64,000 nt of DNA from Sistotremastrum niveocremeum HHB9708 (taxonomy: Eukaryota > Basidiomycota > Agaricomycetes > Sistotremastrales > Sistotremastraceae): assembly GCA_001630475.1 (NCBI GenBank), contig KV419418.1:346193-410192 (forward strand), in the 5' to 3' direction. Of this stretch, positions 1 to 64,000 are shown in pieces. Below the pieces are notes generated by a model. The model did not search any database. It was not told the origin of the DNA and saw only the letters and a list, made by a program, of their open reading frames with translations. Made by a program: the position numbers and the translations under genes. The stretch's first letter is position 1; each line of letters starts with the position of its first letter.

Positions 1-547
1 AGATCTATGTGCTTGTTATTCAAGGTCAAGATTTATTTACAAGGGCATTCTACGTGAAGACATTTCTCGCAATGTCTCGGGATGACGATTGGAACTCCGG
101 AGCGGCTCAGGTTGGCAGAGTGTACTTTACCAAGCCAAGAGAGGCTTCGTGTAGCCGTGTGAAGGGCATATTTGGGACCAATCGTGATCAATTATGGTAG
201 TTCAGGTGTCAAATCTCAATTATTCCCAAAATCTGGGTAAAATATTAATTAAATGTAAGCCGGTGGTCTCCCATTTGGAAGGCTCCGGACCACCCCACAC
301 ACCCCCTACCCCTGTTCCGGAATTAAGGTTCCGGTATCCCCTTGTCTGAAGTTCGAAGCTCTAGAGTCTACTAGAGACTAAGTCTAGAGTCAGTCGATCG
401 TTTTTACCATTTTTAGCTACAGAGGCCCCGGGTTCCAGACCCGTGCCGCATGCCGGCAGCGTGTTATGTCAGTACAAGTAATGTTGCCTCAACATGTAGC
501 TTCTCTCGTGCCGTCCATTCACTGCTGCCCACTGCCCAGTCGATCAA
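1..547. other. Leading non-coding stretch
   Basis: No supportable gene. A 63-codon open frame (9-200) is short, has no recognisable motif and is not continued by splice signals. The part nearest 548 presumably holds the promoter and leader of the first TPR gene. Confidence 0.4.
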
Positions 548-2805
548 ATGGCCCTCAACGAAAAAGCAACAGCACTCAAGGAACAGGGAAACAACTTGTT
601 CAGTAAACAGAAGGACTATAGAGCAGCGCATTCGAAGTACACTGCGGCAATAAAAGAAGCGCCCGACAATGCAGTACTCTACGTCAACAGAGCTGCTTGC
701 AGTTTCATGCTTAGGAAGTCGGTCTCATTCAGATCATTGATATAACACGGACTGATTGTTCGGTAGATGGACGGATTCCCTCACCGACGCTCAAAAGGCA
801 TGTTAGGCGGCTTTCCACAGTCTCGATCTCCCATCAATATTTCGCAACTTTTACTCAAGGGAACCGAACTTGATCCTTCTTATCCAAAAGCCTGGTATCG
901 ACTTGGCGTAGCCCAGAAGGTGACTTGAGTTTGCACTGGAGCTTCGTGCGTGATCTGACAACATGATACGTGACAGAACCTCGGACAATGGGAGCAAGCC
1001 AGTAATTCTCTTCTGAAAGCCAGATCTATCTTGCTGGAAAGCCCGAACTCATCTGCCGATCAAAAGATGCTCTTGGAAGTTGAGGCAGCCGCTCGAGATG
1101 CAACTCTCCAAGGGATGGCAAAGCAAAGTGCCCCCGAAGAAACGAAGAAATTGGTTAATGAAATGACTTCACGAAAGGGAGATTTGGTTTGGGAAAGGGC
1201 TCGCAAGCTTCTTCCACGTGCTCAGGCAACCCGACTTCTCGAAACTAGTGTAACATCTTCATGTCATGCACATCTGCCGACTGAACTGACTCGAGCACAC
1301 AGGTCTGGACTGTCTGTCAAGCTGAAGACGAACTGAAACAAGCGATCACAAAGATCACAAAATTGGTCAAGCGGGGTCCGATGATCATGGGAGAGTTACA
1401 AGTGAGTCGCTGTGTTGCAGTGAATTATACTGGTCGCCGATGGATTTTGGAATGGTGAGGCATTCGAGGTTCTATCCAACTGTCTGATCACGGAACGGCG
1501 AGCGTTCTACTTGGACCCAGCATGGGCCCGCAAGCTGGAGGATCAAGGTACGCGATTTCTTACATCTCACGCGCTTTGCTAAAAGTCTCCTTTAGCTACT
1601 ATGGAAATAACCAATTGGAACGGTTGGCCCTGGCCTCTCGTGAATGATCCTGCAAAGGTCATGGAACAGGCAAAAGAGCGCGTTCGTACTAAAGGATGGG
1701 AGTCTGCCCGTCCGGCGCTCTCCGTATCTGTTAGGTGAGTCGGCTACGAAGCCTCCTTTGCGCACCATTCATATAAGACAGAATTCTGATTGTGCGCGCT
1801 TGCCTTACGGGGACTGGTATTCTGGGGACTCCAAACCCATCCGCGGGTATTGAGATGCTAGAGAACGCCCTCAAAATACTTTTGAAGGGCCGAAATGTCT
1901 GGAGTGCGGTCCCTACTGCGGATAGAGGCGTTATCTTTGAACAAAGCTTCATCCGCGGCGTTCGAAGACTTCTCCTCTCAATTCTACAAGATACATGCAG
2001 ACCCGGTGCACAACGAGAGATTCTTCCTGTGTTGGAGCACTTACGCGCTGTTGCGAGAGATCAGCTAAACGACCTCAACAATCAGAGCCCAGACGGTTCT
2101 GATCTTACCCCAGGTTTTATCAATGGATTTTTCACATATCCTTTGGCCGAAGCAATCAGGTTTGTTTTTCAATCGCTTACTAGACCTTTGTCATAATATT
2201 CCGGATATTAGTGCCGAGGCAGTTTACCATCAACGAATGGCTCTATTTAACGGAGAAGATCCTGAAAGACCACTCCGAATGGACCTTCCACCAGCCGAAC
2301 GAAATGCGGATGACCAAGTCTATCATTTGAGGAAAGCCTCAGAACTGTTCCTTGAAGGAGCGAAGAAATTTCCACCGGATGATGAGAAATACGTCCGTGA
2401 GTCATTGTCTGCTTTGCATAAAGCATGGTGCCCTCAGTGATGTTGCACAACAGTGAATCTCGCCTTGGCCGTTCTCGCACTCGGGGAATCAGGAACCACA
2501 TGGGCAACCATAAAACCTATCCTAGAGAGGATTCAAACTAACACTCCGTTGATGCTAGCAATCTGGCAGAATTCGGCTATGGGTGTAGACGGCGAGTAAG
2601 TGATGTTTGCTGATCTCTTGGCGGAATTACGCCTGAGAAATTCTGAATTTGTAGGCGCGACTCGATCCTCAACTCAATGACTACCCTCTCCGCGAAAGTG
2701 AGAGCAAAGATCCAGGCTGGCGATATCAATGATCAAACTGTTATTCGATTCCGACGACCTCGAATTCTTCGTGGTACCGAACCAGGACAGTGGGAGTTTT
2801 ATTAG
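548..2805 (+). CDS. TPR-domain protein, copy 1 of a tandem pair
   Basis: The N-terminal 100 or so residues form TPR helices: a first repeat beginning with KEQGNNLF, then VNRAA and, after introns, KAWYRLGVAQ and LGQWEQA. This resembles TPR domains that bind Hsp70/Hsp90 tails, but no client is shown. The rest (about 400 residues) is a helical region I do not recognise, with landmarks FYLDPAWARKL, NWNGWPWP, FIRGVRRLLL and a C-terminus ending GQWEFY. I spliced at least nine short introns, and the frame stays open to the stop at 2803-2805. The next gene is a paralogue that matches almost exon by exon, which supports the model. Start chosen at 548 because the TPR begins directly after it. Function beyond a TPR scaffold is unknown. 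Confidence 0.75.
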
Positions 2806-2952
2806 TCAGCGAGAATTGGACGCGTCGCGACGCGACAACATGTACAACTTGTCAACAAGTACTGTACATCTTTTGTTGATTTTCTTGGGAAAACAGCCAC
2901 AATTTGGAACGTTACGCGTTTTGCGATCCGAATAGTCCATTGAAACAAGTGG

Positions 2953-5273
2953 ATGAGCTTGCGCTTTGTAGCAACAAAACTTCGTCGCTCTGTGCGGCAA
3001 TCAGTTGCCGTCGCTTCATGTAATTTACGTACACCCCTAGGTCCGCGCCTTTTTAAATTCGGCTCATCGCGAACGTGCTTTGCTTCGACCACGTCGACCT
3101 TTTGCAGCAACCGTCCTGTAAGCTCGAGAATGACTCTCAGCAGCCAACTACGAAGGCAAGTACCCTTTTTAGATTAGAACAATCAATCACCTAAGACCCT
3201 GTCCCCAGATGGTCAGAGACGAAGATTCAGGACGCGATAGCTGCCGGAGAGGTTCGTCAATACTCGATCAGGGAGTCTGTTCCGCGCCTAACCTTGTGAT
3301 CGGCGTTCCCGTTAAAAGAATATTCCTGTCACTGAAGAATATATTCGCGCCTGGTATCGACTTGGGCTGTATCAGACGGTCAGTGCAGTGTCATAGTGAA
3401 GCCTCTCCATATAAGTCTTATTCGTTTCATCAGCAACTGGGTCAGTGGGAAGATGCTAAAGTGTCTCTCGACAAAGCGCGTCAGCTGTTATCCGTTCAAG
3501 TAACGCCCGTCGACAAGAGTTTGCATCAGAGTGTAGAAGCAGCCACACGGGACCTTGCACTGAAGTGTTCTGGCCCCTCAACCGACGATACGTCTGGCGA
3601 GCAATTGGTATGGTACAAAGCGCTGATGATTCTGCCGCTCGTGGAGTGCAGTCAAAGACGAGACACCAGTGTACGTTGCAGGAGTTTAGCGACCGGTGCC
3701 GCCGATGACAATTTGTGTTTGTGCTGATCAACGCTTCAGGTTTGGACGATATGTCACGCACAGGATGCTTTCGAAAGGGGTATCGCGCTTACACGCAAGA
3801 TTCGACAGGGAGATGATGGTAAATTGACGGGTGAACTCACTGTGCGCATATTTGTGATACCTCAAGTCGTCCGTCTTAGACTCTGACGCCTCGGATAGGC
3901 AATCGCCCAACTAACCAATGCGCTTCTCACGGAGCGTCGAGTTGTCCAGTGGCACATCAATCACGAGCTATCTCGCCAGATTAAGGATCAAGGTGCCTAA
4001 GTGAAGGTGGTCAAGACAATTGCCGAAACTTAAGTTCTTCACAGTGAACTTTGAGGTGTCCTCGCTCCAAGGGTGGCCCAGTATTCGGGATACGAATACG
4101 GTTATTGAGCAAGCAAGGTTTCGCATACGCGCGACGGGATGGGCCTCAGTCCGTCCTATGCTTGACATCTCCGTACGGTGAGCTTGAAGCTGATGGTATG
4201 CTCGCAATGATCTGATGAATCTCCAGTTCGGCCATTCTCATAGGCTGCCTGCAATGTGGGCTCGCCGGTGATCAGAGCAGCCCTGCCAAGAAGCTTCGAT
4301 CTGTAGGAATTGCCGTTTTAGAAGACGCGCTCCGGTTGCTGTTACAAGGTCAAAGCGCATGGAAATCTGTGCCGATCAACGACAAGGGACACATCTTTCA
4401 AGACCTATTTGTTCGAGGTGTCCGAAGACTCGTCATCGATGCTCTACAAGACTTTTGTGGCATCGATGGCAAGGCTGACCCTGAGATCCTGCCTGCGTTG
4501 CACAATTTACGCAAAGAAGCTATAGTTCAAGTGTCCGACGTGGAGGCACATCATGTGGACTCCTTGAATCCGTGGGCACGAACACCTCACACAATCAACG
4601 GATTTTGGACGTACCCACTGGCCGAGGCTCTCTGGTAAGACTCCTCATTACCGTAAAGACTTTGCTGACCCGTTATATGTAGCGCACAGGGCCTGTATCA
4701 CCTATGGATTGCTCAATTTCCCGGCGAGGGTGGACCTATATCTTCAGGTCCAACTCCTCCAGATACTCAGAATCCGGCTACACCGGAATCTAAGAGAGCC
4801 CACCAGGAGTTTCACTTGAAGAATGCAGCACAGTTTTTCTTTGACGGAGGATATAAATTCCCAAGTGATGACGAGAAGCACGTTTGTGAGCATCTACACC
4901 TTCATCTTCTTTTGTTTCATCTGACTCAATATCGTGTGAAGACAATCTGGCACTGGGAATAATCTCTCAGTGCGATGCTGGAACCAATTTATCACAAATC
5001 CTGCCCATAATCAACAGAATCCGGAGTACTGTCGAACTTATGACGGGAATATGGAAATCTTCGACTTTGACTAGAGAGCGCAGGCCAGTTGCTTTAATTA
5101 AGTCCGATATTATTGGGCCATTGACTTACATTCTCCACAGACGGAACCAGCTCTTGACACTCGTGCTCTGTCTTCCAGACATAATCAAGAAAAAAATTGA
5201 GCGCGCCGAGATGGAGCCGTTGTCTCAATTTCGGTGCTGCTTGAATGAGAATGGATTTTGGCAATTTCACTGA
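2953..5273 (+). CDS. TPR-domain protein, copy 2 of a tandem pair
   Basis: Paralogue of the upstream gene. Matching blocks in order are RAWYRLGLYQ and LGQWEDAKVSL (TPR), VWTICHAQDAF, LTERRVVQWHINHEL, a GWPSIRD block, a VRGVRRLVIDAL block, INGFWTYPLAEAL, and a C-terminus ending GFWQFH where copy 1 ends GQWEFY. About ten introns are needed. One, at about 3155-3209, appears to use the rare donor GCAAGT (GC-AG). The first TPR is badly diverged (CSNRPVSS against VNRAACS), so the 5' end and the start at 2953 are uncertain, whereas the part from about 3210 onward is well supported by the match to copy 1. No obvious break is seen in that part. Divergence is considerable, so the duplication is old. Function unknown. 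Confidence 0.65.
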
Positions 5274-5685
5274 AGTAAGAATGACAAGCTATGGATGAGA
5301 TGTCGGTCCGTAAAATGAAAGCGGAGGATTTTTTAGTAGTAAACGAACGACTGTCATATATTCATGAGCTGTACTGTATCACATCTTAGTATACATGCTT
5401 GTTCAATAAGAGTATTGCAAAACCAGCCGAGTTGGTAATCACGAGGTCCCAGTATTCCCTTTGATCACCGATGGAGCATACACGTCTCAAGTCATCAAGA
5501 GAAGGTCTTGAAATAAAGCCTCCAGGCAATGAAGGATTCCGGAAAGCCACACAGTAAAGTAAGCTTTGAGGCCTCGAGGGTATCCTGCCAGTCTTGCTGC
5601 CAGTGGATGCGAGTGAGCATAGGGTGTTGAAACTCCGAAAGACGCGTTCTCCTTGCGCGACCAAAAATCAGGCAGCTTCACGAAA

Positions 5686-7648
5686 ATGTCTATGAACATC
5701 TTTGGCGATGAGGTACGCCTTCAAAGGCTAACACAAAACACTTTTTAACCTTTCGCAAGGCTACCGAAGAAAAAGCAGAGTCTGCCCGCCTCTCTTCTTT
5801 CGTCGGCGCCATGGCATTGGGCGATCTGGTCAAATCTACCCTAGGCCCCAAAGGCATGAACAAAATCCTCCAATCTGGTTCATCAGGAGATGTCAACGTT
5901 ACGAACGATGGAGCCACGATTCTCAAAGCGATACAACTGGACAACGCTGCCGCTAAGATTCTGGTGAACATTTCGAAAGTTCAGGACGACGAGGTTGGAG
6001 ATGGAACAACGAGTGTCTGCGTACTTGCATCCGAGTTGTTGAGAGAGGCGGAAAAGTTGATTATGGCGAGAATACATCCTCAAACCATCGTCGAGGGATA
6101 CCGGATCGCCAGTGCTGCGGCATTGAAAGCATTGGAGAAGGCGGCAACCGATAATAGGTGCGTCTCATATCAATTTCTCTATCTCGTTCTAATGGCTGAT
6201 TGTGTCATATCAGCTCAAATCCCACTAAATTCCGCACCGATTTATTCAACATTGCACGGACAACATTATCGTCGAAAGTCCTGTCCCAAGACAAGGAATA
6301 TTTTGCCAATCTTGCGGTCGATGCTGTTCTCCGACTTCAGGGATCAACAGATTTGGAGCACATTCAGATCATCAAACGTGTGGGGGGAAAACTGACTGAC
6401 TCGTATCTGGACGAGGGTGCGTTTTTTGCCTTTTTCGACATCAAGTGTATAAAAGTGACACCAATTCTGTTTCTCAGGGTTCATCCTCGATAAAACGATA
6501 GGTGTCAACTGTCCCAAACGAATGGAGAATGCTAAAATTTTAATCGCTAATACTTGTACGTGATGATCTCTGACATCTTGACCATCTTCTGATTGTTTGT
6601 CCTCAGCTATGGATACTGACAAGATCAAAATCTTTGGGGCTCGCGTCAGAGTCGAAGGAACAGCAAAGCTCGCTGAACTGGAACGTGCTGAACGAGAGAA
6701 GATGAAAGACAAAGTTAACCTGATCGCCGCCCACGGAATCAATTGCTTCGTAAATCGGCAATTGGTGTACAACTATCCCGAGAACCTTTTGGCCGAAAAG
6801 GGGATCATGTGTATTGAGCACGCTGACTTCGAAGGTGTCGAGAGACTCAGTCTGGTTACTGGAGGTGATGTTGTCAGTACTTTCGACAATCCAGATAAAG
6901 TCCGGCTAGGACGATGTGAGCTGATCGAGGAGATTATTATTGGGGAGGATAAGGTGCGACAGCCTTATATTACTGCTATCAATTGAAACTCATCCATCCT
7001 CAGCTTATCAAATTTTCGGGCGTCGCCGCTGGCCAAGCATGCACAGTCGTACTCCGCGGGTCCTCGTCACAGATGGTTGATGAAGCTGAGCGTTCCTTAC
7101 ATGACGCACTTTCAGTACTTTCGCAAACCGTGAAGGAGACACGAGTGGTTCTGGGAGGGGGCTGCTCCGAAATGCTCATGAGTTGTGCCATCGAAGAAGA
7201 AGCTCGCAAAGTGGCAGGGAAAAAGGCGATTGCTGTCGAAGCCTTTGCACGAGCCCTTTGCCAGATTCCCACGATCCTCGCCGACAATGCTGGATTCGAC
7301 TCTGCCGACCTTGTAACACGGTTACGAGCAGCACATTACGAGGGTCAGAGCGATGCGGGCCTTGGTACGTGTTCCATTCGAAACACAGCTCTTACAAGTT
7401 TGCTGATTGACCTTTTATTGCCAGACATGGATGAAGGCGGAATAATCTCGATGCGAAAATTAGGCGTGACCGAAAGCTATAAGCTCAAGCGCCAAGTCGT
7501 TCTCAGTGCCAGCGAGGCTGCGGAGATGATTCTCCGGTATGTCCGAATCTTGTTTTCGAAATCTGCAGAATAAATACTCACTACTTTCACTCTCTTCAGC
7601 GTTGACACCATCTTACGTGCGACGCCTCGTAAACGCGAGGCCATGTAA
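5686..7648 (+). CDS. CCT2: T-complex protein 1 subunit beta (CCT2)
   Basis: Beta subunit of the eight-subunit cytosolic chaperonin CCT/TRiC, which folds actin, tubulin and WD40 proteins using ATP. The spliced product (about 525 residues, near the usual 530) starts MSMNIFGDE and joins [13 protein letters not shown] after a first intron at 5713. It carries the chaperonin ATP-site signatures KSTLGPKGM and NDGAT, the nucleotide-binding [11 protein letters not shown], and [10 protein letters not shown], and ends TPRKREAM. The beta identity rests on segments such as [20 protein letters not shown] and [12 protein letters not shown], which closely follow human CCT2 from memory. Seven short introns were placed at GT-AG sites without disturbing the frame. 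Start chosen at 5686 because NIFGDE lies at the expected N-terminus. The divergent actin 5 kb downstream belongs to the class of clients of this complex, but the proximity is probably chance. Confidence 0.95.
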
Positions 7649-7960
7649 TCACTGTCGTTTATTGCTTTGAATAATGCATTAGAATTATCCTCTATATTTC
7701 CTTGCAGTAGAGAATTACCGGAGCCGGGGTTGCCGGATTGAGTGCCATCATCACAGCCAACGTTGTCCAGCGCATCACTTTCGTTTCCTAAACATCCAAC
7801 GCCAGCAGTTTCTTCTTACTTCTCTTCCTTTATCTCGTCCGCCTCGCCGTCGACCCCAACCTATTTGGCAGGGACATCTCGTCCATCGTGCCCGTCGAGC
7901 TTCCGCAGCAATCTGGCTCTTCAAAGGAATATACCTCTGAAACATAGTGTTTCTTGAACC
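7649..7960. other. Spacer between CCT2 and PMT1
   Basis: About 310 bases between two genes on the same strand. Presumably holds the CCT2 3' end and PMT1 promoter. The second half is rich in TC tracts and ends directly at the PMT1 start codon. No further gene seen. Confidence 0.4.
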
Positions 7961-10900
7961 ATGTCTGGAAACTTTCGTTCCAGAAGGCCAGCCTCGCCAC
8001 CTCTTACAGCTCCCAGCAGCCAACCAGCATCTACTCCCCGTTTTCCCCCAAAACACGAAGAGTTTTCTGATGCCGACGAGCGAGTAACTCAAGCGCGACG
8101 CGATCCAAGAGGACATGCACCACCAAGAAAGCAGCAGCCTATTGGAGGATTGAAGCTGACTGGAGGAGAGTTCAAAGTGCTGATAGTTATCTGTCTGGTG
8201 GCGTCCGCTGTGCGGCTCTATAAACTCTCGAAACCTAACAGTGTCGTGTACGTGATTTACGCATTTCTCGTTACTGCAGACAGCAGATTGACTTTTCAAT
8301 CCACCACAGCTTTGATGAAGTGCATTTTGGAAAGTTTGCTGGAAAATATCTCAAAACGCAGTACTTCTTGGACGTGCATCCTCCCTTAGCAAAACTGCTG
8401 ATTACTCTGGCTGCTTTGATTGGCCGCTTTGATGGAGACTTTGACTTCAAAGAGATTGGAAAGTAAGCTTTCCTCCATTCAGGACGCCTTACACGAGGAC
8501 ACGTCTGATCCACCCTTGCAGACTTTACGAAAATACGCCCTATGTCATGATGCGAGCGCTTCCTGCTATCATGGGCGTAGCCCTTGTACCCATTACCTAC
8601 CTGACACTAAGAGCTCTCGACTGTCGCGCCACAACAGCCGTACTCGGTTCACTCTTCATCACATTCGAAAACGGCCTCATCACCCAATCCCGACACATCC
8701 TCCTTGACTCTCCTTTAATATTCTTCACCGGCCTCACCACATTCCTCTGGGTTGGATTCACCAACGAGGATAAACAGAAACCATTCACCGAAAGCTGGTG
8801 GCTATGGCTGACGCTGACAGGCTTATCGTTGGGAGCTGTTGTCAGTTGTAAATGGGTCGGCTTGTTCACTATCGCTACCATTGGACTGTCTACGATTCGA
8901 CAGCTATGGATCTATCTGGGAGACTTGAAAGTGGATGCTAGAACATGGACAAAGCACTTCTTGGCAAGAGCTTTATGTCTCATCGTTGTCCCCATCCTCT
9001 TCTACATGTCCATGTTCGAGCTTCATTTCTTGATCTTGCAAAATTCGGGAGATGGTGATGGATTCATGAGCGCAGCATTCCAACATACACTGGGTGGAAG
9101 AGGGATGGCAGATACGTATACTGGTCAGTCGTGATCAGATTATGTTGGCACTTGTTCAGAACTTAACTTGCCTGATCAGACGTCGCGCTTGGTTCAACAA
9201 TCACACTGCGCCACCTCAACACTCAAGGTGGCTATTTGCATTCCCATGTCCACAATTATCCTACTGGAAGTCACCGTATGTTGCGAAGATTACTTCCTCC
9301 TTGTGCCTCACCCAACTGAACAATGTAGAACAGCAAATCACCCTCTATCCCCACAGAGATCAGAACAACGACTGGCAGATTCTCCCCACCAACCCCTCTG
9401 GATCCGAGGAATACGATTGGGAACACGAACCCCTGAAATACATCGCCAACGGCATGGAAATTCGTCTGGAGCACGTTTCCACCAAAAAGCGCTTACACAG
9501 CCACGACGTCCGACCTCCCGTCTCTGACGTCGATTTCCAGAACGAAGTTTCAGGATACGGATTTGAAGGATTCGCGGGCGACGCTAATGATTTCTGGGTT
9601 GTTGAAATCGAATATGGCGATAAGAAGCATAAGGAGAGCACGACGCGAGTGGAACCCCTTAGGACCGTTTTCAGACTTCGACATAAACTTTCTGGGTGCT
9701 ACTTGTTTTCGCACAAGGTCAAGCTTCCGGAATGGGCGTATGAACAGCAAGAAGTTACTTGCAACAAGAACGCGGTGAAGCCGAATTCGCTGTGGTTCAT
9801 CGAGACCAACTGGCATCCAAATCGTATGTTTCCTTATAATGTTTCTCTTTCGAGTCGAAGCTGATCATGAGCGCGTTTCTCACAGTGCCTGAAAACGCGC
9901 CAAAGCTCAACTACAAGAACCCAGGATTCTTGAAGAAGTTCTTCGAACTTAATCAGGTCATGTGGACCACCAACGCAGGCTTGACTGACCGTCATACCTT
10001 TGATTCGCGCCCTGAGGCATGGCCTACTCTTCGAAGAGGAATCGTAAGCTGTTCCCATGCCACGTGTCATGTACAGATGTTGATTGCTTGAGCAGAATTT
10101 CTGGATGAAAGATCATCGCCAGATCTATTTGCTCGGCAATGCCTCGATTTGGCTGGCTAGCACCCTCGCTGTCGTAGCTTACTTTGCCGTTCGTGCTCTG
10201 TTGATCCTCCGAGAGAAACGCGGTTTCAAGGACTTCAACAACAGTACGTTCCTCTCCTTCGCTTCCATGTTCTCGACTCATCGCGACGCTTGTATTATAG
10301 CTATGGTCGTCAAGTACGATCAAATGTGCGGATTCCTCTTCATAGGCTGGGCACTCCACTACCTCCCATTCTTCCTCATGCCCCGCCAACTCTTCCTCCA
10401 CCATTACTTCCCAGCACTCTACTTCGCCATCCTCCTCCTTTGCTCAATCTTCGACGCTGCGACCTCCACACTTCGCCCTCGAACACGGCTCCAAATTGCT
10501 GCGGTTCTGATCATCATCGCATTGTGGAACTATGTGCATTTCAGTCCGCTGGCTTATGGAACTCCTTGGACGAAGAGTAAATGTGAGAAGGCAAGGTGGA
10601 TCAAGACTTGGGATTTCTCATGTAATGAGTTCTTCAATGACGTAAGCTCTTTCTCCCTCATATACGGGAACCGTGTGCTGATACGAGTATCTAGTTATCG
10701 GATTATAATCACTACACACCAACAGTCGCTCCATCTCCCGTAACGACAATCGGCGGCGGCGAAGGCGGTCGTGCGCCAATAGTCGTAGACGATCCCAACG
10801 CCATCAAAGCTCCAGATTCCGATACGACGTTCGCAATCAACCAACCCGAACCAGGCCGCGACATCTTCGAACAACCCGCTCCGAATGAAAAGACGTCGAA

Positions 10901-11198
10901 CGTTGCTCATCAAGCGAAAGAGACTGATCGGGAATTACCTGCGACGGAAGAGAGAAAGGTGGAACAAGCACCTGTTGTACCGCCTCCGCCACCTCCTCCG
11001 CCTGTGGGTAAAGTAGCTGGTGGGACTACGGCTGAGCCTAAAGTGGAAGGTGATGCTGTGGGTGTTAAGGGGGTGGCTGTCGAAGTGACTGAGGATCCTG
11101 CGGTTGTGCCTGTTGATGGCCCGAAAGAGGAGGCGGCTGCTGAGAGGGAGAGGGTCGAACAGGAATTGTTTGGGGATGAAGAGAGTACTACGGCTTGA
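7961..11198 (+). CDS. PMT1: Dolichyl-phosphate-mannose protein O-mannosyltransferase, PMT1 type
   Basis: Transfers mannose from dolichyl phosphate to Ser/Thr of secretory proteins in the ER lumen. A cytosolic N-terminus rich in S/P/T is followed by TM1, then the catalytic loop FDEVHFGKFA (acidic DE pair) and DVHPPLAKLL. Next come several hydrophobic TM segments (SCKWVGLF between them), the central MIR region (HLNTQGGYLHSH, LYPHRDQNNDW, RLHSHDVRPPVS, FRLRHKLSGCYLFSH), and C-terminal TM helices with LHYLPFFLMPRQLFLHHY. The ending GTPWTKSKCEKARW resembles yeast Pmt1 more than Pmt2 or Pmt4. About eight introns. After GTPWT the protein continues for a hydrophilic tail of roughly 180 residues, rich in P, E and V and including an eight-proline run near 10980. 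I see no such tail in the yeast protein as I remember it. PMT1 enzymes usually work as a heterodimer with PMT2, not present here. Confidence 0.92.
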
Positions 11199-11397
11199 TT
11201 CTTGTCTGGGGAGGGAACTTCAACTGCAAACTTTTAAAAGGCTTCGCCATTCGTATTTAATGCTAGTCTTTGTATGGTCAATCTTGATAGTATCAACATT
11301 CGTTAGATATGCATATTTTTAGAACATGCCACATCACTCATACAAGCCAGGACATTGGAGACAAGTATATGATTAGATCATATATACAAGACACGAA

Positions 11398-12213
11398 TCA
11401 CTCGAAGACGATCGTGATATCTGGACCCTTTCGATCGAGCCATTCTCTCCAGATTTGCCGGTATTTGGGATGATATGCTCCATCTTTCGAGGATTTCGCC
11501 ATGTTATAGATCTTTTGTAGATCGCGATGGCTGAAAGACTTCATGAGGCGGATCGCTTGTCGATGTGTTGGATGATTCTACCCCCAACGTTAAAAATCAG
11601 TTCCCAGTACCTCGAGTTTACTCGTGAATATAGACGTACTGATCCAGGATAAACCATTCGATGCCACTTGCAAAACGCCCTCACAGGTATCGAATAATCC
11701 CTCGCCTCAATATCACCCTCATCCGCCCTCTCCAACTTCTCCCTCCAATAAGGCGTCAACCTCGGCACATGATACAGCACAAGCTGAGACACGAAAATCG
11801 ACTCAGCACGATCGAATCTCTCATCCCAGAATGAAAGCAGATGACGAGATCTCGCGGACCATAGGACGTAATCTTCGTTCGAGTGGATATCTATGAAGCT
11901 CGTTGGCGGAGGGCCTGGGTGCGGAGAGTGGGTGCACCATGATAGGACTCGGCGGACGAGAGTGTGGAGGAAGGAGAGGAAGTGAGGATAGGTGTGTGGG
12001 ATGAAAGGAGCGATTAGAGGCGTGTGGAATGCGGCGATTATTAGTTTGATCAAGAGTTTTGCGATGGGCCATTGTCGTCCTCCTAGATTGTTCCAGAGCA
12101 CTTCGTATCCTTCTTTCAGTTCTACATCTAGCGGCTTTGGATAGTTCAATTTCGATCGCGTTTGTTGTAGCTCGCGATGGATTACTTACTTCGAAGTAGG
12201 CCAATTTATCCAT
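11398..12213 (-). CDS. Unrecognised protein, about 235 residues
   Basis: Three exons. The first is short (MDKLAYFE). A 54-nt GTAAGT...AAAG intron joins it to PLDVELKEGYEVLW and a long exon. A second intron (donor GTACGT, or alternatively GTAAAC 15 nt later) joins to a last exon reading NHPTHRQAIRLMKSF and ending GPDITIVFE. The long exon has a hydrophobic stretch (IAKLLIKLIIAAF) that could be a helix rather than a true membrane span, then a W/H/R-rich part with SFWDERFDRAESIFVSQLVL and TPYWREKLERADEGD. No family recognised. It is convergent with PMT1, whose stop lies 199 bases away. The in-phase splicing and coherent composition make it a real gene. Function unknown. Confidence 0.65.
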
Positions 12214-13123
12214 GATCTCGCAAGGTTGTTGTATGGTAGGGTAGGGCGAGGGTGTTCATTGAAGTCAGCTCTTAAGTGAAGTCTTTTGAGACCTGTTGTA
12301 GACCAGCGGGACTCCTGCACCAAGACGCATGTCTTCCTGCCACGAACAGCACTTTTGCGATGCCAGCCGGAAATTTAAGAAAGGTTGCTTGGAATTTTTT
12401 ATCACTTGCATATTTTACCCGTTGGTGCCAGTATGAGAATCAGAACAAACATGCTGAACGGCTTGAAAGGTAGGAAACTGAGAGTCGACAACCAGAGGCA
12501 TCGACGGCAGATGCCGAACGTCTTCTCCTGCTCACTCTTGCTCTCGTTTGGAACTAGTTCCTGCTGCGTCCCCTCACAAATCATGCCCACACCTCCAAAA
12601 AGTTTCAAACACCTCGCCAAGACCGATGGCCATGCAGAATTCGTTCAAGCTGCGCCGACACTCATTCGGCACTAAACACCAACTGCGCTCCGCAGATTCT
12701 TGGCCTTCTCTGAATCCCCGAACATGGTCATGGATGCCGAGAGAGTCATACTCTCTTCTCGACCGAAATGATGATTTCCATGACACCACCGTCATCAGCT
12801 CTGCGCATTGTCATAGTCGTCAACTTCGAAATCCCGAAACAGACGCAAACGCAGACGCCAAGGACGAAGTCGCTCTCCTCCCGCGCAGACTTCTCTGTCC
12901 TACGATGCCCAGAGAGCCAAGAACGTATCTATAATCAGAACATTGTCCTACAAGGATATACGCTCGTTTGGAATTGTTGCAGCATGACTGCGCGAGGCTT
13001 TTCGCAGTTGTGGAGGGGGTATAAGTAGAGGATGAAGTCGTCAACAAGAAAGACATCGAACAAAAACTCCTCGTCGCATCGCACTCTCGCACCGAGAACA
13101 CTTACAAGTGCTTGAAACTCGAA
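12214..13123. other. Divergent intergenic region between the unrecognised gene and actin
   Basis: About 900 bases between two divergently transcribed genes, so it should hold both promoters. A TATA-like box sits about 100 bases before the actin start. Several open frames of 65-130 codons occur on both strands, but they overlap one another, have no motif and are not supported. Confidence 0.4.
13020..13025 (+). promoter_or_regulatory. TATA-like box of the actin gene
   Basis: TATAAG preceded by a G-rich run (GGAGGGGG), 104 bases upstream of the ATG at 13124. Spacing and orientation fit a core promoter. No transcription start data. Confidence 0.35.
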
Positions 13124-14749
13124 ATGGAAGACGAAATGACTCCGATCGTGATCGACAATGGGTCCGGGATGACCAAAGCTGGCTGTGAGTATCTACTTGA
13201 AACTTGAAGTTTCGACCTTGGATCTGATTATGAGTAGTTGCTGGTGATGATGCTCCTAGAGCTGTATTCCCGTGAGTTGTATCTCTTCCCTAATCTCTCC
13301 TCATTTTCTTCCCTGGTGTTACCCAGTGCGATTGTTGGAAGGCCCCGCCAGGTATCCTGGATGGTCGGCATGGGCCACAAAGAATCTTACATCGGGTACG
13401 CCTCCCCATCCATCTCCACAATCAAAAACTCACGACCCCTGTAACCAGCGACGAAGCCCAATCCAAGCGCGGCGTCCTCAAACTCGCCTACCCAATCGAA
13501 CACGGCATAGTAACAAACTGGGACGACATGGAAGCAATCTGGCACCACACCTTCTACAACGAACTCCGCGTCGCCCCCGAAGAACATCCCATAATGCTCA
13601 CCGAAGCCCCAATGAACCCAAAAGCAAACCGCGAAAAGATGACTCAAATCATGTTTGAGACATTTAATGCTCCAGCATTTTATGTCCAGATTCAAGCTGT
13701 TTTAGCTCTTTATGCATCTGGAAGAACGACGGGGATTGTTATGGACTCCGGGGATGGAGTTACGCATATCGTTCCTATCTATGAGGGATTTAGTCTTCCG
13801 CATGCGATTGGACGACTTGATCTTGCGGGCAGGGATTTAACGACTTATATGGCTAAATTGTTGCAGGAGAGGGGATATCCGTTTACGACGAGTGCGGAGA
13901 TGGAGATTGTTAGGGATATTAAGGAGAAATTGGCGTATGTTGCTACGAGCTTTGAGGATGAGGTTAAACTTGCTGCGGAGAGTTCGCAGCTTGAGAAGAG
14001 TTATGAGTTGCCTGATGGACAAACTATTACTGTTGGGAATGAACGGTGTGTTCCTTTTCTTCTTTCCTTTGTTTGTTCGAGGGAGTTGAGCTGATGCGGC
14101 GGATTGTAGATTTAGGTGCCCTGAGGTTTTGTTTAATCCTGCTATGGTTGGCAAGGAAGCATCTGGTATACACGAGAGCTTGTACGTATTCTTCCACTCA
14201 AGCATCCGCTCCTAACTAACCCATCATCACAGATACACTTCCGTACGTCCTTACTCACTCTTCCCCAGCGCCGAATACTAATCTCCACATTCTCAGATCA
14301 TGAAATGCGACAACGGTACGCACTCATCCCCCCTTTTCTTCTATGATTCTGACCTCACCAATAACAATGACAGATGTCCGCCGCGATTTATACCAGAACA
14401 TCGTCCTGTCCGGCGGAACGACTATGTACCCCGGTATAGCCGATCGTCTCAATCTCGAGATGACGCGTCTTGCTCCTTCCGGCGTCAAGGTATCTCCCTT
14501 CGAACATATGTCGCCTCAAATGATGACTGACGCTTCATTTCGCAGGTCAAAGTCGTCGCTCCTCCCGAAAGGAAATACAGCGTCTGGATCGGAGGAAGTA
14601 TCCTCGCTTCCTTGTCTTCATTCCAGAACCTCTGGGTGTCTAAGCAAGAGTATGATGAGATGGGTCCTGCTATCGTTCATCGCAGTACGTCCTTCTGTTT
14701 CTTTGGGAGTGGGGATTTGGGGTTGATGGTTTTTGTAGAGTGTTTCTAA
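13124..14749 (+). CDS. Divergent conventional-type actin
   Basis: Full-length actin fold, about 375 residues once nine short introns are removed, starting [16 protein letters not shown] and ending HRKCF like conventional actins. Nucleotide-binding loops are present: [11 protein letters not shown], then MDSGDGVTH, then [10 protein letters not shown]. The methyl-histidine context [15 protein letters not shown] is kept. It differs from the nearly invariant fungal actin at many sites: the D-loop reads [19 protein letters not shown] where PRHQGVMVGMGQKDSYVG is usual, and other changes are [21 protein letters not shown] and [17 protein letters not shown]. No ARP-specific insertions are seen, so it is an actin paralogue rather than Arp1-3. 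Probably a second, non-housekeeping actin, with a standard copy expected elsewhere in the genome. It would polymerise with altered longitudinal contacts, if at all; this is inference from the D-loop. Confidence 0.88.
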
Positions 14750-15070
14750 GTTGCTTTTGGATTTGGATGTGAGAGAGTTTTTGGGAGCAGGATTTGTTGA
14801 GGGATTGTCGAAAGCTGTTTAGGGATCGGTTTGGTCGGGTTGTGGTTGGTAGTTGAAAGGTTTTTGTGATCAGTCTCGGTTTTTGATGTATGCAGAAAAT
14901 ATACGTTGACTTGTTGCTTTGATCTCGTATGGGCCATGTTCTTTCTTGCAAAGGGATCTCAATTTACTGCAATGATTCGACGACATCTGCAAGCTCGGTT
15001 TCCTTCCGATTTCCGATTTCACGCCCAAATTTTCGCAAGCGCCCGAGCTCCAGAGAACAAAGGCTTGCAA

Positions 15071-17790
15071 ATGCTAAGTGCAGTCGCAGCACGCAAAGCT
15101 GCGCAAGCTCGAGCATTACTTGAAGCTCAAGCTCAGCCTGCCATCAACCCTGACGCGTCCAGCCATGTCGTCTCAGGACCAGGACCAGGACCAGGACCTT
15201 CGTCTTCGAAACATACATTAGAGGATGTCGATCTTAGTCCTCCGCGTCGAGAGAAGAAGAAAAGTCGACTACAGGCGAATCAAGATACGTCGTCATCCCA
15301 ATCCCCCGCCGACGGTCCATCGAATACGAATGGAGGACCTTCACGAGCTCGGAATGGAGGACCAGGAGAGAGCTACACGGATGCAGATATGTTACGCATC
15401 ATCGCATCTCTCGACGCGAATCGAGCAGATGAAGAGATGAAGGTGACGAAGAAGAAGAGAATGAGGATGAAGAAGAAAAATGATCTGCGGTATTTCCAGG
15501 CGAAGGAAAAAGAGACGTTGAAGGAATTAGCGAGGATGGACGAGGGGAATGACTCTTCGGGTTCCTCCTCTTCTTCTGATGAAGACGACGACGCGATTTT
15601 ATCTGGAGATGTACTCGACTCGGATGTCCTCGAGCCTGCACCAGTTCCTCAGCCCAAATCGCGGGCTCGAGCATGGTCCCCAAGTCGTCCACTGCCACCC
15701 TCCGACGAAGAAATGGAAATCCTCTCAGCAAACTCCCGTCCCCCATCACCCACAACCATACGCGCAAAATCTAACTCTTCCTTACTCTCAACCTTCACAC
15801 CAACAGCCACCACCTTAATTTCCCTTCCCTCAAGTGCCGGATCCACGGCTCGTCGATGCGTAATTTTCTTGCGACCCGGGGAACAAATGACGCTTCTCGG
15901 AGTGGCTAGTTTAACGGTCGTCGCTGGCAAAATCAGTGTCGGCGAAGTGACTCTATTACCCTCTCTGAATGCTCGACCTATCGAGTTATTCATGCCACGA
16001 TGCAGCCCCCTCTCCAAAATCGTCGCTCTCCCTTTGTCTTCATCTCCTGCTGAAGACATAAGAACGACGACTATTACTCCGTCCCTCGAAATCCCTTCAA
16101 GTGTTGTGAATCTCATAAAGAACCACGACGGCGCAGTACTCCTCCTCTCCGAACTGCAAACAGGAATCGAAGGTCTCGGGAACATATGTAGAACCTTCGA
16201 AGGCACATTCGACCCTCCGCCTGGATATCGAGATTCAATAAAACTAGGTCTCCGAGGCGTACAAATGGTGCGTTCCCATTCCTCCACTTATCAACATACT
16301 AATCTATTCAAAAGCTGCGGACTTCCCATCCGCACCTCGACACACTAACAATCCCCCCCTCCTGGAAAACCGCCCTCTCAACGCTCTCCCTCTCAACCTC
16401 CTCATCTGCTTCCAAATTAACAACCACACCCCCCATAATCATAATCCGCGGCCCCAAATCATCCGGAAAATCAACTCTAGCCCAATACACACTCAACACC
16501 CTCCTACAAACCTACTCAAAAGTAGCACTCCTAGACACCGACCCAGGTCAACCACTCTTCCCGCCTGCCTCCCTCATATCACTCCACATCCTCTCTGAAC
16601 CATTCTTCGGCCCTTCTTTCGCGAATTTGAGAGTTGGAGAGGCGACGAAGGCCCATTTTGTGGGAGGTGTTAGTCCGAGGAGTGGGCCGGGTGTTTGGAA
16701 AGAGGGTGTAGAGGATTTATTTAATACGTGGAGACTTGAACATGCGTTCGCTCCTGTTGACTTCGACGGTGATTCGGATCCTGATTCGAATTCTGATGTG
16801 GATATGGATGCGGATGGCGAAGGGGGAGAAGGAGGGGAGGGGAAGATACGAGAGGTTGTTCCGCTCGTTATAAATACGCATGGGTGGACGAAAGGATACG
16901 GAGCTATCCTCTCGTCATTCTTACAATCCCTCGTCGAACCTACGCACATCTTTGAATTCCGCGACTCAAACACACCTCTTGACACCCTCCCTGCCTCCAC
17001 CCCTGCATCGAATGCGTTAGGGGGGAAGGGAAAGGGACCGGTAGTGCATTATCTTGACCCTTCGACTTCAACGATATTATCATCCCGCTATACCGCCACA
17101 GATTTCCGCGATATATCCCTTTTATCATACCTCCATGCCCTACCCTCCTCCTCCCATGATAAAATTGACGCTCATCCGCGGGTTCGATGGCAAACCCAAA
17201 AATCCCTCTCCTCAATCCCCCCATACGAAATCACCCTCTCCCCTCCGCCTGGAACGAGAGGGCCGATTGAGGGAGTGTATATGTTAGGTCCTTGGGCAGA
17301 CGACATCGTCCCTTCCGAGCTTTACACAGTGCTAAATTGCGCGATCGTAGCTCTCGTATCTTCCCCCTCCTCGTCTATCGAGCCTTCTCCTTCCGGGCCT
17401 GATGGTACGACGAACGTATATGTGCAACGCAGACCCGCGCCTCAAGCCTCAGACTCGAAATGCCTAGGACTCGCTCTAATCCGTTCCGTAGATCCTCAAA
17501 ATCACCTCCTCCACGTCCTCACGCCTGTCCATCCTTCGTTCTTAGGGGAATGTAGAGTGCTGGTGAAAGGTGAAATCGAACTTCCCATCTGGGGATTCTT
17601 ACGTTTGCCGAGCGAAGCGAGGCCGACCGCAGGTCGGGCGAGAGCTGGGGATAATGAGAGGGATAATGGGGATGGAGGTGAGTGGGGTGAGGGAGGGGAG
17701 GTGCCGTTCTTGGAGTGGAGGGGTGTTGTGGGGATTGGAGGGGAGAAGAGGAAGTTGAGGAGGAATCTGATGCGGAGGGGTCAGATGTAA
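15071..17790 (+). CDS. GRC3: Polynucleotide 5'-hydroxyl kinase GRC3
   Basis: Nucleolar kinase that, with the Las1 nuclease, processes ITS2 of pre-rRNA. Two exons: 15071-16267, then from 16315 after a 47-nt intron with an ACTAAT branch-like site. The first part is low complexity (S, E, K, GP repeats). A middle domain contains FLRPGEQMTLLG. The kinase core follows in exon 2, with Walker A GPKSSGKST, then VALLDTDPGQPLFPP (Walker B-like with the PGQ of the Clp1/Grc3 family), then HFVGG, NTHGWTKGYG (the TxGW-type motif of the family) and a C-terminal domain. About 890 residues. Start chosen at 15071 (MLSAVAARKA). The open frame runs 55 codons further upstream to 14906, but that part has no family feature. 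An acidic insertion (DSDPDSNSDVDMDADGE) lies between the Walker and GW motifs. Confidence 0.87.
15173..15198 (+). repeat. Short GGACCA tandem repeat inside GRC3
   Basis: Four units of a 6-base repeat encoding Gly-Pro pairs in the disordered N-terminal region of GRC3. In frame, so length change would not break the gene. Confidence 0.7.
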
Positions 17791-18459
17791 TTTACCAATA
17801 ATAACCGCGGTGAAACAGCATGGCATAACCCTTCACCACTCATAGTCTTTCGATAAACGGTCACTGTGATGCGCTCGTTATATATGATGATTGAAAGTTC
17901 TGTGGAATTTGATGTCTGGAGGGAGAATTGCCTTATATGGTAGATGTAGCACTGAAGATGGTATCTCCGAGATCTCCGAACTCCGATTTCCGACAGCCAC
18001 AGCGACCAACTTGAGACTTAGCCGTTCTTACAGATTGAACAACTTGGAATTAACGTCGGACTTCAGTAACCGCCAGTTTATGGATCATGGCAAGCTGTAT
18101 GGTCTCACGGGATTCTACCTTTTTACGTAGTGCTTTTACGAGCGCTCTGGGTGCGAGCTTACCTTTGGTCTTCAAGGAAAATCTCTGCCATTCCTATATA
18201 TTAGCACCATTTATATTCAGAAAACTCCGTTCATTTTCATTAAGTTTCCGTGCATAGCACGCATTGACTTCTAGGTAATTGAAGCTCTAAACAAGGTATC
18301 TCCTGTATCCGATATCCGATCGCTTGTCTGCACGCCGTGCACTTGCGCAAGCTCATGCTCTGTTCACACCAATCACTACGCCAGGAGTACAATACCTTTG
18401 CGTCTATAAGCTTCTCATTAGGACGCGGAAGAAGTCCTTGACATTGCTTCCGGCACACC
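17791..18459. other. Intergenic region before F-box copy 1
   Basis: About 670 bases without a supportable gene. Near 18293-18330 is a block (AAGGTATCTCCT, then CCGATCGCTTG) that recurs upstream of F-box copy 2, so part of the promoter was duplicated with the gene. Confidence 0.45.
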
Positions 18460-20137
18460 ATGGCTCTGTTCTCCTCTATCCCTGTGGACGTCCTGGCGAA
18501 TATCTTGTACGATGCACGGCTCCAGGACGTAGTAGCAGTGGCGCAGGTAAATTAAAGTGATTATCATGTTCTGCGGCTCACTGATACTGGTATTCTCAGG
18601 TCTCATCAAACTTATACGCCGCAATGAAGAACAATCGCTTCCTTTGGACAGATGCTTACGCGCACGATTTGAAGTTCCTTCCGCTTCCCACTGGTCATAC
18701 GATATCCACCATTCCCGTTCAGACGATCTACTCAATTGCTTTGCGATATTTCAGCATAGCAGAAGCATCTCAAGATGCTGAAGTTGTCATCAAGCGATGC
18801 TCTGCGATTGAAGGACTCGAAGGCTCGGAGTTTCATGCTTTCAGACTGCGTGTCTTCTCTGTACCGGGTGGCAGATGGACCATGTATCAGAGTGAAGAAG
18901 GATTCTTTTTGCAAGACCATACTCACATCAAGTTACCTGTTAATGTCAAGGATAAAAGGATCCTTCCCGTCAACATTGACTTTTGCGCGCACGTGGGATG
19001 TCAGATTTCGTTCCAATCGATGGGAGAAGGGGTGGTGCGTTGTTTGCAGATTACGGTTAATCCGGAGGGGCATATATCTCAAGCGGCGAACTCAAAGTAT
19101 GTCTTTCTACGTGTGCAGTCGTGCGTCGTTTTTGCTCAGCCGTTGACACATTCTTCTTCAGCAGCCCACATGGCATTTTGAACATCTACGACATCAATTT
19201 CTCCCAGATCGAAGATCCACTCGTGGAGGATCAGATGCAGGCGCAGGTTCCATTGAGTCGGCATGCGCCGATAAAGGTCCAGGAAATGGATGCTGTGTGT
19301 GATGTGAATGGCTCTTTGATCCTTTCGATTCACGGCCAGTATCTCGCCGTCGCCAACTACGTCTCTCGAGTCGGTGTCGTGGCCGGGATTGAAGGTGTAC
19401 AGGGATGTGACGTAAGACAAGCCTGTTAAACGACTCTTCAAAAGGTCGCTGATGAATCCTCGTCAACTCCCCGAAAATAGTATTGGATTACCGCTGCACA
19501 TTTTCACCCTACTATTCCAAAGATTATCATGGACGTGGACCGCGGTCGTGAAGGGGACTATCCCCCTCATCATGCATTGTGGCTCGTCGACATCCCTCCC
19601 GCTCTCATAAGGGACACTCGGCCATCCGATGACGCTAAGTCTTTACTTGACCCCGACATTACCTGGGAAAAGATACAGATCAGAATTACTCACTCGTTTT
19701 GGATTCCATCCCTTTGGACCCAACGAGCCAACAATGACGGAGTTGTCCCGGAGACATATATCTGTGTCCATGAGTTGAGGATCACCCACGGTTTTCACGC
19801 GAACGAAAACGTCCTTTTCGCGATATGTCTTACTCCTGAAGGCAAAATGGAAGCAATAGCAGTCGGGTCATTCCCGAGGGACTGGAGAGAAACCAGATTG
19901 CAGCGAAGGGTCGTCATGAGTTCTTTGGGCTCACAAAACCAGCTGGCTATTTGTTTCCTTTGCCCTTTGGAAAGAAGACTGAAGAAGAAGACTCTGAGTC
20001 TTCCGGATACGGGAAAAATTGAACATGTCATGATTCGGGGACTCGATCCTCTCCACGGTCAAATCCTTCTCGAACTGACCATTAGGAATTCGTTGACTGG
20101 TGTCTCGGAGGGACAAAGTTGTGTCGTGCAATATTGA
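18460..20137 (+). CDS. F-box protein, copy 1 of a tandem pair
   Basis: The N-terminus is an F-box: SSIPVDVLANILYDARLQDVV, followed after the first intron by VSSNLYAAMKNNRFLW. F-box proteins attach substrates to SCF ubiquitin ligases through Skp1. The remaining 450 residues or so carry no repeat I can name (no LRR, WD40 or Kelch pattern) but are shared along their length with the next gene: ALRYFSI, VPGGRWTMYQ, GEGVVRCL, HALWLVDIP, FPRDWRETR, and a C-terminus EGQSCVVQY. Three introns (18547-18599, about 19097-19161, about 19410-19480). Start at 18460 puts the F-box at residue 5, as is usual in agaricomycete F-box expansions. Substrate unknown. Confidence 0.8.
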
Positions 20138-20727
20138 TGCACTCCATAAGCGTCGTGTTATGTGCCTCATTGTAATCTTGATCTGTGGGTGGTTTTCACG
20201 CTCGAAATGCGATTATCTCGACCCAAGATATACGCACCGAGGTGCATTCACCCGCAACCATGACCAAGATCACGGCAAAGTCTGTCGGGATGTCGCGACG
20301 TCTCTAGCCTGATTTTGGAATACTAGTAATGAGTGCGCGTCCATTCGGATTATCTCTATAGGTTCTAAAGTGCCTGACGTTCTGCGCATAGAGCACATTG
20401 CGGCTCTGGGTAATGCACATGAATGCTCTATGAGAATCTGAGGCCGCTTCCTCGTAATCATTCTTGCTCCGCAATTATTGCTCGAATTACCTAATAAAGA
20501 GAATCCAGCGCCAAATAAGGTATCTCCTATGCCGGACACCCGATCGCTTGCAAACTTTAACAAGCTCCGATTCAAATTCCGCGACTATCAACCTTACCAA
20601 CCTTACCACCGTATCACGTTCACCACGATAGCTGCCTGAAACAGCTGCTTTCCCTCGATCCTGGCCTGTATCTGGACTTCAAAAGAGGTCTGTGACCCTC
20701 CTTAGTGGCGATCGCGACTCGCGAGCG
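20138..20727. other. Spacer between the F-box pair
   Basis: No gene supported. Contains AAGGTATCTCCT at 20517-20528 followed by CCCGATCGCTTG, matching the block upstream of copy 1. Remaining sequence shows nothing notable. Confidence 0.45.
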
Positions 20728-22384
20728 ATGGCTTCACTGTCTCGCTTGCCCGCTGACATTCTGTCAAATATTTTGGAGGACGCAACCCTAGAAGACATAG
20801 CGTCAGTGGCTCAGGTAATTGACTTACTTCGTGCAAAAGACCACTCACATCAATACCGATATCCACAGGTCTCCCAAGAACTATACGTTGCTGTAAAGAC
20901 CAATCGGTTCTTATGGACGAATACTCCGGATCATGAGCGCCTTTCACTCCCTACTGGTCATACAAAATCCACAGTCCCAGCTCACACGCTGTTGCCAGCT
21001 GCTTTGCGATATTTCAGCATAGAAAGGGCATTTCGGGATGCCGTCTTTCCCATCAAGCGATACTCCCTGGTTGGGAAACCGCTGGAAAGATCGAAGTTGG
21101 GCTGTCTCGTGCATATGTCCATTCCAGGTGGAAGGTGGAGCATGTATCAACGCGGCCGAAATCTATATCTGCATGACCATAACCAATCTAGGCTGCATGC
21201 CAATGTCGAAACTGCCGAGAATGGCTTGCGCGTCGACACGGACATCCAGCCTTACCTGACGTCTCCTTTGTTTGAATCGCTGGGAGAAGGTGTAGTTCGT
21301 TGCATGTACATGTCAGGTGAGCGCGAAGGCTATGGCTCGCAGGACACTAGCTCTCAGTACGTGTCTTCACGCATTCCGTAGTCGCTCGTTTGTACTCAAC
21401 GTTGTCACGTCAGGACTCCGCAAGGCATTTTAAAAGTTTTCGACATCAATTTCGCTCAACTTGAAAACATGGTTGTCAAAGATCTGAATCAGGTGCAAGT
21501 TCCTATGACTTGTCATCCGCCGCTCAAGATCTTGGGGTTCGAAGAACTGCAAGACGCAAAGGGCCCTCTGATCCTCTCTATTCACGACAAATATCTTGCT
21601 GTCGCCGACTACTCAACTCGAAGCGGAGTCGTAGCCGAAATCGCGGTTCCAACCGCCTTGAAGGTGAGATGCACGAATCGCTCTCACTCCAGTCCTCCCT
21701 TCTGACTGACCAATTCACAAAACACAGTATTCTCTCATTGGCGCACACTTCCACGCCACCCTTTCCAAGATCGTGATGGAGGTGGAGTATATTAGAGGTA
21801 TAGGGGAAAACGCAACTCGTGATCAAGCACTGTGGCTCGTTGACATACCGTCCACTGCCACAAGCTCCGCTCGCCACCGCCAGGACTTGGTGTCTAGCCC
21901 TGATATTACCTGGGGGACGATACGGATCGACATCGCTCACTCGATCGCGATGCCACACTCTTGGGCTCGAAAGTTCAAGCGTAAGACAAAGATTCCGGAG
22001 ACACATATTTGTGTCCAGGAATGGGTGCTGCCCAAGAGCCGTTACGCGGACGAAAGTGTCGCTGTCGCAGTCTGTCTTTCTCCGGAAGGTGGATTGAAAA
22101 CATTCTCAATGGGATGTTTACCAAGAGATTGGACAGTCACACGAACAAGGCAGAGATTCATTGCAAGTTCTTTGCTCTCACCCACCCAGATGGCCATTTG
22201 TTTCATTTGTCCAATTGACCGGATATTGAAAAGGAGTGTTTTGATACTGCCGGACATGGGCAGAAAATTTGAAGCCGCCGCGATTCGTCATTTTGATCCT
22301 GAGCACGGTCAGATCGTGATGGACTTGATGAGCAGGCACCGATACGGGTTTTCGGAAGAGCAGCGTTGTGTCATGCAGTTCTGA
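20728..22384 (+). CDS. F-box protein, copy 2 of a tandem pair
   Basis: Tandem paralogue of the preceding gene with the same three intron positions. The F-box reads LSRLPADILSNILEDATLEDI, then VSQELYVAVKTNRFLW. Shared downstream blocks include TGHTKSTVPAH, ALRYFSIERA, IPGGRWSMYQ, GEGVVRCMYM, LSIHDKYLAVADY, ALWLVDIPST, LPRDWTVTR and the C-terminus EEQRCVMQF. An upstream in-frame ATG at 20692 would add 12 residues. I chose 20728 (MASLSRLPAD) because it matches the start of copy 1. Both copies look whole; side-chain differences are spread over the protein, so the duplication is not very recent. Confidence 0.8.
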
Positions 22385-22626
22385 TGCATTCATTCAACGG
22401 GCTCTCGAGCTTCGGACTTCATTAAGTCTGCATTCTTGCTGGTGGTCGGATCATTAATAGAACGCCTTAAAGCCGAGTAACGATCACCATGGACCGCCTT
22501 CATGTGTCTTTGGTAGTCCGGTAGTCAAAATGCCTCAGGGGAGGTATAGAATTAATTTACTAAGGCAAAGGAGTGTCATCTTATGGAAATCAACACCTAG
22601 ATACGCAGTCATGATCTCAACATCGT

Positions 22627-24733
22627 TTAGTCCAACCGTCTCTTAGCCCTCGCTTTTCCTGTCAATTTTATCGGGGAATCCGGCCTGTACCCGCTCCCAC
22701 TACCGATATCTTCGGACACGATTTTGACCACGGCATAGATTAAAAAGATAAAGAGAGCCACGACGATCAAACTTGACCGGAAGGGATGTGCCACGAATGC
22801 ATCACCGATGTAAGAAGACGCGTTGTTCAATTTCTGAAGTTGGATGCCGTTAGGACATTTCTGGCAGGAAACGGAAATGGACGTACTCGAGCTAGTCTTT
22901 CGAGGAAGTTCTCGGAGTTGCGTGCGGTGAGCTTGCCATCGACAGCATCTTCAACTGCAAAACTGATGGCCGAAGCAGAGACCTCGATCGGCTCTCCGTC
23001 CTTGTTGGTGGAATAATAAAGTAATTTCTGTGATTCGCTATGCGTTAGTTGCTTGTTTGGACGAAAGAAGATAGACGGTCTCACCGAATGGTCGGATATG
23101 ATAACGCTCGGAATCATTCTCTCCCCTTTAACACCATACATTCCTTTCAACCAAGAGCTCCACCTCGAACTCGCCTCCAGATGCACCCATAAAACCTCCC
23201 TTTTGCTCCTCAGCTTATGTTGCTCAAGTCGTAGTCGATACTGCGACTCAGCGTTCGCGAGGATCTTCTGCCCTTCTTGAGCATTTCTGGGCTCTGTCCC
23301 GGTGATCATAAGTACGATGAGAGGGTCGAATCGGGCCTGCATGATTGATTGGAAGTTTTCTGAAGTAAGTTCTGAGATGAGTGGGAATCTGTTCTTTTCG
23401 ACAAAAGTGGAGATTTGAGCGGCTGAGGTCGTAGGATGGATAGCCAACGCAGAGATAGGTTTTGATGCGGCCGATGATGATGTGACGGATTTCTTGAACA
23501 CGAGTAGGACTGGGTAGTCTTCTTCAGCAGTGAGGTACGCTGAGCGGATTTGACTCTGCGTTGTCGTGAGGATTTGGAAAGGGGGAGTCAACAAGAGCGT
23601 GTTGCCAACACGGTGAATCAGATCCTGCAGCCATTGTGGATGAGCATTCATAAACGAGAACGGAAGTAGGAGACGTACCAGCTGTTCCTTATCCTCATCA
23701 CTGTGAATGAAGAGGAAAATCACGTCGTTCTCTTGGGAAGCCTTCGACAGCTCCAATGCGGATTCGACTTCTGTCACGGAAGGTGCAGTCACTTTGTCAA
23801 CGAAGGCTTCAAGAGAGTCTAGATTCCGTTTTCCCATATATTCTACTTTGTAACCTTCTTTGTAGCTAGTAGAGCGTAAGTCAATATCAAAACACGTAGA
23901 TGCCCGAGATGGTCGACTTACTAATACAAAGCGGGATATGCGTTGACACCTTGCTTTTTGCACACTGATGGGTTGTCATCACAATTGATTTCGGCAATGC
24001 TGAGCTTGTGGGCAAGGTTGGATGCGAGCTCTGACCAAATAGGCGCGAGCTTTTTGCAATGGCCGCACCAGGGGGCGAAGAATTTGATGAAGACAGGTCC
24101 AGCGCTCAACGCTGATGTGAAAGTGTTGGTGGTTAATGCAAGGACAGAGCCATGGGGGTTTGGATCAACAGACGAACGGGTCTGAACTACGAGCGACGGT
24201 GTAGAAGTGGTCGTATCTGATGTTATTGCATCGTCTGCTGCGGCTGGTGGCGGGTTCGCCGACTCGTGTGATGATGGCGGTTGTGCTGGAGACGGGGGAG
24301 GAGGGGCGTTTGCAGATATGAAGTGAAGGATATCGTCATACGTTCGCTGCCCCGGATATTCCAATCCTTTGACTGCGTCCTTGTAAAGGAGCAACGTAGG
24401 ATATCCTCTGATCCCCTGTGCGTTGCAGAGGTCTCCTTCTGAGATACAGTTTACTTGTCCCATTTTGATCCCCTCTGTTCGCACATTGTCATGACTCTCG
24501 TCATCGCCGTTGGTGATCACTCTTTCGTACAGTTGTTCCCAAGTAGGGGCGAAGTGCCTGCAGTGACCACAATAAGGAGAGAAAAATTCCACGAGCCATG
24601 TTCCATTGAGAAGTTCGGGGGTAAAATCGGACGGGGTGAGCTGAGGGGAATGTGACTCGATTGTAGGGAGTGCCCAAGTCGACGAGGCGGAAAGGGACAC
24701 AGAGAGAAGAGCCAAAAGAGAGGCGGGCAGCAT
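22627..24733 (-). CDS. Membrane-anchored protein disulfide isomerase with two thioredoxin domains
   Basis: Catalyses thiol-disulfide exchange in the ER. A cleavable signal peptide (LLALLSVSLSASSTWA) is followed by thioredoxin domain 1 with VEFFSPYCGHCRHFAPTW and a PT loop (GYPTLLLY). A P/S/T linker follows, then thioredoxin domain 2 with IKFFAPWCGHCKKLAPIW and NAYPALY. Both active sites are CGHC. The C-terminal half is a diverged thioredoxin-like region, ending in one TM helix (SSLIVVALFIFLIYAVV) and a basic tail KARAKRRLD that could act in ER retention. Three introns, for example the last one joining LERLAR to KLNNASSYI. About 640 residues. The build (Trx domains plus TM) fits Eps1/TMX-like membrane PDIs rather than soluble KDEL-type PDI. 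It is convergent with the F-box pair (243 bases between stops). Confidence 0.88.
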
Positions 24734-26416
24734 GAAGGATCTTTGATTATGTAAGAATGGCGTGGCACAACGTGAGCGCTTCAGATAGGTTGGCTGACAT
24801 AATCGTCAACTCTTCCACTGACTCGCACAGCCACGCAGCTTTTCACCCGCGCCCCTCATGCAGCTCTCATGGTTTGCAAGGCGAGGTTCTTCTTATCGCC
24901 TTCTACCCGTACATGCGAAGCTGCCCCCTTAGGTCCCTGAATTAGCAAACGGATTTGATACCTCCAGGGACCGTTCCTATCCGAGTCCCACAACGCCACA
25001 CACAAGGTCCTGTTTCGAATTACTCATCCACAGCCTTTGGTCCGCTAGTACTGCAAGGACCTCGACTAGTTCTTACTTGGAAGGAATGGCGCAGCTATGG
25101 AGCTTCACACGTGAACCAGACGAGAAAACGACACAATAGATTCCATTGAATCTGTAGATCACGGCATAACCGATCACACAATATTCGTTCTCTTTCGCGA
25201 CTTCTTCATAGAACTCGAACATAAAACATCAGAGGCATATGTAGCACTGACTTCTTTACTACTATCGCGAAGGTACGTGGACAAGGGGTCCACCAGTTTA
25301 ACAAGCGTCACAGAATTTTCTCTTACCATGATGTCACAGCGGTCTGTACGTAAATCTTTTGGATCACAATCGTGCATCGGACTGAAAGATTCGAAGATTA
25401 GAAGCAAGGGGTGAGAGAAAGCAGATCTTGATCGGGGCGGTGAGGTGCGCTCGTCCGAACTTTCAATACAGAAGGTGGCCGTACATTCAAAGAGACCCTT
25501 CCGGTTCGTGGACTGATGCCCTCATTGGTCCTCATCACCATACCAGCAGGGCCCGCATACGCGTGGGAGGAGAACTTCACTCAAGTCAGTCCTTGCCCCA
25601 GCTCGGAGGCGGGATACACGCAATGTTAGAAAAATGCATATCACAAAGGAAAGGGGCTGTTAAAGGGTCCAACGGAGGGATGAAACTGCGGAATGTTACC
25701 AATTACGCCTTCAAAAAAAACGTAGGTGGATCTCAAAACTATCACACAACATTTACAATCAGGGTTTTCGAGCAGAAGCTCTCAACGGAGACTCTATACC
25801 ATCATTCCGTGAAAGTGACCTCTCCTAGAGAGTGTCATCCCAAGGGTCAAATGCGGAAACAGATCTTTATCCAAATAGGATCTACGTTCATCCTATGGAA
25901 GACACCCCTGAACAGACACCTCGAGTCTATGTCGTATTATTGAGAAGGGAAATCGTAATGATAAGGACTCGACAAGTGGAGTTGGCAGAGAACGGTCCCT
26001 TCAATCTTGACCTCGACTAAACATTTTTCGGAACGTGGAGTGCCGAAACCATCAGCTTGATGGCCGTTCGCCATTCGTGTGACACCTGATAGCCCGCTCG
26101 ATTCAATGAAGATTGCTCAGATCAGACTGAATGAGGAATGCCGCATCGAACACTTGGGCTGTGGCCTTCAGGGTTGCATCACTTGCCTCGACGGAACGAA
26201 TCCATGGGAGTCAAAGAATTCAATCGAGATTCGATTTACAGTCACCGACCAGTTTCCCGGAACACCATGACGTTTCTCCACTAGTACTGTTCTCGAATTC
26301 CCACTGCCATACTCAAGCCATTCGAACGACGATGGTGTGTTATATAGCTAGCTTTTAGTGAAGGCGATTTCCCATACGGGCCATACCTCCATCGACTTAA
26401 ATCCATTCTAGACGCC
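24734..26416. other. 1.7 kb intergenic region without a supportable gene
   Basis: Lies between divergent PDI and the first P450. It contains several overlapping open frames of 60-170 codons on both strands (for example 25428-25943 plus strand, 25398-25580 minus strand) with no motif, no paralogue in the window and no consistent splice chain. The right end holds the P450 promoter. Confidence 0.4.
26341..26347 (+). promoter_or_regulatory. TATA-like box before P450 locus 1
   Basis: TATATAG, 76 bases upstream of the ATG at 26417. P450 locus 2 has a TATATA at nearly the same distance (77 bases), which makes both more credible. Confidence 0.4.
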
Positions 26417-28672
26417 ATGCAGCCTTTCCTCGAGCAGATCATCCATACACCATCATCTGGTCTCGGGATTACTTCAGTCTTAGTGTTCGGCTCGTTGCTT
26501 GTCGCACTATGTTTTTGTCCAATCCAACTTCGACGATTCCGGCGAAGACCTCCTTATCCACCGGGGCCAAAGGGTATTCCGATACTAGGAAATGCACTTC
26601 AGATCCCTACCAAAGCTCCTTGGTCTCAATATCGTCAATGGGCCGAAATCTACGGTATGCTTCTGTTTTTCCTCACATCAACCGCTGAACGCAGGTTCGT
26701 TTAGGTGATATCTTCCATCTACGCATCCTTGGACAGCAGGTTATCGTTTTGAGCTCACTCAAAGTCGGGATGGATCTGTTGCACAAACGCAGCGCAATAT
26801 ATTCCGATCGTCCGGACATGTCTTTGACACGAGATCAGTGAGTATTCCGGAACCCCCACACCACTCTGAAATCTCATTGTGTATAGCGGAGGTTGGAAGT
26901 TCAACCTAGGTTTCGAGCCTTATGGAGAAGAATTCCACCTTAAACGTAAAATCCTCAATCAGTCCTTCAATCCGAGTGCCACAAAGAAGCATTATGGCTT
27001 GATGCATGACAACATCAAGTTATTTATTCAGAGCGTTCTGAATAATCCGTCAAAATTTCAAACATACAATCGAATGTAAGCCTTGATACCGATAATTAAC
27101 CCAGAATGTCTACTCATAAGCGTCCCCAGGTATGCCGGGGCAAATATTATGATGTTAACGTATGGCCACCAAGGTAAGTGAGTTGATTGTCTGCTGCAGG
27201 TCAAGGCTTACTCGGTTACACAGTTCTTGACGAGCACGACGAATGGATAAAGAGCGCTCACGAAGCCGCTGCGACTCTCGAAGTATTAGGGACCCATCCG
27301 ATCGATGTGTGGCCAATATGTGAGCTAAATTGATGACCTATGTTTTGAGCTGTGTTGATGCAATATTAATCAGTGGGTCGATTACCATATCGTATCTGGG
27401 GAAATAAGTTTGCCGACTAGTACGTTGTCAAAATGAAAAAGGCGACCTATCTCGCCTCTGTTGTTCCTTATGAGATCGTGAAACAAAGATTTGTAAGCAA
27501 ATAATTCCTCTTCGCTTTTGAGCCAAGTCAACCTAATCAATTGATATCAAAGTTCGACGGGACTGCTTTGCCCTCCATGGCGACATCTTTGCTGGAAGAA
27601 AACTTGCAGTCCGACCAGACCCTAGCAAACGAGATTAGCATCAAAGATAGCCTTGCGGTAACTTATATAGGTAGGTATTGTACTCCAAAAATTGATGGTA
27701 ATTCACTGAGATGCATTTGGAGCTGGAGCCGACACGGTTTTTGTTCCTTTCAGACGGCTTCCTGCAGCCTTCTAACTGCTCACTCTGAAGACTGTTTCTA
27801 GCGTCGACACGTTCATTATTGCAATGCTTCTCCATCCTGAAATACAACGAGAAGCGCAAAGGACCATCGATGAGCTCCTACAAGGAGGACGACTGCCTTT
27901 GATGGATGATAGACCATTCTTGCCATACATCGAAGCGATATTGAAGGAAGTGCTGCGGTGCGTCATTTATCACACCTCGTGGCTGTGAGTTTGGCCGAAT
28001 AAATTTCCAGATGGAAACCAGTGACGCCTGGAGGTGTGTAATCCCATTATGGCATTCTTGAAAAAAAAATCATCCAAAATATTCTAGGTGTTCCACATCG
28101 TTTGATTTCAGATGATGAATACGAAGCAATGTACATACCAAAGGGCACGACCGTCATCTTTAATTCTCTGTGAGCGATGTCCAGCAATCCTGCCCTGCGT
28201 TCGGCTGAGGACGGGCAGAGCGATGTTGTCGAACCCAAAGGATTATCCGGATCCATCTACGTTCAACCCAGGAAGATTCGTGGAGCCCGTCGACGGAGGT
28301 TATGTTCTTAGATCAGATATAACTGACCCACAAGAGATTGCTTTTGGATTTGGGAGGAGGTACGTCCACATGTATTAATGGTCAAACTGATCGTCCTACT
28401 CATGATATTACAGGATATGCCCCGGACGTCATTTCGCAACTGCGTGGATATGGCTCACAATCGCCAATCTTCTAGCCGTTTTCGATATACTCCCGGAGCA
28501 TGATGCCAACGGTAGGCCTATAATGCCAAGCCTGGACTATGAGGAAAAAATCATCAGGTATAGTGAACTCAACGTCTCACTGATTTCGATACTGATGAAT
28601 TTTGTATCAAGTCATCCTAAGCCATTCAGGTGTTACTTGAGGCCTCGATCTGACAATCATTCAGCGCTTTGA
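26417..28672 (+). pseudogene. Cytochrome P450 locus 1, nearly whole but with one extra in-frame stop
   Basis: Microsomal P450: N-terminal TM anchor, then the hinge RPPYPPGPKGIPILGN, HKRSAIYSDRP, HGGWKFNLG, YGEEFHLKRK, the I-helix AGADT, K-helix EVLRWKPV (ExxR), FNPGRF, and the heme loop FGFGRRICPGRHFA with the Cys ligand. About twelve introns match positions in loci 3 and 6. The only break seen is a TAG at 27418-27420 after KFAD: paralogues read FADYVKHMK or FADQLEDMK, and here an additional TAG codon sits before YVVKMKKAT. Everything after it remains in frame to the stop at 28670-28672. This is either a recent pseudogene, a sequence error or an allele with reduced function. Belongs with loci 3 and 6 by the AGADT and GHQ motifs. 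Confidence 0.75.
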
Positions 28673-30341
28673 ATTCACGAATGAATATAAACTTGTGGTG
28701 AAGGTTGAAGACATATAATGTCATATATATTTAATCCTCAATCAGACGTTGTATCAATCTCCGAAGAAGTAAAGACCCGCTTTGACATACAGCATGGAGG
28801 CGTATATTGTGTGACCTGATAATAACTAGGTTGATATCATCATCTACTGTCGCGAGATGACCGCCGAAAACCCCTGAGATGAGAACCAAGTGTACCTCGT
28901 ACTTGTGCTATAAAGTGAAAAGATCGCACATTTTCATTGCTCATCAGGGCTCATCGATAGGGCTCGGTCCGTATGGTTAGTACCTCAAAAGATCCGAGTT
29001 AGCTGGAAATCGATAGAATGTCTAAAATTTATCAGAAATCCACGCAAAGAGAAGGCCGACTGTTCGGGCTCGGCAAACATGTTGAGCTGGGAAACGCGGA
29101 CATTCGGCCCGGGAGGAAGCCAGGAACCCGGGAGTTTGACGCCGTCTGAGCAACTCTGCACTAACTCGGACTCGACTCGGACGTCGACCAGCCGTCGCAA
29201 TGGGCTCATTTTTTGCTTGCGAAAAATCACTGACTCGGACTTTCCTTGCACTATCTGCCTCAGAATCTTTAGAGTGACAGATTCTGTTTTTCTGTTCGTG
29301 CAGAACTCTGGTCAGATCGGTTTTGCTGCACTTCTGCTTGTTACGTCCATCGCCGCAACGAACTTTTTTCACAGCCTATGCTTCTTCAGTGTCTATCATT
29401 CAAAGCTCATCCTCCAAGATCCACGAGTACGCCAGAATCCTCATCCAGGCTGACAGCGCCTGGTATGAGCACTCCCGCGAGCAACCTTTACTGTGATGTG
29501 GGAGCACTGCACGAGACGCACCAGAACGCCTCTTGTTGAAGACGGAGAACCCGCCTCGAGGATCCAATGGCATCCGTAGCTTCATATAGCGACCTCTGGT
29601 TCAGATATCTTCTTTCGCACATGAGATGCACATCTCATGTAACTCCGTAAGCAGGATCTTCTATTGACGTGAGCTCGCTTGTGCTCACCGCGCGAATCAC
29701 CAGGGTGGGCGGCGTTCCGTTCTCTGTCTTCCACCTCTTGCCATCTTTTTCAACGTTGTTATTGGTCCCGGATGACATTGCGGAATTCTGCATCGCCCTA
29801 ACCCTCTGTTCGGACATAACCTACTATGGCCCACTATCCTCTCGCCGACAAATATTCAGAAAATCTAGGCAATTCAGATGTAGAGACCATGAAAATACAT
29901 GGGTATAAAGCTATGCAGAGCCAGCCGATGTCTGTGTAGAGAAACACGCACGTGTCAGGACTGGACTTCCTCAAGGTTCTCTAGTCAGGGAATAGGCACA
30001 CTCCGCACTCCCTCCATGTTATCCGGTACTCCCATTGACCCGAAATCGAGAACATTCCAGTGCAGATCCCCGTCACAAATTTGAAGGAGTGCAGTGGGAA
30101 TGGGTGATTCTATGAATTGCTGTAATTTCGAGGGGGAAGATTTATCATTGGAAGAAGCTCATCGGTTATTGGAGTGTGTGCCTTCCTTCACAGCACGCTC
30201 GAAACAGACCAACCTTCCATATGTTGAGATCGTGACACGATCTCACGACCCTCCGGATCCTTTCTATATATTCCCTCTGGGATATTGACAATCATCACCT
30301 TGAGACACGGTTCCCAAGCTTGGATACTCAGCCCCCCGATC
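28673..30341. other. Intergenic region between P450 loci 1 and 2
   Basis: About 1.7 kb without supportable coding sequence. A GC-rich segment rich in CTCGG/CCCGG motifs lies at about 29030-29190. GC-rich stretches of similar composition, but not clearly alignable by eye, lie in other P450 spacers. Confidence 0.35.
30265..30270 (+). promoter_or_regulatory. TATA-like box before P450 locus 2
   Basis: TATATA, 77 bases upstream of the ATG at 30342, a spacing like that at locus 1. Confidence 0.4.
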
Positions 30342-32540
30342 ATGCCCTCCGACCTGATAATACTCGGATTATTATGCCTCAGCGTAGGCTCTTTGATATA
30401 CATCGTACAGCGACACCGAAGCCTTCCCAAAGGCCTTCATTATCCTCCCGGTCCTAAAGGCCTCCCAATCGTGGGCAATCTTCTTCAAGTCCCTCCGAGT
30501 TTGCGCGTGCAGAAATTCCTTGATTGGGCGAAAATATATGGTACATCTTCGCATAGACGATTGCATTCTACTTCATAGCTGATTTTCCATTCGTTCAGGC
30601 GATATTTTCTACCTCGATTTGATGGGACAACCTACTGTTGTCATCAGCGGCACTAAAGTCGCCCTTGATCTTCTTCATAAGCGCGGTTCCAATTATGCAG
30701 AGCGTCCGGGAATGTCATTATCGCGCGATAAGTCAGTCGAATATCTTCTGCCATGCTAATTCTTCCTTCAACTTACCCATCATAGTGGATGGGCATTCCT
30801 TCTGACGACGGACTCGAACGGAGAGTTGTTCCATCTCAAGAGGAAATTCATCAATTCGTTCTTCAATCCAAGCGCAACCAAGCAACATCACTCAGTGATG
30901 GGCGACAACATCCACGAGTTCATTCAAGCTCTTCTTAAAGACCCTTCCAAGTTCATGACATACAACCGAATGTAAGTCACTCGCTTAGCATCCGGCCGTA
31001 TCTTACTGAACGAATTTCAAGGTACACGGCTAAAAATATTATGATGTTGGCATACGGCTATGAAGGTACGATGCTTGAGCATTTACTTAATGATTGAATA
31101 TAACTCAAGAGCTGTAGTGACGAATGAACACGACAAAGCAATTTTCAGCGCTGAAGAAGCCGTCACCACCTTGGAAAGCCTCGGTGCCCACCCTATCGAT
31201 ATCTTGCCTTCGTGTTGGTACTCTTCTGCGATTAAGGTGGCGAATTTCTCTGACCAAACAGCTTCCAGTGGGAAGATTGCCTTATTGGATTTGGGGCAAG
31301 ACTTTCACGAATCTTTTGGACAAGATGCGTAGAACAACACACGAAGTCGCCGTAGTACCATATGAAGAAGTGAAGACTGCATATGTGAATGCCCCTTCCT
31401 TCGAGTGTTCCGCTAATCATCTGATCGACGCTGATCTGTACAGTTCAACGGGACGGCCGTGCCCTCGATGGCAACGGCTCTATTCGACTCACACGCAAAG
31501 TCAGACAAGACGGTCGCGCACGAAGATGCCATCATCGGTAGTCTCGGAACGACCCTGATAGGTGGCGGTGACACTGTTCGTTTCCCTTCCTTCATTTTTG
31601 TCAATTATGAATCTAATAAGGCCTTCAGACGCCTTCGAGCTTGAATACCTTCGTGATTGCTATGATGCTCAATCCCGATATCCAGCGTGAAGCTCGGAAG
31701 GAGGTTGACAAATTATTGCAAGGCGAAAGACTTCCTAAATTGGAAGATCGGGATTCATTGCCTTATATAGACGCCATATTGAAAGAAATCCAACGGTAAG
31801 ATGATTAGCTTGGCTCTTTTTTACACTCGTTTTAATCGAAGTCTTAGATGGAAACCGGTCGTTCCCAACGGTATCCGATTTTTCCCTCGATGATTTCTAT
31901 GTGTTCTGAATGATGCATTTTTAGGAGTCGCTCACAGAGCTACGCAAGACGACGAATACCAGGGCATGTTCATCCCGAAGGGATCCACAGTAGTTTTCCA
32001 CGTCTTGTGAGTATATGTTGAACGCTCCGAAAATTAAGTATCGCTAAGATTATTTAGGGCCATCATGAACAATCCGAGAGACTTCCCAGAGCCCGAGAAA
32101 TTCCTTCCTGAGAGGTTCTTGAAGAAGGAAGGAGACAATTACACCCTTCGAACGGACGTCATTGACCCCACAAGCGTCGCATTTGGCCTCGGGCCAAGGT
32201 ATTAATTCTTACTTCACATTTCTTTCCAGAAGACTCATCCAATCTTTCGAAAGAATCTGTCCTGGCAGACACTTCGCGAACACGTGGTTGTGGCTTGCCG
32301 TTACCACCCTTCTGGCGGTCTTTGAAATATCCCTCGAACTTGACGATGCAGGAAAGCCCATAATGCCAGATCTAGAATATGTTCCTGGGCTCGTAAGGTG
32401 CGTAATTTGATTTTTCTGCGTGGAAGACAGATTCATCATTGAATCGATTTTCTAGTCACCCTAAGCCCTACAGGTGCTCATTGAAGCCTCGACCTGAAAT
32501 GCTGGCATGTCTCCGAGCGAATGACTTGATCTATCCTTGA
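30342..32540 (+). CDS. Cytochrome P450 locus 2
   Basis: Heme-thiolate monooxygenase, probably ER-bound: TM anchor LIILGLLCLSVGSLIYIV, hinge HYPPGPKGLPIVGN, HKRGSNYAERP, I-helix GGGDT, ExxR in KEIQRWKPV, and heme loop FGLGPRICPGRHFA. C-terminus SHPKPYRCSLKPRP, then ANDLIYP. All exons join in frame with no break seen. It is the most divergent of the plus-strand loci: it has a single G where others have GGW, and lacks the intron that in the paralogues lies just before the GADT motif (the exon reads straight through TTLIGGGDT). Start chosen at 30342; the open frame extends upstream without an ATG. Its C-terminal exons closely resemble those of the chimeric relic at 36.5-38.0 kb. Substrate unknown. 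Confidence 0.85.
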
Positions 32541-33483
32541 TTGCGAAGATCAATTGCATGTCTATGTAGTTCGACTGTGTGATTGAATCAGACTGCCAGT
32601 GGCGAATGTGGCGTATTAGAGCTTCATGATCTTGGCGTGCGATTACTATTTTCGGTGACTGTACTCTTCAAGTACTAGTAGAAGGTGTTCATGGAATGTA
32701 AACTTTCTTGGTCAAACGGCGCTCGACGACAGTATTGTGCGGACGCCCGGGAATGCAGCCTATCAGCTAGGCTATAGCGGGAGCTTGACATGCAATGAAA
32801 TCTCAGCAAGAATATTACAGTGGACAACTTGGGTCATTTTCAGCGTGGCCCAGGTCCTGGAATCGCACCGGAACTTCTTGCCACTAAGGCCGACTCGGCC
32901 CGGCTGAGAAGCAAATACCCTGGAAACTCTCCCATGTGACATGTCCACATCCAAGAGCCAAAACCGATCTTTGAGAAAGCTGCAAGAAAATGCAGTGAGG
33001 GACAGGAACGGTTCTCACCCTGGGCTTCTAGAAGCTGGGGTCGCGCCGGATCTGAGCACGGAGCTCATCGCCAACTTGCCGCCGAGCAGTCGACTAAGCC
33101 CGACTTGAAGACCGAGCTTGAGGTGTGCCTTCTTCAATCTTTGGAGTGAATGGTTTACCGAACAATCAATGAATCGGTGAGAACTTGACGTTTTCTATTC
33201 AGTTTGATTGGCTGACATTCATCAGCTTTACGCAGCTCCGAAAATTCTCACTCGTGATGTTTTGACGTCATATCTCATATAGGGTATACATCGACCTCGA
33301 ACAAGCCTACAGATTCTGCGCCCAGGGAGATTGCTGAGGTCGTTCTCCAGCTATTTCTAGAATCTCAACAATCAGTTTATTTTTCAATCAACCCCTTCAC
33401 CGCGACATCTAGGCTCAAGCACTCGTCCAACACCGACTCGTCATCGCTCGTTGGATCAATTCTCGTGGCTTTGAGACAGCTTC
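32541..33483. other. Intergenic region between P450 loci 2 and 3
   Basis: About 940 bases. Includes a GC-richer stretch (about 32840-33120) and, at 33276-33290, an AT-rich CATATAGGGTATAC block about 200 bases before the next start. No gene supported. Confidence 0.35.
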
Positions 33484-35720
33484 ATGGAGATGGCCATGCC
33501 AGTATCTCCTTCTGTAGTGGCCGTTGTCGTATTAGGAGTTATGATTTACGTATACAGTCGGAGTCGACGGAGTGGATCGAGGCGCCTACCATACCCTCCC
33601 GGTCCAAAGGGCGCGCCATTGATAGGAAATGTGTTGCAGATTCCTTTGAAGGGCCCCTGGGTGAAATGGGCGGAATGGGCGGCAGAGTATGGTGGGTTGA
33701 TTTATCAACACGCTTCGCAGTGATCTAATTTCCCTCCAGGCGATATATTCTACCTCAACACTCTCGGACAGAGTCTCGTCATCCTCAATTCCTATCAAAC
33801 AGGTCTCGATCTCCTGCTTAAACGTGGGGCAATTTATTCCGACCGACCAGGTATGACGTTAACAAGAGACTAGTCAGTTACTCTCTTGGTCGTAGGAGCT
33901 CTTCCTTGACTGACGGCTTTATATCAGCGGGGGATGGAAATTCAATCTTGGTACAGAGCCTTACGGAGAGGAATTCCATCTCAAACGAAGATTCATCAAC
34001 CAGTCTTTCAATCCGAGCGCTACAAGGAGATACTTCAGCATGATGCATGACTATCAACGACTCTTCATCCGAGACCTCCTAAAATCCCCGACGAAAATTC
34101 GGTCACTCAATCGCATGTAAAGCGCTCACGTTTCTCTACTGCCGTTCTGAGGTTTGACAGCATCAAAGGTACACAGGAGCTAATATCATGATGATCACAT
34201 ATGGCCACCAAGGTGCGATGACCTAGCACATCGTTCTGAGCTATAAATAATTCTGATGTGCTGTAAAGTGCTGGATGAAAACGATGAATGGATCAAACGT
34301 GCCGAAGAAGCAGTCGAGACCTTGGAGACCTTGGGGGTGCATCCGATTGACCTATGGCCAATCTGTGAGCGTTCTTGTTTGATCCTGAGTTCGAGTGTGA
34401 GCGTGCTGATTTTGATGCAGTGGGTAAGCTACCATTCCGAGTATGGGGCAAGAAATTTGCGGACTACGTAAAGCACATGAAGAGGGCAACTTACGTGGCT
34501 TCCACTGTGCCCTATGAGATTGTCAAGGAGAAATTCGTATGTGATACTCGTTGCTCAGGCTTTACGGTACCTGACAATATTATAATAGTTCAACGGCACA
34601 GCCATCCCTTCCATGGCCACAGCGTTATTAGAAGAAAATCTCGGGCCCGAGAAGAGAATAGAAAACGAAGAAACCATCTATGGGAGTCTTGCTGTGACAT
34701 ATCTCGGTGCGCCCTTTACCTGCGAGGTTCGGATCGATAAAGACGAACTGACCACCGGCACCTGCAGCGGGGGCCGATACGGTGGGTACTCGAGTACATA
34801 TGATGAGTGTGATATCAGAAGCTGAATCTTCTACAGACCGTGGCTAGCATCGACACGTTCATTATTGCTATGATATTGTATCCGAACATCCAGCGCGAAG
34901 CACGCAAAACGATTGATGATTTACTCCAAGGCGAACGATTGCCTAGTCTCGAAGATAGGGCGGCACTTCCTTTAGTAGATGCAATCATGAAGGAAGTTCT
35001 TCGGTGAGCAATCGAAATGACATGCATTCTCTTCCCTAATACGGTTTAGATGGAAGCCGGTGTTACCAGGAGGTGGATCACAACTAGCCCTTCGTATGAA
35101 GCACAAGGTTTGAGCAATTGATTCATAGGTGTTCCTCACCGTTCGATCGAAGACGATGAATATCAAAACATGTTTATTCCGAAGGGATCAACGGTTGTTT
35201 TCAACGTTTTGTGAGGCTGTTTGAAATCTGAATGCAGACACTGACGATGAACAGAGGGATGATGTACAATCCGAAAGATTTTCCTGCTCCTTCAGTCTTT
35301 TCTCCTCATCGTTTCGTGAGTCATACCGGGAAGGGTTATACGCTTCGAAAGGACGTACCGGATCCCGAAGCTATTGCCTTCGGATTTGGTAGAAGGTATG
35401 CACGCGATCTCATCATGATACCACGACTGATACTTGAGCCAGGATCTGTCCCGGCCGACACGTGGCAACATCCTGGCTATGGCTCACGATCGCGACTGTT
35501 CTCGCTGCCTTTGAGATATCGCCGGAGATGGATATTCAAGGGAACCCTATAATGCCGGACCTTGACTACGAACAAAGTATTGTCAGGTACGTCGATGGTC
35601 GACTGTGGTTCGAGCCACTGAAATCTCACGAACGTACCATATGCATGTAGCCACCCTAAGCCTTTCTCATGCTCCTTAAAACCTCGTCCAGAGTTCACTT
35701 CGTTGCTAGCGACAGTGTGA
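33484..35720 (+). CDS. Cytochrome P450 locus 3
   Basis: N-terminal anchor (VVAVVVLGVMIYVYS), hinge LPYPPGPKGAPLIGN, KRGAIYSDRPGMTLTRD, YGGWKFNLGTEPYGEEFHLKRRF, a FNGTAIPSMATALL block, I-helix AGADT, ExxR in KEVLRWKPVLPGG, and heme loop FGFGRRICPGRHVATSW. C-terminus FSCSLKPRPEF, then LLATV. About twelve introns, all joining in frame, with no break seen. Closest neighbour in the window is locus 6, with which it shares the HVATSW heme variant, the SIEDDEYQ block and a duplicated 3' flank. Probably a functional enzyme of the same substrate class as locus 6. The substrate cannot be read from sequence. Basidiomycete P450s with this hinge and heme pattern are often labelled O-methylsterigmatocystin oxidoreductase-like, which is a similarity label and not a function. 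Confidence 0.88.
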
Positions 35721-35825
35721 AGCGTCCAAAGTGACTCTTGAATGAATCAGACAATGATGAAGAAGTAGCTTCAAGTTGAATGTTGAATATATCCATTATC
35801 CAGGGCGGTTTTGATGCAAATTTGA

Positions 35826-36480
35826 TGCCCGGCCCCGGCTATCGTGAATCTATAATCTGTGCGGCGCATGATGTGCTCTCGAAAGACTTCTGAAGTCCCA
35901 AGCCTGCCGCAAATGGTGCAAATCTGATGGCGTCAAGGTCGATGTTAAGGTTCGGACATGGTTCGGATGATTCGGCCGGAGTGCATCCGAGCACTATGTT
36001 TACATAAGCCTCACATCCTGACCTCGCAATTGCTCGCAATGGTCAGGTTCGCGCCTTGGACATCTTCGAAATGTTCTTCCATGTATCAAGGGCTATCTCA
36101 ATTGACCTGTCAACAGAACAGCTGTATTTTCTATCCTTCGCCGCCGTAATTCGTGCCCTTGTCCCAAAATGCGAATGATGTGGCCTCAGGCTATAGTTGG
36201 CGAGAAGTCAAACCGGCATCCCATTGCCAGTATGGCGATCGTGAATATGATGACCGTTAGCTCTAGTCCTTGGTTTTGAAACCGCTTCATCCAACCTCTC
36301 CTTCAGGTAACGTGCATCTTCTCTCTTCCTTTAAATTGCGTCAGTCTCATCATCACACGTAGACCAACTTCCTCTCCGGCTGTTAGAATTCGTCCATGGG
36401 ACGGTCATCAGAAACCTGCGCCTGCGCTGAGAAATTTATTGTGAGTGCCAGTTTAATGCCACCGAGGTCGTGCTGATGAT
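35826..36480 (+). repeat. Duplicated P450 upstream segment, copy A
   Basis: Contains AAGTCCCAAG, GCCGCAAATGGTGCAAAT, a TCGGCCGG block, then GCGAGAAGTC, CTCATCATCACACGTA and CTCTCCGGCTGTTAG. The same order of blocks is seen on the minus strand between P450 loci 10 and 9 (about 59900-60465), and the first part also at about 44335-44500. Here it precedes the relic of a locus-9-type P450, so the promoter and gene were duplicated together. Confidence 0.6.
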
Positions 36481-36504
36481 TTTTACTCTGCAGCGTTCCA
36501 AAAG

Positions 36505-37961
36505 CTGTCCATTCTTATGACAGGCTCTCGCGCCATCGCCTGGAGCCACATGCCCCCATACGGTTCTCTCATCCCTCTCCAACGCACCCAATCAGCAATG
36601 TCCTTAGGTCTTTTTCTCCTCTTCCTATACGTGTCTGTCCCGCGTGGCAAGTGGTCCTGACACCGACAACGGGGCATGTATCCCCCTATTCTCGACTTGT
36701 AGGGTATCCCGATTTTCGGGAATATCTCTAAAATTCCTCTTGTGACAACTTGGATCGGATTCACCGGATAGGCCGCTGTCTATGGTTGGTTCCTCACCCC
36801 CGCATTACTATTTCTCGTTATTGACTGGCTGGTACAGGGGATATGTATTTCTGTGAGCTTTGGGAATGAAGATCGTGGTCATCAACCCTTGAGAACTTGG
36901 CTTTGATCTCTTACCCAAGCGAGATGTAATCTATTCTAATCGACTGATGATGGCTGTGACCGTTGACAACGATTCGTCTCAGCGGCGGCTAGACGCCGTA
37001 TAGGCAGGACTATACGGAGAAGACTTCCCCTTCAAACGCTATATGATCAATCGATATTTCGATAGAAGCCCCCCGCAAGATATCAGGGCATGCTCGCCGA
37101 AAACCCGACAGCTCTTGCATGTCCCATGCTGGAGCATTCTACCGAGAAATCCGGGTGCAGAGCAGAATGTAATCTGACATGCACACTACTTCTTGTCATC
37201 GTTTAATCTCTATGTGGGCAGGTACGCAAGCGCCAATATAATATGGCTCGCTTACGGTCGTAAACGTGCGTTTCCCGTGTATCCTCACGCAGAGCCTCTT
37301 GCTAACGTCAATCTATTCACTAGCAACGACGACGAGTGAGACGTTAATGCCAAAGAAGCATCCACACTCTCGAATGCATTGGTGGTCCTGGTGTTCATCC
37401 CATTGACATAAGGCCCGTGCGTACGTCGAGCGTCTCTGTCCGCTTATGGATGGCATGGCTGACATGTGCCCAGTCCGCAAGTTGCATTTACGACTCCAAG
37501 GGAAGAAGTGCGCAACGCGGCTCTTATGAAGAAGACTGCTATGCGGACGACAGCTCTGCCATGCCGTATGTCGTAAACGCAACATATGTACGTGATCAAC
37601 ATCATTGTATATGCCAAGTCTGGCGCTCATATTATCCCTTTCATTCTCGTAGTTCGATGCGATTGCGTTTCCTTCCATAGCCGCGGGGCTAATCGAAGCA
37701 AATTTGACCCCGGCTGGCACTATCAAGCACGAAGATGGATTGCTATTTTCGAGATATCCCTGGAGCGTGACAATGAGGGGAGGCACATAATGCCAGATCT
37801 TGAGTATGTCCCTGGGCTTGTCAGGTGTGCGACATTACTATTTGCCATTAAGGACTCGAAAGATTGATTAATTGAATCTTTCTAGTCACCCCAGGTCCTT
37901 CATCGAAACCTCGACCGGAAATGCTGCTTGTCTATGGGCATCTAACACGATTTATTCCTGA
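36505..37961 (+). pseudogene. Chimeric P450 relic, locus 4
   Basis: Decayed P450. The 5' part follows locus 9: GIPIFGN, then a block equivalent to WIRFTEWAAIYG, remnants of the KIVVIN and LLHKRG segments, a degraded GGW/YGEEF exon, an ANI...YGRK remnant of NIMSLTYGHK, then GVHPIDIWP and LPLRIWG equivalents, and FDAIAFPSIAAGLIEANL matching the locus-9 FDGTALPSMATGLIEANL. Near 37731-37740 it jumps without I-helix, K-helix or heme exons to a C-terminus that matches locus 2 (IFEISLERDNEGRHIMPD, then EYVPGLVR and the last exon ending in IYS). Many stops and shifts occur in the first part, and the start codon is lost. So it is a dead fusion of two P450 types, not a gene. Confidence 0.8.
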
Positions 37962-38725
37962 TTACCCGTATCACTTAAAATACTTAGATACTGTTAAACT
38001 GCGATTGTGATGTACTGGGCCAATCCTAGGCTTCGCGGAAGATCTCGTAGACTTTTGTTATAAACCTGGGATATCTTTTGATTGCGCACTTTATGGGAAT
38101 GAAAACGGTAGACTGCCGACAGCTAGCTAACCATCGTCAAGATTACCATCGTCTGCTTGATCGTCTGGCTAGCGAAAACTGCGATCCTGTAATAGGACTC
38201 GCTTGACGACTGCGCGGATGCCGATCCTGGGAACGGCCCGCATGTCGAGCCAACGCTCCGGGAACAGCCCCCTGTTTCCGAGTCGACTCCATTCACCGTG
38301 AACGCATTCGAATTTTCTGACAACATTCATTTTCGAGTCGCGTGCGGAGACCACTTCTCTGCTCATTTGTCTGACCTGCTGAAAGGAACTTCAATGGATT
38401 ACAGGCACCGCCCCTCATCTTCCTTGGCATAATGGGCTCACGATACACAGGCTGTGTTCAAATGAATGAATCGAAGAGCGCACAACACCACGCAGTGAGA
38501 AAATCGGTTAATATTGGTGGGTGATTAGATGACTGATCTAGAAGATTTAGGGATAAAATCAGGCGCTTGCTGGGAAGAAACACCGATTTTCGGCTTCGAT
38601 TACATGTATTATTGATTTCGCTCGAGGCTCGAGGACACTCAATGATGTATTTCATCGCCCGACGACACTATCGTTTCCAGCTGCTCAAAACCCAGCAATA
38701 ACTGTTCGTTCCGCTTGCAAGGCCG
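37962..38725. other. Intergenic region before P450 locus 5
   Basis: About 760 bases with no supported gene. A GC-rich stretch at about 38200-38350 is again found upstream of a P450 start. No clear TATA box seen close to the start at 38726. Confidence 0.35.
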
Positions 38726-41096
38726 ATGGAACTCGATAACCTCACATCGAGCTGGCCGTGGAAGCATGCGTCTCTTGACATAGCATCCGTTGCAGATCGC
38801 CATCTATCCTTCAAACTCTTTCCGTTATGGTTATTACCCATCGTGATCGCACTGGGTGTCTTCTCTATCCGATCCCGGAGCAAAGGCAAGAAAGGATTCT
38901 ACGATCTTCCAGGTCCCAAAGGGCTCCCAATCTTAGGCAATATACTTCAAATACCTCTCAAGGGTCCCTGGTTCAAGTTGACAGAGTGGGCAGCCGAATA
39001 TGGTATGCCCATGCCTTCGCGATCGCGAATCCCGCCAAAGGCTTATTTATATCTCATGTTTGCGTTTCAGGGGACATGTACCGTCTCGATATGATGGGTC
39101 AAAAGGTGGTCGTTCTGAACAGCGCCCGGGTTGCGCACGATCTACTACACAAACGAGGCACGATCTATGCCGATCGGCCGCAAATGGAACTTGCACATCA
39201 GTGGGACCTCATTTTCTTCAGTCAGGATTATATGCTCAACGCCTCATACGCTCTAGTGGCGGATGGGGATTCGCACTTACACTTGATACGTACGGAGAAA
39301 ATTTCCACATCAAGCGCAGGTTTATCAATCAAACCTTCAATCCAACTGCAACAAGGAAAAGCCTGGGAGTAATGTACACCAATATTCGACTATTCCTCCA
39401 AAGCCTCCTCCGCGAACCAACAAAATTTCATTCTTATCATAAAATGTCAGGTATTTCTCCGTTGGACAAGGTGCCGAATTTGTTGCGTCCAATCCTGACT
39501 ACGTGTATGAAGGTACACAGCAGCGAACATCATGATGGTGACTTACGGACATCTCGGTATGCGTTGTTGCAATAGTCTGTTATAAAAACGATGCTGACCA
39601 TGAGCTTTATTATCAGTTGAAGACGAGAACGATGAATGGACACGAAACGCTGAAAAGGCGCTTACAACCCTGGATACGTTGGGTCAACATCCGATCGATA
39701 TATGGCCAAGCTGTAAGCGTTTTCAGTTTTTGGGACGCATGAAATATTGATATTAGTGAAAATTGAAGTGGGGAAGTTGCCTTTTGCCATCTGGGGCAAG
39801 AAATTTGTCAAACAAATGAAAGAGATGAAAGAGGCGACCCATACAGTCTCCGTTGTGCCATATGACATCATCAAAAAAAGATTTGTGAGTTCGATTCGAG
39901 TGCACGTATCACTAGCTACATATGCGAGTTGCATTGTCAGTTTGACGGAACGGCTGTTCCCTCAATGGCCACAGAATTATTGGAAGAAAATCTGAGGGCC
40001 GATGGTACCATCGCACATGAAGAGCTTATTAGTGGAGCTTGTGCCATCACGTACATAGGTGAGGACATGATTCACACAGAGAATATTTGATTTTTACTGA
40101 CGTGAATTCGATGCTATGCAGGCGGCGCCGACACGGTTTGTTATTTGATTTGATCCAGAGTCTTCAATTTGACACCCGTATAAGACCGTGTCAAGTCTTG
40201 ATACATTTGTTATCGCTATGATCCTCAATCCTGACATTCAACGTGCTGCTCAGAAATCTGTGGACAAGGTGTTACAAGGAGAAAGACTACCCAATCTGGA
40301 TGATCGAGCGTCGCTACCATTTGTAGATGCTCTTATTAGAGAGATTCAACGGTGAGATTTTGCTATAGTTTTAGAGGACTATGCTTATCAGAACGAATGT
40401 AGATGGAAGCCGGTCATTCCGGGAGGTAACCATGAAATTCTTTGCTCGATGTTGCTTCGCTCAACGTTCTTTCAGGTATTGCGCATCTCTCCTTAGAAGA
40501 TGACGTATACAACGGTATACTTATACCCAAGGGTACAATGATGATTTCGAATACCTTGTATGGGAGCAGAATTGGGACCCCGCATGTCCGAACTGATCTT
40601 AAAAACAGGGGTCAGATGTACAATCCGGCCAATTTTCCCAATCCCGATGTCTTCGATCCCTGTCGTTTCCTGAAATATGACGGAGAGAATTATACACTGA
40701 GAGAGGATGTGCAAAATCCTTTGGATATTGGTTTCGGATATGGACCGAGGTATGCAGTATGCAGTCCCTTACACGCGGATTTTGTCCAAATCTAGATGCC
40801 GAATAACACCGTAGAATCTGTCCGGGTCGACATTTTGCAACTTCTTGGCTTTGGCTCACTGTGGCCACTCTTCTCGCAGTATTTGATATTTCGCCAGAGG
40901 TTGATGAAGCTGGGAAAGACATCTTGCCAGATTTGGAATATGAAGCTCTGGTTATCAGGTGCGATTCTCGCTAATTGTTGCTCGCTGTGCCGCATTAGAA
41001 TAACAGCGGTATGATAGCCATCCCAAGCCTTTCAAAGTCAGGATGAAAGCCCGCGAGAAAATTGGTCCCATGTTGGCGGCAGTGGACCTGATCTGA
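38726..41096 (+). CDS. Cytochrome P450 locus 5
   Basis: Starts MELDNLTSSWPWKHAS, a short luminal segment before the TM anchor (LFPLWLLPIVIALGVF). This is a layout shared with loci 8 and 10 only. Hinge YDLPGPKGLPILGN, DMYRLDMMGQKVVVLN, GGWGFALTLDTYGENFHIKRRF, YTAANIMMVTYGHL, I-helix GADT, ExxR in REIQRWKPVIPGG, heme loop FGYGPRICPGRHFATSW. The C-terminus follows SHPKPFKVRMKAREK and ends AAVDLI. All junctions join in frame and no break is seen; one splice before GGW uses the weaker donor GTGGGA. Likely functional and ER-bound. Same type as loci 8 and 10. Confidence 0.85.
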
Positions 41097-41988
41097 AGGG
41101 GTGTGGGGAGGATTGCTGTTGATTAAGCTTTAACTATGCGGGCAATGGGAATTGAAGACGGTTTGCGTTTACCGACTCGTGATAGATTGCTGTTATAGCA
41201 AGTCATAAGAGTTTGTGGATCACAAGGACAATCTCTTCCGAGTCAAGTTGGGTTCAGTAATTAGGCTTCGGATTCGATCCATGCTATTCAATGAGTCTTA
41301 CGTATCGAGTCGCGCTTACTGGCAGAGCTAGGGCTCCGAAAGCCTGGTTCACGTTCTGTTAGCGCTACCGAGAGGACCATCTGCTAACGCCGAGTCGGCT
41401 TCCGCGCCGAGGCCCCGGAACATGTTCTATGCTTACGATTCATTGGTTTCGTAGAAAACTCCTCTTGCAAGACGTGATGTCTCAGATTGTTGGTTTGCAC
41501 GGCTAAACTAATCTAGGCTTGCGGTATTGAGGATGGTACCGTGACTGCGTCTGCCAATCCTACAATTACATATTACAATGCTATAATGATGTGAGAATGG
41601 GGTAGATCAACTTCTGAACTCATTCGGCATCATTGTCTACTGATTAAGATTGAGCCTAATATCAATTCTTCATGACGCCTCGGTGCTTCTTATGACTCGC
41701 GATTTCTCAAGCGTTCAATGACCCGGTCCGAAACAGTACTTCGCACTTAGTTTGATTGGCTAGTCACCGAAACGGGCGTTGTTTCTCTGATCCCGTTATC
41801 AGTATCTCATGGCTCGAACCCTCTACCATATCAATAAGGCTTTGTATTCGTCTACATCTCACGCTTTTCTATCATCCCCCAACAGTCGTCTTGCTAGTCA
41901 GGTTTTACCATCCCTAGCAAACCGTGCCAATCACTCTATCACATCGACAGTCATTCAAAAAATTCCGTAATCTACTACGAACATCGTA
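41097..41988. other. Intergenic region between P450 loci 5 and 6
   Basis: About 890 bases, no gene supported. A GC-rich patch lies at about 41320-41430 (GCCGAGTCGGC and neighbours). Confidence 0.35.
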
Positions 41989-42021
41989 TTGCAGCCTGTT
42001 ATCCCATCTACCGAGATATCA

Positions 42022-44222
42022 ATGATAGCCGTCCTCCTGATTTTGGGTCTTGGGATGGTCCTGGCTTTCACGTATTATTGTAGTGGACGTGATGGATCTA
42101 GAAAGCTGCCATATCCACCTGGTCCGCCAGGGCCCCCTATCATAGGAAACGTCCTTCAAATTCCATTCAAAGGCCCTTGGATTAAGTGGACCGAATGGGC
42201 CTCACAGTACGGTACGCTGAGAGACTAGCCTTGGTCAGACCTTATTTAGCGTTCAACTAGGCGACATCTTCTACCTCAACACACTGGGCCGGAGTTTCAT
42301 CGTATTGAACTCTTATCGAGCAGGTTTCGACCTCTTGCATAAACGTGGCTCGATATACTCCGACCGGCCTGGAATGACGTTAACGCGAGACTAGTGAGGC
42401 TTTCTTGAGCTTACAACAACCTGTATCCTTTCTGATCATCCGGACATCTAATAGCGGAGGATGGAAATTCAATCTTGGCACTGAACCGTACGGAGAAGAA
42501 TTCCACATCAAACGGCGATTTATCAACCAATCATTCAATGCGAGCGCAACAAAGAAATACTTCGGCATGATGCTGGACTATGAACGACTCTTCATTCAAG
42601 ATATATTCAGGAATCCGAGCAAAATCCAGGCCTTTAATCGCATGTAAGGCATCAATCTCTTAGGTAGAATTTGGAGAGCCTTACCGCCCATCACAGGTAC
42701 ACCGGAGCCAATATCATGATGATTACATATGGGCACCAAGGTACGATTTTACATCCAGTAAGACATCGCTTACCATAGGTCAAGTGGTGGACGAGGACGA
42801 TGAGTGGATTAGACGTGCCGAAGAAGCGGTCGTAACGTTGGACACTTTTGGATTTCATCCTATTGACTTTTGGCCATTCTGTGAGTCATATTGTTGGCTT
42901 CACATACGAAGAAGATATGCTCAGATGTGTCAAGTGGGAAAGTTGCCATTCCGACTATGGGGTAAGAAATTTGCCGACCAGCTCGAGGATATGAAGAGGG
43001 CAACCCATGTGGCATCAACCGTACCCTACCAAATTGTCAAAGACAAATTTGTGAGCGGCCCGAGACATGGAGACTGCACGTCGGCTCATGCTTGATGTTA
43101 ATCGCTTAGTTTAATGGAACTGCGATACCCTCGATGGCTACAACTTTACTGGAAGAGAACCTTCGGGCGGGGAAGGAGATAGAGCATGAGGAAAGCATAT
43201 ACGGCAGTCTAGCTGTGTCATATCTGGGTCAGATTTTGATCCTGTGAGAGCGAGTCAAGACTGACTAAAATGAATTTCCAGCCGGCGCCGATACGGTTTG
43301 TGGATATATCGTGCACACATTTCCACACTGAACCTTCTCGAAAGACTGTGGCCAGTATTGACACCTTCGTCATTGCTATGATCTTATATCCGGAAATCCA
43401 AAGTGCAGCACGGAGGACGATCGACGAGGTGTTGCAAGGCGAGCGATTGCCCAGCTTTGAGGATAGGGATGCACTTCCTTTCGTCGACGCAATCATGAAA
43501 GAAGTTCTTCGGTGAGCGATCACAAGCTTCATGGATGATCTGTCTTGACACCTTGAAGGTGGAGGCCAGTGCTCGCGGGAGGTAGTTTAAAATCGACGCA
43601 TTAATCGCCCGAAGGTTGAATAGATCTGTTTCACAGGGATTCCGCATCGTTCCATCGAGGACGACGAATATCAAGGGATGTTCATTCCCAAGGGTTCAAC
43701 CGTTGCATTCAATGTCTTGTGAGCTTTTGAGTGACTGGAGTGCAGAAGCTCATCATGCCTAGAGGGATGATGTATAACCCGAAGGATTTTCCCGACCCTA
43801 CGAAATTCTCCCCTCAACGATTCCTGAAACATACTGGGGAAAGCTATGCACTGAAAACTGATGAGACGGATCCGGAAGACATTGCGTTTGGGTTTGGGAG
43901 AAGGTATGGGCACCATATAATTTTCCAAGAGCCCGAGTCACTCATACCCGAGCCAGGATCTGCCCCGGACGACACGTCGCAACATCTTGGCTATGGCTCA
44001 CGATCGCCACCGTGTTGGCTGCTTTTGAGATATCTCCCGAGGTGGATGAGCAGGGAAATGCGATACTGCCGGATATTGAATACGAACAAGCTTTTGTCAG
44101 GTAAATCAGTTGTAGACCGATCCGCCGAACGTCTGACGAACGCACCACATAGCCACCCTAAGCCTTTCTCGTGCTCCTTAAAACCTCGCCCGGAGTTCGT
44201 TTCGTTGCTAGCGACATTGTAA
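42022..44222 (+). CDS. Cytochrome P450 locus 6, ancestral start codon lost
   Basis: All P450 landmarks are present: LPYPPGPPGPPIIGN, HKRGSIYSDRPGMTLTRD, YGGWKFNLGTEPYGEEFHIKRRF, I-helix AGADT, ExxR in KEVLRWRPVLAGG, heme loop FGFGRRICPGRHVATSW. C-terminus FSCSLKPRPEFVSLLATL. Junctions stay in frame throughout. The position matching the ATG of locus 1 (ATGCAGCCT) is TTGCAGCCT here at 41989. The first available ATG is 11 codons later at 42022, giving a shortened luminal part but keeping a TM helix (LLILGLGMVLAFTYY). The protein may therefore still be made and anchored, or the gene may be on the way to loss. Closest relative is locus 3. Confidence 0.8.
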
Positions 44223-44699
44223 AGCGTTCGAAGTGACCGTTGAATGAATCAGAAGGTAGCGAACAAGCAGCTTGAATGTACAGTATCACGATACTACTAG
44301 TATTCCTTCGATGGGGATGCGTTTGATGCGTTGTGTAGCCCGGCTACGGTGAATTCACTCTCTATAAGGCGCATGAGGTGCTTTCGAGAGTTTTATTGAG
44401 TCCCAAGTATGCCACGAATCAGTGTAGATAGTGTAAATCTAATCTCGACGTGAAGGTCGGCGACGTTGATGGTGAGGACGCTATTCGGCCGAAGAGTATG
44501 CCATGAAGAGACCAAGCAACATTACTTACATAATCATCACTTCCCCTAACCTCGTCCTGATTAAGTTCCTACGTTGATGTCCTGGACCTGGTCGAACGTT
44601 CCTATCATGCATCCGTGTCTATTTCAAGTGGCACGCTAGCACTCACACTTCAATGTATGGCTTCTCAAATCACAAGTCGCGTCTCTGAGCCCAACCCGC
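44223..44699. other. Spacer with copy B of the duplicated segment
   Basis: Follows locus 6. Region 44335-44500 shares blocks with copies A and C (CCCGGCTACGGTGAAT, GGCGCATGAGGTGCTTTCGA, GAGTCCCAAGT, TATTCGGCCGAAG). Copy A equally lies downstream of locus 3, the sister gene of locus 6, so this flank was copied with the gene. Confidence 0.5.
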
Positions 44700-45055
44700 C
44701 CCCGGCGAGAAGTCGAGCCATGATGCATGATGTGCAACGCAAAAGATTTCCCGGAACCCTTCCAATCTCACCCCTACTATTGCTTTTTGACGTCCTCGAA
44801 CAGCGGTAACAACTACGCTACGCCCTGAGTTCATCGCATTCGGCCCTTGGAAGGTGCATAACTAACTCTCCATCAATCTTGTCACCTCGAAATGTAGCAT
44901 ATGTCCGTGGCTTTATCCTGACGTGGCTCACTATCGCTACTCTTCTGGCTGTCTTTGAGATTCCGCGGGAATAGGATGGTGAAGGAAAGCCGATATGGTC
45001 GGACTTGAGCAGGCGCTTGTCACGTACCACGTTTGCATCGCACAGATTCAGACCT
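44700..45055 (+). pseudogene. P450 C-terminal relic, locus 7
   Basis: Two short decayed blocks in the right order. First is NAKDFPEPFQS with GNNYA and EFIAFGP, equivalent to the exon reading NPRDFPEPEKF ... GDNYTLR ... VAFGLGPR in locus 2. Second is a stretch equivalent to the post-heme exon (TWLTIATLLAVFEIPRE, then DGEGKPIWSDL). The heme-binding CPGRH core between them is corrupted (CPW...), there are in-frame stops, and nothing of the N-terminal 350 residues is recognisable. A residue of a further P450 copy. Confidence 0.7.
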
Positions 45056-45831
45056 GACCAAAGGCATGCAGTCATCCAAAACCGTCCTCACCGTTTGTGG
45101 ACCTCGTCCGGGGATGATTGCAAGAACTTTGAGTTTCGACAAAAAGATACCTATGTCACTTTCGGCCTTCTTCCTGATGCAGTTCCACCGTTCAGGACAA
45201 GGCCTCAATTCCTGGCACGTTCAGTGTCGATGTATCATAGTCAATCGGCGTGACGACTCTGATGTTCGACGCTCTCAAAATGTAACCGATCTAAGGTGTA
45301 TTCATTATAGCTAGTCTTCTATCAAAGACTATCATTACCCCCAATAGCCTCTTGCATGCAAGACGATAACCGGAGAGTTCTCATGCCTCTCGCTTGTAGC
45401 CGCTGCTCACCCACGTCGAGGTCCCCGAGAACTCGACGCATAAAGTTGGGCCCGTCGAGTCAGCCAGAGACGTCCACTGTCGGTACTAGTGAGCATACTC
45501 AGCCTACACGACCGGAAGCATCTGCGTTTCATTCAAACCCATGGCTCATATACCTGAGTTCTACACGAGGCCAGTACGCCACCCCCTGACAATGACTCAA
45601 CAATGAGGGAACAGTTGAGCAATTGTTTATGAACCTGTAGATCTTTCCAATTCTCACCCCGCTGCAATTCATTGCCCTATACCGATATCGGAATTTATTC
45701 CAGTCTAGTACAAGACAAGTCTAGCTTTGATCGCCCCTGTTCCGCTTTCGAAAAAAAGTCCGTTATGGGCGTCTGCTGTCATCAGTATTTATATCCACGT
45801 TGACACCTAGTAGCAGTACGTTCTCTGTCCC
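45056..45831. other. Intergenic region before P450 locus 8
   Basis: No supported gene. A TATTTATA sequence at 45786-45793 lies 39 bases before the locus-8 ATG and could be its TATA box. Small open frames of 60-90 codons have no motif. Confidence 0.35.
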
Positions 45832-46863
45832 ATGGAAGCAAAGAATCTCACACTGCGTCGGTACTGGAAAAGTGCATCCTTCGAGTCAAGAGTAAATGCG
45901 GACTGGCTCTTCAAGCCCGAGCCTTTTTTGTCCTGTGTTGTAGGCCTCGTTATCGTTGCTTTTGTCTGGACCAAGTTTTGGACTACTCATACTCAGAGTC
46001 GTGGCGAAAAAAATCTCTCCCATCTGCCCGGCCCCAAGGGTCTAGCCCGATAGTGGGAAACGCTTTTCAAATACCCCTCAAGGGTCCTTGGACCAAGTTT
46101 ACCGAGTGGGCGTCTCAGTATGGTAAGGCCGTGTCTTTAATATCAGACACGTTCACTCTCATATTACCGCCTCGCATCGCTATAGGTGACATTTACTATA
46201 TAAACATGATCGGGCAGAATGTTCTTGTTTTGAACAGTGCCCATGTCGCACACGATCTATTGCACAAGCGTGGAAGGATTAATGCTGATCGACCGGGGAT
46301 GACATTGGCTCGAGACCAGTAAGCTGTTCTTCTTCACTATCCTGCCAGGATATTTTTCTGTGTCCCTAAAACTGTTCAGCGGCGGATGGAGTTTTGTTGT
46401 AACGATGGACCCATACGGAGAGGACTTTCACCTGAAGCGCAAGTTCATAAATCAGACCTTCAACCGAACCGCAATCAAAAACCACTTCGGCATCATGTAT
46501 ACCAATCTTCGGATACGGACCCAGGTTAGTTATCGTTCCTCATAAACACTGATGTTCTTACTTTCGGGAAACATACATAGGATATGCCCTGGACGACATT
46601 TCGCAACCTCGTGGCTCTGGCTCGCAATCGCGACGATTCTAACTGTCTTTGATATATCGCCAGAGGTCGATGCTGCTGGAAACGATATGCTACCTGATTT
46701 GGAATATGTGCCCGTGGTCGTCAGGTACGTCTTTCGCAAGTCGAATTAGAGCGTATGTTGACCCTGTATTGGTATTGGGATAGTCACCCCAAGCCATTCC
46801 AAGTCAGACTGAAACGGCGTGACAATATTGGCCCCGTATTGGCAGCAGCTGACCTGATCTGAT
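45832..46863 (+). pseudogene. P450 locus 8, internally deleted
   Basis: Same type as loci 5 and 10: MEAKNLTLRRYWKSAS, TM anchor, then a hinge LPGPKG, followed by PIVGNAFQIPLKGPW in a shifted frame. Compared with paralogues there are two extra bases near 46044 (TCTAGCCCG where CTACCG is expected). After GIMYTNLR the sequence jumps directly to CGGATACGGACC, the tail of the pre-heme exon, so about 1.3 kb (in locus 5, from about 39390 to 40735) is missing, including the I-helix, ExxR and most of the C-terminal half. The heme exon (ICPGRHFATSWLWLAIATI) and the last exon ending in AAADLI remain well preserved, so the deletion is fairly young. No functional P450 can result. Confidence 0.88.
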
Positions 46864-47575
46864 GGAGGAACGTGTGACTTGAGGAGTATTTGAGCATAAC
46901 GCAGCTGGTCCCAGTGGAATAACAGCGTCAGAGCGGGAAGGCGGGAGATTTGAGACACGATCTTGGAGTGTACGAATAGTGATGCATTGCTTTTGTATAA
47001 ATATGAGAGAAGGCCCGCATAAGTGGTCCCTCTCTTCACAGTGTCCTTGAGTTCACGTTGGTCCGACGTCAATCGAGGAATATAATTCGCCACGTCAATG
47101 ATACTGAGACTGAGACGACGAAACGACGATTTGATTTGAAAACAAGAACGGAAAAGGAGCAATGTTCTGAGCGTTGCGGCCGGTCCTTCTAATAGGGAAG
47201 GGATTTCTTCCTGATCGTCTGGATGTCAAGACTCGAACCAACTTGCTCGACCAAGTGGTCGACACCAATTTTGCGATGTCGGGAGGACGCCGGAGTCTCA
47301 ATTCAAGCCGTTCTCGGCCTCGGCATCAGAACGAGTTCGGCAGCGGCATTTGCAGGAAGATTGATGAGCGTCCTGCTGAGAGAAGATTGGCCCACAGGAA
47401 CTGTGCATATTGACATGCAAAGATGTGGATTCGAATTGTTCAAATTATAGGATGAAAAGGCAATTATAATAAGTGCACCGCTCCAGTCCGCTCCAGAAGA
47501 AATGGGATGTGAACAGAAATTGATGTGCTAGCAACTCTGGCGATAGAGAGGATTATATAATGACGGTCGATGTAT
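46864..47575. other. Intergenic region between P450 locus 8 and SEC14
   Basis: Holds the 3' ends of two convergent genes. Open frames near 47095-47450 on both strands (about 70-80 codons) overlap each other and have no recognisable motif. Confidence 0.35.
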
Positions 47576-48701
47576 TTAAACCGTAGGCTGTCCCTCCTTC
47601 GCATCTCCAATGCTGACGCCCTGCTGTTTCTCGATCGGCAGATTCCAAGGACCTGCATCGCTCAAAGAACATCCCTGAGCACAACGACATTTTCCGCCCA
47701 AATCATGCGGAAGATTCTCCTCAGGAATCTGAGCCAAGAGATCTTTTTGATAACTGCTCCCAAGAATAGAGATCTTCGCCACCGTCACAGGATCCAACCA
47801 CCCCTTGACCAAACTCCACACGGTCGAGAATCCCCAAGGTGCGTTGATGATATAGAATTTGCCCATGCATTCTGGGTATCGGTCTTGACCGATCTCGGAA
47901 GCTTTCTGAACGCTGCCCTTCACGTCGAAGAATTGTTTGATTCCTACGCCTTTGAGATCTAGGATCGTGCAGGAGGTTTCGACTGGATGACCGACTGCGC
48001 GTGAACATGCGGGAAGTCGCTCGGTCAAGAATTTCTCGTATTCTAAGACGAGGCGCTTGATGAGACGGTCTTGAGTCGTGATCTTCCACAATTCATTCAC
48101 GTTGAGCTGGCCAAGTCGTTCGATGTATATTGGTCGTCCATCCTGAACGTGCGCGATAAGCCCACTGATCAATGAAAGAAAAGGATAAGACGCACTTTAT
48201 CCATCTTGTGATAATACTGAGGATAATATTTATCCACTTCCTGTTTCTCCTTAAAGTCGAACGATCTAAAAATACGCGATGACAGGTGAGTCATCGCCGC
48301 TTCGCCCAGAACTCGTAAATCGCCCGAACGACTCACTTGACAATCTCATCCACGCCAAACTCCTTCCTCCATTTCTCATTCGCAATGAACATAGCCAAAG
48401 CTTTCTCAAGATCGAATTTCCTTGCTCTCAAGAATCTGCAAGTACGACACGACAACGACGCGACGAAAAAATGCGACACAGCCCACTTCGAATCAGCCTC
48501 CTCCTCAATTCCAAGAAGAGAAAGGACATACCGTAAAAGAGTAGCATCATCATGTCGTTCAGCATCATACCATCCCTCCTCCTCCAACGCCTTCTTAAAT
48601 TTCTCAAGCGTATGTTGTTGAGGAATCGTAAGGTTACCAATGCGACCAGGCAACGGCTTATAATTAGGATCGGTCACTATCGGTGATTGCGTCGATGTCA
48701 T
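47576..48701 (-). CDS. SEC14: SEC14-like phosphatidylinositol/phosphatidylcholine transfer protein
   Basis: CRAL-TRIO lipid-transfer protein that keeps Golgi membranes competent for secretion. The N-terminal CRAL-TRIO-N domain has [23 protein letters not shown] (LRARKFD is the family signature), and then [23 protein letters not shown]. The lipid-binding core has [37 protein letters not shown] (the PE.....INAP..F signature) and [11 protein letters not shown]. About 300 residues, the usual Sec14 length. Three introns; the first, within [10 protein letters not shown], is a multiple of three and open, so a naive frame reads through it. Start chosen at 48701 (MTSTQSPIV). An upstream in-frame ATG (48887) would add 62 residues of low complexity. 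A whole, conserved gene inside the P450 region, so the array was split around it. Confidence 0.93.
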
Positions 48702-49357
48702 TTCTATCGGCTCGACGAGCGGAGGGGATCGTGATGTCGGATTTGGGGGTATGGGCTGTGATGATGAGGGGTATGAGCAAGGTTGGAGCAGAGATATAAA
48801 GCGCAGGGTTCGGAGGTCGTTCTTCGGATGATGTGTTCCTGAGCCAAGGGAACCATCATTAGCATCGTTGGCTGGTGCAACGAACACATCACTTCACACT
48901 GAGACCGATGAATGCGACGACTTGGAATATAGCTGAAGTGGATGATCTCTGCTCCTGTTTCTCTGTCACTCTCAAGAATATGTGTGATTATCTTTCATTT
49001 CTGTGGCAGGATATCAACGAGGCATTCTACACATGAGATACTAATCAGACGAATCAGTAATATATACGAATGAACGAAACGAAACGATGCGATGCGATGC
49101 AAAAAAGGTAATAAAAAGAGAGCAAAACGGGAACGGACAACGAGATGCTAGTAGATGTACAATGTAATGCGGATATCGATCGATGAGAATGATTCAGACG
49201 ATAAGGATCAAGTGGGGGTAGTTTGCGATGCAAGGACAGCGAGCGATACGATAACGATCGAGTCGATTAGGTTGGCCGAACTTATAGTAGTTGGTCCATT
49301 TTAGAGCAATGAGATGAAGATGAAAGCGAGCGAGAAAAAAGGAAAGGGAAAAGGAGA
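48702..49357. other. Spacer between SEC14 and PPR genes
   Basis: Both genes are on the minus strand; this holds the SEC14 promoter and the PPR 3' end. A purine-rich stretch with ACGAAACGAAACGATGCGATGCGATGC-like short repeats occurs at about 49073-49101. No gene seen. Confidence 0.4.
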
Positions 49358-52300
49358 TCACTGATAAGTAGCATAGAGGGGGAACAGCCCTGCACTCGAT
49401 GAAGGCGATTCCGAAGGAGGAATGAAAGAGCCATAGGGTGATGAAGGCTCATCGTGCAATATTCCACTGACGCGATGAACGACCGCGGGTGGATAAGCCC
49501 TGTACATCATTAGCATACATACGAAACATATAGATGAAATGAAGTACCTAGCTTGCATCCTCGAAATAAGATCAAGAGCTTCCTGTCGATTACCAGCACC
49601 CAATTCCGCTCTAACAATCGCCTCCCAAGTCGAAGGCTCACGATAAACCGGTGCATCAGCAGGAGCACTCATCGAACTCGCACTCCCAACCTTCCCATCA
49701 TGCGGCGCATGATTCATAGGCGCAGCCACACCCATCGGAGGATCTAAAAGCCCCTCAAACACCTCTCTCGCAAGCCCCAAATTTCCCGCAGCCGCATGTC
49801 CTTTAATGAGCAAATTCGCGATGTAAGCCGTCATATGCACTTGAGCGCGACGAAGACGAGCAAGGTAAGAGGGTATAAGGTCCGTTTGATGTAGTGTTAC
49901 GAGGACGTTGATGAGTGCTTCGTAGACTACTGCGTCGGGGAGATTGGAGTGCGGTTGAGTCGAGGGGTGCGTGGGGATCGAGTCGAATATTGCTAGTGCT
50001 TTTTCGAGGTTCTTTTGAGCGCAGCCGTAGGAGTTGATAAGGGCGGCCCAGTGAGTTCCGTTAACTTGCACTTGACGATCGGCGACGAGGGCTGCGAATA
50101 TATCTTCCATGGCTTTCGTATTGACCGGTTGAATCGTGCCATATGCGTCGAGGAGGAGCTACATTCCAGGCTGAGTATCGATAAAATAAGAAAAATGAAG
50201 AAGGGACGTACCTTGTAAGTATGCGCAGAAGGAGCCACACGAGCCGCCTTCATCGCATTATAATAATAAGTGACCTTCTCCATATTCGGCTTCGTATGCG
50301 TATAAAGCTGAATCATAGTATTAAAAGGCGGCACCCTCGGCGTATACTTCCTCGACCTCTGCATCTCCGCAAAAAGCGCTTCGGCAGAATGAGCATCGCC
50401 CACACGACAACAAGCAGCAATCACAGCTCCATACGTTACCGAACTGGGGTAGATCCCAGAAGCTTTCATCTGATGGAATAATTCGAGTGCGAATTCTGCT
50501 TTGCGGGCTTTTGCGAGACGCGAGATGATGGTGTTGTAGAGGAACATGTTGGGTTTTACACCGCGGGATTGGGATTCGATCCAGAGCTGCATCGCATTGG
50601 ATACGTCGTCCGTCGTGTCTTTTATACCTGTGATCAGAGCGCCGTATGCATCGGCCGATGGGGCTCCGCCTTGAGACATTATTCGTTCGCGATGGACGTT
50701 AGCTGAATCGAGGTCTCCGGCGTGGGCGAGAGCGATGATCATCTGATCTTCGACTTGGAACCAAGCAAGTGCCAACGAACCTTCTTTCCCTCCATTCAGA
50801 TTCTGCTCCATCGAGCTCAACACGATCTGCGCAGAATCATAAAGCTTTCGAACGGCATCCCGATCGCCTAGACGGCCCATAGCATTGATAAGTCTTCCAA
50901 TGACTTCAGCGGGTGGATAAATCCCTTTTGAGAGTCCTTCGATGAATCGAGAGAATCCGTCGCGCGCTGTGAGACGGCGATTGGAAGGGAAATATTCGTC
51001 TACGTATCGGCCGTGTGATTCGTCGATTATTGCGTATGTAGGCGGTTGTGCGAAGGGGAAATCTGCAGAGGGGGATTCGACGTATTGCCATTCTTGTTCT
51101 GAGGCCTCAGCAGCGTCGGCGGGGGCGGGTGCAGGGGAAGGGGAGGGAGCACGGAGCGAAGATAGAGGAGTCGAATTTTGCGAGCGGGCCTTGACGATTT
51201 CCCTCACGGAATTCTCCACATCCCTCACATTCCTCTCTGCCCCTTCCTCCTTAGCAGAAGTAAGCACTTCCTGTCCAACAGAAATACAAAGACCCGTCAC
51301 CCCACTATCCAATAACATCTCGAACTTCCCTCCGAGGTCTTTGAGAAGACCAACAGCTCCTTCGACTCCCAATCTCTCGGTTAAAGCGCGGATGATGTGT
51401 CTTTTCGCGCGAACATCGAATTCCTCTGGATCGATTGAGGTCTTGGCCAGTTCGCGGAGAAGCGAAGAGGTAGTGATAGCTGCAATAGCCTTCTTCTCCA
51501 CACCCGTCAACGGAATATACCCCTCCCGCTTAACAAAGGTCCGCTCATTATACCCCGGTAACTCATTGCTCGCAACAGCAAACATCAACATACTCCATTC
51601 TTCCTTCGTAAGTTCAGAATGAAGATCCCTGCCTGAGGATTCGGAGGTGGAGAGAGAGGTGATGTAGGAGCGGATGAAGTAGGGTGCGAGATCTTCGTTC
51701 ATTATGAATAGGAGCTTGTCTTCGTATGTTCGTGCGAGGGCGAGAGCATCTTTTAATCCAATGAACGATTGTCCAAGACCATTAGAACCGGTAGGAGCCG
51801 CAGGCGATGTAACAGCCGAGCGCGAAACCGAGGAAGTCGAAGTCGAAGAAGCCGAGGAGGAAGAAGGGGAAGCACCGAGGAGAAGCAACAAAACATGATT
51901 AGCAGTAAAATGAAACTCCTCCCTCCTCAACGCCCAATGTTCCGGAAAATACTCCTTCCCATTCTTAACCCTAATCCACCCCTTATGAGCTTTATCAGTT
52001 CCCTCCATCCATGCTTTTACCATTTCGAGCGCACGAGATGTAAGGGGAGGAGAGGAGGAGAGGGCGAGTTTGAGAGCGTGGGATATGAATGTGTTGGAGG
52101 TGGAGGAGCCGTAGGATATTGGGCCTGGACCTGAGGTTGTGCTTTCGATGGGTGAGGTGGATGACGAGGTGGAGGTGGAGGTGGAGGTGGAGGTGGATGA
52201 GGTGGGGGAAGGGGAGGTGGGAGGACCGAAGAGAAGGACTTTGTCCAGGACAAACTGAACAATCTCTCCATACTCCTCCGTCGAAAGACTCTCCTTCCTC

Positions 52301-54105
52301 TCAGCGAGATACTCCATATTAGCACCAGCCACCAAAATCCGATCCATACCCCTAATCAACTCCCTCACCCCTTCCTCCTCTCCCATCCTCTCAAAAAGCG
52401 CATTAAGCTCCTTCACCCGTCCCGCCTTTGCAAGTTCCTCCAAAAGAACAATCCAAGCCCCCACATGCGGTTTAACAGGATCCTGTATCGGCTCATAAAC
52501 ACTCCTCCCCCTCGGACTCCCCGCCCCCTCCCTCTCCAACAACTTCCAAAACCACACAAGCGCAGTATCCAAATCCCCCGCTGTACAAAATCCTCGAATG
52601 ATAGCGGTGTAGGTACCTATACATGGCATTGGAGGATCTTCAGGACCGAATTCCAACCCACGTGGTGTGTCGAGCATTTGTTCGAAGAGGGTTAGGGCGG
52701 ATGAGGGTTCTGAGGCTGAGAAATGGGCTTTGATCATTTCGGTCCAGATTTGGGATTGGGAGATTCGGGCGAGGCCTGTGCGGGTTGGGGTGGCGAGGGA
52801 GGATGTATTTGGGGGGAGGTCGAGTTCGGATGAGAGTTCTGTGGAATCTGCTTCGGAGTCTGTGGAGGGTTCCGAGCGAGAGGCAGAGGTGGAAAGAGGA
52901 CGAGAAGGAGTAGGAGAATTATCCTCATCAGCCCAATAAATCGCCCCCTCCTTCTTCGACATCTCTCTAAACTCCTCAAATACCTCTCTCGCACCATTAT
53001 AGTCCCCACAAGCATTATACACTCCAATAAGATGATAATAAATCCTCGCAGTCGGAAGGACAGTACTCGAATGTCTTTCGAGATGGGCGAAGATTCGGAT
53101 GGCTGCGTCGATTGATTTGTGGTAGACGCAGGAGCGGAGGAGGAGGGTGTATAGGTTCGCGTGGAGGGGAATGTTTCGGAGAGCCGAGACGGCTTGGAAG
53201 AGGAGGAACGCGGAGGCGAAGTTATTTTCTTTGGAGAGTGCAGCGATTCGCTTGGAGTCTGCTTCGTCTGCCATCTGCGAAGAAAGACCAAGAGCATTCC
53301 GTCTCTTCATCCTTCCCTCCAACGTACTCGTAACTCTCATAATCTCATGATCGCGCTCACAAAGTGCTGTGATCAACGTCCTGTAAGTGCGAATGTTGGG
53401 CATGAGATCTTTAGCCAGCATCTCGTTGTAGGTCTCCAAGAGCGGAGTGAGAGGTGCTCCTGGTTCGCGAACGGAATGGAGAGCTTGGAGAGCCATGTTG
53501 TACCCTGCTGTCGTGGGTGTTGGACATGTTGAACGATAGTGTGTTACGGAGGAAGAGATGGTCTTGGCATCGTGTGATTCGAAGGCTTGTTTGAGAGCTA
53601 GATAGCCTGGGATCGTGGAGGGATCGAAATCTTCTTTTGAAGAGGAGGAGGAGGAAGAGAGTTGATCGGGGAAGGGAGGGACGGAGAGGGAGAGATCGGA
53701 GGATGTTGTCGAGGAAGGGGCGGAGGATGTAGGTGCGGATGGGGAGGAAGTCGAGTTACGTCGCAATCCAACGACAGACGAGCGATTTGCGAATGTCGAA
53801 GTTCGAACAGTCAACGGAAGACGTTGATAGCGAGGTTTTCGCTCGTCGTCCGTCACAGACGAATTAGCCTGCGTCAACGCCCGTCCAGCGCCCTAATCAT
53901 ATGTCAATGTCAGCCCTCCCCCAGATAAGATAATCTAAAAGAAAGAACGAACGGTATATCCATTATAAAATCTGCTACCAGCATTATACTTAGCGCCCCC
54001 AGCAGCCCCAGCCCCGCTCTGCGAAGAATTAAAGAATCCTCTTCCGAGCGCATTCGATGTTCTGGGGATATGGTGGAATAGATTCGTGGCGAATTTAGGC
54101 AGCAT
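49358..54105 (-). CDS. Large mitochondrial pentatricopeptide-repeat protein
   Basis: About 1,500 residues. The first exon (MLPKFATNLFHHIPRTSNALGR) is basic, hydroxylated and without acids, a mitochondrial presequence. A short intron with a GTTCGT donor joins NGYT to GAGRALTQAN. PPR helices are seen in two blocks. The N-terminal block includes TAGYNMALQAL, MPNIRTYRTLITAL, ARIYYHLIGVYNACGDYNGAREVFEEF and CIGTYTAIIRGFCTAGDLDTALVWF. The C-terminal block includes SADAYGALITGI, KPNMFLYNTIISRLAKARKAEFALELFHQM and PSSVTYGAVIAACCRVGDAHSAEALFAEM. A long non-PPR middle is S/T rich. Two further introns lie at the 3' end. PPR proteins bind organelle RNA, controlling stability or translation; fungal Cya5/Ppr-type proteins are the likely kin. 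The particular RNA target is unknown. Divergence from plant-type PPR codes prevents target prediction by eye. Confidence 0.87.
52165..52195 (+). repeat. GGAGGT hexanucleotide repeat inside the PPR gene
   Basis: About five units of a 6-base repeat. On the coding (minus) strand it reads as alternating Ser-Thr in the low-complexity middle of the PPR protein. In frame. Confidence 0.65.
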
Positions 54106-54584
54106 TGCGCTGCGTCGTGTGTGGCCGTAAAGGCAGTTGCGGTTGCGGGTGCGAACGAAGGAAAAGCGAGTCACGAGAATTTTATTCGGACGGCAGAACG
54201 ACGCGTCTGGATGGCCCGGGAATGCCCGTCAGCTTTCCGGTCCTTTCCGTCACGGATCGAAGGGGTGCCACGATGCGATCCTGGCTCTGGTGATGCTGTT
54301 GGATATTCACTGAGTGGTCGATCGAGTTGGAATTTTGGATGGGTGAAGCTGAGGGGCGAAAGGGTGGATTGGCGAGGTTGGGTAATTTTGCGATGGGTGA
54401 TTCGCTCTGTGATCTGGATCGTTGGGTGAAGGACATTCACCCCCACGACCAACCACGGATTGACATCACTCGTCTTCAATCGAGCGGTCAGAAGCAGTTG
54501 ATCAATGAGCCTCGCCATCGCTCGCTTTCGTCACCTGCTATTCAATCTTCCTGGGCGTTTCGGAGGCCAGCTCGCTCAATCCCT

Positions 54585-54632
54585 CGATCATTCTGTACCA
54601 CTACTCTACGATCATTCTGTACCACTACTCTA
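54585..54632 (+). repeat. Two perfect tandem copies of a 24-base unit
   Basis: The unit begins CGATCATTCTG and ends CACTACTCTA, repeated twice without difference, then followed by CG. A local slippage duplication in the PPR upstream region. Confidence 0.8.
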
Positions 54633-55657
54633 CGTACTAGGGAATCCTCGGCTGCGCCGCGATTTACCTTGCCTGCTTGGAAAGGTAAGGCATTGAGAAT
54701 AGTAGAGCTGTATATAGATGCATTATTCTCGTATTCTAGCCGCGCAGTAATGTTCGTCTGTGAATGGGACGTCATGTGATTACTGATACTCGTGAAGATT
54801 TGTTGATGCTCTCGTCTGCCAAAAACTTTAATCGAGCAACTGGATCAAGTCACTTGAAATGGTGGTAATAATTTCTCCGGCGTCGAGACTTTCCTCATAA
54901 TTCATTTGAAACGAAAATCTTGAGAGCCTTTTCTCAGTGGCCTGGCATATCGTAGTTATGATTACAGATTTTGAGAAATATTACTCTAGAGCTAAGATTC
55001 AGATCAGCTCATTGGGAAGTTAAAAGAATCTTATTGCATGACGGACCATGAACACAGCCTCCGAAGCGTCTCAAACCATCTGTCTCCAACCTCTAACGCG
55101 TCTTGGATCGACGCTCATTGTGCTGATCGTGGTCTTGATTCTAACCTTCAAACATAAAAGTCGAGCTTGAGCTAAGGTCGAGCCAACCTTCGGGGTGACA
55201 GCTGGCCTCTCAGACAGCATTCCGAGTTCTGTTTCCTTGAAACTCGGGGTTCGTTTGATGTCATTTGAGGGACGGATGACTGCAGGGCGGTCGAAAAGCT
55301 CACGGCGTAACGCAAACGGTAGCTTTCCAGGAGCACCCGATATAGAGAGCAAGACAACAGTCGTGTTGGACGAAGTCGACTAAAGACGAATTTTCCAGCC
55401 ACTAGACAGCTACCCAAAGGGTTTGATATGAAACGACAGGGTTGAGTCACTTCCAGCGCTTTCATGAGCGATGGAGAGACAGTATTCTGCTGTGGGAACA
55501 AACTCTTCAACAGAGAAAGCACGGGATTTGACTGCGGCCGCGAGCATTCGTCTAAACGTACTTCAGTATACTGTATTTGCACCAGCGCAAGACCTGAGAC
55601 TGAGAATCGTCTGAAGATGACACGAGTGATGCTCGTCACTTCAACTCAAGAAAGAGT

Positions 55658-55665
55658 GATGCATC
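55658..55665. repeat. Left target-site duplication of the MITE
   Basis: GATGCATC, repeated exactly at 56182-56189. The octamer is itself a palindrome. Confidence 0.75.
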
Positions 55666-56181
55666 TAGGGTTTTAAAGTCCGGTCACGACTGGACTTTTT
55701 CCATTTTTGCTCATGACTGGCAACTGCCGGTCCGGTTGCCTGCCAAAATTTTGGGCAACTGGCAACAGGACTGCAGTTGCAGTCCAGCAACCAGTTGCCA
55801 AAAAGACCAGTTGCCTGACCAGTCATGGCCACGACCTGAGGTCACAACTGGTCTAAACCATTATTTTAATCAATTATATATTACTTTTGGGTCTTATTAG
55901 TGGTCATATAGTGTCTAGTAACACATAGGAACACTATATAATACAATATATGATGAATATATGCCCATAAATACCCACTTGACACCCAAAATACCCTGTG
56001 TATACCCTTTCCCAGGGCCCCTCAGGGTCCTCAGTCACGACCACGGTTGCGACTGGTCATGACTGCAGTTGCCGGTTGCCTGATTTTCAGAAATCTGGAT
56101 GACCGGCAACTGCAGTCCAGTCACAACCCCACCACGACCTTCGGTTGCTTGCAGTCACGTGGACTGGACCTTCGAACTCTA
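55666..56181. mobile_element. Complete hAT-like MITE (516 bp), copy 1
   Basis: Non-autonomous DNA transposon. Left end TAGGGTTTTAAAGTCC and right end, read inward, TAGAGTTCGAAGGTCC form terminal inverted repeats matching at 15 of the first 20 positions. Both fit the hAT terminal pattern YARNG. It is flanked on each side by the same 8 bases, GATGCATC (55658-55665 and 56182-56189), the target duplication length of hAT elements. The ends are filled with subterminal copies of GGTTGCC, ACTGGCAACTG and GACTGCAGTTGCC in both orientations, typical of transposase-binding regions. The middle (about 55860-55990) is AT rich. No coding capacity. A second, related copy lies at 63516 onward. Confidence 0.82.
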
Positions 56182-56189
56182 GATGCATC
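56182..56189. repeat. Right target-site duplication of the MITE
   Basis: GATGCATC, the partner of 55658-55665. Confidence 0.75.
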
Positions 56190-56634
56190 GTACACAGGGT
56201 CAGAATATTCGACTTGGAAGCCGAACTGGCCAGGAGAGAAACTAGGTTCTGAGAATCAATCTATGACGAAAACAGGCATATTTGCACCGTGACAGGAATG
56301 ACAGAGATTTTTCGAATCGAGACGAGTTTACAGCGAGCAGAAGAGCGCGTTAGCGACGACATGCTCGGCCGGTGATGGTCATGTCGCCATCTGTTGCATC
56401 CAGGCGAAAGTTTTCAGAGCGCGCCTGAACGATATTGGTTTGGCGTTCTTAAAGATCCAAGGTGTTGGGGAATCATCTGATCTGACGCGGCTGGCTGTGT
56501 TTCTGTTGGTCGCTTTCGAATTTCGTGGTCCCGTCGACGGAGTGAGGTCAATGAGGTTGACGAAAGTCAAGAAGTAGCAGTATCGATTAGATGACTCATT
56601 TACTCTGACACTCTCGGAAATAGGACTTCAAAAA
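56190..56634. other. Spacer between the two repeat elements
   Basis: About 445 bases, no supported gene or repeat. Confidence 0.35.
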
Positions 56635-57404
56635 CCGGTCAGTCAGGAACGAGCTTCAGTTGAAGGTCAAGCGACCAGTAGTAAACGCTCCGCCGGAAAG
56701 TCCGCCCGGCTCTAATGCCGGCCGGCACTGTTCGGCGACCTTCGGCATGTCCCAGTGTGACCGAAGCCGCCATGCTTTGTATACCAATGGTATGCATCGG
56801 AGGTCACCCTCCTTCAACGATGTTCACCAACGTTCAGCGACTTCCACCGTCATTCGGCGAATTTTGACGACCCTTGCCGATTTTTCCTCACGTTAACTCC
56901 CTTCCATCCCTTCTCAGGACCTGCAATTCACTTGCACAGCATAGTTACTCGACTATCATTGCAGTTTGTCTGGATTATTTGGCATAGAGACAGTAATTCA
57001 ACAGTAGGCCCAATGAACTTCGTTGAACTTCGCCATCTTTCCGATTCTTTGGCCGTGCTTTGTTATGCTACATGGCATGTAGATTGATAACAGATTTAAA
57101 TACGAAAATATCTTGGTTGAAAATACATGTTTGATAATACGACCCAACCTTTCCAGCAAGCCTTTCAAGCTCGACACCCCCCATTAAACAACAGTGAACA
57201 TCGCTGACCCCCGGCGGATACCATCATAAGTCAAAACTCCGCCATTAGAAATTCGAAAACCTTCGGTGAAACCCCTCGGCGTTCTACGGCGAACACCGGC
57301 GTCCGTCGACCTTTCTGGCGGAGCGTTTACGACTCCAAGCGAGCGGCAGTAAGCGACGGACTAACGGAGTCTAACCGCCGGTCAGTCAGGAACAGGCTTC
57401 AATT
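56635..57404. mobile_element. Inverted-repeat element between direct repeats
   Basis: Inverted repeats AGTAGTAAACGCTCCGCC(GGAAAG) at about 56678-56700 and the complement at 57311-57333 (one to two differences over 23 bases) bracket about 610 bases rich in TTCGGCGA-like motifs. Just outside are TCAAGCGA (left) and CCAAGCGA (right), a possible 8-bp target duplication with one difference. Further out, a 26-base direct repeat beginning CCGGTCAGTCAGGAAC occurs at 56635 and again at 57378 (about three differences). This looks like a second MITE family, possibly nested. No coding sequence. Family not determined. Confidence 0.55.
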
Positions 57405-57447
57405 TTGGGGGCGGGAGTTAAACCTTGCAAGCAAGGTAATTCCCAAG

Positions 57448-59826
57448 CTAATTCGAACCAGATGAGCCCAACAACCTCCACACCCCTCCCTCACGAGCCC
57501 TCAAAACACACCTAAAAGGCCTCGGATGACTTTCCCACCAAACCACCCCATCAACCTTCATCAACGAACAACACATTAACTCAAACGAAAAATACACACC
57601 TAATCGGACCCTTATCATACTCAACCTCAGGCAACCTCACAGCCCCAAACTGATCCCTCGCTGGCAGAATATCAAACGCAGATAGAATCGTAGCCATCGT
57701 TATCCAAATCCACGCCGAAGCGAAATGACGTCCTGGACAGATCCTATACATATGTATACTCAGAGTCAGTGGGGAGAGCAGCGTCAAGTGAGTTTGGCGA
57801 GAGCTGAGAGCTGACCGTCGTCCGAAACCAAATGCCATATCTTCTGGATTCCTCACATCGGTTCGGAGAGAATATCGCCGATCGCGATCATCGTACTCTA
57901 AGAATCGGCCAGGGTCAAATTTGGATGGATCTGGGAATTCTTGAGGGTTGTACATCATTGCTCTGTCATTCATGTCAGGATGATAAGGGTATGGGAACCA
58001 AGAGTGTCGTACAGCATGTTGAAGAATATCATAGATCCTGCAGGTATGAACATGCCTTGATATTTATCATCTTGAACCGAACGATGAGGAACGCCTGGTA
58101 AATTTTATCAGTAATTGGAACAGCTTTCGGCCTTCAGGCGAAGAGTACGAATCACCTGCTGGAAGAACAGGTTTCCATCTATAATTCCTCATGAGCAAAG
58201 TAGAAGATTGGAATGAAATTTGACGTACCGTAGCACCTCTCTGTACAAAGCCTCCACATAAGGAAGAGAACCTCGATCCTCAAAAGTGGGCAATCGTTCC
58301 CCTTGCAACAATTCATCAATACTCTGCTGAGCCTCGCGTTGTATCTCAGGGAAATGGATCATCGCTATGATAAACGTATCGAGACTTCCAACTGTCTTCA
58401 TTACTCGCAATCAGCATCTTCCCGCTTTCGAAATTTCGTAGCTTACGGTATCTGCACCAGCTACAGGGACATTATGAGGAACATTCTCGTGATTTGTCTA
58501 AGTAGTTTGAGGGACGTACCGATATATGTCATTGCTAACACCCCGTTTATCGCATCTTCATGCTTGACAGTGCCATCCGGCATCAAATTCGCTTCAATCA
58601 ATCCCGTAGCCATGGACGGTAAAGCAGTCCCGTCAAACTATAAGCATCGGAGGAAACGGATGAGCTCTAGACTTGGCATGAGCAGTCGAGCTGATCACGT
58701 ACATATTTTGCCTTGACGATATTATAAGGCAGAGTCGTCGTCCGCTCAGCCGCTTTCTTCATAAAACCCACGTTACGCACGAACTTCGTCCCCCATATCC
58801 GCAAAGGTAACTTGCCCACTGTAAAACCGTGAGCACGTTATTTATTAGTGAACAGAGAAGCTCGACGCACATATGGGCCATATGTCGATGGGGTGAACAC
58901 CGGGACCTCCAAGACATTCGAGAGTGCGGATAGCTTCTTTGGCGTTTATGACCCACTCGTCGTCGTTGCTGGTGACTACAACACGTTAACGGGGAACTTC
59001 ATAGTATATATGCGGAACGTACCTTTATGACCGTAAGTGAGTGACATTATATTGGCACCCGTGTACCTGTGAAGCCAGAAAATGAGAAGAGCACCAAGAG
59101 GGTTTGCATCAGGTGGCTTTACATTCGGTTCTGTGACTGAAACTCGGTGGGATGCTCCAGCAATGAACATGCAAACGCTTTCGCATTGTCAGCGAGCATG
59201 CTCTGATATTTGGCAGAAGCACTTCTGTTGAAATATTGATTGATCATCCGACGTTTCAAGTGGAACTCTCCTCCGTATGGTTCCGCCGATAACGCGAACG
59301 TCCAGCCACCGCTTCGAAAAATCTTCGTCAACCATCTGAATGTGGAAAGAAGAGGAGTACACTCACTGCTCTCGTATTACCGTCATCCTAGGACGATCAG
59401 AGTAGTTCACACCTCGCTTGTGTAACAGATCAAAGCCGATTTCACAAGAGTTGATGACCACGATCTTCATTCCCAACGCCGACAGAAAATATATATCTCC
59501 TATAGAATGCACTCAATCACGGGGAAATAATTCTCCAAACCCGAATACATACCGTAGATAGCTGCCCATTCTGTGAATCTGATCCAAGGTGCTACAAGAG
59601 GAATTTGAAAGGTGTTTCCAAAGATTGGGATACCCTTGGGACCGGGAGGATACGCGCCCCATCGTCGATGCCACGGACGCTTTCCAAGCGTGAAAAACGC
59701 GTATAGGAGTACGACAGAAATGACTGAAAGCACTGCCCATTGGGTGCGTTGAAGAGAGATTGGAGGACAGTATTGAGATAAGTAGTTCCGTAGGATGGTG
59801 CGAGAGTATGTGGTAGGAATGGTCAT
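57448..59826 (-). CDS. Cytochrome P450 locus 9
   Basis: Starts MTIPTTYSRTIL, TM anchor (WAVLSVISVVLLYAFF), hinge GAYPPGPKGIPIFGN, FLSALGMKIVVIN, HKRGVNYSDRPRMTV, GGWTFALSAEPYGGEFHLKRRM, YTGANIMSLTYGHK, a GGPGVHPIDIWP block, FDGTALPSMATGLI, I-helix AGADTT, ExxR in REVLRWKPVLPAG, GVPHRSVQDD, and heme loop FGFGRRICPGRHFASAW. C-terminus SHPRPFRCVLRARE, then SSGSN. All exons join in frame, so it looks whole. A consistent 5'-leader intron (GTGAGT...CTACAG) precedes the ATG. It is the living relative of the 5' half of the chimeric relic at 36.5 kb. Orientation is opposite to the main array. Substrate unknown. Confidence 0.87.
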
Positions 59827-59837
59827 TTTATGGACCG

Positions 59838-59896
59838 CTGTAGACGAAGACCTATCAGTACGACCTTGGTGGAATCGCACTGGCATTGACACTCAC
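59838..59896 (-). other. Probable 5'-leader intron of P450 locus 9
   Basis: On the minus strand a GTGAGT donor and a CTACAG acceptor lie 59 bases apart, ending 11 bases before the ATG. The relic at 36.5 kb keeps the same arrangement (GTGAGT ... CTGCAG) before its lost start codon, which supports a real conserved leader intron. Confidence 0.5.
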
Positions 59897-60708
59897 ACTA
59901 GCTTTATCAACGCAACCTCAGGTTCTGCTGATGACTATACCAAGGACGCGTCCTAACAGCCGAAGAGAAAGTTGGGGTACGGGTGATGATGAGCCTGACA
60001 CTGACGAAATTTGTACAGTAGGAAGAAGCATGGTACTTGATGAGAGGCTGAAGTGAAGACCGTGCTAGATGCCAGCGCTATAGTTTACGGCCATCGTGTT
60101 CATGGTCGCCATACTGTCATAGGCATTGGGATGGCCGTATGACTTCTCGCCACCTTGGCAAGGGATGGCCGCATCCAAGGCCGTATCATCCGCATTTTAC
60201 GACATAGACGCGACTTATAAATTCAAAAGCTATACAGCGAGTTGGGTTTACTGATGGGTCAGTTGAGAAGGCCTTGGATGCATGATAGGACATGCCAGTG
60301 AGACATTTCGACGAGGTCAGAATGAAGTGAAGCTTACGTAAGGACGGTTCTCGGCCGAAGAAGCTGCCGAAGGACGACCTCAATTGGACGACCTTGACCT
60401 TGACCCGGAAATCGACATCGCATTTGCACCAATTTGCGGCGGACTTGGGACTCATAATCGATCTACAACGAAGTTTTATCTAGGAGCACCGCATGCCCAC
60501 CTCGTCGTATCACAAGAACACGACTTATGGCCAAGTTTATGGCTGCAAAGAAATCGTACGGTAGAATCGGTTTGCATGATGATGGGCTACTCGAGAGGGC
60601 TATCATGCTGGATAGATGATCAGATCTTGAATCTCCCGCATTCCATGCGCTCTCTCGTGCCACTGGCTCCACTATTCTCAATCACTCCTCACATGGCACG
60701 CCCCTCCA
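59897..60708 (-). repeat. Spacer between P450 loci 10 and 9, with copy C of the duplicated segment
   Basis: Read on the minus strand, 60465 to about 59900 carries the same ordered blocks as copy A (GAGTCCCAAG, GCCGCAAATTGGTGCAAAT, TCGGCCGAG, GCGAGAAGTC, TCATCATCACCCGTA, CTCTTCGGCTGTTAG). It is the promoter side of locus 9. No gene is supported; a 127-codon plus-strand frame at 60384-60767 is a by-product and overlaps the end of locus 10. Confidence 0.55.
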
Positions 60709-63100
60709 CTAGATCAGGTCTGCTGCTGCCAATACGGCTCCAATATTGTCACGTCGTTTCAACCTGACTTGGAATGGCTTGGGGTGGCTACCAGAATATC
60801 AATATTGGATCAACATACACTCGTTCTACTGGAAAAAGACATACCTGACGACTGCGGGCACATATTCCAAATCAGGCAATATATCGTTTCCAGCAGCATC
60901 GATCATTGGCGATATATCAAAGATGGCAAGAATTGTCGACATTTCGAGCCAAAGCCATGATGTCGCGAAGTGTCGTCCAGGGCATATTCTGTAAACACGT
61001 TTTCTGAAAGTGAGTAAAATGCACAACGGAGCGTTTCACCGAAACAATGGCTAACCTTGGTCCGTATCCGAAAGCAGTATTCAAAGGATCATTCTCCGCC
61101 TTCTTCAAGGTATGCTTGTTTCCGTCGGACTCCAGGAAACGATAAGGATTGAAAATCTCGGGGTTGGGAAAATCATCAGGATTGTGCATTATAGCCCTGC
61201 TTACACTCAGCGTCGTAATCGTGGTCCGCCATCCTACTTCTCTTACATTACGTTAAAAATGATCATTGTACCCTTAGGTATCAATACCCCTTCGTATATG
61301 TCGTCGTGTGTGGAGCGATGTGCAATACCTATGGGTGTATTACTGGTGTCAATGGATTGGTTATAACAAGTTACGATTTAGACCCTCACCTCCCGGAACA
61401 ACAGGCTTCCACCTTGACAACTTCCATATTCAAGAAATGCTCGACGAAAATATATCCAAAAGCTCACCGTTGGATCTCCATGAATAGGGCATCCAAAAAA
61501 GGCAACGACGGTCTGTCATCAAGGTTGGGTAGCCTTTCTCCTTGTAAAACCTCATCAATGGATTTCTGAGCTTCGCGTTGAACCACCGGATTGAGCATCA
61601 TAGCGATCATGAATGTGTCAAGGCTTGAGACGGTCTTCAAAAGCGTAGAGGAACATATTATCAGTCTGCCCTGGCCAATGCACAAGTGAGCAACCCACCG
61701 TGTCCGCGCCGCCTTCGTCGTTCGATACTAAATCAATTGAACCTCTATCGCAACAACTTTCAATACTGACCTAGATATGTAATTCCCAGAGCGCCGCTGA
61801 TAAGCTCTTCATGTACTATTGTCCCATCGGGTCTGAGATTTTCCTCTATCAGGGCCGTGGCCATGGAGGGAACTGCGTTTCCCGAGAGCTAAAAGAGTAA
61901 ATGATCAATGTCGACTCGGAAATATCTTGGAATTACTTAAAAATTTCTCTTTGACAATGCTATATGGCACAGCAGAAACCAGGTGAGTTGCCTTTTTCAT
62001 CTCTTCTATTTTTTTAGGGAATCCCTTTCCCCAGATTGCGTACGGTAGCTTCCCCACTCCGGCTCCATTAGCCCTGCATTCTTGAGAAATATTAAAGCAT
62101 CTACTCACGGATTGGCCATATATCGATCGGATGTTGAGCCAATGTTTCGACGGTTGACAGTGCCTTTTCGGCATTCCGAGTCCACTCGTCGTTTTCGTCC
62201 TCCACTGTCAACACCGCCCTGCATCAATATGACTCACAGAACAGAGTGCAATCTAGACTACCCAGATGTCCATAAGTCACCATCATAATATTCGCCGCAG
62301 TGTACCTTCAGAGACGGGAAAGTCAGAGCCAGATAACGCATCTTGCAAGTGTGATGAATTTCTCCTACATTTTATGATACGAGTGAAATTTTGTGGGATC
62401 TCGGAGAAGACTTTGCATAAACAATCGGAGATTGGTATACATGAGGCTCAAGTGCTTCTTAGTCGCGGTCGGGTTGAATGTTTGATTGATGAATCTGCGT
62501 TTCACATGAAAGTCCTCTCCATACGGATCCAGTGTTAGATTAAACCCCCATCCGCCGCTGGCCCATGTGTCAGGATTTATCGAAGCCTCGTTGCATAATG
62601 ATGAAGAATAATAACGTACTGATCTCGAACCAATGCCATCCCCGGTCGATCAGCATTGTTTGTTCCACGTTTATGTAAGACATCATGTGCAACATGAGCA
62701 CTATTCAAGACGACAACTTGCCGACCCATTATATTTAGATAGTAGATGTCACCTAAACCAATATGAGATTGTATTCATGAGCATTCAACGAGTTCGAGGT
62801 TATAGCTATAGACGTACCATATTGAGCCGCCCACTCAGTAAACTTGATCCAAGGACCTTTAGGGGGGATCTGAAGAGCATTTCCCAAAATCGGAATACCT
62901 TTAGGCCCAGGGAGATCGGAGAGACTTCTCGTGCCTCTACGATCAATAGTGTGGAATTTCGTCCAGAAAATGATGCCGACAGAGAGACAGAGGACGGTTG
63001 ATGATAAAGTCTTCAACGCGAAAACCCAGTCCACATTTGCTCTTGTATAGAGAGAGGCAGTCTTCCAGAGCGAACGAAGCGTGAGGTTTTGGAGTGACAT
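60709..63100 (-). CDS. Cytochrome P450 locus 10
   Basis: Starts MSLQNLTLRSLWKTAS, close to locus 8, then the TM anchor (TLSSTVLCLSVGIIFW), hinge SDLPGPKGIPILGN, DIYYLNIMGRQVVVLN, GGWGFNLTLDPYGEDFHVKRRF, YTAANIMMVTYGHL, I-helix GGADT, ExxR in MEIQRWKPVVPGG, GIAHRSTHDD, and heme loop FGYGPRICPGRHFATSW. C-terminus SHPKPFQVRLKRRDN, ending AAADLI. All junctions join in frame, including a splice into a G-start exon before TGG AAG. Looks whole. Its last exon is almost the same as that of the deleted locus 8 on the other strand 14 kb away, so it is the best guide to what locus 8 once was. A TATATA at 63263-63268 (minus) lies about 165 bases upstream. Confidence 0.88.
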
Positions 63101-63515
63101 CGGGCACAGAAAGAACTGAGAGTAGTGAAACCCAACGGGGCTACAAGTACTGAATGGACTCGAGGACGACAATTACCAATGCCTAGAACTGATGTCGGTC
63201 CGAAAACGTCCCATGAATCACAGGAGCAATGAAAGCTAAGCCTGTCCTGTACTAGACTCGAATATATACAGGTACGGTGTAATTGATTGCGGTGGAGTGA
63301 GAACTTGAGAAATACACCAATCGATCACCTACTCAACAATTCACGCATTATTAGTGGATGGTTTACTGACCTCGTGTAATGACACTTGAGTCTGTGCGGT
63401 GCTACGGGGCTACGTAACTGGGGCCCCTTGATTGAAAGCAGATGCTTCTGCTTCCCGGCAGCCCTCGTATGCTCGGTTGTTGGCTGAGTCGTGGGATTTA
63501 TATGGAAGTCCTGAC
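63101..63515. other. Region upstream of P450 locus 10
   Basis: About 415 bases containing the locus-10 promoter (TATATA at 63263-63268 on the minus strand). No gene supported. The octamer GTCCTGAC at 63508-63515 directly before the MITE is the expected left target duplication. Confidence 0.4.
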
Positions 63516-64000
63516 TAGAGTTCCAAAGTCCAGTCACGACTGGACTTTTTCCAAAATTCCTCGTGACTGGCAACTGCGACCGGTTGCCAAATTCCAAAAT
63601 GTCCATGACTGGCAACTGCAACTGCAGTCACGGTCCGGCGACCAGTCATCAAATGACCAGTCACGACCAGTTGCCTGCCCTATAAATGTAATATTTTATT
63701 GATTAATATATTGTTTTACCCTCTTATATATAGTCTATTGGTGTCTATTGATCACATATATACTGTATATACATCATATACCATGAATACATGCTCATAC
63801 ATGGGGAAAATACCACCACATGACCCTCTGAACACCCTGGTTGGGGACCCTTAAGGGTCTTCCCTGAGTATCGGTTGCGACCGTGGTCACGACTGGTCAT
63901 GACTGCGGTTGCCGGTTGCCTGATTTTCAGAAACCAAGGCAACTGGCAACTGCAGTCCAGTCGCGACTTCGGTCCGGTTGCCCAATACGACCAGTCACGT
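63516..64000. mobile_element. hAT-like MITE, copy 2, cut by the window end
   Basis: Same family as 55666-56181. Left end TAGAGTTCCAAAGTCCAGTC matches the inward-read right end of copy 1 at 18 of 20 positions. The element then follows copy 1: GACTGGCAACTG, an AT-rich middle (about 63685-63790), a CCTTAAGGGTC stretch, GGTCATGACTGC, GGTTGCCGGTTGCCTGATTTTCAG. At 63528-63545 the end holds a perfect 8-base palindrome pair GTCCAGTC-AC-GACTGGAC. The right end and its target duplication lie beyond the window. Confidence 0.78.

What the first reader, a model, noticed from the sequence alone, without database searches (positions are those of the whole stretch)
26417..63100. Ten P450 loci of four types, in every state from whole to relic
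Within 37 kb there are three whole copies on the plus strand (loci 2, 3, 5), two on the minus strand (9, 10), and five altered ones (1, 4, 6, 7, 8). Types are interleaved: loci 1/3/6, loci 5/8/10, locus 2 with the C-ends of 4 and probably 7, locus 9 with the 5' part of 4. Copies of a type lie on both sides of SEC14/PPR and on both strands. That needs tandem duplication plus at least one inversion, and makes this a good record of birth-and-death evolution. Intron positions are largely shared, so all derive from one ancestor.
Basis: partly seen in the sequence, partly recalled or inferred. Interest (0 to 1): 0.7.

Follow-up and report, generated by a model that had tools for sequence, protein, structure and literature searches.

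The report
Old, rearranged cluster of fungal P450s
A stretch of about 42 kb of a fungal chromosome carries eleven copies of one cytochrome P450 enzyme family, some apparently intact and some decayed; it is an ordinary but unusually readable record of gene duplication, inversion and loss, and it does not look built from a single founder gene by local copying alone.

Summary
The ten P450 loci are real and lie where stated. Loci 2, 3, 5, 6 and 9 have clean models. Locus 1 has one in-frame stop, and locus 10 has lost a 5' splice site. Loci 4, 7 and 8 are relics. An eleventh copy lies just past the window edge, interrupted in exon 12 by a repeated 621-bp element.

Locus 9's nearest relative in the protein tree is on another contig (100/99), and the array as one clade is rejected (p-AU 0.0005). 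The other copies can form one clade, marked by a shared 9-nt shorter exon 5. Shared introns say little, because the same exon series recurs in P450s on ten contigs.

Duplication plus inversion is supported by non-coding homology. The 3-4, 6-7 and 10-9 gaps are related, and 7-8 and 11-10 stand in mirror order across SEC14/PPR. Relic 4 is a fusion of a type-9 and a type-2 gene. Relic 7 belongs with copy 11, not locus 2.

The closest long pairs are old (dS 1.3-1.5) and constrained (dN/dS 0.10-0.13). Such clusters are known in basidiomycetes: new member of a known kind, modest interest.

The parts
26417..28672 (+). P450 locus 1, 14 exons, one in-frame TAG at 27418-27420 (exon 6 is 119 nt instead of 116)
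30342..32540 (+). P450 locus 2, clean model, 13 exons: exons 7 and 8 fused (31444-31575), i.e. intron 7 absent
   Evidence: Pfam PF00067
33484..35720 (+). P450 locus 3, clean 14-exon model, sister of locus 6
35894..36447 (+). gap 3-4: non-coding homologue of the 10-9 gap (opposite strand) and, in its first part, of the 6-7 gap; that first part is the 3' flank shared by loci 3 and 6
36616..37976 (+). P450 relic 4, a fusion: type-9 exons 1-7 up to about 37737, then type-2 exon 13 onward from 37748; 12 stops/frameshifts in the 5' part
38726..41096 (+). P450 locus 5, clean 14-exon model (start codon uncertain)
42022..44222 (+). P450 locus 6, clean 14-exon model
   Evidence: Pfam
44223..44726 (+). 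gap 6-7, homologous in parts to gap 3-4 and to gap 10-9
44727..45116 (+). P450 relic 7, exons 12-14 only, with frameshifts and a stop; sister of the out-of-window copy 11
45940..46860 (+). P450 relic 8: exons 1-3 joined to the end of exon 12 and exons 13-14, about 1.35 kb missing relative to locus 10; frameshift in exon 1
47576..48893 (-). SEC14-like gene (CRAL_TRIO and CRAL_TRIO_N exons), between the plus and minus P450 groups
49358..53892 (-). PPR protein gene, between the two P450 groups
57448..59826 (-). P450 locus 9, clean model, last exon read by eye to TAG at 57450-57448; has the 105-nt exon 5; nearest relative in the tree is on contig C8
   Evidence: Pfam
59890..60452 (-). gap 10-9, homologous to gap 3-4 (opposite strand); the change from locus-10 3' flank to this sequence lies between 60452 and 60618
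60709..63100 (-). P450 locus 10, 14 exons, intron-6 donor is TT at 61940

Best explanation
This is an old tandem cluster of cytochrome P450 genes of one many-intron family. It has eleven loci: eight on the plus strand, then SEC14 and PPR, then three on the minus strand, the last just outside the window. The copies fall into at least five lineages: A (5' part of 4, and 9), B (5, 8, 10), C (7, 11), D (3, 6 and perhaps 1) and E (2 and the 3' part of 4).

Shown: intergenic DNA was copied with the genes. Sequence that leads from the 3' flank of a D gene towards an A gene occurs three times (gaps 3-4, 6-7 and 10-9; an A gene still follows in two). C and B neighbours occur twice in mirror order (7-8 and 11-10). 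Shown: deletions, one joining two genes of different lineages and one inside a gene, shaped relics 4 and 8.

Supported by the tree: lineage A split off before the other array lineages and a sister cluster on contig C12 separated, so the array does not trace to one local founder unless those genes moved out later. Inferred: a C-B block was duplicated and the segment carrying copies 11-10-9 was inverted, or an inverted duplication did both at once.

Inferred from the P450 family: the clean copies make membrane-bound monooxygenases that use a cysteine-bound haem and electrons from the cell's P450 reductase to oxidise small lipophilic compounds. Copies are retained by purifying selection while others decay (birth-and-death evolution).
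For: Gene models: 35, seven of them in the window and five of those clean. Protein tree of 34: W09+C8_211 100/99, W03+W06 100/99, W05+W10 100/100, W02 with 5/10 97/96, copy 11 with 3/6 94/93, and the 11 rows without lineage A 98/92. AU test: whole array as a clade rejected, p 0.0005; array minus 9 not rejected, p 0.62. Exon 5 is 96 nt in 7 of 35 models, all in this array; 105 nt in 26 including locus 9; 102 nt in one; one not separable. Relic placement: 4 3' part with 2 (99/98), 7 with 11 (96/95), 8 with 10 (100/98). Relic 4 5' part scores 640 with locus 9 and 377 with the next best query. Gap homology: 3-4 with 10-9 E 2e-50, 3-4 with 6-7 E 2e-22, 6-7 with 10-9 E 3e-9, 7-8 with 11-10 E 1e-14 and 8e-5; shuffles keeping base composition gave 1 hit for 260 queries, E 0.004. 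dN/dS 0.10 (3/6) and 0.125 (5/10), dS 1.29 and 1.46. I-helix, ExxR and FxxGxRxCxG motifs in all seven long window copies.
Against: The gene trees do not fit one simple block duplication: if 3-4-5 had become 6-7-8, 8 should be sister to 5 and 7 to 4, but 8 is sister to 10 and 7 to 11. The C-B pairing of gaps is thin: the stronger match (E 1e-14) is the 5' flank of 8 and 10, and only a 36-bp match (E 8e-5) lies on the 7/11 side. In the short DNA tree of exons 13-14, locus 9 falls with locus 1 (84/90) and not with C8_211; that row is flagged as long and of odd composition. Support inside the group is weak in places (37/72, 39/80, 77/89), and only the exon-5 length argues that the C12 cluster is not nested in the array. 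No transcript, sister genome or reads were available, so the lesions in loci 1 and 10 could be sequence errors and expression is unknown. The aligner admits only GT/GC-AG introns, so GT-AG ends are partly by construction.
Confidence: 0.78

Rival explanations
1. One reading: one founder P450 on this chromosome gave all ten loci by local tandem duplication and an inversion.
For: The copies share the 14-exon plan, several gaps share DNA, and seven long copies share a 96-nt exon 5.
Against: Locus 9 groups with a gene on C8 (100/99) and has the 105-nt exon 5; the array as a clade is rejected (p-AU 0.0005). It could still hold if the C8 and C12 genes were exported from this array, which the data here cannot exclude.
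Confidence: 0.25
2. The array is young and its copies are kept alike or mixed by gene conversion.
For: Loci 5 and 10 share a stretch of about 40 identical residues, and copies lie close together in both orientations. Eight of 78 pairs had a permutation p under 0.05.
Against: DNA identity of 5 and 10 in 100-column windows stays at 51-80% along the gene. The lowest of 78 permutation p values is 0.001, for copy 11 with a C12 gene, which does not survive correction; 5/10 is not among the 25 lowest. dS is 1.3-1.5 for the two closest long pairs and 2.2 or more, or saturated, for the other array pairs.
Confidence: 0.05
3. The orientation change is not an inversion but an inverted duplication of a block (7-8 giving 11-10), with the A gene carried in separately.
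For: Mirror order C-B / B-C across SEC14 and PPR, with 8/10 and 7/11 as sister pairs; a change of homology between 60452 and 60618 separates the B and the D-A pieces.
Against: A tandem duplication followed by one inversion gives the same mirror order; nothing here separates the two.
Confidence: 0.4

Closest known systems
Tandem P450 clusters of Phanerochaete chrysosporium (PMC1184071, passages seen)
   Same: Clusters of tandem P450 genes, up to eleven in one, with conserved intron positions within clusters, and microexons in the genome's P450 genes; duplication and rearrangement proposed as origin.
CYP5144 family of basidiomycetes (PMC3899305 and PMC3990721, passages seen)
   Same: Tandemly arranged; members with 13 introns (11 in P. 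chrysosporium as I read the table's P/I column); EXXR/CXG pattern E-V/T-L-R and F-G-F-G-R-R-I-C-P-G, as in loci 1, 3, 6 and 9.
   Different: Loci 2, 5 and 10 have E-I-Q-R and F-G-[LY]-G-P-R-I-C-P-G; membership was not tested against named sequences, and CYP5037 and CYP5152 share part of the pattern.

Membership tests
Cytochrome P450 (PF00067) | whole-domain profile match above the curated cut-off | tested here: met
   loci 6, 2 and 9 (3 of 7 long window copies tested): 205.5, 240.7, 200.8 bits against 22.8
Cytochrome P450 (PF00067) | haem-ligand cysteine in FxxGxRxCxG, ExxR of helix K, acid-threonine pair of helix I | tested here: met
   present in all seven long window copies; the ExxR of locus 10 was missed by the motif search and read by eye in the model
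CYP5144-like | EXXR and CXG patterns of the family as tabulated in PMC3990721 | tested here: inconclusive
   loci 1, 3, 6, 9 fit, loci 2, 5, 10 depart (table); the pattern is not exclusive
CYP5144-like | over 40% identity to named CYP5144 proteins (criterion recalled; a passage of PMC1184071, mentions a 40% similarity criterion for families) | not testable with these tools
   no collection of named fungal P450s was searched; among the 60 of 151 PDB matches shown, the best is CYP2R1, E 1.4e-39
Birth-and-death tandem gene family | neighbouring copies are closest kin | tested here: inconclusive
   holds for 3/6, 5/8/10, 7/11 and relic 4 with 9; among long copies locus 9's nearest kin is on C8
Birth-and-death tandem gene family | mixture of constrained and decayed copies | tested here: met
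   dN/dS 0.10-0.13 for 3/6 and 5/10; relics 4, 7, 8

The most novel reading that the evidence does not exclude
The array is a long-lived reservoir that has held two anciently separate P450 lineages side by side and has seeded, or been seeded by, the cluster on contig C12 and the gene on C8, while stretches of more than one gene inside it were duplicated, mirrored and fused. Genes of different lineages were joined by deletion at least once (relic 4) and perhaps twice (relic 7, whose upstream flank is of the type that precedes A genes), so the array also tries out combinations of P450 halves.
Probability: 0.3. Interest if true: 0.45.

Novelty: new member of a known kind. Interest (0 to 1): 0.3.

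Why it matters
It gives a concrete case of how fungal P450 families grow: by old duplications that carried intergenic DNA, with inversion and gene-fusing deletions, not only by recent single-gene tandem copying. It also warns that physical clustering and shared introns do not prove a single local founder.

Tried and rejected
Gene conversion between loci 5 and 10 was suspected from a stretch of about 40 identical residues; the permutation test gave no support. Further relics: five stretches (24500-26450, 28700-30350, 41100-42000, 53900-56900 on both strands, 63000-64000 minus) peaked at 47-90, background level; the rest of the window was scanned only with the locus-6 protein. Larger segmental duplication: seven gap or flank sequences and the SEC14/PPR stretch against 14 fetched region sets gave no hit at E 1e-3; repeated with two P450 gene bodies as positive controls, which hit 13 of the 14 sets, the eight again gave none. 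SEC14 relatives lie on C27 and C28, where neither P450 search listed a match (capped lists). Relic 7 with locus 2 was tested and not supported. Loci 1, 3 and 6 as a clade were not rejected (p 0.475), but copy 11 is placed nearer to 3/6. Model C8_265 was left out of the tree as irregular (34 of 35 rows). The extra last exon of locus 9 is an aligner artefact; I read that exon by eye. Other models have doubtful first exons. Paper searches for rearranged or birth-and-death P450 arrays showed 15 of 347 and 10 of 3,819 papers; I saw only these listings, and none names such a locus.

Full report
What was checked. The window is part of contig C25 of a 34.7-Mb genome in 111 contigs; no relatives of it are held. 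I wrote a spliced protein-to-DNA aligner, built the locus-6 protein by hand from the sequence, and scanned the whole window with it (126 windows of 3 kb over both strands). Seven long copies score 1270-2238; outside the array the highest score is 89. A profile built from the first models was then used on the long loci, giving 35 models: seven in the window and 28 elsewhere in the genome, one of these the eleventh array copy. The 28 come from the regions fetched, chosen from a capped hit list, so the family may be larger.

State of each locus. Loci 2, 3, 5, 6 and 9 have open models. Locus 1 has one in-frame TAG in an exon 6 that is 3 nt longer than its homologues. Locus 10 has TT in place of the GT of the intron-6 donor; an in-frame path through other splice sites nearby exists. 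Relic 4 has 12 stops or frameshifts over 280 aligned residues and then switches type. Relic 7 keeps only exons 12-14. Relic 8 joins exon 3 to the end of exon 12, with a few similar bases at the joint.

Outside the window. An eleventh copy lies at C25:411206 to about 414050, minus strand. Its exon 12 is interrupted by a 621-bp element with terminal inverted repeats; by eye the flanks show an 8-base target duplication. The element occurs at seven places in this genome, this one included, and one other is 99% identical over all 621 bases, so the insertion is probably recent. An 8-base duplication is typical of hAT elements (recalled, not tested).

Lineages. The protein tree of 34 models pairs 3 with 6 (100/99), 5 with 10 (100/100), 2 with 5/10 (97/96), copy 11 with 3/6 (94/93), and locus 9 with C8_211 on another contig (100/99). 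Four copies of a cluster on C12 (about 360-372 kb) fall in the group of 11 that leaves out lineage A (98/92). Holding all eight long array copies together costs 43 log units (p-AU 0.0005). Holding the seven without locus 9 together, or the four C12 copies together, each gives a likelihood 2.1 higher than the free search (p 0.62). Exon 5 agrees: 96 nt in exactly those seven copies, 105 nt in 26 others including locus 9, 102 in one, one not separable. Relic 4's first part keeps the residues that the seven lack. Relic ends placed by a 16-row DNA tree of exons 13-14: 4 with 2, 7 with 11, 8 with 10; in that short tree locus 9, flagged as long and of odd composition, falls with locus 1 at 84/90, against the protein tree.

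Order and orientation. Non-coding gaps carry the history. The gaps before relic 4, relic 7 and locus 9 are related, and the first part of that sequence is the 3' flank shared by loci 3 and 6. So the passage from a D gene towards an A gene was copied to three places, one of them in the other orientation; an A gene still follows in two. Neighbours 7-8 and 11-10 stand in mirror order across SEC14 and PPR; their gaps match at the 5' flank of 8/10 (E 1e-14) and, thinly, in a 36-bp stretch on the other side (E 8e-5). Composition-keeping shuffles gave one hit for 260 queries, at E 0.004. The change from locus-10 flank to D-A sequence lies between 60452 and 60618. One block duplication of 3-4-5 into 6-7-8 is tempting from the order, but the relic tree contradicts it.

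Age and constraint. Of the array pairs only 3/6 and 5/10 have dS under 2 (1.29 and 1.46, Nei-Gojobori), with dN/dS 0.10 and 0.125; the others are at 2.2 or more or saturated. The long copies are therefore old and have been constrained. Relic 8 is 84% identical to locus 10 over its 3' end, so that split is younger.

What is known. Tandem P450 clusters of up to eleven genes, with conserved introns and microexons, are described for Phanerochaete chrysosporium (PMC1184071, passages). Basidiomycete families such as CYP5144 are tandemly arranged and include 13-intron members (PMC3899305, passages). The CXG and EXXR patterns of loci 1, 3, 6 and 9 fit CYP5144; those of 2, 5 and 10 do not (PMC3990721, passages). 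The family name is a lead only.

Verdict. The finding is real and well described for a reader without tools. Its central claim holds in part: duplication and inversion, yes; one local founder, not as stated.

Noticed in passing
C25:411540-412160 (window coordinates 65348-65968, outside the window; L039): 621-bp repeated element with terminal inverted repeats inside exon 12 of the eleventh P450 copy; seven places in the genome, this one included, one other 99% identical.
   Followed up: yes
window 55659-56185: Copy of a dispersed element of about 527 bp; 40 places scored, this one included, the rest 86-98% identical over the matched part (a lower bound). One copy on C10 sits between two pieces of the 621-bp element.
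   Followed up: partly
window 63489-64022 and C25 beyond the window (69270-69799 in window coordinates): A related sequence about 68-69% identical to the 55659 element; the two copies are 93% identical to each other and in opposite orientation.
   Followed up: no
C12:359789-372006 (L041, L042): Cluster of four P450 copies of the same family in one orientation; one model (C12b_359) has a frameshift or odd intron in exon 12, depending on the query, and one (C12b_363) lacks intron 10.
   Followed up: partly
window 31444-31575: Locus 2 has exons 7 and 8 fused, a clean absence of intron 7 next to a 14-nt microexon.
   Followed up: partly
window 8445-24805: Genes before the array by Pfam: protein mannosyltransferase (PMT, MIR), a CLP1/NOL9-like kinase, and a thioredoxin-domain gene that looks like a protein disulfide isomerase.
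   Followed up: no
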